Source: Gluconobacter thailandicus F149-1 = NBRC 100600 (GTDB lineage Bacteria > Pseudomonadota > Alphaproteobacteria > Acetobacterales > Acetobacteraceae). Taken from it: a DNA stretch of 63,461 nucleotides. Under the pieces are notes generated by a model, which was given only the letters and a program-made list of their open reading frames with translations, had not been told where the DNA came from and searched no databases. Below are positions 1 to 63,461 of this stretch, one piece after another; the first letter of the stretch is position 1; each line of letters opens with the position of its first letter. The stretch spans positions 1 through 63,461 of the forward strand of contig NZ_BANH01000050.1 of the NCBI RefSeq assembly GCF_000964465.1, given 5' to 3'. Both the position numbers and the translations under genes were made by a program.

Positions 1-44
1 GCCTCGCCGCAACCGTCATCTTCTGGCTATGAGTCCTGAGCCTA
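1..44 (+). repeat. Left copy of 44-bp inverted repeat
   Basis: The first 44 bases match the reverse complement of the last 44 bases of the window at 42 of 44 positions; the differences are at repeat positions 15 and 20. Identity stops abruptly after position 44. The copy begins with gcctcgccgcaacc and includes an ATG at 29-31. That ATG opens only a 16-codon frame here, whereas in the other copy it opens a 908-codon gene. The outer limits cannot be judged because both copies touch the window edge. Confidence 0.9.
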
Positions 45-396
45 TGAAAGTTTTTGTGGCAGATCTGGCTAGAGTCTGACGAAGAGTCGGAACCACAAAA
101 CCAGCTCGAGAGTATGGTAACCATTTGAAAAAAACTCCCCTTCAAGAGGGGGACCGATTTTCAATGTAGGGAGAAAGAGCCTTTGAAACCCTTCCAAAAG
201 GGTAACGGCCCGGCTCTTCTGCCCGGTTTCCGTCACTTCAGATGGCCATGGCAGACATGTCTTCCTCAATCTGATGCAGAAAACATTCTCTGCTCGCCAA
301 CTCAAATCCCATGCAGGATTGTGAATTATGTCTGGCCTGAAACAAGTTTGCAGACCCGGACATTCCGCAGATAACGGGTCATGCTAAAGGCGGAGA
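45..396. other. Non-coding stretch before the two-component system
   Basis: No credible gene lies here; the short frames on either strand have no homology I recognise. There are three structured elements. TTTTGTGG (52-59) pairs with CCACAAAA (93-100). A terminator-like hairpin sits at 128-153. A nested hairpin has outer arms AAGAGCC (175-181) and GGCTCTT (212-218) and inner arms ACCCTT (188-193) and AAGGGT (198-203). Together with the minus-strand T tract at 128-134 this could be a small RNA, or a leader read leftwards. I cannot assign it to a known RNA family. Confidence 0.4.
128..153 (-). terminator. Possible rho-independent terminator, minus strand
   Basis: On the minus strand a short G+C-rich stem (CCCCT pairing with AGGGG across a five-base loop) is followed by AG and seven T residues. 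The stem is only about five base pairs, so this is a modest candidate. No minus-strand gene ends here, which is why a small RNA or attenuated leader is suspected. Confidence 0.4.
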
Positions 397-1116
397 ATGA
401 CCAGCATGCCGCATCTTCTTATTGTCGATGATGACCGCGATATCCTGACGCTTCTGACAGGATTTCTTCAGAAACATCATTATCATGTCTCGATCGCCGA
501 AGATGGAGACGCGATGTTCTCGCTGCTCAAACGCGAAACTGTCGATCTCATTATTCTCGACATCATGCTTCGCAAGGAAGACGGGTTCAGTTTGTGCACC
601 CGTTTGCGGGCATCATCCCAAATTCCTGTCATCATGCTGTCTGCCATGGCCGATCACACGGATCGTGTCGTCGGGCTCGAAATCGGAGCAGACGATTACC
701 TGACCAAGCCGTTTGATCAACGCGAACTGCTGGCACGGGTCAAAGCCGTTCTGAGACGAACCTCCGAGCGCCTCACCGCAGTAGAGACACCAACACGTCC
801 CCTGCTCCACTTTGGGGGCTGGAAACTGGATGTGGCACGCAGGGAGCTCCGCTCTGCCGACAATTCCCTCGTGATGTTGTCCGGGGGTGAGTTCGATCTT
901 CTTCTGTCCTTCGTCGAACATCCCCAGCGGGTTCTGACCAGAGACCAACTGATGGATCTCGCACGCGGCTCCATGCATGCAGCCTATGACCGCAGCATTG
1001 ACGTTCAGGTCAGCCGCCTGCGCCACAAACTGGAAGATGACCCCAAAAACCCGGCCCTGATCCGAACAGTCAGAAATGGCGGCTATATTTTCTCCGAGAC
1101 TGTAAAACGCTCATGA
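397..1116 (+). CDS. OmpR/PhoB-family response regulator
   Basis: This 239-residue protein is a DNA-binding regulator of a two-component system. The receiver domain (about 5-120) has the acidic pocket D11-D13, the phosphoacceptor D55, S82 and K104. The C-terminal winged helix (about 135-235) ends with the typical RTVRNGGYIF wing segment. AAAGG lies six bases before the chosen ATG; a second ATG nine bases further in is also possible, with GGAG before it. The gene overlaps the downstream kinase by four bases (ATGA), so the two are coupled and surely partners. Family assignment is firm. The signal and target genes cannot be told from sequence; an OmpR/EnvZ-like role in envelope or osmotic response is only a guess. 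Confidence 0.93.
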   Translation: MTSMPHLLIVDDDRDILTLLTGFLQKHHYHVSIAEDGDAMFSLLKRETVDLIILDIMLRKEDGFSLCTRLRASSQIPVIMLSAMADHTDRVVGLEIGADDYLTKPFDQRELLARVKAVLRRTSERLTAVETPTRPLLHFGGWKLDVARRELRSADNSLVMLSGGEFDLLLSFVEHPQRVLTRDQLMDLARGSMHAAYDRSIDVQVSRLRHKLEDDPKNPALIRTVRNGGYIFSETVKRS

Positions 1117-2489
1117 GACGTCTGTCCCTGCTGGAAGACACAATCACACGCCGCCTTGCTATCACGGTTACGCTTGCTGCCGGTGTCACCCTGCTGGTGC
1201 TTCAGCTGTTTTTCACTTTTGGCGGCCAGTGGGCCAAACCGGACATTCAGGAGACCGGGCTGCTGGGAGTGGTCGGTACCGTAATCCGGATGGTTGAAGT
1301 GGCTCAGCCGTCTGACAGGTCACACCTCATAGAGGCAGCGAATACTAATGAAGTCCATTTCGCATGGTATGAGAAAGACAGTCATGTCTCTCACCTGCTC
1401 GAAACAGGACATTACCGCGAAGATGAAGTCGGACAGAGCTGGCATTTTCTACAGCCTTACCTGCGCCGCTACCCCAGCAAGATCGTCGTCTTCCAGGAAG
1501 ACAACCCCGTCTCTCAGGAATCCGGTCTGCCCTATGATCGTCACCGGTTTCGGGATGCTTATTTTGTCGGTGTACGTTTCGGGGATGGAAGCTGGATCCT
1601 GTGCGTTGCTCTCGAACGTGTCTGGGGCCTCTATAGCCCTCAGCGCCTCTCCCTTCAGGGATTGATGCTTGCGCTGTGGGTCATTGCCGTTTCCATGATT
1701 GCATCCCGTCAGATGTCTCGTCCGATTGAGCATCTTGCCCAAGGGGTGAAGCAGCTCGGCCTTCAGCCCCGCACGGCCCATATCGATGAAAAAGGACCAA
1801 GAGAGATTTCTCTCGTCGCCCAGACGATCAACGGCATGCAGGCCCAGATCCAGCGTTTCATCGAACACCGTACGACAATGCTCGCTGCCATTTCCCATGA
1901 TCTGCGCACGCCACTGACCCGGATACGCCTGCGGGGCGAGTTCATTCAGTGCTCACAGCAGCAGACCGCCCTTTTCCGGGATGTAGACGAAATGCAGGCC
2001 ATGATTGATGGCGCGCTGTCCTTCTTCCGCGATGACGCGTCTGGCGAAGAGAGCATCATGTTCGACCTGCCGGGCCTTCTCCAGACCATCGCTTATGACT
2101 ACTGCGACCAGGGCCATACGGTCGAATATCAGGGTCCCGGAAAAGCCAGCTATGTTGGTCGTCTCTATGCTCTAAAGCGCGTCTTCACAAATCTGGTCGA
2201 GAACGCCATCAAATACGCCACACCGCCGACAATCGACCTCGAAATCCAGCCAAATGGCGATTTTCTGGTCTTTATCCGGGACACGGGGCCCGGCATTCCG
2301 GAAGAGAGCCTGCCACGCGTTTTTGATCCCTATTTTCGTCTGGACAAATCCCGCAACAGACAAACGGGAGGCGTGGGACTGGGGCTGACCTCCGCCCAGA
2401 CGATCATCCGCTCCAATGGTGGAGACATCACCATGACCAACAGACCGGAAGGTGGCCTTGAGGTCTGCGTTCATCTTCCGAAGATCTGA
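1113..2489 (+). CDS. Membrane sensor histidine kinase
   Basis: This 458-residue kinase is the partner of the preceding regulator. Membrane helices are predicted near residues 15-36 and 181-198 and enclose a periplasmic sensor segment of about 145 residues. A HAMP-like linker (about 199-250) follows. The dimerisation/phosphoacceptor box is SHDLRTPLTR with H262. The ATPase domain shows the N box NLVENAIKYA, the G1 box DTGPGIPEE and the G2 box GGVGLGLTSAQT. All catalytic boxes are intact, so it should autophosphorylate and transfer to D55 of the regulator. The architecture resembles EnvZ, but the periplasmic domain is not one I recognise and the stimulus is unknown. Confidence 0.93.
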   Translation: MRRLSLLEDTITRRLAITVTLAAGVTLLVLQLFFTFGGQWAKPDIQETGLLGVVGTVIRMVEVAQPSDRSHLIEAANTNEVHFAWYEKDSHVSHLLETGHYREDEVGQSWHFLQPYLRRYPSKIVVFQEDNPVSQESGLPYDRHRFRDAYFVGVRFGDGSWILCVALERVWGLYSPQRLSLQGLMLALWVIAVSMIASRQMSRPIEHLAQGVKQLGLQPRTAHIDEKGPREISLVAQTINGMQAQIQRFIEHRTTMLAAISHDLRTPLTRIRLRGEFIQCSQQQTALFRDVDEMQAMIDGALSFFRDDASGEESIMFDLPGLLQTIAYDYCDQGHTVEYQGPGKASYVGRLYALKRVFTNLVENAIKYATPPTIDLEIQPNGDFLVFIRDTGPGIPEESLPRVFDPYFRLDKSRNRQTGGVGLGLTSAQTIIRSNGGDITMTNRPEGGLEVCVHLPKI

Positions 2490-2509
2490 ACTGCGGACTC
2501 AAGAGGCAT

Positions 2510-2545
2510 AAAAAACCCCGCCTGACTGCTCAGACGGGGTTTTTC
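2510..2545. terminator. Bidirectional terminator between kinase and rsmB
   Basis: CCCCG-c-CTG pairs with CAG-a-CGGGG around a short loop. An A tract precedes the stem and a T tract follows it, so it works on both strands. It separates the convergent kinase gene (plus) and rsmB (minus), and its T tract runs up to the rsmB stop codon. Confidence 0.88.
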
Positions 2546-2546
2546 A

Positions 2547-3887
2547 TCAGACCTTGATCAGGCGGGCAGCGAAAAAGCCATCCATCCCACCGCGATCCCA
2601 CCAGAGACCGGGATGCGTCCGGAAGAACCCTTCCGGCGTGCGGGCGATGGACATCTCTGCCAGTTCCGCGTCCGTAAAGGGCTCGTGCCTCCAACCGCCG
2701 CGTTCCAGTGCAGCGCGAATACGATCCGGCCCTTCTTCATCCTGAAGGGAGCAGACGGCATACATCAGCATCCCACCCGGCTTGAGCATCTCGCGTGCGG
2801 CATCAATAAAGGCATCCTGCCCCTGAGCCAGTGCGGTCACATCGCGGGGACGCTTGATCCACAACACGTCCGGGTGACGACGGAACGTCCCGGTCGCCGA
2901 GCATGGCGCATCCAGCAGAACCGCATCGACAGGAGCCTGCGGGCGCCAGATCAGGCCATCTGCCACGATCGTTTCAGCCGATACACGCATCCGCGCGATA
3001 TTCTCACGCAGCCGCACGGCACGGGCTTCTTCTTTCTCGATGGCAACGACCTGCGCTCCCGCCGTTGCCAGCTGCGCTGTCTTGCCACCGGGCGCCGCAC
3101 ACAGATCAATGACGGCCTTGCCAGAGACATCGCCCATCAGCTTCACGGGCATTGCGGCAGCAACGTCCTGTGCCCAGAACTGCCCCTCCTCAAAACCTTC
3201 CATCGCGAAAATACGCGTTCCGGCCGGGAAGCGCACAGTCCCTGTCGGCAGAACGTCCCCGCCTTCTGGAATGGTTGCCCCGGGGCGCATGCTCAGATCC
3301 AGCGGAGCTTCACGATGAAGACCACGGGAAATGGAGCGCGCACGTTGCCCCCATGCACCCCACATCCAGGGCTGCACATCCAGACGAGCCTCATCCAGAC
3401 CTTCCAGCAGATCCCGTCCCTCACGGGCCACCCGACGCAGAACCGCATTGGCCAGCCCGGCGAACGGAGCCAGTCCACGCCGGCGCAGAAGATCCACGAT
3501 CGTGCCAACCGCCGCATGAGGCGGCGTTTCCAGATGCAGAAGCTGCGCCACGCCAAGCAGGAGCGCACAACGGACAGGTTCAGGCGGCTCCCGGCGCAGC
3601 ATCGGCTGCAAAACTTCGGTCATGCTGCCAAGATAGCGTAGCGTCGTCGCAGCCAGACGGTGCGCGGATGCACGATCCCGCAGATCCATCGGTCCGGCAC
3701 GATCCAGCGTCGTTTCCAGCATGCGGCGGTGCTCAACCACACCACAGACAATATCAAAGGCAAGGTCGCGTGTCGGGTCAGGCGCAGGACGGCGATCCTG
3801 TCCCTGTTTCGGACGGCGTACTCCCTGACGGGAAGCGGACGGGTTCTTCGGACGGCCGGAGCCGCGGGGGGGCGTATTCTGTGTCAT
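2547..3887 (-). CDS. rsmB: 16S rRNA (cytosine-5)-methyltransferase RsmB
   Basis: RsmB (Fmu/Sun) transfers methyl from SAM to C5 of a cytosine in 16S rRNA (C967 in E. coli numbering). The N-terminal part resembles the NusB-like RNA-binding domain. The C-terminal Rossmann methyltransferase shows the SAM-binding DLCAAPGGKT, the motif IV LLDAPCSATG and the motif VI YAVCSLQ with the second conserved Cys. The frame is open 43 codons further upstream, but that extension overlaps yggS and looks non-coding, so the ATG giving MTQNTPPRG (446 residues) is preferred. A basic, disordered linker of about 35 residues precedes the folded part. The gene is divergent from yggS with about 75 bases between starts. 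The alternative name RsmF is less likely. Confidence 0.9.
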   Translation of the reverse strand: MTQNTPPRGSGRPKNPSASRQGVRRPKQGQDRRPAPDPTRDLAFDIVCGVVEHRRMLETTLDRAGPMDLRDRASAHRLAATTLRYLGSMTEVLQPMLRREPPEPVRCALLLGVAQLLHLETPPHAAVGTIVDLLRRRGLAPFAGLANAVLRRVAREGRDLLEGLDEARLDVQPWMWGAWGQRARSISRGLHREAPLDLSMRPGATIPEGGDVLPTGTVRFPAGTRIFAMEGFEEGQFWAQDVAAAMPVKLMGDVSGKAVIDLCAAPGGKTAQLATAGAQVVAIEKEEARAVRLRENIARMRVSAETIVADGLIWRPQAPVDAVLLDAPCSATGTFRRHPDVLWIKRPRDVTALAQGQDAFIDAAREMLKPGGMLMYAVCSLQDEEGPDRIRAALERGGWRHEPFTDAELAEMSIARTPEGFFRTHPGLWWDRGGMDGFFAARLIKV

Positions 3888-3962
3888 TCTCAGGCGTCGA
3901 TCTCTCGCATGCTGCCGAAATCGCATCTTGCGGCTTCGGACGCAATGGAGTCTTCTGCCGAC

Positions 3963-4643
3963 ATGTCCGATCAGATTGCAGAAAATCTCTCCCTTATCCG
4001 CAGTCGCATCATTCATGCGTGCGAAATTTCGGGGCGTTCAGCCTCGGATGTTGGCCTCGTCGCCGTCAGTAAATTCCATCCGAAAGAGGCCGTTGAAGCC
4101 GCTCTGAAAGCCGGTCAGCGCGTTTTCGGGGAGAACCGCGTTCAGGAAGCAACCTCCAAGTTTCCCGATCTTCGTCACACATGGCCGGACCTGCGCCTTC
4201 ACATTATTGGTGGCCTCCAGACCAACAAGGCCGTTGACGCCTGCCGCATTGCGGATGTGATCGAGACTCTGGACCGCCCCGCTCTGGCCGATGCGCTGGA
4301 AAAGGCTGCGGACAAGGTCGGTCGCCTGCCGGAGCTTCTCGTGCAGGTCAACACCGGGAACGAACCCCAGAAGTCGGGCGTCCCGCGTGACGATGCTGAT
4401 CCTTTTATCAAGACCTGCATGACAAGGTTCGGGCCCAAAGTGCGTGGTCTGATGTGCATTCCCCCCGAAGATGAAGATCCGGCGGCGCATTTCCGTTTTC
4501 TGACAGACCTGGCCAGGCGCCACGGCCTGCCCGTTATCTCCATGGGCATGTCCGCTGATTTCGAGACGGCAATTGCCGAAGGAGCCACACTTGTCCGGGT
4601 TGGAAGCGCCATCTTTGGCACCCGCCCCATGACAGCTTCCTAA
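3963..4643 (+). CDS. yggS: YggS-family PLP homeostasis protein
   Basis: This 226-residue protein belongs to the COG0325 family (YggS/PROSC/PLPBP), a single-domain PLP-binding barrel related to alanine racemase that buffers free pyridoxal phosphate. The PLP lysine lies in LVAVSKFHP, followed by the family signature FGENRVQEA. The segments LLVQVNTGNEPQKSGV and LSMGMSADFE-like ISMGMSADFE near the C-terminus are also typical. The frame is open further upstream, but MSDQIAENL at 3963 matches the usual family start; a start at MESSADMSD six codons earlier is possible, and GGAG lies just upstream. It is divergent from rsmB. Kup follows after about 107 non-coding bases. Confidence 0.92.
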   Translation: MSDQIAENLSLIRSRIIHACEISGRSASDVGLVAVSKFHPKEAVEAALKAGQRVFGENRVQEATSKFPDLRHTWPDLRLHIIGGLQTNKAVDACRIADVIETLDRPALADALEKAADKVGRLPELLVQVNTGNEPQKSGVPRDDADPFIKTCMTRFGPKVRGLMCIPPEDEDPAAHFRFLTDLARRHGLPVISMGMSADFETAIAEGATLVRVGSAIFGTRPMTAS

Positions 4644-4750
4644 CGCACAGCTTGCATCTCTGTAAGAAATCTTGTCATGAGGGGGAAAGACCGCGCTCCG
4701 ACACATCCGTGTGAGGTGTTGGACGTGCTGGTTTCCTGCGATGCCCGTAA

Positions 4751-6775
4751 ATGGAACCACCGATGCCAGAACACGACGGCGATAACGCTCCCCCTCCTCA
4801 TCCCGGTGCCGGGGTTCCTGTGGAGAGCGGGGAAGTTCTTCAAACCATCGATCAGGCACGCAAGGACGGCAATACATCCGAACTCGGGGACACCGAAGGA
4901 AGCAGTCACAAAAAGCCGGCAGGCTTTGGCGCGCTTCTGGCGGTTCTCGGCGTGGTATACGGCGATATCGGAACCAGCCCGCTTTATGCCCTTCAGTCCT
5001 CCGTCGGCATTGTAGGGTCCGTAAAGCATCCGGCCGCGGCCTGGGAAGTTATGGGGCTGGCCAGCCTCACTTTCTGGGCACTCATGCTGATCGTGACATT
5101 CAAATATGTCCTGCTCATCATGCGCGCCGATCACGACGGTGAAGGCGGCATCATCGCCCTGATGTCCCTCGCCCAGCGCGTCTGCAAATCCCAGAAATTC
5201 CGATGGCTGTTCGGCCTCGTCGGTATTGCCGGGACCTGTCTGTTCTTCGGGGACAGCATCATCACCCCCGCCGTCTCGGTTCTTTCTGCCGTGGAAGGCC
5301 TTGAGATTGCGGTCCCGTCAGCGAGCCACGTGATCATCCCGATCGCAATGGTCGTCCTCGTGGCGCTCTTTACGGCCCAGGCCATGGGAACGGGCAAGAT
5401 CGGCCGGGCTTTCGGCCCGATCATGGTACTCTGGTTTACGGTCCTCGCCATTCTCGGCGTCCGCGGTATTCTCCTGTATCCCCATATTCTGCTGGCCCTG
5501 TCCCCGACTTTTGCGCTCGAATTCATCGTTCTGCACGGCTACCTGTCCTTTATCGCGCTGGGTTCAGTCGTGCTGTCCGTGACGGGTGCCGAGGCGCTTT
5601 ATGCCGATATGGGGCATTTCGGCCGCGCGCCAATCCGCAAGGCCTGGCTGTTTTTCGTGCTGCCATCCCTGACGCTGAACTATTTCGGCCAGGCAGCGCT
5701 GCTGATTCATGACCCCGCCACTCTGGCCAATCCGTTCTATCATCTGGGGCCACACTGGGCGCAGATCCCCCTGCTTATCCTTGCCACCTTCGCAACCGTT
5801 ATTGCGTCTCAGGCAGGCATCTCGGGCAGCTTCTCACTCTGCCGACAGCTCATCCAGCTCGGCTATCTGCCCCGCACCCGTATCGTTCATACGAATGCGG
5901 ATGAGGAAGCACAGATCTATCTGCCGTCCCTGAACTGGATCCTTGCCTTCGGTGCACTGGTGCTGGTGCTGTCCTTCCGCTCATCCGCAGCGCTGGCAGC
6001 GGCTTACGGTATCGCAGTGACCGGCACCTTCCTCTGCACCTGCGTGCTGGCCATGGTCGTGTTCCGTCGCACTTTCAAATGGAGCGCTGTGGCCGTTGGT
6101 GCCGTGTTCGGCCTCTTCTTCGTGGTGGATGCAGTGTTCTTCTCCGCCAACGTGTTGAAGATCCCGGATGGTGGCTGGGTGCCGCTTGCCATCGGCATCA
6201 TCAGTACCATCGTCATGACAACCTGGAAGCGCGGCCGCGGCCTGATTGCGGCCAAACAGCAGGCGGACTCCATGCCGATGGCCTCGTTCCTGGCCCGTCT
6301 CCCGCAATCGCGCACCATCCGTGTGCCAGGCCTCGCTGTCTTCCTGACAGCCAACCCGGATATCGTTCCGAACTCGTTGCTGCATAACCTGAAGCACAAC
6401 AAGGTCCTGCATGAGCACGTCATGTTCGTGACCGTGCAGAACCTCGACCAGCCGGAAGCAGAGCGCGGCCACCGCACGATCGTTCAGGAACTGGCACCGA
6501 ACATCCATCGCGTGATCGTCCGGTACGGTTTCATGGAAATGCCGAACCTGCCCCGTGCCCTGATGGAACTGAAAGCGCTGGGCGTGGCGTTTGACGCCAT
6601 TCAGGCTTCCTATTTCACATCCCATGAGCTTGTGGTGCGCTCCCGCGTTCCCAAAATGCAGCTTTGGCGGATGTGGCTGTTCCTGCTCCTCCTGCGTAAT
6701 GCTGCCTCGACCACGGAATTCTTCCGCATCCCGCCTGACCGCGTGGTGGAGTTCGGCGTCCGGATTGCAATTTGA
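4751..6775 (+). CDS. kup: Low-affinity potassium transporter Kup
   Basis: This 674-residue inner-membrane protein of the KUP/HAK/KT family imports K+ with protons. The N-terminal hallmark GVVYGDIGTSPLYALQ and the following DHDGEGGIIALMSLAQR are both present. About twelve hydrophobic segments cover roughly residues 55-510, and a soluble C-terminal domain of about 130 residues completes the usual length. The first 55 residues are hydrophilic and variable. The start is uncertain: the ATG at 4751 has no clear ribosome site, whereas the ATG at 4763 has GGAA seven bases upstream. The stop overlaps the TTG start of hemW by four bases, so the two are probably translated from one message despite unrelated roles. 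Confidence 0.95.
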   Translation: MEPPMPEHDGDNAPPPHPGAGVPVESGEVLQTIDQARKDGNTSELGDTEGSSHKKPAGFGALLAVLGVVYGDIGTSPLYALQSSVGIVGSVKHPAAAWEVMGLASLTFWALMLIVTFKYVLLIMRADHDGEGGIIALMSLAQRVCKSQKFRWLFGLVGIAGTCLFFGDSIITPAVSVLSAVEGLEIAVPSASHVIIPIAMVVLVALFTAQAMGTGKIGRAFGPIMVLWFTVLAILGVRGILLYPHILLALSPTFALEFIVLHGYLSFIALGSVVLSVTGAEALYADMGHFGRAPIRKAWLFFVLPSLTLNYFGQAALLIHDPATLANPFYHLGPHWAQIPLLILATFATVIASQAGISGSFSLCRQLIQLGYLPRTRIVHTNADEEAQIYLPSLNWILAFGALVLVLSFRSSAALAAAYGIAVTGTFLCTCVLAMVVFRRTFKWSAVAVGAVFGLFFVVDAVFFSANVLKIPDGGWVPLAIGIISTIVMTTWKRGRGLIAAKQQADSMPMASFLARLPQSRTIRVPGLAVFLTANPDIVPNSLLHNLKHNKVLHEHVMFVTVQNLDQPEAERGHRTIVQELAPNIHRVIVRYGFMEMPNLPRALMELKALGVAFDAIQASYFTSHELVVRSRVPKMQLWRMWLFLLLLRNAASTTEFFRIPPDRVVEFGVRIAI

Positions 6776-7923
6776 CCGAACCTCTTTCCCTCTACATTCA
6801 CTGGCCGTTCTGTCTGGCGAAGTGCCCCTACTGCGACTTCAACTCCCATGTTCGGGATGAAATTCCGCAGAAGCGCTTCGCCGCGGCACTTCGTCAGGAA
6901 CTGGCACATGACGCGGCCCGTCTTGGCCGTCGGCCGCTCCGCTCCATTTTCTTCGGCGGCGGCACACCCTCCCTGATGGCCCCGGAAACGGTCGCAGCCC
7001 TCATTGAGGACGCTCATCAGCTCTTCGATGCCGAGCCGGATCTGGAAATCACACTCGAAGCAAACCCGACCAGTGTGGAAGCCGGAAAATTCTCCGCCTT
7101 CCGTCAGGCCGGCGTGAACCGTGTGTCTCTCGGGGTCCAGAGCCTTCGGGACGACGCGCTCAAAATGCTGGGCCGGGAACATTCAGCCGGGCAGGCCATT
7201 CAGGCGCTTGAAACCGCCCGTTCCCTGTTTCCGCGCATCTCTTTCGATCTGATTTACGCCCGACCGGGCCAGAGCGATGCGGACTGGGAGAACGAACTAT
7301 CCACGGCACTTGATCTCGTGGCCGATCATCTGTCGCTCTATCAGCTCACAATCGAGCCCGGTACAAAGTTCGAAGCCCTGCATCGCAGAGGCGAACTCAC
7401 CCTGCCAGACGCTGACGACGCTGCACGCCTCTATGACCTCACAGGCGAGACAGCAGCCCGACACGGCCTTCTGCCCTATGAAGTCTCCAACTACGCAAAG
7501 CCGGGCGCGGAGAGCCGCCATAATCTGACATACTGGCGCTATGCGGATTACATCGGCATCGGTCCGGGAGCGCATGGACGCCTCACACTGGAAGACGGGC
7601 TATACGCCACCCGACGCCATCGTGCACCAGAGCCATGGGCAGAGCGTGTTGAGAAAACAGGGTCTGGCAGCACGGATGAAACAGCCCTTTCCCCTGAAGA
7701 AAAGGGACGGGAAGCTCTCCTGATGGGGTTACGCCTCTCCGAAGGGATCGACGAAACCCGCTTTGCCCACCGTACGGGTCGAGCCCTGGAAGACTGCGTA
7801 GATCCGCTCATGCTCGAAGCCTGCCTGGAAGAGAATTACCTCATCCGGGAGGGGGGTATTCTGAAAGCGACGGACGAAGGCAGACTTCGTCTTGAAGCAT
7901 TGCTGGCAAGATTGGTCACTTGA
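6772..7923 (+). CDS. hemW: HemW, radical-SAM heme chaperone
   Basis: This 383-residue protein is HemW, the HemN-like radical SAM protein that binds heme and inserts it into respiratory enzymes. It was formerly called oxygen-independent coproporphyrinogen III oxidase-like. The 4Fe-4S motif is CLAKCPYC near residue 14, preceded by LYIHWPFC. FFGGGTPSLM, the ITLEANP segment and the VSLGVQSL segment are standard. The C-terminal HemN domain is present. The start codon is TTG, overlapping the kup stop as TTGA; no earlier start is possible without running into kup. The N-terminal Cys pattern fits HemW rather than true HemN, which has an extra N-terminal extension. Confidence 0.92.
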   Translation: MTEPLSLYIHWPFCLAKCPYCDFNSHVRDEIPQKRFAAALRQELAHDAARLGRRPLRSIFFGGGTPSLMAPETVAALIEDAHQLFDAEPDLEITLEANPTSVEAGKFSAFRQAGVNRVSLGVQSLRDDALKMLGREHSAGQAIQALETARSLFPRISFDLIYARPGQSDADWENELSTALDLVADHLSLYQLTIEPGTKFEALHRRGELTLPDADDAARLYDLTGETAARHGLLPYEVSNYAKPGAESRHNLTYWRYADYIGIGPGAHGRLTLEDGLYATRRHRAPEPWAERVEKTGSGSTDETALSPEEKGREALLMGLRLSEGIDETRFAHRTGRALEDCVDPLMLEACLEENYLIREGGILKATDEGRLRLEALLARLVT

Positions 7924-7958
7924 GGGCATGATCGGGCGTTAATCAACAGGACGAGACC

Positions 7959-9041
7959 ATGCGCCGATCCATTCTCTCTGCCCTCCTTGCTGCCTGCGCT
8001 TTGACCGGCATTGCTTCCGCTGCCCCTGCCACTCCGGGATATTACATTCAGGACAACGACTATCTCGGCCCAGGCGGCTCGGACATCCAGTCCGTCATTC
8101 CGCTGCTGAACCGCGACAACGTCAATCTTCTGGCCCTGACCGTCACAATCGGCGATGACTGGGAAAATGCTGAATCGGCCCATCTGCGTCGTTTCCTCGA
8201 AATCGCCAAACAGACACAGATTCCCGTGGCCGATGGCGCGACGTTGCCGCTCGTCAACACGGTGGCCGCAACGCGACTGCGTGAAAAGCAGTACGGCACC
8301 ATTCCCTGGAAGGGCGCCTGGGGCGGCCTCGGCTCTATCGACAAGACGCCCGCGACCCAGCCTGCCCTCGGCAAGATGCCGGATGGGACGGCGCACATGG
8401 CCGTCGATCCGCTTCCCGCCGCCATGGTTCTGATCAAGGCTGTTCACGACCATCCCCATCAGGTCACGATCATTGCCGCAGGTCCGCTGACGAACCTCGC
8501 CCTCGCCATCCGTCTGGACCCGACCTTCGCAGCAAACGCCAAGCAGCTTGTGTTCATGGGGGGCCTGCTGGATTCCAGCATGATGTCCGTCACCGGCAAT
8601 GCTGACTTCGCATCCGACTTCAACATGATCGCCGATCCGGAAGCAGCACACATCACCCTCACAGCACCCTGGGCGTCCATCATCTGTGTTGGCAATGTCT
8701 CGAACGACATCATGATGACGCATGAGTTGATGAACCGCATTGCGGAGAAGAAGACGCCCGTTACGGAGTATCTTCAGAAGTTCTACGCTCCGCTGCCGCT
8801 CTGGGATGAGCTGACATCCGCCATCGCTGTCGAACCAGATCTGGTTACGAAGTCCGTCGATGCCTATATGGACATCAACACAGCTCCTGGCATGGATTAC
8901 GGTCACGCCCATGTCTGGCCTGAAGCCACAGCACCAAAGGGTATGGGTCTGCAGAAGGTGAAGCTCGTTCAGTCCGTAGACACGAAGCGCTTCATCGACG
9001 AGTTCGTCGCTCAGGCACAGAACGCCATGGGTACCCACTAA
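7959..9041 (+). CDS. Secreted nucleoside hydrolase-like protein
   Basis: This 360-residue protein has a clear Sec signal peptide (about 1-22, ending ASA-A) and is predicted to be periplasmic. The mature part matches the inosine/uridine-preferring nucleoside hydrolase family: a central VTIIAAGPLTNLALAIR, then VFMGGLL, and FNMIADPEAAHI near the substrate-binding end. The usual N-terminal calcium motif DTDxGxDD is replaced by DNDYLGPGGSD, so metal binding may be altered. AGGA lies seven bases before the ATG. It stands 35 bases after hemW and 22 bases before the next gene, so it may be co-transcribed with both. Purine or pyrimidine nucleoside salvage from the periplasm is the natural inference. 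Confidence 0.82.
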   Translation: MRRSILSALLAACALTGIASAAPATPGYYIQDNDYLGPGGSDIQSVIPLLNRDNVNLLALTVTIGDDWENAESAHLRRFLEIAKQTQIPVADGATLPLVNTVAATRLREKQYGTIPWKGAWGGLGSIDKTPATQPALGKMPDGTAHMAVDPLPAAMVLIKAVHDHPHQVTIIAAGPLTNLALAIRLDPTFAANAKQLVFMGGLLDSSMMSVTGNADFASDFNMIADPEAAHITLTAPWASIICVGNVSNDIMMTHELMNRIAEKKTPVTEYLQKFYAPLPLWDELTSAIAVEPDLVTKSVDAYMDINTAPGMDYGHAHVWPEATAPKGMGLQKVKLVQSVDTKRFIDEFVAQAQNAMGTH

Positions 9042-9063
9042 GACCTGAAGAAAGGCAACCGAC

Positions 9064-9483
9064 ATGCTGAACATCATCAAGCTGGCCGTCGGTTGCCCGA
9101 CCATTGAGGTTCTCCGGGAACGAATGAAGCATCCGCGTGTGAACGGTCATGGTGCCGTGCCCACGCGGACCATGCCCAAACGGGCCGCCGAGGTTCTGGA
9201 CGGCGGCTCCCTGTACCGCGTGATGGACGGCATGATTCTGTGCCGCCAGCCCATCATCGGGCTGGAAGCCTGCCGCCGCCCGGATGGGACAGAAGGCACG
9301 CTCATCGTTGTGTCAGACGACATCATTCCGGTGCAGCCCCGCACGATGCGTCCATTCCAGGGCTGGCGCTATCTGGACCCGAAGGACGCTCCGCCTGATC
9401 TCGGACAATCCGCGGGGGGAGACGGCATCGCTGACCTCCCCCCACAACTGCGTCGGGAACTGGCAGAACTGGCCCTGATCTGA
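9064..9483 (+). CDS. DUF1489 family protein
   Basis: This 139-residue protein matches my memory of the alphaproteobacterial DUF1489 (COG5458) family. The signature segments are TMPKRAAEVLDGGSLYRVMDG, cut here to TRTMPKRAAEVLDGGSLY, and the later RPFQGWRYLDPKDAPPDL. No signal peptide or membrane helix is visible. AAAGG lies seven bases before the ATG. The biochemical role of the family is unknown to me. The small size, cytosolic character and strong conservation of a basic N-terminal half are all that can be said. It follows the nucleoside-hydrolase-like gene closely and probably shares its message. Confidence 0.78.
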   Translation: MLNIIKLAVGCPTIEVLRERMKHPRVNGHGAVPTRTMPKRAAEVLDGGSLYRVMDGMILCRQPIIGLEACRRPDGTEGTLIVVSDDIIPVQPRTMRPFQGWRYLDPKDAPPDLGQSAGGDGIADLPPQLRRELAELALI

Positions 9484-9523
9484 TCCTGCTCTTCAAAAGG
9501 ACCGATCTGGAACAAAACAACGG

Positions 9524-9565
9524 GACGTGCGTTAACTGCTCACGTCATGCCTGCTCCGTAGGCAT
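9524..9565 (+). promoter_or_regulatory. Inverted repeats before the VOC gene
   Basis: Two perfect inverted repeats lie in tandem upstream of the VOC gene. GACGTG (9524-9529) pairs with CACGTC (9541-9546) around eleven bases, and ATGCCT (9547-9552) pairs with AGGCAT (9560-9565) around seven. No T tract follows, so a terminator is unlikely. They could be an operator or a 5'-leader structure; no function is proven. Confidence 0.35.
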
Positions 9566-9591
9566 CCTCCTGTCCTGCAAGGAGACATCCG

Positions 9592-10512
9592 TTGTCGTTG
9601 TTTCGTACTCATACACGCAAAACCCGGCGATCCATGGCCCTCCTTCTGGGAACGGGCCTCTCTTTTGCCATCGCGCCCCCTCTTCATGCGGCTGACACGT
9701 CAGCGCCTGCAAAGGAGCAGATTCTACCCGGCAAGATCGTTTATGCGCAGCTGACCACCCCAGACCTCGATAAGGCCAAAGCATTCTACAGTGCTTTACT
9801 GGGCTGGACTTTCAAGGACATCCCGGTCTCGAAAGGCCGGTACACACAGGCCATCGTCAATGGCCACCCTGTTGCCGGACTTGTCGAACGGCCCAACATG
9901 ATCGCTCATGGCGACCCGCTCTGGCTGCCATTCATCTCCGTGCAGGACGTAAAAGCCGCAGCCAATGCTGCGAAAGTCTGGGGCGGCCATATCCTGTTCA
10001 AACCGCAGAACGTGGTAGGCCGGGGAGATGAGAGTGTTATCTCAGACCCACAGGGCGGTCTGTTTGCAGCCCTGCGCTCCGCCACAGGCGATACACCTGA
10101 TGACACGACGCCTCCGCAACAGGGGGAATGGGTCTGGAACGCGCTTCTGACCAGCAACCCCTACGAAGCCGCTGGCTTTTATCAGAAACTGTTCGGCTAT
10201 CAGGTTGAAGCCGCGCCGGATACAAAACGGGGAAGCTCCTATCTTCTGGAATCCCAATCCATACCCCGTGCCACCATCAACCCTCTCCCCCCGCGCCTGC
10301 CAGTTGGCGCACATGCACGCTGGATGAACTTCGTGCAGGTCGACAACGTCGGGGCCACTGCCCAAAAAGCTGCTGAACTCGGCGGAAAAGTGCTGGTTCA
10401 GCCTCATCCCGACCGACAGGGCACCATTATTGCCATCATTGCAGACCCTGCCGGAGCAGCGTTCGGTGTGATGGAATGGCATGATGCTGCGGCCACAGGA
10501 GATGCGAAATGA
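9592..10512 (+). CDS. Secreted VOC (glyoxalase/bleomycin-resistance fold) protein
   Basis: This 306-residue protein begins with a twin-arginine-poor but basic signal sequence (about 1-33, ending LHAADTSAP). Two VOC modules follow, about residues 45-160 and 178-300; each opens like KIVYAQLTTPDLDKAKAFYS and closes with a D-P-x-G-A-x-F/L segment. Such pairs resemble the CFP32/YjdF-type hydroxylase-like VOC family. The start is TTG, supported by AAGGAG seven bases upstream; an ATG fourteen codons later is the alternative but has no such site. The stop overlaps the start of the Gly-rich lipoprotein by four bases, so the two products are coupled. Substrate unknown. Confidence 0.78.
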   Translation: MSLFRTHTRKTRRSMALLLGTGLSFAIAPPLHAADTSAPAKEQILPGKIVYAQLTTPDLDKAKAFYSALLGWTFKDIPVSKGRYTQAIVNGHPVAGLVERPNMIAHGDPLWLPFISVQDVKAAANAAKVWGGHILFKPQNVVGRGDESVISDPQGGLFAALRSATGDTPDDTTPPQQGEWVWNALLTSNPYEAAGFYQKLFGYQVEAAPDTKRGSSYLLESQSIPRATINPLPPRLPVGAHARWMNFVQVDNVGATAQKAAELGGKVLVQPHPDRQGTIIAIIADPAGAAFGVMEWHDAAATGDAK

Positions 10513-10964
10513 TCATTCGTCTGTCACGCACTCTGGCACTTGTCGGTGCATTCTCCCTCGTCCCCTTCCTTTCGGGCTGTGTCGGATATGACGGATACGG
10601 CGGATATGGAGGCGGCGATTATTACGGCGGCAGCTACTACAATACCGGCTGGGGGAACGGTGGTTGGGGCAACTGGGGACCGGGATACGCTGTTGGTCCT
10701 TATCCTGGCCGAGGCGGACGCTGGCAGGGCGGTCGCATGGATCGTAGAGGCCCGCCTCCTGGCGGTGGCGGCCATATGGGCCGCCCAGGGGGTGGACCCG
10801 GCGGCGGGTTTCCCGGAGGAGGCGGCCGTCCGGACGGGGGGCCAGGCGGCGGCCTAGGCGGCGGAGGCTTCCACGGTGGCCCCGGTCATGGCGGTGGCGG
10901 GCATGGACCAGGTGGCGGAGGTGGCCGCGGAGGGGGACCAGGCGGTCCGGGCGGGCGGCCCTAA
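10509..10964 (+). CDS. Gly-rich lipoprotein
   Basis: This 151-residue protein has a lipoprotein signal peptide with lipobox LSGC near residue 24. Nearly all the rest is low complexity: first a Gly/Tyr-rich segment (YGGYGGGDYYGG), then Gly/Pro/Arg/His-rich repeats to the C-terminus. It starts inside the stop codon of the VOC gene (ATGA), which argues that it is a real translated gene despite the simple sequence. A surface or periplasmic structural role is possible, and His-rich stretches could bind metal, but neither is shown. It ends 23 bases before the convergent FUSC gene, with no evident terminator between. Confidence 0.7.
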   Translation: MIIRLSRTLALVGAFSLVPFLSGCVGYDGYGGYGGGDYYGGSYYNTGWGNGGWGNWGPGYAVGPYPGRGGRWQGGRMDRRGPPPGGGGHMGRPGGGPGGGFPGGGGRPDGGPGGGLGGGGFHGGPGHGGGGHGPGGGGGRGGGPGGPGGRP

Positions 10965-10987
10965 CCGAGCCGTCCAGCACCAAAGCA

Positions 10988-12988
10988 TTATGACTTGAGG
11001 GGTGTTTCGGGGAGCACGGACACCGTCCGATCCACTCGCTCAAGGGCCGCGATTTCGGACCTGATCTTTCCGCTCTCGAGTTCCGCCGCAATATCTGCGA
11101 GAGGTTCTCCGGCGGCGAGAGTGTCCGCTCTGGTCTGCCAGAATGTTGCAGCCTCGGGATCAGGCATACAAAGGCCCGCTGCCATATCAAAGCGCAAAAG
11201 CGTTACCTCACCGCTCAGCCGTCGCAACGACCGAAGCAGTTTGTGCGTGTGTTCACTTTCCTGCCCGACACTCGATAATCCACCCAGGATCGGTAACGAT
11301 CCACGCGCAAACTCGGCTCGTGTCGTATCCACCCCGGCCTGACGCTGGCTTCTGTCAGTCATAAGTGTGTCACCACCGTTCAGGACAGCAGCAAGATATC
11401 GCAAATTACCAACAATGGCAGCACGGAGCAGGCCATTCATGTCCTGCGTCGACCGCTGGGGACAGACTGCAAACGCACAGCCAAGGCCAATCAGACTTCC
11501 CAGCGTGTTATCGAGAATACGCAGCCAGGCAATGCCGTGAGACGGCATCGTCATTTCCGTAACAATGATGAAATGCGCACTCAGGAACATGACAAGCAGC
11601 GTGTAATTCACGGCCCGCATCGCAATCGCCCCGATCACGAACAGGGCCAGCGCCACCGCCATTTCCGACAGACCTGGAAGGAACGGCGAAACGATCAGAA
11701 CCAGAACACCACCCCCAATCGTTCCCAGCACACGTTCCAGAGCCCGTACGAGCGTTGTCTGGCCGGAAGGCTGGATCACGAGAAGAAATGCAACGAGCGC
11801 CCAGAACCCATAGGTGAGACCAAGCCATTCAGTCGCCAGATATGTTCCCAGAAGGCCGACGACCATCCGCAGCGCATGCCGCCAGATCACCGGCGTCAGA
11901 CGCGCCACATGCCGCGGTGCTTCTGCATCGAAAGGCATCCGGGCTTTTTCCGCCAGCCCTTCCGCAAGATTTCCCAATGTGCGCGCACTGGTCGCAACAA
12001 GCTCGCTGATCGTGCCCGACCGGACGCGAATACTACCTGCGAGCGTCAACGCATCATGAGACAGCGCTTCGAGATTGGGAACAGGCGCAAGCGCGGCCTC
12101 ACTCGCATGCTGACAGAGCGCTGAAAACGCCGCCAGCGTTCCCCGTGCCTCGAAATCCAGGCCGCGTGTTTCCACGAGATGCTCAACAGCCAGCATCGCC
12201 GTAAAGAGACGCTCCGCCCCTGCCAGAGACGCAATCAGCCGTCCGCGCATGCTGTAACTGGCATGGCCGGCATCAATCTGAAGCGCAACACCCCTCGCCC
12301 GCTCGATGGCCGTTCGGATTGTCTGCCGGTGAACGGTTTCCTGCAGGCGCCCTGCAGCAAGTTCCCCAGCCATGACGGACAGCAATCGATAACACCCTCC
12401 CACCGCACGGCGTGCAGGGGCATAAGGATGCTGTGGCCAGATGAGGAGGCAAAGAAGAATGGCCCAGAGACCGCCGCCACCAAACGCGTAGCTGATCGTC
12501 AACGCATCCTGAAGCGTGGACGCCGGGAAACCAATCCCTGCGAGCATCACACATCCCAGTAAGGCACAGAGTAGAGCCATACTGGGCACAAGAGCCCGTG
12601 CCAGCCCCACAAACAGGCCTGTCACGATCAGCCAGGGTAGAACACCCCAGAAAGGCGAGGTGGCAATCAGGGAAGCCACACCACCCAGTACGGCACCCGC
12701 AACGGTGAAGATGCCCAGAATACGGAACTGTTCCCGCGCTGTTCCCCCCGGTTCAATCAGGCAGCACCAGAACGCCGCAAAAGCAGCCCAGGCAAAAACA
12801 GCCTGATGAAAGTAAAGAGCAGGAAGAAGAGCAACAACCGTTGCCAGAGCCGCCCGGACACCCTCAGCCGGAGCAAGCTGCTCGGGGCTGAGGGGGACCG
12901 AATGACGCGCCAGAAACTGAGACAGGAAAGTCAGGTGACGGGTGCGGTTCAATGAAGCCTGTCGCGCCAGTGGATCACGCACCGTCAT
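10988..12988 (-). CDS. FUSC family membrane transporter
   Basis: This 666-residue inner-membrane protein matches the fusaric-acid-resistance/aromatic-acid efflux family (FUSC, AaeB/YccS-like). Two hydrophobic blocks of about five to six helices lie near residues 45-190 and 370-500, each followed by a soluble cytoplasmic region; this duplicated 5+1 layout is typical. The first block contains AWAAFAAFWCCLIEPGGTAR and the second the FUSC_2-like VIQPSGQTTLVRALERVLGT. AaeB-type proteins usually act with a membrane-fusion partner, and none is seen here. Its start is one base after the stop of the nitronate-monooxygenase-like gene upstream on the same strand, so the pair is an operon. Export of an aromatic or weak acid is an inference. 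Confidence 0.85.
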   Translation of the reverse strand: MTVRDPLARQASLNRTRHLTFLSQFLARHSVPLSPEQLAPAEGVRAALATVVALLPALYFHQAVFAWAAFAAFWCCLIEPGGTAREQFRILGIFTVAGAVLGGVASLIATSPFWGVLPWLIVTGLFVGLARALVPSMALLCALLGCVMLAGIGFPASTLQDALTISYAFGGGGLWAILLCLLIWPQHPYAPARRAVGGCYRLLSVMAGELAAGRLQETVHRQTIRTAIERARGVALQIDAGHASYSMRGRLIASLAGAERLFTAMLAVEHLVETRGLDFEARGTLAAFSALCQHASEAALAPVPNLEALSHDALTLAGSIRVRSGTISELVATSARTLGNLAEGLAEKARMPFDAEAPRHVARLTPVIWRHALRMVVGLLGTYLATEWLGLTYGFWALVAFLLVIQPSGQTTLVRALERVLGTIGGGVLVLIVSPFLPGLSEMAVALALFVIGAIAMRAVNYTLLVMFLSAHFIIVTEMTMPSHGIAWLRILDNTLGSLIGLGCAFAVCPQRSTQDMNGLLRAAIVGNLRYLAAVLNGGDTLMTDRSQRQAGVDTTRAEFARGSLPILGGLSSVGQESEHTHKLLRSLRRLSGEVTLLRFDMAAGLCMPDPEAATFWQTRADTLAAGEPLADIAAELESGKIRSEIAALERVDRTVSVLPETPLKS

Positions 12989-12989
12989 G

Positions 12990-14408
12990 TTATCGTCCTG
13001 TCAGAATACGCTCCACGAGTTGACCGACTGTAGGAACAAATCCGTTCGCATAGAAGGGATCGGTTCCAAAACGCCACGCATTCGTGCCACCAAACATCAG
13101 ATTGTGGTCAACCACATCATCCGCATGCTCATCATTCGGGGCATGGGCGATCGTCTGAAGCGTTTTCTGGATGCAGAAGGAGCGCGGATCAGCCTTCTGT
13201 CCGTTGGTGTAAGGCTCACGCTGCATCCAGTTGGAGAACTTGCAGGCAGACAGACAGCCCATGCAGTTCGTCTGATCTGCAAGGATCTCACGGGCACTGT
13301 CAGGCGTGACGAAAACCAGAGTATCATCCGGCGTACGAAGCGCTTCCGTGAAGCCCTGCGCTTCCCAGCCAGCAATATGCTGACGGTCTGTCGAAGAGAC
13401 AAACACTTCGCGCTTGCGCGCGCCGACGCCGTAAGACGCATCCAGCTCTGCTGTCGCTTCCGGGCTATAGGCGACCTGTCGCTCAGAGCGACCACGAAGA
13501 TCCTGCATGAAGCTGTTGTTCACCGCAGAAGAATAAAAACCGGTCGGGGAGAAGCGGTTGAGATACACATCTCCCTTCTTCAGCGTCAGAAGACGGCGCT
13601 TCCACGCATCCGGGATCGGGCTTTCCTGCGTGAGCAACGGACGCGTCCCGAACTGGAATGCAATCGGGCCCAGATCCGGGTTCCCGATCCAGTCCTGCCA
13701 CTCTTCCAGCGCCCAGACACCGCCCGCCATAATGATCGGCGTCTCATCCAGACCATACTGACGCAAGACCCGACGCAGTTCGAGCACACGCGGAAACGGA
13801 TCTTCCGGGTTCAGCGGGTTTTCCGTGTTGGAGAGACCGTTATGGCCACCGGCCCGCCACGGATCTTCATAGACCACGCCACCAAGCAGTTCCGGCGCCT
13901 TGCTGTAAGCTCGACGCCAAAGCGCATTGAAGGCGCGCCCTGAGGAGACAATGGGATAATACGGAATGCCGTGCTTGACCGCGATTTCGGACAGGCGATA
14001 CGGCATGCCCGCACCACAGGTCAAACCATTGATCAGACCCGGGGCTCCCTCAAGGATGCCCTCGATGATCTCTTCTGCGCCGCCCATCTCCCACAGGATA
14101 TTGGCGTGGAGACGACCTTTGCCGCCAGCAATCTCATGAGCGATCTTCGCCTGCGCGATACCACCATCAATCGCATAACGGATCAGTTCGCGCTGCCGCT
14201 CACGGCGGGTACGACCATGATAGATCTGGGGAACTGGACGCCCCTGCTCGTCATAGCTGTCAGCGTTGACGGCAGAAATGGTTCCAATTCCACCGGCAGC
14301 AGCCCAGTGACCTGCCGAGATACCGGTGGAGACAGAAACACCTTTGCCTCCCTCAACCAGAGGCAGAACATCCTGACCACCAAAACGAAGGGTGTCGATC
14401 AACTTCAT
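12990..14408 (-). CDS. Nitronate monooxygenase-like flavoprotein
   Basis: This 472-residue protein looks like the nitronate monooxygenase/2-nitropropane dioxygenase TIM-barrel family, which is FMN-dependent. Family-like segments are SVSTGISAGHWAAAGGIGTIS, cut here to GISAGHWAAAGGIGTIS near residue 30, GLTCGAGMPYRL, and PIIMAGGVWALEEW for phosphate binding. It is about 130 residues longer than common NMOs. The C-terminal extension carries a Cys cluster, NCMGCLSACKF, which might hold a metal or Fe-S centre. The frame is open 61 codons upstream, but MKLIDTLRFGG just before the pnp terminator is the sensible start. It forms an operon with FUSC. The substrate is unknown; a PfaD- or enoyl-reductase-like role is an alternative. 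Confidence 0.75.
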   Translation of the reverse strand: MKLIDTLRFGGQDVLPLVEGGKGVSVSTGISAGHWAAAGGIGTISAVNADSYDEQGRPVPQIYHGRTRRERQRELIRYAIDGGIAQAKIAHEIAGGKGRLHANILWEMGGAEEIIEGILEGAPGLINGLTCGAGMPYRLSEIAVKHGIPYYPIVSSGRAFNALWRRAYSKAPELLGGVVYEDPWRAGGHNGLSNTENPLNPEDPFPRVLELRRVLRQYGLDETPIIMAGGVWALEEWQDWIGNPDLGPIAFQFGTRPLLTQESPIPDAWKRRLLTLKKGDVYLNRFSPTGFYSSAVNNSFMQDLRGRSERQVAYSPEATAELDASYGVGARKREVFVSSTDRQHIAGWEAQGFTEALRTPDDTLVFVTPDSAREILADQTNCMGCLSACKFSNWMQREPYTNGQKADPRSFCIQKTLQTIAHAPNDEHADDVVDHNLMFGGTNAWRFGTDPFYANGFVPTVGQLVERILTGR

Positions 14409-14434
14409 GGGGACTCGATGTCTCCGATACTCAC

Positions 14435-14465
14435 ACAAAAAAGGCGGGGCCTTGCGAGCCCCGCC
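14435..14465 (-). terminator. Terminator of the truB-rpsO-pnp unit
   Basis: GGCGGGGC and GCCCCGCC form a perfect eight-base-pair stem with a seven-base loop. On the minus strand the stem is followed by a run of T residues (14435-14442 read in reverse). It lies just after the pnp stop codon and upstream of the next minus-strand gene. Confidence 0.92.
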
Positions 14466-14472
14466 CGAGGAC

Positions 14473-16623
14473 TCACTCGGCGTCGCGACGGGGCGGACGA
14501 CCAGGCTTGGCCCCCACGCTCTCCGTAATATCGGCACCGGTTTCCTGATCAACAACCCGCATGGACAGCTTGACCTTGCCGCGGTCATCAAAGCCGATGA
14601 CCTTGACCTTCACGGCATCACCCTGCTGAACCACGTCAGACGTCTTGGCGACGCGGCCCTGCGTCAGTTCGGAGATGTGAACCAGACCATCACGCGGCCC
14701 AAGGAAGTTCACGAACGCACCGAAGTCCGCCGTCTTCACAACCTTGCCGTCATAGATGCGGCCGATTTCCGGCTCCGCGACGATACCCTCAATGCGGGCA
14801 ATGGCCTTCTGGGCCTGCTCGTCATTGGAAGCAGCGATCGTGATCGTGCCGTCATCCCCGATGTCCACCTTGGCACCGGAATACTCGACGATCTCACGGA
14901 TGACCTTGCCACCAGAACCGATCACGTCGCGGATCTTTTCCTTCGGCACGGACATCGTCGTGATCTTCGGCGCATTGCCGGACACGTCATCACGACCTTC
15001 TGTCAGAGCCTTGGCCATTTCGCCAAGGATGTGGATACGGCCATCGCGAGCCTGCTCTAGGGCGATCTGCATGATTTCCGGCGTGATGGACGTGATCTTG
15101 ATGTCCATCTGAAGGGCCGTGATGCCCTGATCCGTACCGGCAACCTTGAAGTCCATGTCACCCAGATGATCTTCATCACCCAGAATGTCGGACAGGACTG
15201 CAAAACCACGATCTTCCTTGATCAGGCCCATGGCGATACCAGCCACCGGACGCGGCAGCGGAACACCAGCATCCATCAGCGCCAGGGACGAACCGCAGAC
15301 GGTTGCCATGGACGAGGAGCCGTTGCTCTCCGTGATCTCGGAGACCACCCGCATCGTGTACGGGAACTGCTCCTTGGACGGCAGAAGCGGGTGCAGAGCG
15401 CGCCATGCCAGCTTGCCGTGACCGATTTCACGACGACCTGGGGAACCCATACGACCACACTCACCGACCGAATACGGAGGGAAGTTGTAGTGCAGCAGGA
15501 AGTTTGAGCGGTACTCACCTTCGAGCGCATCAATGATCTGCTCGTCCTGGCCCGTGCCAAGCGTTGCAACGACCAGCGCCTGCGTTTCACCACGGGTGAA
15601 GAGCGACGACCCATGCGCACGCGGCAGAATGCCAACTTCCGCAAGGATCGGACGAACCGTCTTCAGATCGCGGCCATCAATACGGATACCCGTCTTGAGG
15701 ATGGAACCGCGAACGACCTGGGCTTCCAGTTCCTTGAGCATCGGCTTGGCCAGCTCGACATCAAAACCTTCTTCCGCCAGGATCTCGTTAATACGGTCCT
15801 TGGCTTCGCCGACCTTCTTGTAGCGAGCCTGCTTGACGCGCTCCTTGTAGGCTTCGGCCATCAGCTTGTTGCCGATCTTCTCGACGCGCTTGCGAAGGGC
15901 AATTTCTTCCTTCGTGAGCGACGGAAGATCCCACGGAGCTTTCGCTGCGTGTTCGGCCAGAGCGATGATGGCTTCGATCACAGGCTGGAAGGAGGTGTGA
16001 CCCAAGGTCACGGCTTCCAGCATGGTCTCTTCCGAAAGCTCGCTAGCTTCGGATTCAACCATCAGCACGCCTTCAGACGTACCGGCAACGACGAGATCCA
16101 GCGTGCTGTCCTTAACTTCGGACAGCGTCGGGTTCACGACGAACTTGCCATCAATGCGGCCGATACGGGCAGCACCGACCGGACCGAAGAACGGGATACC
16201 GGAAAGCGTCAGGGCAGCAGAGCAACCGATAAGGGAGACGATCGCCGGATCGTTTTCCATATCATGGCTCAGAACCGTTGCCGTAACCTGAACTTCGTTA
16301 CGGAAGTTCTCCGGGAACAGCGGACGGAGCGGACGGTCAATCAGACGTGCATTCAGCACTTCTGCTTCAGACGGACGGCCTTCGCGCTTGAAGAACCCAC
16401 CCGGGATCTTACCAGCCGCATAAGCCTTTTCCTGATAATTGACCGTCATCGGGAAGAAGTCCTGTCCCGGCTTGACGCTCTTGGCACCAACAGCCGTACA
16501 CAGAACAACCGTGTCACCATAAGTGACCATGACAGCACCGTCAGCCTGACGGGCAATCTTGCCGGTTTCGAGGATTAGCGGGCGTCCGGCCCACTCGATT
16601 TCCTTACGGAAATAATCGAACAT
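14473..16623 (-). CDS. pnp: Polyribonucleotide nucleotidyltransferase (PNPase)
   Basis: This 716-residue protein is PNPase, the phosphorolytic 3'-5' exoribonuclease of the degradosome, active as a trimer. Two RNase PH-like domains (about 1-225 and 310-540) are split by the helical linker. The KH domain includes [16 protein letters not shown], and the S1 domain starts [18 protein letters not shown]. The [10 protein letters not shown] and [11 protein letters not shown] segments of the catalytic core are intact. AGGAG lies six bases before the ATG. The gene follows rpsO as in many bacteria; the 196-base spacer holds two hairpin elements, in line with the RNase III-dependent autoregulation known for E. 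coli pnp. Confidence 0.97.
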
Positions 16624-16682
16624 ATCGTTCTCCTAAATTAGGAACGAGCCATCATCTGGACAGTCCGGCAGGTGACGGAGCA

Positions 16683-16749
16683 GCGTTTCGGACGGCATGG
16701 CGGTGGTAACGGGAGAATACCCGCAACGACACCATGTGGCCTGAAACGC
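16683..16749 (-). promoter_or_regulatory. Long imperfect stem-loop in the pnp leader
   Basis: Three nested paired segments can be drawn: GCGTTTC (16683-16689) with GAAACGC (16743-16749), CATGG (16696-16700) with CCATG (16732-16736), and CGGG (16710-16713) with CCCG (16720-16723). A long interrupted stem here, just upstream of pnp, resembles the RNase III processing stem of the E. coli rpsO-pnp spacer. That parallel is inference. Confidence 0.5.
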
Positions 16750-16791
16750 CGGTCGCGCACCCCACCTGCGGACAGGTCCGACGGCAGGAAT

Positions 16792-16813
16792 GTCCGGGGG
16801 CAAGCCCCCGGAC
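16792..16813 (-). promoter_or_regulatory. Very stable hairpin after rpsO
   Basis: Ten bases, GTCCGGGGGC, are followed after AA by their exact complement. The RNA on the minus strand would close a CUUG tetraloop on a nine-base-pair, mostly G+C stem. It begins six bases past the rpsO stop codon and lacks a T tract, so it looks more like a 3'-end stabiliser or processing barrier than a terminator. Confidence 0.6.
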
Positions 16814-16819
16814 GACGTA

Positions 16820-17089
16820 TCAGCGACGCAGGCCGAGACGCTCGATCACGCTCTGGTAACGAGCCTGATCCTTGCGCTTCAGATAGTCCAGCATGCTGCG
16901 ACGCTGACCGACCATCATCAGAAGACCACGACGGGAGTGGAAGTCCTTCTTGTGGGTCTTCAGGTGCTCGGTCAGGTTGACAATACGCTCGGTCAGGATC
17001 GCAACCTGAACTTCCGGGGAGCCCGTATCGGTCTCGTTCTGGCGGTATTCAGCGATCAGAGCCGTGCGGCGTTCTGCAGTAATCGACAT
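16820..17089 (-). CDS. rpsO: 30S ribosomal protein S15
   Basis: This 89-residue protein is ribosomal protein S15, a primary binder of the central domain of 16S rRNA. It has the standard length and sequence, with [15 protein letters not shown], the [12 protein letters not shown] segment and the basic C-terminal helix [10 protein letters not shown]. The start codon has GGAG six bases upstream. Unusually, the first 41 bases overlap the 3' end of truB in another frame, so the ribosome site of rpsO lies inside truB. The gene is followed by a very stable hairpin and pnp. S15 autoregulates through its leader in E. coli; here any such leader would be within truB coding sequence. Confidence 0.97.
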
Positions 17090-18071
17090 CGTGTTCTCCA
17101 AAAAACTCGTGGTTTTCCAGCATCCGTGCTGCCCTGAGCCGTCCATCGCGGATCTGACACAGGCCAATCACGTGCTCTCCGATCATCGCACGCCACAATT
17201 GGTCTCCCTCCTGTGACACGGCCGGCAGAGGATACGTAAGATCAGAGGGGTCAAGAGACTGTCCCCAGATCAGTATCCTTCCCTCCGCTTCGGTAACGGC
17301 CAGCGCCGGGATGTCGACCAGCGCGGTCGCTACATCCAGCAGAGGAGCCGGAAGAGCATCGGCCTTGTCCACAGTTTGAGGCGATTTGTCCAGTGCTATC
17401 TGATCAATCGTCATCGCATGAGACAGATCGAACGGCCCGCATTTCGTCCGACGGAGAACGGAAATATGGCCAACAGTTCCGCATGCGAGAGCAATGTCCC
17501 GCGCCAGGGAGCGCATATAGACCCCCTTGCCAGACTGCACCTCGAAAACAGCCGTATCCGCATCAGGACGTTCTACGAGTGTTATCGAGTCGATCCTCGC
17601 CGGCCGGGGCGGAAGCTCGGGCGGACGGCCAGAACGCGCCAGATCGTAAGCACGCTGGCCGCCTACCCGCAACGCTGAAAAGACGGGAGGGATCTGCAGA
17701 ACATCGCCTGTCAGAGTTGGGAGGCACGCTCTGAGATCATCGTCAGTGGGACGATGGACAGAGGTTGCCAGCACCTCCCCTTCCCGATCATCCGTTGTGC
17801 GGCTTTCCCCCAGTGAGAGCGTAAAGCGGTAACGCTTTGTCGCATCCATAATATAGGGAATGGTCCTCGTCGCTTTGCCAAAAGCGATTGGGAGAATACC
17901 AGAAGCCAGAGGGTCAAGCGTGCCAGCATGGCCCGCCTTCTGAGCATCAAAGGCCCAACGCAGCTTGTTGACCATATCCGTTGAGGTGGGGCCGAGGGGC
18001 TTGTCGAGAATCAGCCAACCATCAATCTCGCGCCCACGTTTTCTCGCCACTGTCCCAACACCCTTTTCCAT
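17049..18071 (-). CDS. truB: tRNA pseudouridine(55) synthase TruB
   Basis: This 340-residue enzyme makes pseudouridine 55 in the T loop of tRNAs. The catalytic Asp is in [22 protein letters not shown], shown here by [11 protein letters not shown] near residue 48. [14 protein letters not shown] at the N-terminus and [12 protein letters not shown] in the core are family marks, and a PUA-like C-terminal domain follows. About 13 residues at the end are encoded in the overlap with rpsO and are probably a non-conserved tail. The ATG lies downstream of a strong terminator that closes the rbfA transcript, so truB-rpsO-pnp needs read-through or its own promoter in the 18072-18149 gap. Confidence 0.95.
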
Positions 18072-18108
18072 GATCGGGCGCTGATAGACCAGTCAGACGG
18101 GTAAATGC

Positions 18109-18145
18109 AAAAAACTCCTCCTGACAAATGTCAGAAGGAGTTTTT
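18109..18145. terminator. Bidirectional terminator between rbfA and truB
   Basis: ACTCCT-c-CTGACA pairs with TGTCAG-a-AGGAGT across a two-base loop, flanked by A and T tracts on either side. It sits five bases after the rbfA stop and 38 bases before the truB start, so it splits the otherwise classic nusA-to-pnp cluster into two units. Confidence 0.92.
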
Positions 18146-18149
18146 CAAA

Positions 18150-18569
18150 TCAGTCTTCCAGATCGCGTTTGACTTCCGGAGACCGGAACAACTGATCCAG
18201 TTCCATCGCATTGTCCAGAGCCGTATCCGGCTGGAAATGGATTTCGGGAACAGTCCTGAGCCGAAGCATCTTGGACAGTCCGTTTCGCAGAAAAGGCGCG
18301 ACCCGCTTCAGGGCTGGAAGCACTTCTTCCACATCACTGCGACCCAAACGGGTCACAAAGGCTGTTGCATGACGAAAATCCGGAGAAATCCGAACTTCCG
18401 TCACAGTCACACGAACATCCAGCAGCTCGGGGTCACGGAATTCCGTGCGGGCGAAGATTTCCGCCAGAGCACGGCGAACCTCTTCTGCCACCCTAAGCTG
18501 TCGGGTGCTTGGTCCGTGAGCCGAGACGCCCGCCGGACCCTTCAGGTCATTTCTCGAACGTGAGCTCAA
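18150..18569 (-). CDS. rbfA: Ribosome-binding factor A
   Basis: RbfA is a small KH-like factor needed for late maturation of the 30S subunit and 5'-end processing of 16S rRNA. The protein has the usual [20 protein letters not shown] start, [19 protein letters not shown], and the C-terminal [16 protein letters not shown]-like helix. Two starts compete. A TTG overlapping the infB stop as TTGA gives 139 residues and fits family length; an ATG at 18596 adds nine residues and overlaps infB by 31 bases. I prefer TTG because the same TTGA coupling is used by hemW. The unit ends at the terminator 18109-18145. Confidence 0.9.
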
Positions 18570-21352
18570 GCCGGGATCACTTCCATCTCGTAGCACTCGA
18601 CGACATCGCCTTCGCGCAGATCATTGTAACCTGCGAAGGAGAGACCGCACTCATAGCCACGAGCCACTTCCTTGACGTCGTCCTTGAAGCGCTTGAGCTG
18701 GCTAAGATCACCCTGATGGATGACCACGTTCTCACGCAGCAGACGCACGCCACAACCACGCTTGACGAGGCCTTCGGTGACATAGCAACCGGCAACCTTG
18801 CCAGTCTTCGTGATGTTGAAGACCTGACGGATTTCCGCATAGCCCAGGAACTTCTCGCGATGCTTGGGCGCAACCTTGCCCTTCACGAGCTGCTCTACGT
18901 CATCCGCCACCTGGTAGATGATGGAGTAGTAGCGGATGTCCACACCTTCGCGCTGCGCCAGCTCACGAGCCTGCGTTGTCGCACGAACGTTGAATGCCAC
19001 AATGATGGCATCGGAAGCCTTGGCCAGCTGAATGTCGCTTTCCGTGATCTGACCGACAGAAGCGTTCAGAACGCGAATTGCAACTTCTTCATGGGCAAGC
19101 TTCTGGACTGTCGTCGCAATTGCTTCAGCGGAACCCTGCACGTCAGCCTTGATGAGAAGGGCAACTTCCTTCTGATCACCGGCCTGAATACGGGCCAGCA
19201 TCTGATCAAGCGTTCCGCGAGCAGCAACCTGGGTTGCAGCCTGCTTGTCCTTGATGACGCGCTGACGAAACTCGCTGATCTCACGGGCACGGGCATCGTT
19301 CTCAACAACAACGAACGGCTCGCCTGCACCAGGAACACCCGTCACACCGAGGATTTCCACCGGCATGGATGGGCCAGCATCCTTGAGCTGACGTCCACGG
19401 TCATCAAGAACCGCACGGACACGTCCCCATTCCGCACCAGCGACAACGATGTCACCCCGGCGAAGGGTGCCCTTCTGAACCAGAACAGAAGCAACAGGGC
19501 CACGTCCACGATCCAGACGGCTTTCGATAACCGTACCTTCAGCCACGCGATCCGGGTTGGCCTTCAGGTCAAGCATTTCAGCCTGCAGAAGAATAGCTTC
19601 TTCCAGCTTGTCCAGACCGGTCCGCTTGAGAGCAGACACTTCGATGTCCTGCGTATCGCCGCCCATGGCTTCCACGACGATTTCGTGGCTGAGCAGTTCC
19701 TGACGGACACGATCCGGATTTGCACCCGGCTTGTCGATCTTGTTGATCGCCACAATGATCGGAGCATTCGCAGCCTTGGCATGCTTGATGGCTTCGATCG
19801 TCTGCGGCATGACGCCGTCATCTGCTGCAACCACCAGCACAACCACGTCCGTCACGGATGCACCGCGAGCACGCATGGAGGTAAATGCCTCATGGCCCGG
19901 CGTATCAATGAAGGTGATCTTCTTACCGGAAGGCGCCGTGACCTGATACGCACCGATGTGCTGCGTAATGCCACCTGCTTCTCCACCCGCCACATCAGCA
20001 GCCCGCAGAGCGTCCAGCAGGGACGTCTTACCATGATCAACATGGCCCATCACGGTAACAACCGGAGCACGTGGCTTCAGGTCTTCCGGACGATCTTCAA
20101 CACCTTCGATACCAATCTCCACGTCGCTTTCAGCAACGCGCTTCACACGATGGCCAAATTCTTCAACGATCAGCTCTGCCGTATCGCCATCGATACTCTG
20201 GGTAGCTGTCGCCATCACGCCCATCTTCATGAGCGACTTGATAACTTCACCCTGACGGGAAGCCATACGATTGGCCAACTCGGCAACCGTAATGGTTTCC
20301 GGCACAATGACATCACGAACAACACGCACCTGATCGGAGCGCAGACGCTCCAGCTCAGCCTGGCGGCGCTCACGGTCACGCTGACGACGGACCGAAGCGA
20401 GTGAACGGGTCTTGCCGTCATCGCCTTCAATCGCTGCACGCACGTCAATACGGCCACTGCGACGATCATTGCCACCCGGGCTCTTGCGCGGAGAAGGCTG
20501 CGTCGAACGACGCTGTGCCGGACCATTCGGGGCGCCACCGCCGCCACTGCGGCGTGCTGGTGCACGACGCTCTTCCTCGCCACCTGCATTCGCAGCAGGT
20601 GAACGCAGATGCAGGGTCTCACCACCGCGCGGCTGAGCCGGAGCAGCAGCCGGGCGAGCCGTCTGAATGGGACGCTCCGGCATAATGGCACGCTCAGCCA
20701 GCGGACGAAGCCGCTGAACCGGCGCAGCGAGTTGAACACCACCGGTTGAATGGTTGCGCGGATCAAGAGGAGCCGCACGTGCAGCTTCTTCAGCTTCCCG
20801 CTCTGCCTGACGTGCAGCGCGCTGGGCTTCTTCCTCAGCGTGGATACGGGCTTCTTCGGCTGTACGGACAGCGTGAAGATCGCGCTCCTTGCGAGCAGCC
20901 TCTTCAGCGGCCTGGGCTTCAGCAGCCAGACGCTGTTCTTCCTCGGCACGACGGGCTGCTTCAGCAGCCGACATGATCTGGATCTTTTCCGCCTCACGAC
21001 GTGCAGCCTCGTCAGCCGCAGCCTTACGCTGTGCTTCGAGGACACGCTGACGCGTTGCAAGTTCCGCAGCCGTCAGGGCACGACCACCAGCGCCAGCACC
21101 GCGACCACCACGTGCACCGCCACCTGCCGGACCACCCGGACCAGAGGCTGCACGCTTTGGCTTGCGAACCTCAACCTGCACGACCTTGGAACGGCCGTGG
21201 CTGAAGCTCTGCCGCACGGAGCCGGCATCCACTGTACGACCAACATCCTTGCGGCCTGCGGGGCGTAGGGACAGGCGGCCGCTCTTGGTCTGTTCGCCGC
21301 CCTGTGATGGGGTCTGTGTTCCGTCCTGGTTGCGCTCGTTGCCGTCGCTCAT
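18566..21352 (-). CDS. infB: Translation initiation factor IF-2
   Basis: This 928-residue GTPase brings fMet-tRNA to the 30S subunit and promotes subunit joining. The N-terminal 390 residues are low complexity: a Gly-rich segment near 75-90, then a long Ala/Glu/Arg-rich charged helix (about 95-200) and a Pro/Arg-rich part. The IF2_N segment follows, then the G domain with [15 protein letters not shown] (G1), DTPGHEAF (G3) and NKIDKPGAN (G4). Domains II to IV end in [20 protein letters not shown]. The start overlaps the ylxR-type gene by four bases and the stop overlaps rbfA. All functional motifs are intact; the long N-terminal region is common in alphaproteobacteria. Confidence 0.97.
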
Positions 21353-22053
21353 AGTTCCGCCTGTTCCTTACTGACCCCTGTGGGGTCTGGGAGTGGACGT
21401 CCTGCCACTCCCGAAAATCTCTCATGTTCGGCGATCAGGCGCTGTGCCAGCGCACCCGGCGCCATCACCGCATAGACCGCCCGGTCCCGGCCGAACGCCG
21501 AAGCCAGGACTCGATCGGGAACTGTCACCACCGGCAGAGAACGCCGGCCCGACACCAGTCTGGAGAACTCGTCCGGACTTGCACTTTCCGAACGGATCAC
21601 CACCCCTGCCCTCCCGGAAGTGAGCCACTCCCGGCACTTCTGAAACCCGCAGACAACCTGCCCCGCTCTGCGGGCCAGACTGACAGCGTCCAACATCCTC
21701 TGTACCAGCCCGGCTTCAACGAGATCTGCCAGACAGTCCGGTACAGACACCTGAGCTTTCGCAGCACGTGCAAAAGCCTGACGGGTGCGGGGGCTATCTA
21801 ACACATCCCGGCTAGCACTCAACCACATTCCCCGACCGGGCAGCTTTGCCGCCAGATCTGGCACAACCCGGTTCTCCGGGCTGACCACGAAACGGATCAT
21901 GCTTTCAGGCGGCCTCTGCTCTCGACTTACGAGGCAGCGCCGCTCTGAACTGCGGCGCCCTAGAGCACCGCGAACGGGACCATTATCAGTATCAGAAATA
22001 TCAGACGTCGGTCGACTCCCCGTCCTGCTTGCCGGCTTCAGCCGATTCGTCAC
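21349..22053 (-). CDS. YlxR (DUF448)/L7Ae-type RNA-binding protein
   Basis: The protein combines an N-terminal YlxR domain (from [20 protein letters not shown] through [13 protein letters not shown]) with a C-terminal L7Ae-like module (from [20 protein letters not shown] to the [12 protein letters not shown] region). This fusion is common between nusA and infB in alphaproteobacteria and is annotated as an RNA-binding or nucleic-acid-binding protein. The start is uncertain: no ATG lies between the nusA stop and the YlxR domain. A GTG at 22053 inside the nusA 3' end gives about 234 residues and is my choice; a TTG two codons earlier or ATGs further up are possible. The stop overlaps the infB start (ATGA). 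Confidence 0.85.
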
Positions 22054-23548
22054 CTTCAAACCAGTGGGCTCGGGCAGCCATAATGACTTCGTTTGCGGCG
22101 TCTTCATCCATGGCATCGGCGCCAAGAATGTCCACAAGTTCATCACCTGCCAGATCTGCCAGATCGTCGAGCGTTTTCACGCCCTTCTCTCCCAGCGTCA
22201 CAAGCATCTGGTTCGTGAAGACTCCAAGATCAACAATATCGTCTGTCACACCAAGCGCCTTGCGCTTGTCGTCCAGCTCCTGCTCCTTGCCTGCCAGATA
22301 CTCGTTTGCACGCAGCATCAGCTCTTCGGCAACACTCTCGTCGAAGCCTTCGATATCATGCAGTTCACCCGGGTCCGTATAGGCCAGTTCCTCAATGGAA
22401 TGGAAGCCTTCCGTGACCAGCAGGCTTGCAATCACATCATCCACGTCGAGAGAATCAACAAAGAGACCCGTACGCTTGCGGAACTCTTCCTGACGGCGCT
22501 CCGATTCCTCGGCTTCCGTCAGGATATCGATATCCCAGCGTGTCAGCTGGCTGGCCAGACGCACGTTTTGGCCACGACGACCAATGGCAAGCGAAAGCTG
22601 CTCATCCGGCACCACGACTTCAACACGTCCAGCGTCCTCGTCCATCACCACCTTGCTGACTTCAGCAGGAGCAAGGGCGTTCACCACGAATGTGGCGGCC
22701 TGCGGGCTCCAGGGAATAATGTCGATCTTTTCGCCCTGCAGCTCTGCCACAACAGCCTGAACGCGGGAACCACGCATACCAACGCAGGCACCGACCGGAT
22801 CAATGGCGGCATCGCGGGAAATCACAGCCATCTTGGCACGCGATCCGGGATCACGGGCAACAGCCTTGATCTCGATGATGCCATCATAGATTTCTGGCAC
22901 TTCCTGGGCAAACAGCTTTGCAAGGAAAGCCGGATGCGTCCGGGACAGGAAGATCTGCGGTCCGCGCGGCTCGTCACGTACATCATAGATATAGGCACGA
23001 ATGCGATCGGAGTTACGGAAAGCCTCACGCGGGATCAGTTCGTCACGACGCAGAAGGCCTTCGGCACTGCCGATCTCGACCATCATGTTGCCGTACTCGG
23101 TCCGCTTGACGGTACCGTTGACGATCTCGCCTACGCGATCCTTGAATTCGTTATACTGGCGCTTGCGCTCATACTCACGGACGCGCTGCACGATGACCTG
23201 CTTGGCCGTCTGGGCAGCAATACGCCCGAAATCGATTGGAGGCAGCGGATCGACGAGATGCTCGCCAATCTGGATTTCCGGCTGAAACTTGCGTGCGATG
23301 TGAATGGGGATCTGCGTGTCCTCATTCTCCACCTGCTCAACAGCTTCCGTCCAGCGGCTGAGGCGAACTTCGCCCGTCTTGCGGTCGATGGTCGCGCGAA
23401 TATCCTTCTCGTGACCATACTTTGCACGGCCGGCCTTCTGAATGGCCTGCTCCATCGCTTCCAGCACTTCCTCGCGGTCGATGTTCTTCTCGCGCGAGAC
23501 TGCGTCTGCGACCAGCAGCAGTTCAGGGCGGATAACAGATGTGTCCAT
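22001..23548 (-). CDS. nusA: Transcription elongation/termination factor NusA
   Basis: NusA binds RNA polymerase and nascent RNA, and modulates pausing, termination and antitermination. This 515-residue protein has the N-terminal polymerase-binding domain (about 1-130), an S1 domain (about 135-200), and two KH domains; the first shows [17 protein letters not shown] and the second includes [19 protein letters not shown]-terminal helix-hairpin-helix/acidic-repeat part runs from about 360 ([19 protein letters not shown] and [15 protein letters not shown]). GGAGG lies nine bases before the ATG. It follows rimP by 34 bases in the usual order. The acidic tail is typical of proteobacterial NusA. Confidence 0.97.
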
Positions 23549-23582
23549 CAGATCGGACCTCCAGCCAGCATGAGACGGGTCA

Positions 23583-24197
23583 TTAGTTCTTCTTCCCCGG
23601 CTTCTTCGGATTCAGTTTCGGAACGCGGGGCGTATCGCCATCGCTTTCCTCGTCGGACGAAACGCCTGACAGGGCAGCACTCGCCTCGATCAGGGCATCC
23701 GTCAGCACCAGACGAGCTTTGCGGACTTCCGTCAGCGGCAGCTCTGCCTCGGTACCGTCATCCAGACGGATAACACCTTTGCCATCTCGCGCGCCCATCA
23801 CCGTTCCGGAAAAGCGGCGACGGCCATTCAGCGGCACGTCAAGTTCGGCTTTGGCCAGATGGCCAGCGAATCGGTCCCAGTCCTTGGCGCGGGTCAGCGG
23901 GCGATCAATCCCTGCGGACGACACTTCCAGCATCCATGCGCCAGGAATTGGATCATCGACGTCAAGGATCGCGCCCACGGCGTGACTGATCTGCTCGCAA
24001 TCATCCACGGAAATCAGGGAGCCGTTTGCACGGTCTGCCATAATCTGGATGGTCGGGGTATCCCGCCCGAGAACGGAAAGGCGGACGAGCTCGTAGCCCA
24101 GATCCGCCAGGGTCGGCGCGATCCGCTCCGCAATACGGGCTTCAAGACCCGTCAGATGGGGCAGTTCGATACCGGAAGATGTGTTCTGTTGAGGCAA
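23583..24197 (-). CDS. rimP: Ribosome maturation factor RimP
   Basis: RimP helps assemble the 30S subunit. The protein (204 residues) has the two-domain layout: an N-terminal alpha-beta domain opening [35 protein letters not shown] in the middle with SSAGIDRPL, and a C-terminal SH3-like barrel with [19 protein letters not shown] charged C-terminal tail rich in Pro, Lys and Glu follows. The start is a TTG without a visible ribosome site, and a terminator-like hairpin ends only a few bases upstream of it. No better start exists in frame before the conserved part. It leads the rimP-nusA-ylxR-infB-rbfA unit. Confidence 0.93.
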
Positions 24198-24200
24198 GAC

Positions 24201-24226
24201 AAAAAAGGCGGCCCGTCAGGGCCACC
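24201..24226 (-). terminator. Intrinsic terminator (candidate attenuator) in the rimP leader
   Basis: GGcGGCCC (24207-24214) pairs with GGGCCaCC (24219-24226) around a four-base loop, with one mismatch. On the minus strand the stem is followed at once by six T residues, then four bases later by the rimP start codon. No minus-strand gene ends upstream, so it acts in the leader of the rimP-nusA operon. Confidence 0.75.
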
Positions 24227-24260
24227 CCCCGAAAAAGCGGAAGATGAATGGAATGACATC

Positions 24261-24289
24261 TATTTAGGCCTTCACTCCCCTCAATGCAA
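24261..24289 (-). promoter_or_regulatory. Sigma-70-type promoter for rimP-nusA
   Basis: On the minus strand TTGCAT (24289-24284) is followed after 17 bases by TAAATA (24266-24261). Start of transcription would fall near 24254 and leave a leader of about 57 bases that contains the terminator-like hairpin. Spacing and hexamers are good; the site is not otherwise proven. Confidence 0.55.
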
Positions 24290-24397
24290 GTACAAGCACA
24301 GGGAAGCTGCCATGCAGGGATTCGAAAGATTTGTTTACATTTATCCGTGCTCGGAATGCTTGCCTTGAGAGGCCTGTCGGAGTGAGATGACTATCCA

Positions 24398-24994
24398 ATG
24401 ACAGTCCAGCCCGAGCCTAAACCCCAACTCCTCCCCAAACAGGAAACGTCTCGCAGTCATTCACTCTGGGCGGGGGGAACACTTCTGGCCGTTGCATCCA
24501 TTGGTGCAGGAGCCTTTTTCTTCACTCATTCGACCCCGGCAACGGCTGCACTCTCCTCAACCTCGGGAAACCCGACCGCGAGCGCGGCGTCCACGTTTCA
24601 GGCGAATGCCCAGCTTTCCATGATTGCTCCCGGAGATGCTCCCAAAGCCTTGGCCGGCACCAGTTTCACGGAAGAGCAGAAAAGCCGCATCATGGCCGCC
24701 GTCCAGCGCGGCGACATGCGCCTGGTGGAAATGCCCGTCCTTGATGGCGCAGGCGTTACAGGGCAGACCATTGATGTTACAGTGTCAGGACTGACACAGC
24801 GTATTGTTCTGACAGGACAGTTCCAGCGCCTGGTGCTTCCAATTGCGGAAGCAGCTCAGGTCACTATCGATCCCGTTACCATGCCTCATACTCCTGCCCT
24901 TATTATCGGAGCCATGACGGCTCTCGGCCCCGAAGCACTCCCGAGCCTGACTGCGCTAAACCAGCGTATCGTGCTTGACGTCATCGTTCAGTAA
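24398..24994 (+). CDS. Unknown membrane-anchored protein, first gene of the Clp-like unit
   Basis: I do not recognise this 198-residue protein. A short cytoplasmic segment rich in Pro and Gln is followed by one hydrophobic helix (about 24-45, ALLAVASIGAGAFFF-like). Then comes a Ser/Thr/Ala linker and a soluble domain of about 130 residues, presumably periplasmic. The soluble part contains FTEEQKSRIMAAVQRGDMRLVEM and a repeated pattern of short beta-like stretches. Its 3' end lies 10 bases before the next start (or overlaps, if that gene uses an earlier TTG). With the third gene also single-span, the unit looks like a membrane complex. It is divergent from rimP. Confidence 0.65.
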   Translation: MTVQPEPKPQLLPKQETSRSHSLWAGGTLLAVASIGAGAFFFTHSTPATAALSSTSGNPTASAASTFQANAQLSMIAPGDAPKALAGTSFTEEQKSRIMAAVQRGDMRLVEMPVLDGAGVTGQTIDVTVSGLTQRIVLTGQFQRLVLPIAEAAQVTIDPVTMPHTPALIIGAMTALGPEALPSLTALNQRIVLDVIVQ

Positions 24995-25004
24995 AGGCTT
25001 CCCG

Positions 25005-26276
25005 GTGTTCAAGTCGCTCGTCCCCATGCTCAACCGGGCCATGCCACTCATGATGGCAGCCTTTCTGATTCTGGCGGTTATTCAGGTCGCCGTCATGCTA
25101 CATCTGTCCCTGGACGGACTCTGGCGAGCCATAGACTGGATGCGCCCTGCCTATCTCCCCCTTGCAGGGACAGGCGCCGCGTTGACCGCTCTGGGCCTGA
25201 CCTACGAAACATCTGCTGAAAAACTGGCGCGCCGTGGGCTGCGTCGGAGGAAAGGTTTGATCATGGACGTTCTCAGCCGGCTGACCAATCGCGGCGCCCT
25301 CGAGGAACTCATGGCCCGCGAGCAGCGCGAAACCGTTATCGATGCGGAAGAGCTGGCCGCCTCCCTCCGTGCCAGAGTCATCGGACAGGACCGCGTTTGC
25401 GAAGATATTGCCCAGCAGCTTCGCAGGCGTCTGGCTCTTCAGGTGCGTGGAAAACCTGTCGGCATCTTCCTTCTGGCTGGCCCTCCGGGAACAGGAAAGA
25501 CCTATCTGGCCAAGCAGATTGCAAAGCAGATGGAACGTCCGCTTCTGCATTTCGACATGACGCAGATGTCCAGCCCTCATGCAGCAACCCAGCTTTTCGG
25601 CTCCCCGAAAGGCTATGTAGGTTCTGACACGTTCGGCAAACTGACGGGCGGCCTCAAGGACCAGCCGGATGCCGTGGTGCTCCTGGATGAAATCGAGAAA
25701 GCCCATCCGGATGTCTTCAAGAAGTTCCTGACCGCCTGGAACGACGGCCATGTCACGGAAGCATCCACGGGTGAACAGGTATCCACCACACGCGCTATCT
25801 TCATGCTGACCTCCAACATCGCAACCGATGCCCTGACAGAAATTGCAGACCGGCTTGAAAACGAGCCGGACAAGATGCGAGCCGAGTCCGTTGAAGCCCT
25901 CAAACGGGCTGGGTTCGCTCCGGAAGTCCTGAACCGCCTTGACCGCATTTTCGTCTTCCGCGCTCTAAGAGGGCTGGATCTGGCACGCGTTGCGGCTCTG
26001 GAAATCGAAGCCATGATCGAAAGCTACGGTCTCCATGTCGAGACAGGCGGCATTGATGCCGCCCTGCTCTTCCAGGTCATGGTAAAGCAGAAAAACCTTG
26101 GAACCGGAGCCAGCGCCCGCGATCTGGTGCGTTCCATTGAGGATATGGTTAGCGAAAGTCTGATTGTCGCCCGTCAGCAGGGCGCGAAAATGGTTCGCCT
26201 GACCGCCGGGGAAGAAGGGGTTACGGCCGAAATTTCCAAGGATGCCGATGTCCAGCTCGGCCGCCTGAGCCACTGA
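25005..26276 (+). CDS. Membrane-anchored Clp-type AAA+ ATPase
   Basis: This protein (423 residues from the preferred GTG) has two predicted membrane helices in its first 70 residues. A linker precedes a single AAA+ module of the ClpA/ClpB second-domain type. Visible motifs: RVIGQDRVCEDIA entry, Walker A GPPGTGKT, LFGSPKGYVG pore-loop region, Walker B VVLLDEIEKAH, sensor-1 LTSN and LNRLDRIFVF with the arginine finger. A C-terminal small domain follows. No IGF/IGL-type ClpP-binding tripeptide is seen, so it may unfold proteins without ClpP. The GTG has AAAGG upstream; a TTG at 24975 and an ATG at 25026 are alternatives. It is three bases from the next gene. Confidence 0.8.
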   Translation: MFKSLVPMLNRAMPLMMAAFLILAVIQVAVMLHLSLDGLWRAIDWMRPAYLPLAGTGAALTALGLTYETSAEKLARRGLRRRKGLIMDVLSRLTNRGALEELMAREQRETVIDAEELAASLRARVIGQDRVCEDIAQQLRRRLALQVRGKPVGIFLLAGPPGTGKTYLAKQIAKQMERPLLHFDMTQMSSPHAATQLFGSPKGYVGSDTFGKLTGGLKDQPDAVVLLDEIEKAHPDVFKKFLTAWNDGHVTEASTGEQVSTTRAIFMLTSNIATDALTEIADRLENEPDKMRAESVEALKRAGFAPEVLNRLDRIFVFRALRGLDLARVAALEIEAMIESYGLHVETGGIDAALLFQVMVKQKNLGTGASARDLVRSIEDMVSESLIVARQQGAKMVRLTAGEEGVTAEISKDADVQLGRLSH

Positions 26277-26279
26277 TCC

Positions 26280-27203
26280 ATGACAGCATTTGGTCGACTC
26301 TGGCGCCGCGCGCCACTCTGGCGCACAAGCCTTTTCGTCATGGTGGGCGGGCTTGGAATGGCAACCTTTTTTCCTACCCCCACCCTCAAAAAGCATCTTC
26401 CATGGCTGCCGGGCAAAGCCCTCGGCGTCAGCCCTGCGCCTACACAATCCGGACAGGGAAATGGCAGCGGCACGCCGGGCAATAGTCCTGATAGTGTGAC
26501 GGCCCCCGATCCCGCCATCACCCAACAGGGCGGATTGCATCTGGCCGGACGCATCATTCCGCTTCCAGTCGGAGAATGGCACCCCATTCTGGCAGCCCGC
26601 ACCGGGCCACATGGCGAGATTTCCCAACAGATTCTGGCCAGAACATCCCTCGGCGTCGTTTCGGGCGTGATAGTCGTGGAAGCCAGCCAGCAGCCTCTGC
26701 CGCCTCAGGCAGTGGATGATCTGGAACGCCCCTGTCATGATGACCGGAACTATGCGTCTCACATTGTGGAAAAACAGGGCGCGGTGGAAGAATGCGCCTA
26801 TATTGGCAATGCAGTCATCCTGCCCGGCTCCCCCAACGGCAGCCCGTTTGTGAGCGCGGGTTTTGACCGGATGAGTACACTGGGTTTTCCCATCCCGCCG
26901 CTCATGATCGCGCTTGGATGGTATCATGCCGCTGTTCAAGGCACTCAGGGCGTCCAGATAGAAGCTGTTGAAACTCTGATTGCCCCAATCGAACCCGGCT
27001 CACGCCAACTTCTGGCTCCTCTGCCCGTCTGGACGAAAGACGGCATCAAAACCAATCCGGCCGCGGAAAAATTCATTTCCGATGTCAAGGCATGGATGCC
27101 GGGATGGACAGATCTGGTCCGCAAGGGTTTCGACGGCAAGCTGGATGCGAATGCGATCCCCATCGCCCCCACCAGAGATCCATCCGCTCCCCAAGCACCC
27201 TAA
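26280..27203 (+). CDS. Unknown single-span protein, third gene of the Clp-like unit
   Basis: I do not recognise this 307-residue protein. A basic N-terminus and one hydrophobic stretch (about 14-32, SLFVMVGGLGMATFF) suggest an anchor or uncleaved signal. A Gly/Ser/Pro-rich linker (about 48-80) then leads to a soluble domain of roughly 220 residues. That domain has Cys residues in LERPCHDDRNY and AVEECAYIG, which could form a disulphide in the periplasm. The C-terminus is Pro-rich. It begins three bases after the AAA+ gene stop, so the three genes form a tight operon. Related function is inferred from that coupling alone. Confidence 0.65.
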   Translation: MTAFGRLWRRAPLWRTSLFVMVGGLGMATFFPTPTLKKHLPWLPGKALGVSPAPTQSGQGNGSGTPGNSPDSVTAPDPAITQQGGLHLAGRIIPLPVGEWHPILAARTGPHGEISQQILARTSLGVVSGVIVVEASQQPLPPQAVDDLERPCHDDRNYASHIVEKQGAVEECAYIGNAVILPGSPNGSPFVSAGFDRMSTLGFPIPPLMIALGWYHAAVQGTQGVQIEAVETLIAPIEPGSRQLLAPLPVWTKDGIKTNPAAEKFISDVKAWMPGWTDLVRKGFDGKLDANAIPIAPTRDPSAPQAP

Positions 27204-27270
27204 GGACCCTCTCGAAGCAGGATAGGGATAGGCACGGGCCACTTCAGGGGGATCAACACGTCCGCGGGTA

Positions 27271-28839
27271 TCAGTGATGCCCGACAGTGCCGCCCATGCT
27301 GCGTCCCATACGCCGTTCAGCCATGCGAGCCAGACGCACGAAGGGCAGACCCAGCAACAGATAGGCCGCGCCAACCATCAGCCCTGTTCCGAAATAATCG
27401 TAATACGTGGACGACAGACGTACATAGGTCTGGCTGAGTTCTGTCAGGGTAATGACGGAAACAAGCGAACTGTCCTTGAGTAGGGAAATGAAGTCGTTGG
27501 TCATGACCGGCACAACCGTCCGGAAAGCCTGAGGCACGACCACCAGCCGCAAAGCCTGCCAGTGAGTCATGTTCAGGGCAATCGCCGCTTCCATCTGCCC
27601 GCGCGGCACGGACAACAGCCCCGCACGGTAATTCTCGGCCTCGTAAGCGGCATAGTTCAGCCCGAGAGACAGCACGCCCGCCATGAAAGGTGACAGGCGG
27701 ATACCAAACGCTGGCAGACCATAGAAAATGAACAGCACCTGAATCAGCAGCGGCGTACCGCGCACGATTTCCACATAAAAACCTGCCGTCAAACGCAGTA
27801 TCGCTCCCCCATAGTGCCTGGCAAGCGCGAGCAACAAGCCCAGCGCCACAGCGATAATCATGGCCAGTGCGGAGACCGCCAGCGTCATAAGGGCGGCTTG
27901 CCCGATCAGGGGCAGAAAACCAACATACCGGTGAATCAGAACTTTCCAGTTATTTCCCGTCGTGCTGGCCATGGCCGCGCGGTACCGGTCCCATTCCACC
28001 GGAGCAATATCCAGCTGGGCATGGTCGCCGGTGTAGTTCTCCATCAAAGGAGTCCACAGATTCCAGCGGGCCAGAATTTTGTGAAGCGTCCCGTCTTTGA
28101 TCAGTTCCCCAAGAGCTGCATCCACCTGATCGCGCAGTGCTCGGCTTCCGGGCGCGAAGGCGATGCCATATTCCATGCTGCCGATCGGTTCTCCCACCAG
28201 CTTCATGTCATCGGAAATGCTGCCGTAATACATCGCGATCGGGGCATCGAGCAGGATCGCATCCAGCCGTCCATTCCGAAGATCCGAAAAGGCATTCGTC
28301 TCTTCTTCATAAGACCGAATGTTGGAACCACCCTGCCGACGGAGCATACGCTCCGCTGTCGTGTCCTTGATGGTCCCGATCCTGTGCCCTTTGAGAGCTT
28401 CCATCGTATCGAGGCCGGTCTCTTCCTTACGCAGGATAATGCGCTCGCTCGTCACGTAATAAGGACGCGAGAACAGAACGGCCGCCTTGTGTTCCGGCGT
28501 CATTTCGATGCCGTCCACAACCATGCTGTAAAGGTCGCGGGACAGGCCAGGAATCAGGCCATCCCAGTCATTCTGAATGAAGCGCCCCTTGCGGTGCATC
28601 TTCTCCGCAATGGCATTGACCAGATCGTACTCGAAGCCCGTCATGCGGGACTCATGTTCCGGATCATGGAACACATAAGGCACATTGGCCTCACCGTCCG
28701 AGGCCCAGGGCAGATCCGTGCTGTCCCTGGCTCCCGGAACAACCAGCGGTGTGGCCGTCTGCTCGTCAGCGGCTACGGCATGAACGAATGGCGCAAGCGT
28801 GAGCGCCAGCGCAAAGAGACACGCGAAAAACTTGTTCAT
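27271..28839 (-). CDS. Fused substrate-binding protein-permease of a polar amino-acid ABC importer
   Basis: This 522-residue protein joins two usual subunits of a PAAT-family importer. Residues 1-24 are a signal peptide. About 40-265 are a type II periplasmic binding protein, with MTGFEYDLVNAIAEKMHRK and LDAILLDAPIAMYY. About 305-515 are the HisM/GlnP-like permease with five or so helices, VEIVRGTPLLIQVLFIFYG, and the EAA-type loop ALNMTHWQALRLVVVPQA. Fusion in one chain is known in this family in some bacteria. The start overlaps the ATPase gene by four bases. Substrate is probably a polar or charged amino acid; no residue seen decides which. Confidence 0.88.
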   Translation of the reverse strand: MNKFFACLFALALTLAPFVHAVAADEQTATPLVVPGARDSTDLPWASDGEANVPYVFHDPEHESRMTGFEYDLVNAIAEKMHRKGRFIQNDWDGLIPGLSRDLYSMVVDGIEMTPEHKAAVLFSRPYYVTSERIILRKEETGLDTMEALKGHRIGTIKDTTAERMLRRQGGSNIRSYEEETNAFSDLRNGRLDAILLDAPIAMYYGSISDDMKLVGEPIGSMEYGIAFAPGSRALRDQVDAALGELIKDGTLHKILARWNLWTPLMENYTGDHAQLDIAPVEWDRYRAAMASTTGNNWKVLIHRYVGFLPLIGQAALMTLAVSALAMIIAVALGLLLALARHYGGAILRLTAGFYVEIVRGTPLLIQVLFIFYGLPAFGIRLSPFMAGVLSLGLNYAAYEAENYRAGLLSVPRGQMEAAIALNMTHWQALRLVVVPQAFRTVVPVMTNDFISLLKDSSLVSVITLTELSQTYVRLSSTYYDYFGTGLMVGAAYLLLGLPFVRLARMAERRMGRSMGGTVGHH

Positions 28840-29585
28840 GACAGCAGCGTCCGCAGGAAGCGGCGCGTGCGCCCCTCTTTCGGGTTGGCGAACATCAGAT
28901 CCGGGTCACCGCTCTCCACAATTTCCCCGCCTTCGACATAAAGTACCCGGTCAGAGGCAGCCCGGGCAAATCGCATGTCATGTGTCACGACAAGCTGCGT
29001 CATACCGTCATCGTCCAGATCCCGCATGACGGACAGAACCTCTTCCGAAAGCTCCGGATCAAGTGCGGAAGTCGGTTCATCGTACAGCATCACGGAAGGC
29101 TTCATCGCCAGTGCCCGCGCAATGGCGGCGCGCTGCTTCTGGCCGCCTGAGAGACTGTCCGGATAACGGCTTTTGACGCCAGAGAGACCGACTTTCTCCA
29201 AAAGGGTGCATGCGGTGGCCTGCGCCTCATCCCGCGAGATACCCTTCACCTGCATGGGAGCCATCATGACATTGTCGATGACGGTTCTGTGCGGAAAAAG
29301 ATTGAAGGCCTGAAACACCATACCGACATGCGCGCGCAGCCGATGGGCCTGCGCTTCATTGGCACGCGTCCAGCTTTTGCCAGTACAGGAAAGTGTCACG
29401 TCTTCAATACGGACTGTCCCGGCATCAGGATGCTCCAGAAAATTGAGGCACCGCAGGAACGTGGATTTGCCACAGCCTGAAGGCCCGATAATCGAGATCA
29501 GTTCGCCACGTTCAACATCAAGTGACAGACCACGAAGAATTTCGTTGCCATCAAAAGACTTGGCGATTGCGCTCGCCTGTAACAC
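28836..29585 (-). CDS. Polar amino-acid ABC transporter ATP-binding protein
   Basis: This 249-residue ATPase energises the fused binding protein-permease downstream. It has Walker A GPSGCGKSTF, the signature LSGGQKQRAAIARAL, Walker B MLYDEPTSALDPEL and the switch His in VVTHDMRFARAASDRV. The sequence is closest to the GlnQ/HisP group of PAAT transporters. The start codon is GTG. The four-base ATGA overlap with the downstream gene implies coupled synthesis of both halves. The region 29586-29795 upstream is shared with the divergent ccmA and must hold both promoters, though I see no strong hexamer pair there. Confidence 0.92.
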   Translation of the reverse strand: MLQASAIAKSFDGNEILRGLSLDVERGELISIIGPSGCGKSTFLRCLNFLEHPDAGTVRIEDVTLSCTGKSWTRANEAQAHRLRAHVGMVFQAFNLFPHRTVIDNVMMAPMQVKGISRDEAQATACTLLEKVGLSGVKSRYPDSLSGGQKQRAAIARALAMKPSVMLYDEPTSALDPELSEEVLSVMRDLDDDGMTQLVVTHDMRFARAASDRVLYVEGGEIVESGDPDLMFANPKEGRTRRFLRTLLS

Positions 29586-29795
29586 CAGATCAGTCAGTTC
29601 CGGATATCCTTTCAGAAGACGTACGATTTCTCCATCGCTCAGCCCTCATAACGAACCTCGCTACAGCTATCGAGACCTTTCCGTCACGTGACTGCGAGAA
29701 TTCACCATATTGCAGCTTTTCGGACGCCCCTTGCAGTTCTTTTCTCCAGGGGCTCTAAGTCAGACAGGACTGTGTAACGAGACAGAACAAGAGAC

Positions 29796-30425
29796 ATGCC
29801 CCCCCAGCCGCCTCCTTCAACACCTGCCTTGCCCCTTCTGGATGTCAGGGATGTTACGGTGTTCCGCGGAGACCGACTGGTGCTTGATAGCGTGTCACTG
29901 TCATTGTTCGCCGGAGATGCGATGATCCTGACCGGCCCGAATGGCGCAGGAAAATCCACGCTCCTGAGAACCATTTCCGGATTACGCAAACCAGATGGCG
30001 GAACGGTCGAACGTCAGACGGAACTCGCCTGGCTAGGCCATCAGGATGCCCTTAAGCCCGGAATGTCGCTGACCCAAAATCTTGCACTCGCCGCGAAGCT
30101 CGGGCAAGGCCAGATGAACGAGGTTCTGGACGCTCTGGATCTGGCGTTTCTGGCCGATCTGCCGGCGCGCCTTCTCTCTTCCGGGCAGAAACGTCGCGCC
30201 GCTTTTGCACGTGTCATGCTATCCGGTGCACCACTTTGGCTTCTGGATGAGCCCACTGTCGGGCTGGATGTGGCGAGTATCGAGCGCCTTGGTGCCATCA
30301 TGGCCGCACATCGCGCCAAGGGGGGCGCCATGATCGTGACGACGCATGTTCCCCTGCCCCTTGAAAACACCCGTTCGCATGAACTGCCATCTCTCGCGAA
30401 TGTTGAACCGATCTGGTTGTCATGA
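29796..30425 (+). CDS. ccmA: Heme exporter ATP-binding protein CcmA
   Basis: CcmA is the ATPase of the CcmABCDE system that releases holo-CcmE during cytochrome c maturation. This 209-residue protein has Walker A GPNGAGKSTLL, a Ccm-like signature LLSSGQKRRAAFARVML and Walker B LWLLDEPTVGLD. The Gln in the SGQKRR signature is characteristic of CcmA. The N-terminus is Pro-rich for about 12 residues. It overlaps ccmB by four bases. No ccmC, ccmD or ccmE is seen in the window, so the rest of the pathway is elsewhere. Confidence 0.9.
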   Translation: MPPQPPPSTPALPLLDVRDVTVFRGDRLVLDSVSLSLFAGDAMILTGPNGAGKSTLLRTISGLRKPDGGTVERQTELAWLGHQDALKPGMSLTQNLALAAKLGQGQMNEVLDALDLAFLADLPARLLSSGQKRRAAFARVMLSGAPLWLLDEPTVGLDVASIERLGAIMAAHRAKGGAMIVTTHVPLPLENTRSHELPSLANVEPIWLS

Positions 30426-31087
30426 CTGCTTTTCTTGCCCTGATCGACCGTGACCTTCGCATGGCCTACCGGTTTGGTGCCGATACGCTCGCATCCCTGC
30501 TCTTCTTTATACTGTGCGGCAGTCTGTTCCCGCTGGCACTCGGCCCCTCTCCGGATCTGCTGCGCCATATGGGGCCAGGGATTGTCTGGGTCTGCGCCCT
30601 TCTGGCCTCTCTGCTTCCTCTGGACCGCCTGTTCGGCTCGGAACTGGAAGACGGATCACTCGATCTGCTCATGCTGACGGGGCTGCCAGCATATGCCGTT
30701 GCGTTCGCCAAGATGATCGCTCACTGGCTGACAACGGGCTTGCCGTTGCTGATCGCCGCGATCCCGCTCGGGATTATGCTAGGCGTCAAGGGTGGCGAAC
30801 TCCCCCTGCTACTTCTGGGTTTGATGCTGGGAACCATGTGTCTGTCCCTCTTGGGTGGCATGGCGGCCTCCGTGGTGCTTGGCGCCCGACGTGGAGGCGT
30901 TCTTCTGCCGTTGCTAGTGCTTCCCCTCGCGACACCCGTGCTGATTTTTGGCGCGGCATCGTCCTACGCTGGCCAGCTTGGCGCCTCCCCGGCTGCCGGA
31001 TTCGACCTTCTGGGCGCCTGCTTGCTGGCCATGTTACCGCTATGCCCTCTCGCCGCCGGACAAGGGCTCAAAGCAGCCGTCAGCTAA
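30422..31087 (+). CDS. ccmB: Heme exporter membrane protein CcmB
   Basis: This 221-residue integral membrane protein has six predicted helices and the family-typical opening with LIDRDLRMAYRFGADTLASLL, quoted here as LIDRDLRMAYRFG. The later segment LLGGMAASVVLGARRGGVLL also fits CcmB. It forms the membrane channel of the CcmAB complex. It is translationally coupled to ccmA. After the stop comes a 232-base AT-rich gap with no gene; that gap holds a perfect inverted repeat discussed separately and the presumed promoter of the Hint gene. Confidence 0.9.
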   Translation: MTAFLALIDRDLRMAYRFGADTLASLLFFILCGSLFPLALGPSPDLLRHMGPGIVWVCALLASLLPLDRLFGSELEDGSLDLLMLTGLPAYAVAFAKMIAHWLTTGLPLLIAAIPLGIMLGVKGGELPLLLLGLMLGTMCLSLLGGMAASVVLGARRGGVLLPLLVLPLATPVLIFGAASSYAGQLGASPAAGFDLLGACLLAMLPLCPLAAGQGLKAAVS

Positions 31088-31194
31088 GGCCGCAACACCA
31101 TAATCTTTTGATTCATGTGGATTTTATGCCCGCTTCACGTTCCAGGGAGCGAAGAGCAGCACCTTGTACTGCGCCTTACCAATTCATGAACTGT

Positions 31195-31214
31195 TTGTAT
31201 TTTTCAAAATACAA
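31195..31214. promoter_or_regulatory. Perfect inverted repeat before the Hint gene
   Basis: TTGTATTTT (31195-31203) and AAAATACAA (31206-31214) are exact complements separated by two bases, in an AT-rich stretch 105 bases before the Hint start. Just downstream, TTGAAT and TAATGA are 18 bases apart and could form a promoter. The repeat could be an operator for a dimeric regulator or part of a 3' hairpin for ccmB. Confidence 0.45.
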
Positions 31215-31319
31215 TTGAATGTTAGTTTTGTTTGAACGTAATGATGCGCAGAGATTCGGGCCGTCAGATCGATTGTCTGCCACGGCCCTGCCAGACATAT
31301 TATTAATTGGAACAAACAC

Positions 31320-32945
31320 GTGACGAACACGACAGACTGGTCATCCATCCCCCAGAAAGGCGGTGACCTTGGTACCGATGGACAGGAAACCATTGTTACG
31401 GGCAGCCCCAGCACAGCCGTAGACAGCCTGACCATTCACGGAACGGTAGATCTCAACAACAACAAAACAGTAGAAGTCCAGCAGCTCACGCTGAGCAGCA
31501 ATGCCCTGCTTGTTATCAATGCCGGCACGAACTTCAAGCTGAACGCCAGCACACTCCCTGCTGGTACCATCAAGATGAATGGTGGCTCCTTTACGGACAC
31601 CAATGCTTACGGCTCCGCAGGCCCGCTGGTCTTTGATTTTGGCGATCCTGCAGCTAACAGCTCTGTTAGTATTAACGCTTATAATAATACCAATGTCAGC
31701 TTCGCGAATGTAGCTCCTGGCGATAACATCACATTCCTGAATTCCTATGGCGCTGTAAAGCTCGTGGATTCCGGCGATGGTGTCATCACCGTCACAGACA
31801 GTAGCGGCAAAACTCTCAGCACCCTTCACACGGCCAAGAATCCGCAGGGCACATACTACAAAGCTGCAGATTTCAGCACATCCAGCAGTGGCGATAACTC
31901 CACGCTGACATGCTTCCTTGCAGGCTCAATGATCCTGACGCCTACTGGCGAAGCTGCTGTCGAAAGCCTTGAAGCTGGCGACAACGTCATCGTGAATGTT
32001 GCTGGCCGAGAAGAAATCCGCCCTGTGACATGGGCTGGCCGCCGCAGCATGATGGTTCGCGCTGATCTTCCTGCCGATGAAGCCGGCTATCCGGTCCGCA
32101 TCCTTGCGGATGCCATCTCCCCGGGCGTCCCCCATCAGGATCTGCTGGTCACGGCTGAACACTGCCTGTTCCTTGATGGCAAGCTCATCCCAGCCCGTAT
32201 GCTGGTGAACGGTCGTTCCATCCATTACGACCTGTCCATCACGTCCTACGAGTATTTCCACATCGAGACGGCAGAACACTCTGTCATCACGGCCAATGGC
32301 CTGCTGACCGAGAGCTACCTGAATACCGGCAACCGTGGTTCCTTTCGACAGGACGGTTCCGTTGTCAGCATTGGTGGCGTCATCAAGAGCTGGGCAGAAG
32401 ACGCTGCGGCTCCCCTGACGACAGCTCGTGAAACGGTTGAGCCGGTATTCCACGCGATTACGGCACGCGCTGAGGCAATTGGCGTCTCTGAGAATGACCA
32501 GGCTGTCACGCTGACAGACGATGCAGACCTGCACCTCGTCACGGAAGATGGTACGATCCTCCGCAAGATGCGTGAGACGAACGGCTACGCCATGTTCATG
32601 CTCCCGCAGAACGTGCGCACCGTGCGCCTGATGTCTCGCACGAGCCGTCCGGCAGACGTTATCGGACCGTTCGTTGATGATCGTCGCCAGCTTGGTGTGC
32701 TCGTTGGCAGCGTTGTTCTGTATGATGCAGGCAGCACGACCAACCTTTCCGCCCACCTGACGAAAGAAACGCTGTCTGGCTGGAGCGCCCTGGAAAGCCA
32801 GGCTGCCCGCTGGACGACCGGTAATGCCGAGATCCAGATCAAAGACCGAGCTGCACACAGCATCGCCATGGTGGGCGTGCAGATCCTGTCGAACAGCCAG
32901 TACATCGTTTCTGAAGTAAAGACAGCAGCAGCCCTCACAGCCTGA
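31320..32945 (+). CDS. Hint-domain protein with beta-rich N-terminal region
   Basis: This 541-residue protein starts at GTG. Residues 1-200 are rich in Thr, Asn, Ser and Gly with short repeated beta-like strands (DSLTIHGTVDLNNN, VQQLTLSSNALLVIN), as in autotransporter or adhesin-like beta-helices. From about 202 a Hint (Hedgehog/intein-like) domain begins with the nucleophile-type Cys in CFLAGSMILTPTGEAAVESL and continues to about 340, with TAEHCLFLDG in place of the common T-x-x-H block. A C-terminal domain of about 180 residues follows. No signal peptide is evident, so secretion may use a type I or other leaderless route. Self-cleavage is plausible but not shown. A terminator follows. Confidence 0.82.
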   Translation: MTNTTDWSSIPQKGGDLGTDGQETIVTGSPSTAVDSLTIHGTVDLNNNKTVEVQQLTLSSNALLVINAGTNFKLNASTLPAGTIKMNGGSFTDTNAYGSAGPLVFDFGDPAANSSVSINAYNNTNVSFANVAPGDNITFLNSYGAVKLVDSGDGVITVTDSSGKTLSTLHTAKNPQGTYYKAADFSTSSSGDNSTLTCFLAGSMILTPTGEAAVESLEAGDNVIVNVAGREEIRPVTWAGRRSMMVRADLPADEAGYPVRILADAISPGVPHQDLLVTAEHCLFLDGKLIPARMLVNGRSIHYDLSITSYEYFHIETAEHSVITANGLLTESYLNTGNRGSFRQDGSVVSIGGVIKSWAEDAAAPLTTARETVEPVFHAITARAEAIGVSENDQAVTLTDDADLHLVTEDGTILRKMRETNGYAMFMLPQNVRTVRLMSRTSRPADVIGPFVDDRRQLGVLVGSVVLYDAGSTTNLSAHLTKETLSGWSALESQAARWTTGNAEIQIKDRAAHSIAMVGVQILSNSQYIVSEVKTAAALTA

Positions 32946-32967
32946 TTTCGCTTTCTTTTCAAGCAGG

Positions 32968-33000
32968 AAACGCCAGCCTTCAAAGGCTGGCGTTTTTTGT
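32968..33000. terminator. Terminator after the Hint gene
   Basis: ACGCCAGCC and GGCTGGCGT form a perfect nine-base-pair stem with a six-base loop, followed by six T residues. A short A run precedes it. It closes the Hint transcript, 22 bases after the stop. Confidence 0.93.
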
Positions 33001-33092
33001 TTTAAGCGTCTGAAATACCGCATGCCATCTCGACGCCGATATGAAACCGCCGCATCATTGGGCTAAATTTCATATGAGAAGTCTTGTTCATT

Positions 33093-36000
33093 ATGCGGTT
33101 CTCCCTTCGACGCTCCCTTCTTTCATGTGCTGCTCTCCTGGGGTGCGGCTATGGTCTGACAGCCCAGGCAGAAACCGGATATTTCAGGGAACCGTCCCTC
33201 ACTGGCCAGACAGTTCTGTTCAATGCGGAACAGTCTGTATGGAGCGTTCCTCTTGGAGGAGGCACCGCCCAGCGCCTGACCAGCGCGCCTCATGGGGCCA
33301 ATGCGGTTGACCCGCATCCCGTTCTTTCCCCGGACGGAACCGAAATTGCGTTTCTGGCCAATTATGATGGCCCGACAGAAATTTATGTCATGCCAAGCTC
33401 GGGTGGCACGCCTCGGCGTGTAACATTTGAGAACGCCCCCAAACTGCTTCTGACCGGTTGGGATTCCCACGCTGGCATTCTGTATGCCATGCCGGATGCG
33501 ACCGGGCCCTACTACAGTTACAACGTCGCGTCTCTCGACCCGAAGACAGGCACCAAACACGTTTACCCCTTGGCCTACGCCAATGACGCCGCCCTCAGCC
33601 CTGACGGAAAATGGCTCTATGCCGTCCGCTTCGGGCTTGCCGTCACGGGCGATCACATGCGGGCCTATCGGGGCGGCAGCCTGTCCCAGCTCTGGCGCTT
33701 CGATCTGCAAGCCGGAAAAGAAGCCGAGCGGATCGGGTCACGTACGGCCAATCTCCTTCACCCCATGCCCTGGCGTAACCGGCTGATCGTGATTTCCGAC
33801 GAGAACGGCCGCTACAATCTCTGGAACCTCGCAACGGATGGAACCGATGCGAAGCAACTCACGCAGTTTACGGATTACAGTGTTCTGGAGGCCTCCCTCT
33901 CCGGAGACACTGTCGTCTTTCGCAAGGGGGCTGACCTGTTTGCTTTGGACCTGACATCCGGCCAGATCAAACAGATCCCCATCACACTGGTGTCGGACAA
34001 CGCACCGCGTGCGCCTTACTGGCTGGATCGCCCGACACGCTTCACGACGTCTGAGGCCATCTCTCCCAAGGGCAATGCGACGGTCTTCACCATGCGTGGG
34101 CATACTGTTGTGGCTGCAGCATCGCCCCGACGTCTGATCGTTATTCCAACCGCGGATAATGTGCGCCTGAGATTGGCCCGCGTCACACCAGACGGCAAAT
34201 CCGTTATCGCCTTCAGCGATGCTGGCGGGGAATCCTCATTATGGCGTTTTGCAGCCGATGGCAGCGGAAAGGGAGAAGCACTGAGCCAGCCTTCCTCGAC
34301 CGAACCCGTCGCGCTGGCTATTTCGCCAGATGGAAAATACGTGGCCCACACAGACCTCCTCGGTCGCCTATGGCTCTTCAACCTTTCCAGCAGGTCCGAG
34401 AAGCTGGTGGATGACGCCACTTCGGACGGGACGAATGTTTTCGACGCGCTCTCATGGTCAGCAGACGGGAAAATTCTGTCTTTTGTCAGAACCCGTGGCA
34501 CTGGGCTCCGTCGACAGATTGCCCTCTATGCACCTGAAACCGGCCGGACGGGGTGGGTCACCGGAGACCGCTACGATTCTTACAGCCCGACATTTTCCCC
34601 AGACGGAAAATGGCTCTGGTTCTTGTCTGACCGGACCTTCTCTCTCGCCAATGACTCTCCATGGGGGGACCGTAATCTTGGTCCGGCATTTCCTCACCGA
34701 ACGGGGATCTATGCTCTGGCACTTCAGGCCGAAAACCGCTTCCCCTTCCAGCCTCCGACTGAACTGGATCATGACGACAGCAAGACCAAGCCTGAGCCCA
34801 AGGATGGAGAAAAAGACGACAAGAAGGCACCGAAAAAGCCCTTGCCCGCTCTTGAATGGAACGGACTGGCGGATCGCCTGTATCAGGTTCCGGTTCCCGC
34901 AGCGGACTATCATGGGCTAGGAGCCTCCAGCGAGTTCCTCTTCACCATGGATGGCACGGGGGAAGATACGAACCCTCTGAAGTCCATCCACATCGACAAC
35001 AATGAGCACAAGGTCGAAACCTTTGCTCCGAAGGTTGAAGACTTCGACATCTCGGCTGATGGCAAAACCATCATGACCGTCACGCCGCGCCCAAAGCAGA
35101 CGCCGGACGTGATGCTGCTCCCTGTCGGGGCGAAAAAGCCTGACGATGTTGCTGGCAAGACCGTCAGTCTGGATGGACTTCGCCTGAGGATCGACCCGGC
35201 GCAGGAATGGAGCGATGAATTTGTTGATGCCTGGCGCCTGCATCGTGACCATTACTACGACCGCGATCTGCATGGCGTGGACTGGAAAGCTGTCAGAGCC
35301 CATTTTGCACCGTTTGTGGACCGACTGGGGGATCGCGCTGATCTGGATGACCTGCTCGGACAGATGGTGGCGGAAATTGGTGCCATGCATTCCCAGCTTC
35401 GTCCGGCACAGAGCCTTGACGAACCAGCTACAAGCCTGATCGCCGGGCTGGGCGCGCAACTGACACGTGAAACCCAAGGCTTCTGCATCACACATATATA
35501 TAGAGGAGACCGGGATCTGCCGGATCAGCAATCTCCCCTCGCGGCACCCGGCGTGGACGCTCAGGATGGAGATCTGATTGTGGCCGTCAACGGTCAGCTT
35601 ACGGCTGGCGAACCGGATCTCTCTACCTTGCTTGCCAATCAGGCTGGAAAGCAGGTTCTTCTCACGCTCTCCCGCAAGGGAAAAGAGCACAAGACAGTCG
35701 TGACAGCCGTCAGTTTTGCCAAGCAGAAATCCCTTCGTGCGCGGGACTGGGAAGTCAGCCGCGCGGACGCTGTGGATCGCGCAAGCCATGGGCGTATCGG
35801 CTACCTGCATCTGCAAGCCATGGTCGGAGACGACATGGAGGCCTTTGCACGGGAATTCTACGCCAATATCGACAAGGACGGCCTGATTGTTGATGTCCGC
35901 GGGAACAACGGCGGCAACATTGACAGCTGGGTTCTGACCCAACTCATGCGCCGGCCATGGATGTTCTGGAGCCGCTACGGCAACGCACCGGCCATCGATA

Positions 36001-36407
36001 TGCAGCAGGCCTTCCAGGGACATCTTATCGTCATCGCTGATGAAAGAACCTATTCAGACGGTGAGACCTTCTCGCAGGGGATAAAGTCTCTTCATCTCGC
36101 GCCGGTTCTCGGTGAGCGCACAGCGGGCGCAGGCGTCTGGCTTTCTGACGGTGATCGCCTGATCGATAACGGGAATGCCCGCACGGCTGAAAATCCGTAT
36201 TTCGATATGAACGGGCACTGGCTGGTCGAGAACAAAGGCGTCTCACCGGACATTGAAATCGAGAACATGCCGGTTGCGGCTTTCAACGGCCAGGACCAGC
36301 AGCTTGATGCGGCAATTGCCTATCTGAACAAGCAGATGACCGACCATCCTCGACAGGCGCTCAAGGCAGAAGCCTTTCCGCCGGAACAGCCAGCGCCCCC
36401 GAAGTAA
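33093..36407 (+). CDS. Tricorn-like S41 peptidase, secreted
   Basis: This 1104-residue protein has a signal peptide (about 1-25, AALLGCGYGLTAQA) and is expected in the periplasm. About residues 30-330 and 330-560 are WD40/PD40-type beta-propeller repeats with the recurring L-S-P-D-G-x pattern. A charged Lys/Asp/Glu linker lies near 565-585. A PDZ-like segment around 790-870 precedes the S41 core with GIRGNNGG-type VDVRGNNGGN and the Tricorn nucleophile motif YSDGETFSQG, Ser 988. The gene ends at a terminator. A TTG nine bases earlier is an alternative start. It is probably a protein-quality or peptide-degrading protease. Confidence 0.9.
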   Translation: MRFSLRRSLLSCAALLGCGYGLTAQAETGYFREPSLTGQTVLFNAEQSVWSVPLGGGTAQRLTSAPHGANAVDPHPVLSPDGTEIAFLANYDGPTEIYVMPSSGGTPRRVTFENAPKLLLTGWDSHAGILYAMPDATGPYYSYNVASLDPKTGTKHVYPLAYANDAALSPDGKWLYAVRFGLAVTGDHMRAYRGGSLSQLWRFDLQAGKEAERIGSRTANLLHPMPWRNRLIVISDENGRYNLWNLATDGTDAKQLTQFTDYSVLEASLSGDTVVFRKGADLFALDLTSGQIKQIPITLVSDNAPRAPYWLDRPTRFTTSEAISPKGNATVFTMRGHTVVAAASPRRLIVIPTADNVRLRLARVTPDGKSVIAFSDAGGESSLWRFAADGSGKGEALSQPSSTEPVALAISPDGKYVAHTDLLGRLWLFNLSSRSEKLVDDATSDGTNVFDALSWSADGKILSFVRTRGTGLRRQIALYAPETGRTGWVTGDRYDSYSPTFSPDGKWLWFLSDRTFSLANDSPWGDRNLGPAFPHRTGIYALALQAENRFPFQPPTELDHDDSKTKPEPKDGEKDDKKAPKKPLPALEWNGLADRLYQVPVPAADYHGLGASSEFLFTMDGTGEDTNPLKSIHIDNNEHKVETFAPKVEDFDISADGKTIMTVTPRPKQTPDVMLLPVGAKKPDDVAGKTVSLDGLRLRIDPAQEWSDEFVDAWRLHRDHYYDRDLHGVDWKAVRAHFAPFVDRLGDRADLDDLLGQMVAEIGAMHSQLRPAQSLDEPATSLIAGLGAQLTRETQGFCITHIYRGDRDLPDQQSPLAAPGVDAQDGDLIVAVNGQLTAGEPDLSTLLANQAGKQVLLTLSRKGKEHKTVVTAVSFAKQKSLRARDWEVSRADAVDRASHGRIGYLHLQAMVGDDMEAFAREFYANIDKDGLIVDVRGNNGGNIDSWVLTQLMRRPWMFWSRYGNAPAIDMQQAFQGHLIVIADERTYSDGETFSQGIKSLHLAPVLGERTAGAGVWLSDGDRLIDNGNARTAENPYFDMNGHWLVENKGVSPDIEIENMPVAAFNGQDQQLDAAIAYLNKQMTDHPRQALKAEAFPPEQPAPPK

Positions 36408-36422
36408 GGCGCAGGCGATCAG

Positions 36423-36451
36423 GGCCTCTGCTCCCGGCAGAGGCCTTTTTT
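36423..36451 (+). terminator. Terminator after the S41 peptidase
   Basis: GGCCTCTGC and GCAGAGGCC form a nine-base-pair stem with a five-base loop, followed by six T residues. The T tract touches the stop codon of the convergent cytochrome b561 gene. Confidence 0.93.
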
Positions 36452-36981
36452 CAGAGCATCATGTCCATGACCTGATCGCGCCGGGAAAGCCGGTGCATCA
36501 GGGCAGCCAGAATATGCCCGGCAATCAGAACACCCAGTATCCAGGCCGAGAACTGGTGCAGCACTCCCAGGGCGGGAGCCAGAAGAGGTGTTTTCTGGAT
36601 GAGCGCTGGAAGATGAACGGTCCAGAGCATCTGGACCGGGGCTCCGTAAGCGGACGCCATGAGCCAGCCTGTCAGAGGCGTACTTAGCATCAGAAGATAG
36701 AGACATCCCTGAAGAACCCGCGCAGCAATCTGCTGCTCTTCAGGAATACTCTCCGGCAATGCCGGCGGACGGTGGGTTGCGCGCCAGGCCATTCTCAACA
36801 CCACAAGAATAATGACTGTCGACGCGATTTCCTTATGAATGGACAGCAGTTCCCCTTTGAGGGGAGAGGGTCCACGCGGCAGAAGCCGTCCAGCAGAAAA
36901 GCCGATCATCCAGACGGGAATGATGATGGCCGCCATGCCCCAGTGAAACAGGCGGGCCGTAAGAGAATAACGCTGGGGCAC
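36451..36981 (-). CDS. Cytochrome b561 family protein
   Basis: This 176-residue membrane protein has four helices and the b561 fold of bacterial type. It opens RYSLTARLFHWGMAAIIIPVW with the first heme His, and has His in LLSIHKEIAS, VHLPALIQ and LHQFSAWILGVLIAGHILAAL, quoted here as LHQFSAWILGVLIAGH. It would carry electrons between quinol and periplasmic acceptors, as CybB does. The frame runs 44 codons further up, but that part overlaps the divergent YqaA gene and looks non-coding; the GTG at 36981 with ACGGA upstream fits family length. It converges on the S41 peptidase gene at a shared terminator. Confidence 0.85.
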   Translation of the reverse strand: MPQRYSLTARLFHWGMAAIIIPVWMIGFSAGRLLPRGPSPLKGELLSIHKEIASTVIILVVLRMAWRATHRPPALPESIPEEQQIAARVLQGCLYLLMLSTPLTGWLMASAYGAPVQMLWTVHLPALIQKTPLLAPALGVLHQFSAWILGVLIAGHILAALMHRLSRRDQVMDMML

Positions 36982-37009
36982 AGAAAATCCGTTTGGTGAG
37001 GGAGATAGT

Positions 37010-37684
37010 ATGTCTACTTTCCATATCCCGGATGAAACACCAACGGATTTCCATTCAGTGGCTGGGAGGATAGGAAGTCCTGACGTTTCTCCGCAGGACC
37101 ATACCGTGATCAACTCCGTCTACCGCCGCATTACCGACCTCGCCGCCTCTCCCAAAGCTGTATGGTGGCTGATCGTCATCGCCATGGCAGAAGCCTGCGT
37201 CTTTCCCATCCCGGTAGATCTGATGCTGATCCCCATGATCCTGACCCGACAGGACCGGGCATGGTTTCTGGCAACTGTCTGTACAGCCGCGAGCGTGGTT
37301 GGTGGCGTAATCGGGTGGATTCTCGGGGCCTTCCTGATGAAACACATCGGCATGCCGATCGCACATTTCTACCACGCAGATGGACGAATCCTGGCACTTG
37401 AAGAGATGTTCCGCCGGTATGGTGTCTGGATCATTCTCGGAAAGGGTCTCACCCCACTTCCCTACAAGTTTGTTACCCTGGCCGCTGGAGCGGCACATTA
37501 TCCGCTTCTGCCCTTTATTGCAGCCAGCATCGTCACGCGAGGGGCACGCTTTTTTCTGGAAGCAGCGCTGCTTAAGGCTTTTGGTGAACCCGTCCGGGAC
37601 TTTATCGAGAAACGCCTGACCGTAATTCTGTTGATCCTGCTGGTGGTGATCGTCGCCGGTGTAGCACTCGTTGAACTCCTTTGA
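37010..37684 (+). CDS. YqaA/DedA-family membrane protein
   Basis: This 224-residue protein belongs to the SNARE-associated/DedA superfamily, YqaA branch. After about 45 hydrophilic residues come five or six hydrophobic segments. MAEACVFPIPVDLMLIPMIL carries the acidic residue and Pro pair of the re-entrant loop, and GKGLTPLPYKFVTLAAG carries the conserved Pro/Lys in the second half. DedA proteins are proposed to scramble or transport undecaprenyl or other lipids. GGGAG lies five bases before the ATG. It is divergent from the cytochrome b561 gene, with 28 bases between starts, and is followed by about 260 bases without a gene. Confidence 0.85.
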   Translation: MSTFHIPDETPTDFHSVAGRIGSPDVSPQDHTVINSVYRRITDLAASPKAVWWLIVIAMAEACVFPIPVDLMLIPMILTRQDRAWFLATVCTAASVVGGVIGWILGAFLMKHIGMPIAHFYHADGRILALEEMFRRYGVWIILGKGLTPLPYKFVTLAAGAAHYPLLPFIAASIVTRGARFFLEAALLKAFGEPVRDFIEKRLTVILLILLVVIVAGVALVELL

Positions 37685-37944
37685 TCAGATCGTCACATTT
37701 CACACAGAGGATATTCACACAAATAACAGAAATATTCTTTAATTATAAAAATAACATGTTATTCTCTGTGCGATCGTAAACCCCATACGGTCATCGGTTA
37801 CGGCTTTCCGGCAGTTCCAACTGTTGCCTCTTCCAGCCTCCCCTCAGCTTCGCACGCGGCGAATCCGAGAGGATATCTGGAGATGGATTGCCAGTCTCCG
37901 CACGACAACCCGAACACACATTCCCGCTGTCACAGGAGCTTGCC
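37685..37944. promoter_or_regulatory. Regulatory gap before the polyol-transport genes
   Basis: No gene is seen in these 260 bases. The first part is AT-rich and holds a perfect 14-base palindrome, AATAACATGTTATT (37750-37763). It also has TATAAA (37744-37749) immediately upstream, a possible -10 box. The remainder is a G+C-rich leader that ends with AGGAG before the 71-residue gene. The palindrome is a fair operator candidate for a sugar-alcohol regulator, but no regulator gene is nearby. Confidence 0.5.
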
Positions 37945-38160
37945 ATGTTTAGAAGAGAGACAAACTTTAGCGCTAAACGTTTTCAGATCCTGCCGTCTGC
38001 CACACGCGCAACTGGCTTGTTCAGTGGGCTGGAAGCGCAGTTTCTTGGAATGGCTTCTCCTGGAATTCTAACGCTACGGGACACTGTTGATGGTGTGGAC
38101 TCCCGACCGATGACACCCTTTGAAGACAACGTCCCTTCACGGAGACATGACCATCCATGA
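37945..38160 (+). CDS. Small protein coupled to the MFS permease
   Basis: A 71-residue frame begins with ATG, with AGGAG six bases upstream, and ends in the TGA of an ATGA overlap with the permease start. That is the pattern of a translated, coupled upstream gene. The peptide is basic at the start (MFRRETNFSAKRFQ) and has no membrane helix or motif I recognise. The C-terminal third is hydrophilic (DTVDGVDSRPMTPFED). Another frame covers part of it, but lacks a good ribosome site. It may be a regulatory upstream ORF rather than a working protein. Confidence 0.5.
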   Translation: MFRRETNFSAKRFQILPSATRATGLFSGLEAQFLGMASPGILTLRDTVDGVDSRPMTPFEDNVPSRRHDHP

Positions 38161-39524
38161 GTGCCACAGAGATTTCTCCACCCCCCCGACCACTCATCAC
38201 CAAGTCACGCGTGCTCTGGGGCATGCCGGTAATGTTATTGTGGGGCTACATCGCCGTTGCCCTTTACATGACGGGCGACGGCATCGAAGTCGCATTCCTT
38301 GCGAAATACGTCACGCAGATCGGCTTCACGCCCAAGCAAGCCGGCATGCTCTTCACCATTTATGGTGCAACAGCCGCCATTTCGAGCTGGCTGTCCGGCG
38401 TTCTGGCTGAAGTTTATGGTGCACGTCGCATTATGGCGATCGGCACTCTCTGGTGGGCGCTGTGCCATGTAGCTTTCCTCGGCCTCGGCCTGGCTCAGCA
38501 TTCCTTCCCGATGATGATGCTGTTCTACGGCCTGCGCGGTTTCGCATACCCGCTGTTCTTCTATGCCTTCTTCTTCTGGATCGTTCAGAAGACCCCTGAT
38601 CATCGTCTGGCCTCTGCCATTGGCTGGGTCTGGTCCATGTTTACGCTGGGTTACGGCATCATTGCCTCGTTCCTGCCGAGCTGGACGATTCCGGCTTTCG
38701 GCTTCATGCCAACGCTGTGGATGTCCCTGGCATGGGTTCTTGCTGGCGGCGCACTCGCCTGCCTGACCATTCGTGAAGAGCCTGCCGAAGCTGCACCGCT
38801 GGCCGCCAAGGTTCCTCTGAAGGATCAGCTTATCGAAATCAGCCGCAGCCTCACACTGATTGTGGAGAACCGTGACATTGCATTGGCGCTCATCACGCGC
38901 GTCATCTGCAACCTGTCCCTGTTCGGCTTCCCGGTCATTATGCCGCTGTTCTATACGTCCCCAGAAGTCGGATTCACCATGCCGGAATGGCTCCGGATTT
39001 ATGGTGCATTCTTCCTGGTACAGCCTGTGACGAACGTCTTGTGGGGCCTGATCGGGGACCGGATCGGCTGGCTGCGTCAAATGCGCTGGTTCGGGTTTGT
39101 CGGATGTGCCATGGCAAGCATTGCCTTCTACTTCATCCCCCATCTGATGCCGGGCAATATGTTTACGGCCATCATTGGCGCCCTGTTTTTGGCTTTGACG
39201 CTCAATGCGTTTGTTCCAATGGGCGCGATCTTCCCGGCAATTGCTCCTGAACATAAAGGTGCAGCAGTGTCGGTTCAGAACCTTGGTGGTGGACTGAGCA
39301 ACTTCCTCGGCCCGGCGCTGGCAACGCTGTTCGTCACCAGCTACGGCACACAGGGCGTCGTCTTTATTTACGCAGCCCTATACCTTCTGGCCGCCGTGAT
39401 CACATGCTTCATCCGCCTGAAGCAGCCTAAGGGCGCCAATGCAATGGAAGTGTTCTCCGCTGCAAAAGCCGCTGCAGTTCATGAAGAAATGAATGATCTC
39501 GGCCTTCAGACGCAGAAAAGCTGA
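38157..39524 (+). CDS. MFS polyol-type permease (RbtT/DalT/CsbX family)
   Basis: This 455-residue transporter has twelve predicted helices and closely resembles the ribitol/D-arabinitol permease group (TIGR00897-like). Typical segments are WGYIAVALYMTGDGIEVAFL after a short N-terminus, KQAGMLFTIYGATAAISSW with the loop VLAEVYGARRIMA, and DHRLASAIGWVWSMFTLGYG. The family imports pentitols and hexitols with protons, which fits sugar-alcohol-oxidising acetic acid bacteria. Which polyol is carried cannot be told. The start is coupled to the 71-residue gene. Two hairpins follow, the second a strong terminator. Confidence 0.9.
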   Translation: MSATEISPPPRPLITKSRVLWGMPVMLLWGYIAVALYMTGDGIEVAFLAKYVTQIGFTPKQAGMLFTIYGATAAISSWLSGVLAEVYGARRIMAIGTLWWALCHVAFLGLGLAQHSFPMMMLFYGLRGFAYPLFFYAFFFWIVQKTPDHRLASAIGWVWSMFTLGYGIIASFLPSWTIPAFGFMPTLWMSLAWVLAGGALACLTIREEPAEAAPLAAKVPLKDQLIEISRSLTLIVENRDIALALITRVICNLSLFGFPVIMPLFYTSPEVGFTMPEWLRIYGAFFLVQPVTNVLWGLIGDRIGWLRQMRWFGFVGCAMASIAFYFIPHLMPGNMFTAIIGALFLALTLNAFVPMGAIFPAIAPEHKGAAVSVQNLGGGLSNFLGPALATLFVTSYGTQGVVFIYAALYLLAAVITCFIRLKQPKGANAMEVFSAAKAAAVHEEMNDLGLQTQKS

Positions 39525-39542
39525 AGCTCCTAAAAAACCAAA

Positions 39543-39617
39543 AGCCCGGCGCATTACTGCCGGGCTGTCAGATACCAGAAAACGCCGCCCTCTGCTTTTG
39601 TGGGCGGCGTTTTTTTG
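39543..39617. terminator. Hairpin plus bidirectional terminator after the permease
   Basis: First AGCCCGGC (39543-39550) pairs with GCCGGGCT (39559-39566) without a T tract. Then AACGCCGCCC pairs with GGGCGGCGTT and is followed by seven T residues, with four A residues before it. The second lies between the convergent permease and transglycosylase genes and can serve both. Confidence 0.92.
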
Positions 39618-39623
39618 TGTGGG

Positions 39624-41594
39624 TCAGTTCAGGGCCAGTCGCTCATGCGCCAAGGCCATTTCGGCTCCAAAGGACGGCCACTCGGCGTGCGTCAAAGCCT
39701 TGAGTGACGGAGAAGAGAGCCCCATCCGCTTGGCATAAAGCCATGTATATGTGAGGGTACGGTGAACATAATCACGCGTCTCGGTATTCGGCAGGGTTTC
39801 CATGAAAAACAGAGGATCATGGAGATCTGCGGTCTGGGCACTCTCCCAGCGCGCAATCGCACCAGGCCCCGCATTATAGGACGCCAGAACACGCACAAGG
39901 TCCCCACCCTCAGGCTGGGCAGCCTGTGCCGTATGGCTGGACTGGTTCGCAAGATACAGCACGTAGAGCTGACCGATCTCGAGATTGGAGGCCGGATTAT
40001 GCAAACGGCTAACCATATCGGGCGGGACCGGAATCACCGCCATACCATGAGCATCATAGGTCTGATGATGCAGCGTGATAAAGCTCGCCGTCACAGGACG
40101 GATCTGCATCAGGCCATGGGCCCCAGCCCCTGATGTCGCGGCCGGATCAAAGTTCGATTCAACCCGCGTCAAAGCATAGACCAGCGCCGGATTCATGCGG
40201 AAACCATGATTGGGACGCAGACGAGGCATTGGAAGCGCCGTTGCAGCGGTATCAGGATGGCTCTCACCGTCCATGATGAGAGACGCCAGCTGTTCGGACA
40301 GATCCTCGAAACCAGCGGCCTGTGCGACGAGCTGAAGCGAACGGGCACGCGCGCTGTCAGCCGCAATATCAGGCCAGATACGCCGCATCAGGGCTTCGGC
40401 ACGTGCACGCTCTCCGATCTGAAGAAGCGCGAAAAGTTGCCTTCCCTGTGGAAGGGCGCCAATAGCTTCGACATCGATTTCACCGAGAACCGGCACAGGG
40501 TCATGCAGGGTGATCTCGGTAGGACTGTCTGGCAGACGGGCATGTCCCTTCCGTCCCAGATCAAGCGTCTGGGCTGCCAGCATTCCATAAAAAGTTTCGT
40601 GATGGTTCGCTGCACGATGCAGCCAGGACACATACGCCGCCATTGCATGACGGCGCGCCTCTGCACGCGCAGCCCAGAAGGCAGCAGCAGCATGAAGCTC
40701 CTGCGAGGTTACAGGAGCATTGGCCGCGGATTCGAACAGCTCATACGCTGCATCGATATGGCCTTCCCGCCAGGCAGCCAGGCCGGCCACATAAGCTGGC
40801 AGCCCGACCTGATGGTCGCCGCGCTCAAAGCCCTTACATCCGTGATGTAATGCACTTTGCGCTTCACCTTGAGACAGCAGACTGAGGGAGATTTCCCCGT
40901 ATAGCTGCGCAGCGTAGGCCGGCGTCATGCCTGGGGTAATATCCACAAGGTGCAACGCGCTGGTCGCGCCTTTGAGGCCCTGCATAGCTCGCTCCTGAAC
41001 CGTGCGATCCAGAAGAGGATTGCGGGTAAAGGCGCGCGCCAGCGGGTCTGGCGTGAAATTGGGCGACACATGCACCGTATCGGGCCGGTCATCGGGGGCG
41101 AGAGAATGCACAAAGGACTGCGCCGGAACGGAACCTGCGGACGCTGTTCGGAGCAGAAGACCCTGAATAGCCGGCGCATCTGGCTGCGTTGAGTAGCTTT
41201 TCAGCCAATCACGGAGTTGATCGGCTGCAGGATGCGCACCTGGCGCCAGATAGCGGTCTGCGAGAACGTCTGCCAGCAGCACGCGATCGGTCAGCAGACG
41301 CGTCAGATCGTTCGCTGTTTGCAGATCGCCACGGCGTTGGGCCTGAAGAATCAGACGATATCGGTTGGCCACGGTGGCCGTAAGAGGGTGAGGCAGCGAG
41401 ACGGTACCGTCTCCACCTAGGGAGGGGCGTGCTTCCGCAAACGCTGTTTCGTCACCTGCATGATCCGGTTGGGGCGGTTGCAACCGCCCACCTTCAGCAC
41501 GCGCCGGGGAGAATGTTCCACCGGCCAGAATCAGCACACTGACGAGCAACGCTCGCGCCGTGCCACCTGAGATGAAAGGGTTAATCCTTCGCAT
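39624..41594 (-). CDS. Soluble lytic murein transglycosylase (Slt70-like)
   Basis: This 656-residue protein cleaves the glycan backbone of peptidoglycan to 1,6-anhydro ends. A signal peptide covers about 1-33 (LVSVLILAGGTFSPARA). A long superhelical alpha-domain (about 70-430) precedes the SLT domain. The catalytic Glu is in LVYALTRVESNFDP near residue 486, followed by SGAGAHGLMQIRP and the later LVRVLASYNAGPGAIARW. The family is GH23. The layout matches Slt70 rather than the MltC type because there is no lipobox. 41595-41759 upstream is non-coding; it contains T-rich stretches but no clear terminator stem. Confidence 0.92.
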   Translation of the reverse strand: MRRINPFISGGTARALLVSVLILAGGTFSPARAEGGRLQPPQPDHAGDETAFAEARPSLGGDGTVSLPHPLTATVANRYRLILQAQRRGDLQTANDLTRLLTDRVLLADVLADRYLAPGAHPAADQLRDWLKSYSTQPDAPAIQGLLLRTASAGSVPAQSFVHSLAPDDRPDTVHVSPNFTPDPLARAFTRNPLLDRTVQERAMQGLKGATSALHLVDITPGMTPAYAAQLYGEISLSLLSQGEAQSALHHGCKGFERGDHQVGLPAYVAGLAAWREGHIDAAYELFESAANAPVTSQELHAAAAFWAARAEARRHAMAAYVSWLHRAANHHETFYGMLAAQTLDLGRKGHARLPDSPTEITLHDPVPVLGEIDVEAIGALPQGRQLFALLQIGERARAEALMRRIWPDIAADSARARSLQLVAQAAGFEDLSEQLASLIMDGESHPDTAATALPMPRLRPNHGFRMNPALVYALTRVESNFDPAATSGAGAHGLMQIRPVTASFITLHHQTYDAHGMAVIPVPPDMVSRLHNPASNLEIGQLYVLYLANQSSHTAQAAQPEGGDLVRVLASYNAGPGAIARWESAQTADLHDPLFFMETLPNTETRDYVHRTLTYTWLYAKRMGLSSPSLKALTHAEWPSFGAEMALAHERLALN

Positions 41595-41759
41595 AGCAGC
41601 GGGGTGCTACCCGGTTTCTGCTGCGCTGGCAAGGCTTCGTTAACTCGGACAGACATCCGGACTAAGCGATGATACAGTCACACACTGGAACAATCCAGTG
41701 GCAAACACCTGTTTTCGAGTAGTTTTTTACGTTTTCACGAAGTTTTTTCGGCACTGAAA

Positions 41760-42560
41760 TTAAGACTGGCTTTGTACCCTATTCTCAACATCCAATCTTT
41801 CCATCAGAACCAACAAATCCTGCCAGGCATTCCGCCGTGCAGCCGGACTGGCCGCCAGCTGAAGCGGGTGCCGCATAGGAAGCAGAGGGATCGGATTCGG
41901 CAGACCAGGAATCGCCACTGCAGTCCACTTCCCCCTCAGGCGGTTCAACATTGCCTGATCGCCCAACAACATCCGCAATGGCGTCACTCCCATCGTGACA
42001 ATCAAAGGCGGCCGACAAAGCGCAATCGTCTTGAGCAGAAGTGGCTGACAGGACCGCATTTCCTGATCAGTGACACCACGCCCACCGGGTGGCCGCCAGG
42101 GAACGGCCGGCGCCATGGATAAAGACGCCCGATCCAGCCCTACAGAGACCAGCATCCGCTCCAGAAGCCCTCCTGCCCTGCCCGCAAACAGCGTTCCTGA
42201 ACGGTCTTCATCGGCATCAGGCGTTTCACCAATCAACATGAAAGGAGCATGCTCCACATGAACCGGCTTGAGCCGGTGGGTTGCCGTCCGAGCCAGAAAG
42301 AGGTCGTCCAGCGTCTCGCTGGCGGCAATAAGGGACGGTAAATCCTTTGCCTGCTCCAGAGCGAACGGCGCTGAGCTTCGTATCGATACAGACGGAGTCT
42401 GTGGCCGCAGAGGCACCTCTGTCCGCGCAGGCAGGGCTCGAGAGGCCTCGGAAAGACGATCAATCGTCTCTTCCGAGAGGACTTCGTCCACTCCCCATTC
42501 GTATTGCAGCTGCAGGGCAGCAAGCAGTTCGGCCCGGCTCGGAACTGGCTGGGGCGTCAT
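41760..42560 (-). CDS. Family 4-like uracil-DNA glycosylase
   Basis: This 266-residue protein matches the family 4/5 UDG fold: GETPDADEDRSGTLFAGRAGGLLERM, quoted in part as GETPDADEDRSGTLFAGRAG, then VPWRPPGGRGVTDQEM and the C-terminal MRHPLQLAAS in place of the H-P-x-x-L motif. It would remove uracil from DNA. Family 4 enzymes hold a 4Fe-4S cluster through four Cys; only two or so well-placed Cys are seen (RSCQPLL, ALCRPPL), so the cluster may be absent. The start is uncertain: 42560 has GGA upstream, while 42614 adds 18 residues and would abut the divergent TPR gene. Confidence 0.8.
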   Translation of the reverse strand: MTPQPVPSRAELLAALQLQYEWGVDEVLSEETIDRLSEASRALPARTEVPLRPQTPSVSIRSSAPFALEQAKDLPSLIAASETLDDLFLARTATHRLKPVHVEHAPFMLIGETPDADEDRSGTLFAGRAGGLLERMLVSVGLDRASLSMAPAVPWRPPGGRGVTDQEMRSCQPLLLKTIALCRPPLIVTMGVTPLRMLLGDQAMLNRLRGKWTAVAIPGLPNPIPLLPMRHPLQLAASPAARRNAWQDLLVLMERLDVENRVQSQS

Positions 42561-42615
42561 GAAGCATCCGTTCAGGTTGGCGTCAGACCACAGGCGGTCT
42601 AGGATTGTTTCCATT

Positions 42616-44379
42616 ATGCAGATCACGCGCGGCTGGCCCAGATCAATTCCGGTTTTTTCCTACTCGCTTCGCGCGGGTCTTTCAGCAGTCCTGCTGGCCG
42701 GGGTGCTGTTTCCCCCCGCTTCTGCCGCGCCTGCGCCGGAAGTTCTGCCAGCGATCAGCCCCGACAAATCACTGACCGGGTGGCTCCTGGCCTCCAGCGT
42801 CATGATGCAGCGTGGGGAGATCGACGCGGCGCACGATGCCCTCTCGCATGTGCTGGCCTTATCCTCGCGCGATCTGAAGCTGCATGAAGACGGCCTACGC
42901 TACGCTGCGATGACCGGTCATGAAGACGAAGCCGTCGCCTTGGCGAAGACCCTTCCAGCCAGTGACATTGCTACCCTTGTTCTTGCGCAGAACGCTGTTC
43001 CCAGAAAAGCCTGGACAGAAATGCGTCAGACCCTAAGCCGTAACAGCCATCACGGACCGCTGGTTTCCGTATCGGCCCCCGTGCTGCTTGCGTGGGCGCA
43101 GGCAGAAGAAGGACACGTCGATCAGGCCCTCAGCACGCTGAACGCTGCAGCAGTCTTTGCTCCGACACGCCGCCTGTACCAGCTTCATGCCGCCCTGATT
43201 GCAGAGCGTCTCCCAACCCCGCATCAGGCCCAGTCTTTTTACCAAAAGGCAGGCAGCAGCCCCGATGACCCCCTCACCCTCCAGGTTTTGTACGCTCAGC
43301 TTTATGGTGGCTGGCTAGAGGGGCAAGAACAACATCCGGCCGCACGTGACGCAATCGCTGCACTTGGCGTCAGTTCACCCCTTGCTTCGATGATTATCGG
43401 CCCCCTTCAGCACAATCTTCGAAAACGCCCCCCCTTATCCGCAGCACAAGGTGCAGCAATTCTGAATCTGCAACTTGGCCTGATGATTACGGACATCATT
43501 CAGCAGGAGGGTATCCCGCGGGATCCGGCCATTATTACTCTCCAGCAGGCACTTTATCTTGATCCCAGCCTGACGGTGGCACGCATTTTTCTGGCAGACA
43601 CCTTTCGGGAAGGAAACCAGATTCCTAAAGGGCTGGACGTTCTCGAACATGTTTCCAACACGGATCCACTCGCTGCGTTAGCTGCTCAGGAACGTGTCAA
43701 TCTGGCCAGCCGCTCTCACGACTTACCGATGCAGGCAGATGCCCTGAATCGTGCTCTGGCTCTTCTCCCGGACAATCCGGAATTTCTGGTCCAGCTTGCA
43801 GAAGTCCAGGACCAGATGGGACATCATGCCGATGCGATCACTCTCTATACAAAGGCTCTGAAAGCCTCCCCACCACGCAAGGAAATTGCCTGGCCTATTC
43901 TCCTCGGCCGCGCCATGGCGGCTCAGGAGAACGGAAACTGGGCCATGATGCAGGATGACATGCATCACGCTCTTGAACTGGCGCCAGATCAACCGGAAGT
44001 TCTCAACTTCGTTGGATATGCCAGCATTGAGCACGATCTAGACCAGGAACACGCGCTTCAGCTTCTCAAACGCGCACTGGAACTTCAACCCAATGACCCT
44101 TCTATTCAGGACAGCTATGCCTGGGCCCTTCTGAAGCATAAAGGTGACCTGAAAACAGCTCTCCCCATTCTCATTCAGGCTGCCGAACACGCATCCAGTG
44201 ATGCTGAGATTGGTTATCACCTGGGAGTTGCCTACTGGTATCTGGGCCGCCACACAGAGGCACAGGATCAGTGGAACCAGTCCCTGGATGACAATCCACA
44301 GCCGCAGGATCGCACGCTCATTCTCAATGCCCTTCAACAGGGCGGCCCACATCTTAAAGCGTTTGAACAGGACAAATGA
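42616..44379 (+). CDS. Secreted TPR-repeat protein
   Basis: This 587-residue protein has a signal peptide (about 1-37, ending PPASAAPAP). Almost all the rest is tetratricopeptide repeats from about 55 to the C-terminus, including [23 protein letters not shown] and [22 protein letters not shown]-like blocks; the last ones include [21 protein letters not shown]. It should scaffold protein-protein contacts in the periplasm. The frame is open for 116 codons upstream, but that part overlaps the divergent UDG gene and has no signal character. It overlaps ispE by four bases, a common neighbour in alphaproteobacteria. Confidence 0.88.
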
Positions 44380-45254
44380 CCCTTCTTCAAGACACCGCTC
44401 ACGCCAAGATCAATCTCTACCTGCATATGACCGGCCGCCGCCCTGACGGATATCACCTTCTCGACAGCCTTGCGGTTTTTGCGGGTGCCGCTGATGAGGT
44501 GCGTATTGCGGAAAAATCAGACCGCTTTTCTCTCTCTATTGAAGGACGCTTCGGCGCAGGCTTGGAGGCTGACGACAGCAACCTCGTCCTTCGGGCTGCC
44601 CGCGCTCTTCAGGCTCATGCCGGAAAAAACGACCCCTATCACCTGACGTTGGAAAAAAATCTTCCAGTCGCGTCTGGCATTGGCGGCGGATCAGCTGATG
44701 CCGCCTGCACGCTAAGATTGCTAGGAGAGCTCTGGAACATCGATGAGGCAGACCTCATCGCTATTGCGGAACCTTTGGGAGCCGATGTGCCGGTGTGCGT
44801 GCAGCAAAAACCAAACCGAATGGAGGGAATTGGAGAAATTCTGACAGTGGCTCCCGCCATGCCAAATGGCGGCATCCTACTCATCAATCCGGGCCTTGCA
44901 GTTTCCACACCCGATATTTTCCGAAGCTTCGCCGCTATGGGAGGAATTATTGAACGGCCTGCTCCCGTATTCCCCGCCCGCTGGACCTCCATGAGCGATC
45001 TTGTGGAGATGCTCTCTCTTACAGCCAATGACCTTCAAGCTCCTGCAATCCACCACGCCCCAAGTATCGGGAAAGTCCTCGACACACTGGATATGCAGAA
45101 AGAGTGCCTAATGGCTCGTATGAGTGGATCAGGCGCAACCTGCTTTGGCCTCTTTCCAACCCCAGACGCAGCCCGCAACGCTGAAATTGAGCTTTCCAAA
45201 GAGGCCGCCCATCTGGGATGGTGGACATGGGCAGGCCCCCTCCTTCAGGATTAA
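44376..45254 (+). CDS. ispE: 4-(cytidine 5'-diphospho)-2-C-methyl-D-erythritol kinase
   Basis: IspE phosphorylates the 2-OH of CDP-methylerythritol in the non-mevalonate isoprenoid pathway. This 292-residue GHMP kinase has [20 protein letters not shown] near the start, the phosphate-binding loop [19 protein letters not shown] near residue 105, and [12 protein letters not shown] near 252. The key Lys/Asp positions ([14 protein letters not shown]) are in place. It begins in the stop codon of the TPR gene (ATGA). The small downstream gene starts 34 bases later, and may be in the same message. Confidence 0.96.
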
Positions 45255-45288
45255 CGCGTTTCTACGCTTCAAAGAGAGTCTCAGGAAG

Positions 45289-45687
45289 ATGACAACCGGA
45301 CCACGCATGCAGGTTACCCGCTCCGAGGACGGACAGAAGATTGTTCTTTCTTTCTTGGAGAGCAGCGGCCTTAACGGCGATATTACGCTTGATGAAGCCC
45401 AACTCACCCAACTGATTACCAGCCTGGGTCTGGCGCGAACCGCTCTGGTAGAAAAGAAACCCTCGGCACCCATTGAAGGTGCTCGGTTTTCTCCCGTGTA
45501 CAAAACCAACTGGGCACTTCAGATCGATACCCTGACAGAGGGGTCTTTATTGGCATTCCAGCACCCGGCTTACGGCCCGGTTGGACTTGTGTTTACTCCC
45601 ACCGACGCGGAACAACTCATTCGGGGACTTCAGCGTCATCGCGCGATGGTTCACTCCACTCCGGATGATGCGAGCAAACCTAGCTAA
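45289..45687 (+). CDS. Small protein of unknown function after ispE
   Basis: I do not recognise this 132-residue protein. It is soluble, without a signal or membrane helix. It opens TRSEDGQKIVLSFLE and contains ITLDEAQLTQLITSLGLAR and LAFQHPAYGPVGLVFTPTDA, which looks like a compact alpha-beta fold ending in a helix LIRGLQRHRAMV. The start is set at the first ATG after ispE; an ATG six codons on is possible. It converges on the last gene of the che operon with seven bases between stops. Function unknown; proximity to che is not evidence for a role there. Confidence 0.7.
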   Translation: MTTGPRMQVTRSEDGQKIVLSFLESSGLNGDITLDEAQLTQLITSLGLARTALVEKKPSAPIEGARFSPVYKTNWALQIDTLTEGSLLAFQHPAYGPVGLVFTPTDAEQLIRGLQRHRAMVHSTPDDASKPS

Positions 45688-45694
45688 AAACCAG

Positions 45695-46021
45695 TTAGAA
45701 GAGTTCAATATCACCCGCATACTGCGAAGAAGGCTCACTGCTTCCAGTAAGCCTCTCACGCAGAGCGGCTAACGTCACCTGCTCGACCGCGTCAGCACTA
45801 ATTGTGATGCCCAAGACATCTTCCTGGCCTGCAAGCCGTTGAAACAGACTCTGAAACTGCTCGAGAGTCTGCGTTAGGGAATCAAAAGACTGCAAAGTAG
45901 TGGTCTCTTCAGGAGCGACATGTGAAAGTGCCAACTGCTCTAGCGTCTGACATTCACTAAGAGTTCGTGAAAGATGACCGGCAGCCCCTTGGAACAAAGT
46001 CGCAAGCGCAAGAAACGCCAT
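45695..46021 (-). CDS. CheT/CheZ-like candidate chemotaxis phosphatase
   Basis: This 108-residue protein is the last gene of the che operon, five bases after the cheY2 stop, with GGAG nine bases before the ATG. Most of it looks helical. The segment SFDSLTQTLEQFQ holds a D-x-x-x-Q pattern (D47, Q51), the catalytic motif of the CheZ phosphatase, and rhizobial CheT at the end of the che operon also carries it. Size, position and helical character fit a CheT-like protein. No sequence-wide match can be shown by eye, so the assignment is inference. If correct it would remove phosphate from one of the two CheYs. Confidence 0.6.
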   Translation of the reverse strand: MAFLALATLFQGAAGHLSRTLSECQTLEQLALSHVAPEETTTLQSFDSLTQTLEQFQSLFQRLAGQEDVLGITISADAVEQVTLAALRERLTGSSEPSSQYAGDIELF

Positions 46022-46025
46022 ATTC

Positions 46026-46421
46026 TCAGGCTCCGCAGATCGGACCAAACACGGCCTCGATGCGAGCTTTCAGAGAACTGGTCGTGAATGGCTTGGCAAG
46101 AAAATTGTTCACCCCCGCAGAAATGGCTTGCTGAACCAATTCCTTGCTGGCCTGCCCCGTCAGCATGATGAAGCCTGTTTTTGCACTATGCGAAGACGCA
46201 CGCACGGCCTTGAGCAATTCGAGGCCGTCCATATCTGGCATGTTGAAATCAGAAATAATCAAATGCGTTGGATTTGCCTTCAGGTGCTCCAAAGCCTCTA
46301 TTCCGTTACGGACGCCTGCGACATGCACAAATCCAAGCTGAACTAGACTGTTCCGCAGAAGCGAACGAATGGATGTCTGATCGTCCACAAGAAGAACGGA
46401 CATGGATGAAGCGGAAATCAT
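46026..46421 (-). CDS. cheY: Chemotaxis response regulator CheY (second copy)
   Basis: This 131-residue single-domain receiver would carry the signal from CheA to the flagellar switch or act as a phosphate sink. It has VLLVDDQTS with the acidic pair, phosphoacceptor D58 in LIISDFNMPDMDGLELL, T88 and K110 in FLAKPF. The start codon overlaps the cheB stop (TAATG). In many alphaproteobacteria the CheY nearest cheB is the motor-binding one, but this cannot be decided here. Compared with the AT-rich cheR-cheW-cheA block the base composition is near the window norm. Confidence 0.93.
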   Translation of the reverse strand: MISASSMSVLLVDDQTSIRSLLRNSLVQLGFVHVAGVRNGIEALEHLKANPTHLIISDFNMPDMDGLELLKAVRASSHSAKTGFIMLTGQASKELVQQAISAGVNNFLAKPFTTSSLKARIEAVFGPICGA

Positions 46422-47476
46422 TAATGACTCTCCTGAGTACGATTTTCAGCAAGACGAAGGACTGATGGTCCTATTTCAGACAGCGGCAACTGCACTTCTA
46501 CAGCTCCACATTCAAAGGCAGCCTTTGGCATGCCGTAGATGATTGACGTGTTGCGATCCTGCCCGATAGTTCGTGCACCACTCTGCCTCATGGCCAGCAA
46601 GCCCCGAGCACCATCAGTCTCCATCCCTGTAAGAATGACACCTACAGCATGCCGTCCTGCCGCTTGGGCAACTGAAAAAAACAGGGCGTCCACAGAGGGA
46701 CGATGTCCATTGAGAGGAGGACCGGACACAAGATGACAACTATAAGGAGACATACGTCCCGTGCGGGATACTTCAGTGTGCATCTCGCCCCCGGGAGCAA
46801 TAAATACTTTTCCCCTGGCAAGCTTGCATCCATCTGTCGCGAGACAAACTTCTGGACGTGAAATTGAATTGAGACGCCGGGCAAAATTTTTAGAAAATTG
46901 CTGCGGCATATGCTGCACAATCACTGTCGGGGGGCAATCTTCCGGAAAACTTCCTAGCACTTCTCCGAGTGCCTCAACTCCTCCCGTTGAAGCGCCGATT
47001 GCAACTATAAAGTCAGAGCTGCCCGAAAAGCCGGTCGAGACACCCAGATGAGCATTGACACGTTGAGAGGCCGCACGAACAACCACGTCTGCCAAACCCA
47101 CAAAAACAGCTTCACCTTGCTCACCGGACGATTTGGAAAAACATTCTACAGCTCCCAGTCGACAGGCCATTTCAACCATTTCGCTGCGAGCCGCCAGAAG
47201 ACTAGACACCATGACAACAGGCATGGGCCTCAGACGCATAATCTTTTCCAGAAACTGCAACCCATTCATTCCGGGCATTTCAACATCTAACGTCAACACG
47301 TCGGGCTTAAGCTTTAAAATCAGGTCCTTAGCTTCAAGTGGCGTACCCGCTGTTCCAACAACTTTGATTTTAGGGTTCCGCTTAAGCGCAAGCGTTATAA
47401 GCGCTCGACTTGTCAAAGAGTCATCAACAACCAATACAGAAATGGTTTCGGAATAAATCTTATGGCCGCCAAACAC
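46421..47476 (-). CDS. cheB: Chemotaxis protein-glutamate methylesterase CheB
   Basis: CheB removes methyl groups from, and deamidates, receptor glutamates. This 351-residue protein has an N-terminal receiver (phosphoacceptor D64 in LTLDVEMPGMNGLQFL) and a C-terminal methylesterase with catalytic S163 in AIGASTGGVEAL, H189 in IVQHMPQQF and D288 in ILTGMETDGARGL. All three catalytic residues are in place. The start is GTG, overlapping the cheR stop by one base (TAGTG). The composition is near the window norm, while cheR just upstream is very AT-rich. Confidence 0.96.
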   Translation of the reverse strand: MFGGHKIYSETISVLVVDDSLTSRALITLALKRNPKIKVVGTAGTPLEAKDLILKLKPDVLTLDVEMPGMNGLQFLEKIMRLRPMPVVMVSSLLAARSEMVEMACRLGAVECFSKSSGEQGEAVFVGLADVVVRAASQRVNAHLGVSTGFSGSSDFIVAIGASTGGVEALGEVLGSFPEDCPPTVIVQHMPQQFSKNFARRLNSISRPEVCLATDGCKLARGKVFIAPGGEMHTEVSRTGRMSPYSCHLVSGPPLNGHRPSVDALFFSVAQAAGRHAVGVILTGMETDGARGLLAMRQSGARTIGQDRNTSIIYGMPKAAFECGAVEVQLPLSEIGPSVLRLAENRTQESH

Positions 47477-48306
47477 TATTTTACTCTCTTATATGAATTC
47501 AATCCTACAGGCCTCAAACCAAGAAGATCTGGATTCGAAATTCTTTCCGAATGTCCAATATATATTTCACCGCCCACGTGAAGTCTTTCAGCTAATCGGG
47601 ACCATAATTTTTCTCTTGTTGGCTTATCAAAATAAATTGCTACATTTCGACAAAATATCGCATGAAACTTTGATTCAAACGGCCACTCAGTTATAAGGTT
47701 TAGAGATTTAAATCTTACTGTTTCCAATATTTCCTTTTTGAAAGTGAACTCTTTTCCTTTTTCTAAGCAAAATTTATTAAAAATTTCCAAAGGAATAGAT
47801 TTTTTTTCTTCTAGATCGTAAAATCCAATTCTGGATCGTTCAAGCATATTAGTATCAATATCAGTTCCTAAAATTTTCATCTTAGCGGTTGACAAATCCG
47901 CAAGAATTTCAGAAGCAGTCATTGCTGCAGAATAAGCCTCCTCTCCACTTGAGCAAGCAGCAGACCATATGCGTAATTCTTCACCATTTTTTATTTTATT
48001 AATAAATCCATTTCGGATTATATTTGATAGATAATTAAAATGATGCTTCTCTCTATAGAATGCCGTAACATTTGTTGTTAAAGCAGCAACCATTTGCGAA
48101 CGCTCAACTGCATCTGATTGAATAATATCACAATATTCCTCAAAATTTGAAATTTTATTTTCTCTCAGCCTTTTATTTAGACGCGAGAATACAAGGTCTT
48201 CTTTCTTATCATTCAAAAGAATACCTGAAACATCGTAGGCGATCTGAGAAATAATCCTTAAAGAACGCCGTGATATTTTCTCGTCTTTGTTGCTCAATGA
48301 AAGCAT
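47476..48306 (-). CDS. cheR: Chemotaxis protein methyltransferase CheR
   Basis: CheR methylates receptor glutamates using SAM. This 276-residue protein has a helical N-terminal domain, then the methyltransferase fold with RIWSAACSSGEEAYSAAM (SAM loop), KILGTDIDTNMLERS and AIFCRNVAIYFDKPTREKLW, all typical. The gene is markedly AT-rich, with long A and T runs and many AAA, ATA, TTT codons, unlike cheB. It starts 13 bases inside cheW in another frame, so the two are coupled. The receptor gene of this operon ends in a pentapeptide-like tail that could tether CheR. Confidence 0.95.
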   Translation of the reverse strand: MLSLSNKDEKISRRSLRIISQIAYDVSGILLNDKKEDLVFSRLNKRLRENKISNFEEYCDIIQSDAVERSQMVAALTTNVTAFYREKHHFNYLSNIIRNGFINKIKNGEELRIWSAACSSGEEAYSAAMTASEILADLSTAKMKILGTDIDTNMLERSRIGFYDLEEKKSIPLEIFNKFCLEKGKEFTFKKEILETVRFKSLNLITEWPFESKFHAIFCRNVAIYFDKPTREKLWSRLAERLHVGGEIYIGHSERISNPDLLGLRPVGLNSYKRVK

Positions 48307-48716
48307 TCTTTAATAAGATTTGGGATATCCAAGATAAATATGACACGGCCTTCAATAGAAAGTATTCCCTCTAGAAACGTGGAAACATCTCCTTGAGAAA
48401 CATCAGGAAGATTTTTTCTGCTATTTTCGTCGTAGTCGATAATGTCTGAAACATTATTAACAGAAAATGAAACTGTTTTTTCACCATTTTCTATAATAAC
48501 CATGGCTTTTTTTTCGCCATTATCGCTCGATGGATTTATTTTTTTACAAAAATCAACGAGAGGAATAACCGTTCCACGAATATTAATAATTCCTTCCATA
48601 AAAGACGGAGAGGAAGGAATAGGTGTAGCCTGAACCCAATTCCGAATTTCGCGTACAGCACCAATATCAATGGCGTACTCTTGATCGTACGTCGTAAAAA
48701 CAAGCACTTTTGGCAT
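48294..48716 (-). CDS. cheW: Chemotaxis coupling protein CheW
   Basis: CheW links receptors to CheA. This 140-residue single-domain protein has EYAIDIGAVREIRNWVQATPIPSSPSF-like opening (cited as DIGAVREIRNW and TPIPSSPSFMEGIINIRGTVI, the latter cut to IINIRGTVIPLVDF), then the late VTDIIDY-type SDIIDYDE segment and FLEGILSIEGRVIFILDI. It has the standard two-barrel CheW fold. It shares the very low G+C of cheR and cheA. It follows cheA by 11 bases and overlaps cheR. Confidence 0.94.
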   Translation of the reverse strand: MPKVLVFTTYDQEYAIDIGAVREIRNWVQATPIPSSPSFMEGIINIRGTVIPLVDFCKKINPSSDNGEKKAMVIIENGEKTVSFSVNNVSDIIDYDENSRKNLPDVSQGDVSTFLEGILSIEGRVIFILDIPNLIKECFH

Positions 48717-48727
48717 TTTGATTTTCC

Positions 48728-50779
48728 TTATTTAGCCGCTCTGACATTTTTTTTCCCGGAAACACTTTCAATAAGAAAATCTACGTCCACAATCAGCGCG
48801 ACGCCCCCATCCCCCAAAATGGTAGCTGACGAAAACCCGGATATTTTTTTATAATTTTTTTCTATTGATTTAACTACAAATCTGGACTGATCAATGATTT
48901 CATCAACAATTAAAGCAATTTTTTCTTTTTTTTCATTTTCTATTATTAAGCATGAATTATTTTTTGTTTCTATTTTATTTTTTTCAGTTAAATTTTCGCT
49001 ATTTATAATAGGAATATACTCATCACGGTAGGGATATCCCCACACATCTTCCGAAATTTTGAATTTTTTACTTTCTTGAAAAAGAAATGCTTCCACCACT
49101 CCAGAAACTGGAACAATAAAATTTTGCTTCTGGGTTCTGAAAATTAGTCCTTCGACAACAGCTAAGGTCAACGGAAGCGAAATCGAAAATAATGTCCCTT
49201 TGTCTTCTTCTGTTAAAATAGAAATTCTTCCGCCTATTTCAGAAATGGATTTTCTAACGACATCCATTCCTACTCCCCGCCCCGAAAGGTCAGACACATT
49301 TTCAACGGTAGAAAAACCAGGCTCGAAAATAAGGTTTTGTATTTCTTCTTTCTCCATTAGAATAGAATTATTAATAATTCCCTTTGAGATCGCTTTTTGA
49401 TGAATTTTTTCACAATTCAAACCGGCGCCATCATCTTCAATTTCAATTATAATCCGGCCAGAACGATGAAATGCACGTAAAGACAATTGCCCTTCTGCAG
49501 GTTTTCCTGCTGCAACACGAAGATGTGTACTTTCGAGCCCATGATCTATGGCATTCCGTACCATGTGTGTCAGAGGGTCAGATAATTTTTCCAGGATAGA
49601 CCGATCAACCTCAGTGTCTTCACCTTCAAGATGTAGAATTACGTCTTTTCCAGAAACTCGACTTGTTTCGCGTACAATACGCCCCATCCGTTGAAAAACG
49701 GTTTTAATAGGATGCGCCCGCATTGCCATCACGTTTTCCTGCAACTCATGCGTGAGTTGATCCAACTCAGAAATGACAATGTCCAGCGCAGAACCAGGAC
49801 GAATATCATTAACTTTCATCTGAGAGCGAATAGCTCCTTGATTAATTACAAGCTCACTCAGAAGATCTACAAGTTTATCAACTCGCTTGGTATCAACCCG
49901 GATAGTTGGATTTTCTTTTCTAGAGTCTCTCGATGGCTTCTGTGCTCCAGAAAATTCGTCAACCTTATTTTTGTCGAAATTATTTGGAATTTTTCCTGCT
50001 AATTTGCAACTAACGTGTTTTTCTTCTAAAAATTCTACTTTGATATTATCTCCAGACCATTCGAAAATTTCTTCAAGAGAATTCTTATTTTCATTAGAAA
50101 ATATTACAATATTCCATGTAGAATACGTTTTATTTACATTAAATTCCTCAATGTTAGGTAAATCATCACAGTGTATCTCGACTTCCATTTCTCCTTTTTT
50201 TTCTAAAAAAGACAGAATGTTACGAATATCGTCTCCGCTTTCATATAAGCCAATTCTAGGAGTAATTTCTAATAAAAATTTCTCTTTTTTTGGAAGATCA
50301 ATTTTTATTGGAGTGAAAGAAATTCCTTCTATATCTTCAGGGAGTTCTTCAACTGAGACTGGACTTTTCGAAAGTGCTTCTGGCACGTTGATATAACGAT
50401 CCAGTTCTTCAACCACATCATCTTGAACTGATAGATCTGTTCCATCTCGATAAAATGCTACGATATCGGTAAGTACGTCGGCAGCCTTTAAAAAAGTAGC
50501 TATGGCGGCTTGGTCAACCGTGCACTCTCCGCCGCGAAATTTTTCTAGTACCGCTTCAAACAGATGGGAAAACCGAACAAGCTTTTCCATGCCGAATGCC
50601 CCAGCTCCCCCTTTTATGGAGTGAACCGCCCGGAAAATAGTATTTATCTTTTCTCCTGGACCTGTCGCTGCATCCAGAGAGGAAAGCTCTTCCTCAAGAA
50701 GGCTCAGCTGTTCTCCGCATTCTTCAAAGAAGATTAACCGGATACTTTCCAAGTCATCAGTTTCAACATAATTGTTCAT
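48728..50779 (-). CDS. cheA: Chemotaxis histidine kinase CheA
   Basis: CheA phosphorylates CheY and CheB. This 683-residue protein shows P1 (Hpt) with H53 in RAVHSIKGGAGAFG, a Lys/Glu-rich P2-like linker (about 150-285), P3 dimerisation, P4 ATPase with HMVRNAIDHGLES (N box), EDDGAGLN (G1) and GRGVGMDVVRK (G2), and P5 CheW-like regulatory domain. All kinase boxes are intact. Base composition is patchy: the linker and P5 parts are extremely AT-rich, while the P3-P4 core is closer to the neighbours. It overlaps the upstream cheY by four bases. Confidence 0.96.
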   Translation of the reverse strand: MNNYVETDDLESIRLIFFEECGEQLSLLEEELSSLDAATGPGEKINTIFRAVHSIKGGAGAFGMEKLVRFSHLFEAVLEKFRGGECTVDQAAIATFLKAADVLTDIVAFYRDGTDLSVQDDVVEELDRYINVPEALSKSPVSVEELPEDIEGISFTPIKIDLPKKEKFLLEITPRIGLYESGDDIRNILSFLEKKGEMEVEIHCDDLPNIEEFNVNKTYSTWNIVIFSNENKNSLEEIFEWSGDNIKVEFLEEKHVSCKLAGKIPNNFDKNKVDEFSGAQKPSRDSRKENPTIRVDTKRVDKLVDLLSELVINQGAIRSQMKVNDIRPGSALDIVISELDQLTHELQENVMAMRAHPIKTVFQRMGRIVRETSRVSGKDVILHLEGEDTEVDRSILEKLSDPLTHMVRNAIDHGLESTHLRVAAGKPAEGQLSLRAFHRSGRIIIEIEDDGAGLNCEKIHQKAISKGIINNSILMEKEEIQNLIFEPGFSTVENVSDLSGRGVGMDVVRKSISEIGGRISILTEEDKGTLFSISLPLTLAVVEGLIFRTQKQNFIVPVSGVVEAFLFQESKKFKISEDVWGYPYRDEYIPIINSENLTEKNKIETKNNSCLIIENEKKEKIALIVDEIIDQSRFVVKSIEKNYKKISGFSSATILGDGGVALIVDVDFLIESVSGKKNVRAAK

Positions 50780-51135
50780 GCCGAGACCCGATCAATCGTG
50801 TTCAAAAGACGCGTTGCATCAAATGGCTTTACGAGCCAGCCTGTCGCACCAGCTTCGCGACCTTTTTCTCTTACTTCTGGACTGCCTTCGGTTGTCAAAA
50901 ACAGAATAGGTATAAATTTCGTTTTAGCTTGCTGTCGCAATTTCTGCACCAATTCGAAACCATTCATACGAGGCATATTAAGGTCAGTAATAATAATAGA
51001 TGGGTCAAATTCACTTAGCTTTTCGAGCGCATCCATACCATCTTCTGCCTGACAAACAGTATATCCTGCGCCTTCCAGCGTATTTTTCAGAAGGTTCCGG
51101 ATTGTTCTCGAGTCATCAACAATCAGAATATTCAC
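50776..51135 (-). CDS. cheY: Chemotaxis response regulator CheY (first copy)
   Basis: This 119-residue receiver has ILIVDDSRTIRNLL, phosphoacceptor D51 in IIITDLNMPRMNGFEL, the T81/T82 pair and K103 in LVKPFD. It is placed between the STAS gene and cheA, the position of CheYI or CheY1 in alphaproteobacterial operons. It overlaps both neighbours by four bases. With two CheYs in one operon, one is often a phosphate sink and the other binds the motor; which is which cannot be read from the sequence. Confidence 0.94.
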   Translation of the reverse strand: MNILIVDDSRTIRNLLKNTLEGAGYTVCQAEDGMDALEKLSEFDPSIIITDLNMPRMNGFELVQKLRQQAKTKFIPILFLTTEGSPEVREKGREAGATGWLVKPFDATRLLNTIDRVSA

Positions 51136-51401
51136 TGTGTCTTGTCCCCATCTAAAAGCCTTCTAGCTCCAAGCAGAATCAAAGACTTTTCCAGTTCAGG
51201 CGAAGGGTTTTGAATTATGAATTTCTTATTGCGCGCCAGTGCAGTTTTTCGGGCTGACAGTAAGATCTCGAGGCATCGGCCGCCCAAACGTTTCACCTCA
51301 CTGCCATCCAGAACAATATCTTCTGGCAAAGCTTTCAGGTGTTCCAACAAATCAAAAGAGACTCCTGTCTCAAGAAGCTCTGGCAAACAAAAAATTTCCA
51401 T
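51132..51401 (-). CDS. STAS-domain protein (CheX/CheS position)
   Basis: This 89-residue protein is a single STAS domain like anti-sigma-factor antagonists. The DGSEVKRLGGRCLEILLSARK segment, quoted as DGSEVKRLGGRC, has the Ser of the D-x-S-x-V/L motif that is phosphorylated in some members. It sits between the receptor and cheY. In rhizobia and Caulobacter a STAS protein holds the same place; rhizobial CheS binds CheA and speeds CheY1-P loss. The start at 51401 overlaps the receptor stop by one base; an earlier ATG six codons up would overlap more. Role by analogy only. Confidence 0.82.
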   Translation of the reverse strand: MEIFCLPELLETGVSFDLLEHLKALPEDIVLDGSEVKRLGGRCLEILLSARKTALARNKKFIIQNPSPELEKSLILLGARRLLDGDKTQ

Positions 51402-52897
51402 TACCGAAACTCCTCCCAACCTTCATCGGAGGTCTGATATCGCTCTGTAACCAAAGGCATAGAAGGTGATAGGTCACGTCGCTGAACTTCGGAGCTAACG
51501 GGAGAAACATCTTCACTACACAGATGAAAATGACGAACAATCTGAACCAGCTCTTCGGCTTCAGCGCTTAGATTGTGACTTGCCGCTGTGGCCTCTTCGA
51601 CCATTGCAGCATTTTGTTGTGTATTCTGGTCCATCTGACTGACGGCAGTACTGATTTCAGAAAGATTATTAGCCTGATCTTGAGCTGTCGTTGCAATCTC
51701 ACCGATAAGAAGACTGATTTCACCTACGTTTTCCACAATGGTCTTCATTGCTCCTCCCGTTTCCTGGACCAGAGCCGTACCTTGGCTAATTTGCTGAATA
51801 CTGGAACTAATCAGACTTTTGATATCCTTGGCAGCGTCTGCCGAACGCTGCGCCAGGGCTCGCACTTCTGTTGCGACGACAGCAAAGCCTCTTCCCGCCT
51901 CCCCTGCTCGAGCGGCCTCTACGCCGGCATTCAGAGCCAAAAGATTTGTTTGAAAAGTAATGTCGTCTAACAATCCAAGGATCTGACCAATTTGCTTGGA
52001 AGAGTTTTGAATATCCAGCATGGCCGCTGTTGCCGCGGCCATCACATCCCCTGAGTTTTGTGCCCGCTCAACGGTCTGCTGGGCAACAGTGCTAGCGTGA
52101 GTTGCAGCCTCAGCAGTTTTTTTAACGGTTTCTGTCACAGCTCCGACAGATAGCGTTGTTTCTTCAAGTCGACTGACCTGCTGCTCGGTGCGGCGGGCAA
52201 GGTCGTCTGCGGCAGATGCGATTTCTGCCGAACCGGACGAAATTGTCCCAACACTGTCATTCAGGGACATCAAAATTTTCTGAAGATCTTCAGCAGTGGC
52301 ATTAAAATCCAATCGAAGTCGCTCATATCGCTCCGGAAAAGCATCTTCTAGACGGTGATCCAGACATCCTGCTCGCAATTTGCTCAGCGCCACGCCGAGA
52401 ACTTCTGTCATTTTTTCAAAAGATTGGGATTCTACTTGAGTCTCTGCCTGAGCACTTTCGGCGTTTTCCTGCGCTCTCAACAAGGCTGTACGGGCTTCAA
52501 ATGCATCCTTGTTGCTTTTGAGGAGATCAGACTGCACACGCTGTAAGCGTGCCTGTATTGCGACGAGCTCAGGAACCGAATTTTCAGATGGAAGGATGTC
52601 CTGAACGGCAAGGACATGAGAGCCTTTTGACAGGGCATAAGCAGGCCGGACTATTCTAAAAAACAGTATGATAGCCGCAAGCAGGCTCAAGAGCAGAACC
52701 AGCCCGTCAGGCGCTACTCCCATGAAAACAGGCATCGAAGAGCCAGTTCCCGGCACACTCCAGAAGCGCCAGAATGTAACTCCTGTGAGGACCACTACCG
52801 GAAAAAGCACTGTCGCCCAGAAGAAAAAACTGGAAGCGATACTACTTTCAGATCGTACGCTCACATGAGAGGAAAACATTCCAGATTGCCCAGTCAT
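51401..52897 (-). CDS. Methyl-accepting chemotaxis protein without a large sensor domain
   Basis: This 498-residue receptor is the first gene of the che operon. Two hydrophobic helices (about 23-47 and 62-86) enclose only about 15 periplasmic residues, so there is no ligand domain. A long coiled coil follows, with the signalling tip [20 protein letters not shown] and [18 protein letters not shown] fully conserved. The C-terminus ends EGWEEFR, which fits the x-W-x-x-F tether for CheR and CheB. The receptor probably reads an internal, redox or membrane signal. 52898-53014 upstream should hold the operon promoter; I see no convincing hexamers or sigma-28 site. Confidence 0.92.
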
Positions 52898-52970
52898 AAC
52901 AGGTCCCCATATCCCGCAGGCGCAAGACCTACGAACATGGAAACCTGTTTACGGGGAACTGATTGATAGT

Positions 52971-52980
52971 CTGTTAACAG
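52971..52980. promoter_or_regulatory. Ten-base palindrome upstream of the che operon
   Basis: CTGTTAACAG is a perfect ten-base palindrome about 75 bases before the receptor start, in the 117-base gap between the receptor gene and the 3' end of the protease-like gene. Short palindromes arise by chance, so operator status is only a suggestion. Confidence 0.25.
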
Positions 52981-53014
52981 TCCGTCGCCTTATGCTCTTG
53001 GCGCCCGGAAACGT

Positions 53015-53971
53015 TTACTCAGCAGCCTGACGGTCTGGGTCATTGGCCGGAATGTCCGTGTCATGCTGCGCATATAACTTGCGTCCACGCCCGATCCACA
53101 AACGGTAATGGCGCATGAAATCGCTGCCAAGCAGTACATCCGTATCTGGCAGATCATCCACAACAGCCAGGCGGATATTGTGAAACACGATATCGCCGAC
53201 CTCAAGCGTTGAAAAAAGATGATGATAAGCCTTCACGGGATCATGGGTTATCCCCCAGACTACGCTTACAGGATCCTGCTGCAGCATTTCGCGCGTCACA
53301 CCTGCACGACGTGCCGTATGCATTGTCATGGCCGTATTCGTAGCACCGGTATCCAAAGTCGCGTCCGCCAAATGCCCATTGATCTTGACGTCCAGTATCG
53401 TCTTCGAGTTAGCGGACACGCCATGATTCACGTGAATGGTATGAATACGTTCGCCCCAACCGGGCGTGGGACTTGGACAATCTTCAGTTCGAACCAAGCG
53501 GACGATATGATCGGGAATATCAATGATCGTATCGTAGTTGCCAAGGAAATCGGCACCAAACAGACCGACAACCGGAAGGCCATCTATAGACCTTTCAAAT
53601 TTTCCTGCCGCAACAACAGAAAAATTAGACGCTTTGGATGGCCCCATTTCCAGGCTGTCGATCTTCACGACCTCAGCGAGTTCTGCGCCCCCCACGCCGC
53701 TGATCGTTCCGAACGCTCCCAGCACCTCCAGACCCAGAGGATTAATATGGGATGTTCCTATCAAAGACGTCATTGACCCCGTATCCACAATAAGGGCAAC
53801 GGGATGACCGTTAATGCCCGCCCGAACAATGGGAGAGCCTGAACGATTGATGATGGGCATCACACCGCTTGTATAAACCTTGCATTGAAGTGGCCCTGTC
53901 GGCGAGCAGGCTGCCAATCCCGACACAAGCGTTCCGATGATGGCTCCCTGCATCCATGTTCTCATGCCCAT
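53015..53971 (-). CDS. Retropepsin-like aspartyl protease lipoprotein
   Basis: This 318-residue protein has a lipoprotein signal peptide with lipobox LAAC near residue 22. Two retropepsin-type active-site motifs are present: VDTGSMTSLI near residue 64 and LDTGATNTAM near 205. Two lobes in one chain suggest an intramolecular dimer as in pepsin-like enzymes, or one of two related domains. It would act at the inner or outer membrane of the cell envelope. Similar predicted aspartyl proteases with one or two such motifs are common in alphaproteobacteria. Starts at codons 1 and 3 are both possible. Its promoter should lie in 53972-54178. Confidence 0.82.
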   Translation of the reverse strand: MGMRTWMQGAIIGTLVSGLAACSPTGPLQCKVYTSGVMPIINRSGSPIVRAGINGHPVALIVDTGSMTSLIGTSHINPLGLEVLGAFGTISGVGGAELAEVVKIDSLEMGPSKASNFSVVAAGKFERSIDGLPVVGLFGADFLGNYDTIIDIPDHIVRLVRTEDCPSPTPGWGERIHTIHVNHGVSANSKTILDVKINGHLADATLDTGATNTAMTMHTARRAGVTREMLQQDPVSVVWGITHDPVKAYHHLFSTLEVGDIVFHNIRLAVVDDLPDTDVLLGSDFMRHYRLWIGRGRKLYAQHDTDIPANDPDRQAAE

Positions 53972-54178
53972 CTCGTTCCACTTTTCATTATTGCAAACCG
54001 TTACACTTGTCTCGCAGGATCAATTTCCCCCGCAAGTTACTTTTTTTGTTCAAAAAAGCATTTTTTTCGAAAAAGCCTCTTGCCACTGTCCGGGGAGGTT
54101 GGTAAATCACCGCCACCGACCGAGAGGACGCCAACACGGCACCAAACGGACGGTCCAAAGATCGCTGAAAAGCGGTTT
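53972..54178. other. Non-coding gap before tRNA-Asp
   Basis: No gene is seen. The stretch holds several A and T runs of six or seven bases around 54040-54075, which may bend the DNA or help a promoter. It must contain the promoter of the tRNA gene and that of the divergent protease gene, but no convincing hexamer pair could be picked out. Confidence 0.4.
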
Positions 54179-54255
<77 letters not shown>

Positions 54256-54421
54256 CTCTTTACATGAGTGGTGTATAAATCTCCCCAAAAAACTAAAATC
54301 CACTGAAATGATGTCGGTTACATACCGTTGCACTTCGTTTTGAAGCGATAAGACTTTGGTAAGGATACGTTAACGCCTGCCATACCACACTGATACCTCC
54401 TTCTTTCTTCAAGGATGTATC

Positions 54422-54667
54422 ATGTCTTCCAGCATTTCTTCCCTTGGCTCTTCTGCCATGTCATCCCTTTACAGCACTGGAAGCCGCCAGGACACGTCTT
54501 CAACGTCTTCCACCCAGGAAACGACAACGACGACATCCACCAATGCTGACGGGTCTGTCACGACGACTGTCACTGATTCTTCGGGTAATATCGTTTCCGA
54601 GACAACGACTGGCGGCACATCTTCTGGTTCTACCAACAGCGACCGCGAGCTTGACCTTACTGCCTGA
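54422..54667 (+). CDS. Ser/Thr-rich small protein
   Basis: This 81-residue frame starts at an ATG with AAGGA seven bases upstream. About half the residues are Ser or Thr (SSSISSLGSSAMSS; TTTTTSTNADGSVTTTVTD). There is no signal peptide or helix, so it looks disordered. The central GSVTTTVTDSSGNIVSETTT has a periodic beta-like pattern as in short repeat proteins. Good ribosome site and no overlap with other genes support it as real, but no family is recognised. 54256-54421 between the tRNA and this gene holds no other gene. Confidence 0.55.
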   Translation: MSSSISSLGSSAMSSLYSTGSRQDTSSTSSTQETTTTTSTNADGSVTTTVTDSSGNIVSETTTGGTSSGSTNSDRELDLTA

Positions 54668-54678
54668 GACAGGTCCAG

Positions 54679-55443
54679 TCAGGCCGTAAGGTAAACGTCC
54701 AGCACTTCGTCGGGCGTTCCATCCATCCGGATCCGGCCATCCTCCAGCCAGATAACCCGTGTGCACCATTTGCGCATCACATCTGGCTGGTGGGTAGAAA
54801 TCACCAGAATATCCGCATGCTGGACCATGGCCTCAAGACGGTCCTGCGCCTTGTTCATGAAAGCACCATCGCCTGCCAGAAACCATTCATCCATCAGCAG
54901 GATCTGAGGTCTCATGGCCGTCGCCAGACCAAAAGCCAGACGCACAGTCATCCCGGAACTGTAGGTTTTCAGGGGCATATCCACATACGACCCCAAATCC
55001 GCAAAGTCCTGCACGTCCCGATCAATCTGGCTGATCTGCGCCTTGGATAACCCGCCATGCAAGCCATACAGACGAATATTTTCCCGTCCTGTCAGCTCCA
55101 TATTCATGCCAAGACCGGCATCCAGCAGGGTGCCCAGGGAGCCTTCCAGCCTCACGCGGCCACCAACTGGCTCATAGATGCCAGCCATGGTCCGCAAAAG
55201 TGTTGTTTTTCCTGCTCCGTTCCGGCCAATCAGACCAAGACGTTCGCCAGACTTCAGATTGAAACTGATCTCCCTCAGAACACTGACGACTGTGCGCTCG
55301 CGCCCGTCCTGCATCAGATGAGCCGCGGGAGACCCTGGACGTAGATTGGAAAGTGTATTTCCGACGTGCTTCTTCAGAGACCGGCTCTGGCCGTGATAAA
55401 GCGGGAAATCGATCTGGAGCCGATCAATGTCGATACGGGGCAT
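54679..55443 (-). CDS. Polysaccharide/polyol-phosphate export ABC ATPase
   Basis: This 254-residue ATPase belongs to the KpsT/Wzt/TagH group. It has Walker A GRNGAGKTTLLR, the signature KTYSSGMTVRLAFGLA, Walker B ILLMDEWFLAGD and switch His in VISTHQPDVM. There is no C-terminal sugar-binding extension, so it is the short, KpsT-like form. It drives export of a lipid-linked or phospholipid-anchored glycan with the permease upstream. The frame runs 39 codons further up, but the start MPRIDIDRLQIDF at 55443 follows the permease stop by four bases and fits the family. Confidence 0.9.
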   Translation of the reverse strand: MPRIDIDRLQIDFPLYHGQSRSLKKHVGNTLSNLRPGSPAAHLMQDGRERTVVSVLREISFNLKSGERLGLIGRNGAGKTTLLRTMAGIYEPVGGRVRLEGSLGTLLDAGLGMNMELTGRENIRLYGLHGGLSKAQISQIDRDVQDFADLGSYVDMPLKTYSSGMTVRLAFGLATAMRPQILLMDEWFLAGDGAFMNKAQDRLEAMVQHADILVISTHQPDVMRKWCTRVIWLEDGRIRMDGTPDEVLDVYLTA

Positions 55444-55447
55444 GAGG

Positions 55448-56287
55448 TCAGATCCAGTAAGGGATACGGGCGCGCATCCGGCAGAACAGGGCTGCAGCCA
55501 GTCCCCATAATAGAGCACCCTGAACAATCGCTGCGATCCACAAAGAGGAACGCACATCATATCCCATCAGGGGACCACGCATGATTTCGAGGATGGGATA
55601 AAACGGATCCAGCAGCAGATACTGGCGGCCCACATAAATCAGATCCGGCTTCCAGATCACAGGCGTGACGAAGAAGAAGATCTGAAGGATGGAGGACATG
55701 ATTGGCGCAATGTCCCGAAAGCGGGCGCCCAGCATGCCAATCAGGAGAATGATTGCAAAACTGTCCAGAAACCAGATGGGCAGACTGACAAGCAGGCTCC
55801 AGCTCTGTTTGGGCCAGAGATGATAAACGCCGAAAACGACAGCAATCACTACGACGTTGTGCAGGAACGTCAGCACATTGCGGACAACGAGCCGGATAAC
55901 GGGAAGTGTCGCCGGGATACGTCTTGCATGGAAGAGAGACGTGCTTTGCGTAAAGACCGTCGCCGCATCGTTGATGACGCCGCTGATATATCCCCACAGA
56001 ACGATCGAAAGCGACAGAAACGGCAGGTAGTGCGGCAGATCCATGTGGAAAAGGTAGCCGTAAACCACCCCCATTGCCGCAACCATGATGGCCGTTGAAA
56101 GCGTCAGCCAGAATGGCCCAAGAATTGAACCGCGATACCGTAGCTTGATATCCAGCCAGCCCAGCGCAAGCGCCAGCGGCAGCAGACGCAGTCCAGCCTT
56201 CAGATCATCCAGAGCGGCCCGTACACGGCCGAATCCCCTCTGCGGTGCGAGATCAAGTATGGGAGTACGGGAGTTGCTGTCTTCCAT
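55448..56287 (-). CDS. ABC-2 type polysaccharide export permease
   Basis: This 279-residue membrane protein matches the KpsM/Wzm family: GWLDIKLRYRGSILGPFWLTL near residue 45, cited as LGWLDIKLRYRGSILGPFW, and six predicted helices ending in a short basic tail. The start MEDSNSRTPI at 56287 has GGGAGAGG upstream; the longer frame lacks such support. With the ATPase it would export capsule, O-antigen or exopolysaccharide. No glycosyltransferase or polymerase genes are in the window, so the sugar cannot be named. It is divergent from queE. Confidence 0.9.
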   Translation of the reverse strand: MEDSNSRTPILDLAPQRGFGRVRAALDDLKAGLRLLPLALALGWLDIKLRYRGSILGPFWLTLSTAIMVAAMGVVYGYLFHMDLPHYLPFLSLSIVLWGYISGVINDAATVFTQSTSLFHARRIPATLPVIRLVVRNVLTFLHNVVVIAVVFGVYHLWPKQSWSLLVSLPIWFLDSFAIILLIGMLGARFRDIAPIMSSILQIFFFVTPVIWKPDLIYVGRQYLLLDPFYPILEIMRGPLMGYDVRSSLWIAAIVQGALLWGLAAALFCRMRARIPYWI

Positions 56288-56409
56288 GAGCCTCTCCCTA
56301 CCATGAAAGACGTTTCTGCCCACCCCTGTGACCTGAGGAAACATATACCTGCGAATAAAAGAATGTTTTCCCTTGCATCCGGCGCGATCCTCGCCGACAT
56401 GCTGCGGTC

Positions 56410-57051
56410 ATGTCTTATGCTGTGAAGGAAATGTTCGTAACCCTCCAGGGAGAGGGTGCGCAGACGGGTCGTGCGTCCGTGTTCTGCCGGTTTGCCGGGT
56501 GCAATCTGTGGTCAGGCCGTGAGCAGGATCGTGAAACGGCGGCATGCCGCTTCTGCGATACGGACTTTATTGGAGTGGATGGTGAAGGCGGTGGCCGCTT
56601 CAAAACCGCTTCCGAACTGGCCGAAACCATCGAACAGTGCTGGAAAAATGCTGCGGACGAAAGTGGCCGACGTTACGTCGTCTTCACGGGTGGCGAACCT
56701 CTCCTGCAACTGGATGCGGAACTGATTGCCGCTGTCAAAGCCAATGGGTTCGAAATTGCCGTCGAAACGAACGGTACAATTACTGCACCCGCGGGGATCG
56801 ACTGGGTCTGTGTCAGTCCCAAGCCGGGCGGCCCTCTCGTCCAGACCAGCGGCGCGGAACTGAAACTCGTTTATCCACAGACAGAGCTTCCGCCTGAAAT
56901 GTTCGATGGCCTGTCGTTCCAGCATTTCTGGCTTCAGCCCATGGATGGGCTCGCACGGCTGGAAAACACACAGGCTGCGGTGGCGTACTGCCTCGCGCAT
57001 CCACGCTGGCGCCTGTCCCTGCAAACCCACAAACTGATCGGAATCCCATGA
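56410..57051 (+). CDS. queE: 7-carboxy-7-deazaguanine synthase QueE
   Basis: QueE is a radical SAM enzyme converting 6-carboxytetrahydropterin to 7-carboxy-7-deazaguanine in the queuosine pathway. This 213-residue protein opens [20 protein letters not shown], and the Cys ligands are in [11 protein letters not shown] and [10 protein letters not shown] (CxnCxxC type with a long insertion as in this subfamily). [11 protein letters not shown] is the GGE motif, and VETNGT follows. It begins the queE-queC-queD operon, with four-base overlaps between genes. The 122 bases upstream hold the divergent promoters. Confidence 0.94.
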
Positions 57052-57749
57052 GCAACGCCGCACTCGTCCTGTTTTCCGGCGGTCAGGATTCTGCAACGTG
57101 CCTGGCCTGGGCGCTGTCCCGCTTCGACCGCGTCGAAACCGTCGGCTATGCTTATGGCCAGCGTCACCTCGTAGAGCTCGAATGCCGGGATACGCTCCGG
57201 ACCCGGATGGCCGAACACTCCCCGGAATGGAAAGCACGACTTGGCGAAGATCACACGATTGATCTCGCCTCCCTCGGCGCTTTGTCCGAAACGGCCCTGA
57301 CACGCGAAGCCGAGATCGGTTTCAATGAAAGCGGCCTGCCCAATACATTTGTACCAGGCCGCAACCTGATTTTTTTGACCTTTGCAGCTGCCCTCGCCTA
57401 TCGCCGAAACGTCAAGCACATCGTCACCGGTGTGTGTGAGACCGACTATTCAGGCTATCCGGACTGCCGTGACGATACAATCAAGGCCCTTCAGGTCGCG
57501 CTCAATCTCGGTATGGACCAGCGCTTCGTATTGCATACACCGCTGATGTGGATCGACAAGGCACAGACCTGGGATCTGACAGAAGAACTTGGCGGCAAGA
57601 CGCTCGTTGATCTGATTAACCATGAAAGCCATTCGTGCTACATGGGAGACCGGACCCATCATCACGCATGGGGCTATGGCTGCGGCACGTGCCCGGCCTG
57701 TGAACTTCGCGCGGATGGCTGGCGTCGATACTGCGAGAGCCAGGTATGA
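57048..57749 (+). CDS. queC: 7-cyano-7-deazaguanine synthase QueC
   Basis: QueC makes preQ0 from 7-carboxy-7-deazaguanine, ATP and ammonia. This 233-residue protein has the ATP pyrophosphatase loop [34 protein letters not shown], and ends with the zinc-binding Cys set [18 protein letters not shown] (here cited as [14 protein letters not shown]; the full spacing is C-x-x-C-x-x-C with one earlier Cys). It overlaps queE and queD by four bases each. Confidence 0.95.
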
Positions 57750-58279
57750 CGGCCGAACTCGTTTTTACCCGCCGTTTCTGCATGGGTCACCGGCTGATTA
57801 CCGGAAGCAGCGAGAAATGTGCCATTCCACATGGTCACAATGAATATGTGAAGGTAACGCTCAGGCCCGTAGAAGAGATACGCCTGGACGGTCATCAGAA
57901 CATGATCCTGCCGTTTGCAGAGGCCAAGACGCGCTGGCATGACTTTGTGGACAACAGCCTCGATCATGCTCTTCAGCTTTCGGAGCATGACCCGCTTCTG
58001 GCATGGTTTCGCGCTCATGAACCTGAGCGCGCACGTAGGATCGTCGTTACGCCCGGCGACCCGACAACCGAAGTTATGGCCGCTCTCCTGCTCGCCAAAC
58101 TGACGGCTATTCTGGCTGATCAGGGCTCCAGCCTACGCGTTTACGCTCTGGAACTGGAAGAAACCCCCACCAACACCGTGCGCCTGACGGGTGATCCGGC
58201 CTTCTATCTGCCACAAGTCAGCCGAGCTCCACAGGAGTGCTGGTGGAACCGGGCTGATATGAGTATTTCAGACGTCTGA
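57746..58279 (+). CDS. queD: 6-carboxytetrahydropterin synthase QueD
   Basis: QueD converts dihydroneopterin triphosphate to 6-carboxy-tetrahydropterin, the first committed step to preQ0. This 177-residue protein belongs to the 6-pyruvoyl-tetrahydropterin synthase family. The catalytic Cys and zinc His are in [22 protein letters not shown] and later DNSLDHAL; the Glu is in [11 protein letters not shown]. It is the last gene of queECD and converges on folE, with six bases between stops. FolE supplies its substrate. Confidence 0.92.
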
Positions 58280-58285
58280 CGATTG

Positions 58286-58924
58286 TCAGCCGCGGAGGAG
58301 CGACAGGATCTCCATCCGCGCGGCGTGGTCGTGCTTCCATGTTCCCCGAGCTACGGTTGTCACGGTCGTCGAACCGGGGGAACGAACGCCGCGCATACTC
58401 ATGCACATATGCTCGGCCTCGATTACGACCAGAACGGCTTCCGGTGCCAGAACATCTTCCATGGCCTGTGCCACCTGATCGGTCATGCGCTCCTGAAGCT
58501 GCGGACGACGGGCAAAACCTTCCACAACACGTGCCAGCTTGCTCAGCCCTGTCAGACGACCACCCGCTGGCAGATAGGCTACATGCGCCTTGCCATGTAC
58601 CGGAAGCAAATGGTGTTCGCACATGGAATGAAAGCGGATATCTTTCACAATCACAGCGCCATGATGCTGATCGGCGGAAAACTGCGTTTTCAGATGCTCA
58701 CGTGGGTCTTCATACAGGCCGCCGAAAACTTCCAGATACATCTTGGCCACACGTTGCGGCGTATCCTGCAATCCTTCGCGCTCGGGGTTTTCTCCCACGG
58801 CCTCCAGAATAGTCCGAATAGCACTGGCAAGCCGCTCTTCCGCATCTACAGGCCGTGACAGAGCACCTAGCGGTCGCTGATCGTCCTTGCAGGCAGTCAT
58901 GGCAGTGGCGTTCAGATCTGTCAT
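58286..58924 (-). CDS. folE: GTP cyclohydrolase I FolE
   Basis: FolE turns GTP into dihydroneopterin triphosphate, the shared precursor of folate and queuosine. This 212-residue protein has [17 protein letters not shown], zinc and catalytic residues in [20 protein letters not shown] and the later [19 protein letters not shown], quoted in part as [12 protein letters not shown]. All key Cys and His are present. It is the last gene of the folP-folBK-folE unit, starting eight bases after folBK. It is convergent with queD. Confidence 0.96.
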
Positions 58925-58932
58925 GGCGGGTT

Positions 58933-59820
58933 TCAGGCTCCTTCGTTCCCCGACGCGGCTTGACCCGGACCACGCCGGATCACATCTCCGCGGATGCGAG
59001 GCAGGACTGCTAGCGCGTCCGCCACCCGGCGTCCACCAATCAGCCGCTCCGGCGCGATTTCTGCCAGCGGCTCCAGCACGAAAGCCCGCTCAAAAAGGTG
59101 CCGGTGAGGCACCGTCAGGACACGGTCGGACAAGCTGCGATCGTCATAATACAGCAGGTCAATATCCACTGCCCGTGCCCCCCATCGCAGTCCCGGAATG
59201 CGGCCCAGCTCTCCCTCAAGCGCCTTGCAGAGCCTGAGCAGGGCATGAGGGGCCAGCGTCGTGCGGCCCACAGCACAGAGATTGACGAAAGCCGGCTGAT
59301 CGATCCCACCCCATGGCGCGCTGTCATAGAGGGAAGATACATCCGTGATCTCCAACCCCTCTTCCATGGACAAGCGATCCAGCGCTGCATTCAGGGTAAC
59401 TTCGCGCTCTCCAAGATTGGCGCCCAGAGAGAACGCCACATCATGAATACTGTGACGCGTCACAATCGTCGCTGTTTCGGATACCGGATACGGCACTGGA
59501 GCAGAGGGCTTGTGGACAGTCACAAGCACAACCTCAACCCGGTCCAGACGAGCCAGAATTTCGTCAGCAATCCGTCCAGCCAGCGCCTCGATAAGGCCCA
59601 TCGGCTTTCCAGTGACAATTTCCGCAGCAATATCGCAGAGTGTCCCGTAACAGACGGCCTGAAGGTAGTCGTCACCCTCAATTGCACCTGACAGGTCGGC
59701 CCGGATCTCAATATCAATGATGAACCGCTGCCCAACACGGTTCTCTTCCGGCAGAACCCCATGATAGCCAAACAGACACAGGTCTCGCACGAAAACAGAG
59801 GTCAGAGGAGCCGAAATCAT
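58933..59820 (-). CDS. folBK: Fused dihydroneopterin aldolase-HPPK (FolB-FolK)
   Basis: One 295-residue chain holds two successive folate enzymes. Residues 1-120 are FolB ([18 protein letters not shown]; the Glu and Lys region [11 protein letters not shown]). About 126-285 are FolK, 6-hydroxymethyl-7,8-dihydropterin pyrophosphokinase ([53 protein letters not shown]). The start overlaps the folP stop as ATGA; a start seven codons earlier is unlikely. The fusion couples production and pyrophosphorylation of the pterin. In related alphaproteobacteria the two are often separate genes. Confidence 0.93.
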
Positions 59821-60662
59821 GCGTTCTCCTTGAGAAGGCATCGAATGGAGAGAGCGTCAGCGTGTTCACGAATGTCATGAACACGCAGAATATCGGCCCC
59901 CAGATCTGCTCCCACAAGATTAGCCGCTAATGTTCCCGCCAGACGGTCTTCTATCGGTCGGCCCAACAAATATCCAAACATGGATTTCCGGGAAAGCCCG
60001 AGCAGAATCGGACGCCCATACTCCCGTTTCAACGTCCCGAGGGCTGCGATCGCCTGAACATTCTGGTCCTGGGTTTTTCCAAACCCGACGCCGGGATCCA
60101 GAATAAGGCGATTTCTGTCGATGCCCGCTTTTTCGGCAAGCTCCAAGGAATGATCGAAAAAGCGCCGCCAGTCTGCCAGCAGGTCCAGTTGATCATCCAC
60201 CTCATGCCGGTTGTGCATCACCACCGCCCAGGCTCCGCTATCCGCAATAACAGACGGCATTTCCGGATCCGCATGGAAGCCCCAGACATCATTGATAAGC
60301 CGCACACCACTCTGCAAAGCCTTGCGCGCAACTACGGCTTTCGTTGTATCGACAGAGAGGGCCACCCCTTCTGGAGCCAGCCTGTTAATAACGGGTTCGA
60401 GCCGGGCCCATTCTTCATCTGCCGGAACAAGCCTGAACCCCGGCCTGGTCGATTCTGCGCCGATATCTAAAATATCCGCCCCGTCCGTCAGCATTTCCCT
60501 GGCATGGGCTATGGCTGTCTCGGGTGACTGAAAACGCCCTCCATCAGAAAATGAATCCGGAGTGACATTCAGAATACCCATCAGGACAGGACGTCCCGCC
60601 GCATGAGGCTTCGACAGCCAGGAAGCACCGCCGTCAGGCGCAGACAGAAAAAACTGTTTCAT
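59817..60662 (-). CDS. folP: Dihydropteroate synthase FolP
   Basis: FolP joins the pterin pyrophosphate with p-aminobenzoate and is the target of sulfonamides. This 281-residue TIM barrel has GILNVTPDSFSDGGRF, DIGAESTRPGF, LINDVWGF, VVMHNR, LILDPGVGFGKT and the late VLRVHDI-type ILRVHDIREH. All substrate loops are intact. It leads the folP-folBK-folE unit, and starts 45 bases after the stop of the EAL gene upstream on the same strand, so read-through from that gene is possible. Confidence 0.95.
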   Translation of the reverse strand: MKQFFLSAPDGGASWLSKPHAAGRPVLMGILNVTPDSFSDGGRFQSPETAIAHAREMLTDGADILDIGAESTRPGFRLVPADEEWARLEPVINRLAPEGVALSVDTTKAVVARKALQSGVRLINDVWGFHADPEMPSVIADSGAWAVVMHNRHEVDDQLDLLADWRRFFDHSLELAEKAGIDRNRLILDPGVGFGKTQDQNVQAIAALGTLKREYGRPILLGLSRKSMFGYLLGRPIEDRLAGTLAANLVGADLGADILRVHDIREHADALSIRCLLKENA

Positions 60663-60706
60663 CGTACCTTACATGAGACGCATGACGGCCTTGCGGATCA
60701 GACCAT

Positions 60707-63433
60707 TCAAACCTGCGCAAAAGAGGACAGTGGCAGAGGATCCCAGACAAGATCTTCCGCGGGGCAAGGACGACCGAGAAAATAACCTTGCACTTCCGTA
60801 CACCCCTGGGTCCGGAGAAATCGGTAATGTTCCAGGGACGATACCCCTTCTGCGGTCACGGCGATACCCAGATCGACCGCTAGTTCGATAGCGTTCCGCA
60901 CAATGGCCGCGCTTCGGGAATCCTGAAACAGATCCTGCACGAAAATGGTATCGAGCTTGATTTTGGAGAACGGGAACAGGCGCAGATAACTCAATGTTGA
61001 AAAACCCGTGCCGAAATCATCCAGCACCAGTCTGACACCCTGCCGGTCCAGCAACTGGAACGCATGACAGACACTCGGGTCCCGTTGCAATCCCAGGGTT
61101 TCAGTCACCTCGATCTGCAAGCGCCGTGGATCCAGTCCAGCACGGGACAATGTGGCCAGGATCCGTTCCGCAACCTGAGGCTGAGAGAACTGGGACGCCA
61201 TCATATTGACCGCCACCCAGAGATGGGAGGGCCATTTCACCGCAGCCTCACAGGCAGTTTCAAGAACCCAGAAGTCAAACTCACTTCCACGTCCAGAAAC
61301 CTCAATCAGACCGATGACCCGTTCAATTGAAAGCGGTCCATGTCGGGAGCCATTCCAGCGCGACAGCGCCTCAAACCCGTTGATTGCTCCCGTCTGCGCG
61401 TCAACAATCGGCTGGTAAACGAGAGAAAAAGCCCGTTCCTGAACAGCCTGCCTCACATCCTGAAGCAGATACTGCTGGCGCTCTTCATCTTCCAGTGTAA
61501 GGCGCTCATAGAAAGAATATCGCTCCTGAGTTTTTCCTCTTGCATCATGCAGGGCCATGTCGGCCGCTTCCAGGAGGATTTCGAGAGTTTGTCCTTTGCC
61601 AGACACCGGGGCAATTCCGGCGGACACTCTGGCGGAAAGAACCGCGCCGTCGCTTAGAACCATCGGTTTCTCAAGCAATGCCATCAATTCAAGAGCCAGA
61701 GATTTTGCGTCTTCCAGATCTGAAGAAAGAGGATTTTGTACGATCGGGAAAAACGCAAATTCCGCCTTGCCGTAACGCCCCGCCACACCTGGCTTGTCCT
61801 TGGCGAACCGTCGGAGGCGATTTCCCGTTTCTGAAAGCAGTTCATTCCGGGAGGTCTCGTCCTGCGTCTCCACACCATCACGAAAAAAATTATCCAGTGA
61901 CAGAAACAGGAGTGCGCCGAAACGAAATAGCGCAATTTTTTCAAGCAGTGCACTTTGCAACTGCTCACAGAAAGCAAGACGGTTCAAAAGCCCTGTCAGT
62001 TCATCATGTCGGATACGTTCGGCATAAAGAGATCTCGCATTCCGCTGCCTGGTTACATTCGCACCGATCCCACGATAACCATGCAGAACCCCGTGCCTGA
62101 AAACAGGGCGCCCTGTCATAAGCCACCAAATGGTATTCTCACCGACTGTGACAGGGATACACAGGTCCCTGAACGCCAGCCTGTTGGCAAGACAGTGGGC
62201 TAAATGTGCTGACGCAGACATGGGCTGCCCGTCAATCAAGGGAAGGGGGCACCCCGGCTGAATGACAGGTAACGCCAGAAGATCAACAAGCCGCATACCG
62301 GCCATCTCTTCAGAAGATCGTTTCAGAAGGGTGCAAAATTCGTCGGAGGGCGTCTGTATGCAACCATTTGCATCGATTTCCCAGATCCAGTCACCAATAT
62401 GGCTGTCAGATCCGCGGGCCATCATGCTCATGATCTCATTTCGCTCCCGCTGTTCAAGACGGTCCTGCAAAAGCCGCTGCAACAGATAGCGAGCCAGCCG
62501 GCTGACGCCGATTACGAAAAGGCCGCAGACTGTCGTTTCCAGAAAGAGCGAAAGAATAAGGAATGCCAGCGCACCGCAGAAATGTTGCGCCATCACCAGA
62601 CATGCTGCGGCCACGACAGGAAGCACCAGAGCCTCAACAGCTCCACTGACAACCGAACACAACAGAAGGGGCGCAAAAAGCCCCATGCAGACTATCACTG
62701 CAACAATATGCGCCTTCTCACTCGGCATATGGAAGACGCAGATCAGAAACCAGCCCCAGACCACACCCAGCGCGCCATTCAACAGTCTGAGCGATCGGGC
62801 TATCTGACTGTATGTCCAGGCGTATCCGAGATTTTTAGCAGGCGAAGCCTCCCTTCCGGCAAACCAGCTTCTGATCGGACATTCACAAAAACTGCTGAGG
62901 AAAGGCCATTTCGAAATGGTCCATAAACCCACAAGGCTCTCCACACATGCCACAAGCATGAGTGCGGCCCAGTAATCTATTGACCAGAGACAGACCGCAA
63001 CAACAGGCGCACTGAGTAGTTGAGCAAAAAGAAAGAACGGGAGAAAAAGAGCCAGAACCCGCAGACGTGAATAGTCAAATGCAGATTGCAAATGCGTCGG
63101 TACGCGGGAATGACCCAGATGAAGGGACTGAGCCAGAATTCGGCCTGAACGAAACGTCAGAAAGCGAAGCAGACGCCTTGGGGAAAAGAAACGCACAAAA
63201 CGAAAGACGCCCCCTTCCGTATTGGAAAATGGCTGTTTTTCCTGAAAATTTCCAGGACTGAAGGAGTGATCCGATGCGAAGTCGCTCCTTACTTCGCGTG
63301 GTTTTCTGTCTGCCATCGGGGCCGTACCAGGGGAGCGTTTTGTTTCGACTGCCCACTTGAACAGCTGCCTGACGCAGCAATCCAAGGTGGGAAACAGAAG
63401 ATTACACAGATTATGTTTAGGCTCAGGACTCAT
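60707..63433 (-). CDS. EAL-domain cyclic-di-GMP phosphodiesterase with degenerate GGDEF
   Basis: This protein (908 residues from the first ATG) has about 110 mostly basic residues, then six or more membrane helices (about 125-340), a PAS-like segment (about 360-480), a GGDEF domain and an EAL domain. The GGDEF motif is degenerate (YGKAEF), so cyclase activity is unlikely. The EAL domain keeps NGFEALSRW, VNMMASQF, EVTE, LVLDDFGTGFS, KIKLD, AEGV and QGYFLG, so hydrolysis is likely. The ATG at 63433 lies inside the inverted repeat and has no ribosome site; an ATG at 63313 (MADRKPREV) is the alternative start. Confidence 0.88.
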   Translation of the reverse strand: MSPEPKHNLCNLLFPTLDCCVRQLFKWAVETKRSPGTAPMADRKPREVRSDFASDHSFSPGNFQEKQPFSNTEGGVFRFVRFFSPRRLLRFLTFRSGRILAQSLHLGHSRVPTHLQSAFDYSRLRVLALFLPFFLFAQLLSAPVVAVCLWSIDYWAALMLVACVESLVGLWTISKWPFLSSFCECPIRSWFAGREASPAKNLGYAWTYSQIARSLRLLNGALGVVWGWFLICVFHMPSEKAHIVAVIVCMGLFAPLLLCSVVSGAVEALVLPVVAAACLVMAQHFCGALAFLILSLFLETTVCGLFVIGVSRLARYLLQRLLQDRLEQRERNEIMSMMARGSDSHIGDWIWEIDANGCIQTPSDEFCTLLKRSSEEMAGMRLVDLLALPVIQPGCPLPLIDGQPMSASAHLAHCLANRLAFRDLCIPVTVGENTIWWLMTGRPVFRHGVLHGYRGIGANVTRQRNARSLYAERIRHDELTGLLNRLAFCEQLQSALLEKIALFRFGALLFLSLDNFFRDGVETQDETSRNELLSETGNRLRRFAKDKPGVAGRYGKAEFAFFPIVQNPLSSDLEDAKSLALELMALLEKPMVLSDGAVLSARVSAGIAPVSGKGQTLEILLEAADMALHDARGKTQERYSFYERLTLEDEERQQYLLQDVRQAVQERAFSLVYQPIVDAQTGAINGFEALSRWNGSRHGPLSIERVIGLIEVSGRGSEFDFWVLETACEAAVKWPSHLWVAVNMMASQFSQPQVAERILATLSRAGLDPRRLQIEVTETLGLQRDPSVCHAFQLLDRQGVRLVLDDFGTGFSTLSYLRLFPFSKIKLDTIFVQDLFQDSRSAAIVRNAIELAVDLGIAVTAEGVSSLEHYRFLRTQGCTEVQGYFLGRPCPAEDLVWDPLPLSSFAQV

Positions 63434-63461
63434 AGCCAGAACATGATGGTTGCGGCGAGGC
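63418..63461 (-). repeat. Right copy of 44-bp inverted repeat
   Basis: Read on the minus strand, the last 44 bases match positions 1-44 at 42 positions. They contain the ATG at 63433 that opens the EAL protein and, six codons earlier in another frame, an ATG that makes a four-residue frame ending in the same TGA overlap. Similarity ends at 63418 towards the inside. The outer end lies at the window edge. Confidence 0.9.

Follow-up and report, generated by a model that had tools for sequence, protein, structure and literature searches.

The inverted repeat that bounds the window (the whole 63,461-base stretch of DNA analysed here) is formed by the right ends of two copies of an insertion sequence (IS) of the IS5 family that lie at assembly breaks; the finding is an ordinary one, of a kind already known. 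We put at about 97% the probability that two oppositely oriented IS5-family (IS427-like) copies of about 829 bp occupy TA sites separated by 63 kb, and that the contig stops inside each of them. Carrying this reading are identity with annotated IS5 ends, the number of copies at contig ends, a right-hand empty site with a TA duplication, and collinearity with a congener.

Direct comparison of bases 1-44 with the reverse complement of bases 63418-63461 gave 42 of 44 identical positions. On the inner side of the repeat, the next 100 positions agreed at 22, which is chance level. The preliminary description had reported this 42-of-44 match with a sharp inner end, and both parts were thus borne out. 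A 24-base core of the repeat occurs exactly twice in the window, compared with 0.00 occurrences expected from 100 dinucleotide-preserving shuffles. It had also been suggested that the window was picked because of the repeat. However, the window is the entire contig C142 (G000:C142:1-63461) of a draft genome of 191 contigs; therefore, both edges mark assembly breaks, and the repeat played no part in setting them.

We assign bases 1..44 (plus strand) to the right end of one IS copy, as these 44 bases are 100% identical to the right end of an IS on the Novacetimonas hansenii plasmid NZ_CP094849.1. By comparison with that element, the stretch contains the last transposase codons and the stop, down to base 32, followed by the right inverted repeat and the target-duplication TA at 43-44. 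The transposase of this copy reads toward the window, and the contig breaks within the IS. A second copy, oriented the other way, has its right end at bases 63418..63461 (minus strand; 95% identity); the target TA is at 63418-63419, and this end differs from the first at two positions. Both right ends face the window, and the two IS copies are therefore oppositely oriented. What lies between them, at 45..63417, is an ordinary chromosomal segment, as judged from collinearity with a congener and from Pfam scans.

The same IS ends are repeated throughout this genome. A search allowing 3 mismatches placed the right-end core at 14 sites, the two ends of the window included; although 3 mismatches were permitted, each of the 14 showed 0. 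All 14 right ends lie at contig termini, each no more than 40-44 bases from the edge of its contig. They fall into two types, GTCATC (11/14) and ATCATG (3/14), the right copy of the window being among the latter. Similarly, the left-end pattern of the N. hansenii element gave 18 matches in the genome, 18/18 at contig termini: 13 were exact, two (C122 and C146) had one mismatch in an otherwise identical sequence, one (C103) was a variant, and two (C88 and C163) diverged directly after the repeat. The counts of right ends (14) and of left ends (15-16) are thus about equal, as expected if the assembler failed to bridge a multicopy IS. IS-length repeats are described as breaking up short-read draft assemblies (PMC12858298). 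Short matches to the inner left portion of the IS also mark the two ends of contig C84 (7673 bases), one of 43 bases at 98% and the other of 44 at 91%.

Searches of the assembly with IS copies from two relatives returned ends, short pieces and diverged relatives only, and no complete IS interior; where the N. hansenii copy was matched over greater lengths, the matches were diverged, at 79% over 365 bases and 69% over about 750. The genome contains 12 PF01609 transposase matches, none of them on C142. Since the full interior is missing from the assembly, we infer, rather than read directly, that full copies bridge C168 to C142 and C142 to C160 in this strain. The copies at the window would presumably be as long as that of the relative.

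Identification of the element relied on its relatives. The 44-mer matched 225 plasmid records. Among the 20 of these that were listed, the annotation beneath it was an IS5 family transposase in 15, an IS630 in one, an IS4 in one and a hypothetical protein in two, and one record carried no annotation. When a collection of 84,980 species genomes was scanned for the exact pattern, 27 stretches were recovered, from Gluconobacter, Komagataeibacter, Novacetimonas, Acetobacter, Asaia, Rhodobaculum and one Zymomonas MAG. The N. hansenii plasmid carries an intact IS of 829 bp (locus L051) with the identical right end and flanking TA; its ends read GGCTCAGGACCCAT and ATGAGTCCTGAGCC. In this record the 44-mer takes in the final transposase codons with their stop, and then the right inverted repeat. 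The terminal inverted repeats are imperfect, reading GGCTCAGGACCCATTG... at the left and, when reversed, ...TATGAGTCCTGAGCC at the right. The main left-end type of the genome studied here is identical to the left end of this N. hansenii copy. An IS5 copy on the Acetobacter pasteurianus plasmid record NC_013210.1 has a right end 95.5% identical to bases 1-44. Both plasmid copies differ from those at the window in insertion site and host.

The annotated CDS range of the N. hansenii element is broken by 4 stops in one frame; it resolves into two ORFs, 131 and 129 aa long, that lie in different frames. These matched the Pfam families DUF4096 (1.1e-21) and DDE_Tnp_1_2 (5.8e-18). Against the IS5 model NF033580 (transpos_IS5_3), the second ORF scored 147.8, above the cut-off of 110, and the first scored 104.7, just under it. 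It was thus in the full-length relative, used in place of the copies at the window edges, that an IS5-type transposase with a DDE domain was found. From these comparisons, the elements at the window edges belong to the IS5 family and appear IS427-like, a grouping set by resemblance and not by formal ISfinder assignment.

The resemblance is to the IS427 group as described in PMC3281130, a group that includes IS1248 and ISPpa2 of Paracoccus. The N. hansenii element, at 829 bp, is close to the 832 bp of IS1248 and ISPpa2, and the group shares with the IS considered here a 2-bp target duplication, a transposase spread over two ORFs, short terminal inverted repeats and several copies per genome. 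In contrast to the two overlapping ORFs with a frameshift motif given for the group in that text, the ORFs of the N. hansenii element as listed do not overlap: counted from their first start codons, they span 1227-1622 and 1643-2032. The IHF-like motif described there had no counterpart in the 109 bases at the left end of the element, which were searched on one strand with up to 2 substitutions. Our literature search found no relevant paper on IS5 family insertion sequences in Gluconobacter.

We compared the edges of the window with 31 genomes, its own included. The left edge was matched in 23 of them, many of the matches being short, and the right edge in 6. In one congener (G013, apparently Gluconobacter frateurii NBRC 3264), both edges were matched on one contig: positions 43-63419 are collinear with G013:C1:229007-292346 (reversed) at 87.7% identity, with no rearrangement inside. 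A copy of the IS end is present elsewhere in the G. frateurii NBRC 3264 record NZ_BEWN01000001.1 (locus L024). Past the right edge, G013 continues into the sequence of our strain's own contig C160, and past the left edge into that of its own contig C168; C160 and C168 each terminate in an IS left end.

The right junction is uninterrupted in G013, where it reads ...GGGTTTTTTT-TA-AACATAATC..., a clean empty site with a single TA. In the strain studied here, the same junction reads ...GGGTTTTTTT TA [IS left end on C160] and [IS right end on C142] TA AACATAATC..., so that TA stands beside both ends of the IS. Together, the TA beside both IS ends here and the single TA in G013 indicate a target duplication of 2 bp, TA. 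By extrapolation from the matches, the edges of C160 and of the right side of C142 lie about 2 bases apart in G004 and about 360 bases apart in G008. Ten of the 12 congeners in which this adjacency was assessed matched C160 without the right edge of the window, and are uninformative. Gene order in congeners gives the ancestral order only.

At the left junction, TA is likewise present on both sides in our strain. However, G013 has no clean empty site there: 393 bases (G013:C1:292347-292739) that are missing from our strain lie between the left flanks. This piece holds a small ORF of 59 aa, lipoprotein-like by eye, that was matched in 13 of 26 genus genomes, G013 included, with 76% identity in G004 and 32-45% in the other 11; it had no match in our strain's own genome. 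Eight loci of this ORF were fetched. In four of them (G013, G004, G014 and G035) the ORF adjoins relatives of the genes at the end of C168; in the other four, no such gene lies within about 1.5 kb. Because the ORF occurs in other genomes of the genus, beside relatives of the C168-end genes in 4/8 loci, it is more likely that some 390 bp were lost beside the left IS in this strain than that they were gained in G013.

We propose that one IS inserted twice in a Gluconobacter chromosome, in opposite orientations, at TA sites that lie 63 kb from each other. As a multicopy element, it would not have been assembled through, and the contig would halt 44 bases into each copy, target TA included. A contig that halts in both copies would then show an apparent inverted repeat bounding the record. 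Three observations weigh against this reading: the missing IS interior, the left junction with its 393 extra bases in G013, and the five of the 20 listed plasmid records in which the 44-mer has an annotation other than IS5 or none.

The genes of the window fit an ordinary chromosomal segment, as the preliminary description had supposed. We scanned 77 ORFs against Pfam at E <= 1e-8, comprising 57 of at least 90 aa and 20 alternatives; the longest-first choice had taken some antisense ORFs, and the alternatives were those overlapping 19 unmatched ORFs, with short ones left out. Family matches were obtained for 38 of the 57 first-choice ORFs and 10 of the 20 alternatives, the latter including NusA, RimP, S15 and RbfA. 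The core content, collinear with G013 as described above, comprises IF-2, NusA, RimP, PNPase, TruB, S15, folate genes, a chemotaxis cluster and tRNA-Asp. No transposase or recombinase was matched at this threshold among the 77 ORFs, in agreement with the earlier account and with the lack of PF01609 matches on C142. A 662-aa frame at 21785-23773 (plus strand) is probably a mechanical ORF: it had no Pfam match at E <= 1e-8 and lies antisense to nusA (22004-23548, minus strand).

Several further features of the segment were seen. A 541-aa ORF at 31320-32942 (plus strand) has a Hint_2 domain. The chemotaxis cluster, at 46026-52897 (minus strand), is compact and contains response regulators, CheB, CheR, CheW, a CheA-like kinase, and STAS and MCP domains. 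A GGDEF-EAL gene lies within 60707-63433 (minus strand), the span of a mechanical ORF that extends into the IS end at the right edge, and its true start may differ. That IS sits upstream of the gene, its transposase points toward it, and it may influence the gene's expression.

The best surviving alternative is that RecA inverts the 63-kb segment through the two inverted IS copies, with both orientations present in the population or among strains. Such RecA-dependent inversion is possible in principle, as for any inverted IS pair: synteny places the copies inverted, with their right ends facing the window, and IS copies are named as general substrates for inversions in PMC12858298. Against this, the block and both of its flanks keep the order of G013, and the adjacency of the right side of C142 to C160 recurs in G004 and, roughly, in G008. 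C168 and C160 carry IS left ends of the same type, with no difference in the 40 bases read from each; consequently, no marker pairs the left ends with the right ends, and the orientation in this strain is unreadable from the assembly. We consider this alternative unlikely. Somewhat less likely still is the more specific proposal that the segment, with its chemotaxis cluster and several core genes, flips by homologous recombination between IS5 copies so that the population is mixed. The preliminary description had raised an invertible 63-kb segment, an idea in favour of which nothing positive emerged: the congener has the block in collinear order, and the contigs that continue it there both end in an IS left end. 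A dedicated site-specific inversion system was rejected, as no linked recombinase was found among the 77 ORFs at E <= 1e-8, a search that covered genes within the window.

Two further alternatives are very improbable. That the 63 kb move as one unit, as a composite transposon or genomic island, would suit a segment flanked by two inverted copies of one IS; however, the segment occupies the same place in G013, where the right junction is without an IS, and its content is core chromosome. That the 44-mer is a recombinase site or a regulatory repeat unrelated to any IS drew on the first impression of the sequence, and it conflicts with a 44-mer that encodes a transposase C-terminus with its stop codon plus an IS terminal repeat, with the position of 14/14 genome copies at contig ends, and with the lack of any recombinase match within the window at E <= 1e-8. 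As for the earlier suggestion of a dispersed regulatory or insertion-derived element, the insertion-derived half holds, given the IS5-family ends at 14 contig termini, and the regulatory half does not. Many scattered copies of the 44-mer had been named in advance as evidence against a special pair, and the 14 right ends in this genome are such copies.

The reading as two IS5-family copies carries a caution: a near-perfect inverted repeat around a whole record is what is expected of a draft contig that ends in two inverted copies of a multicopy IS. For the organism itself, the count of contig ends puts the IS5 element at about 14-16 copies in this genome of Gluconobacter type, and the left IS end marks a probable small loss from the chromosome.
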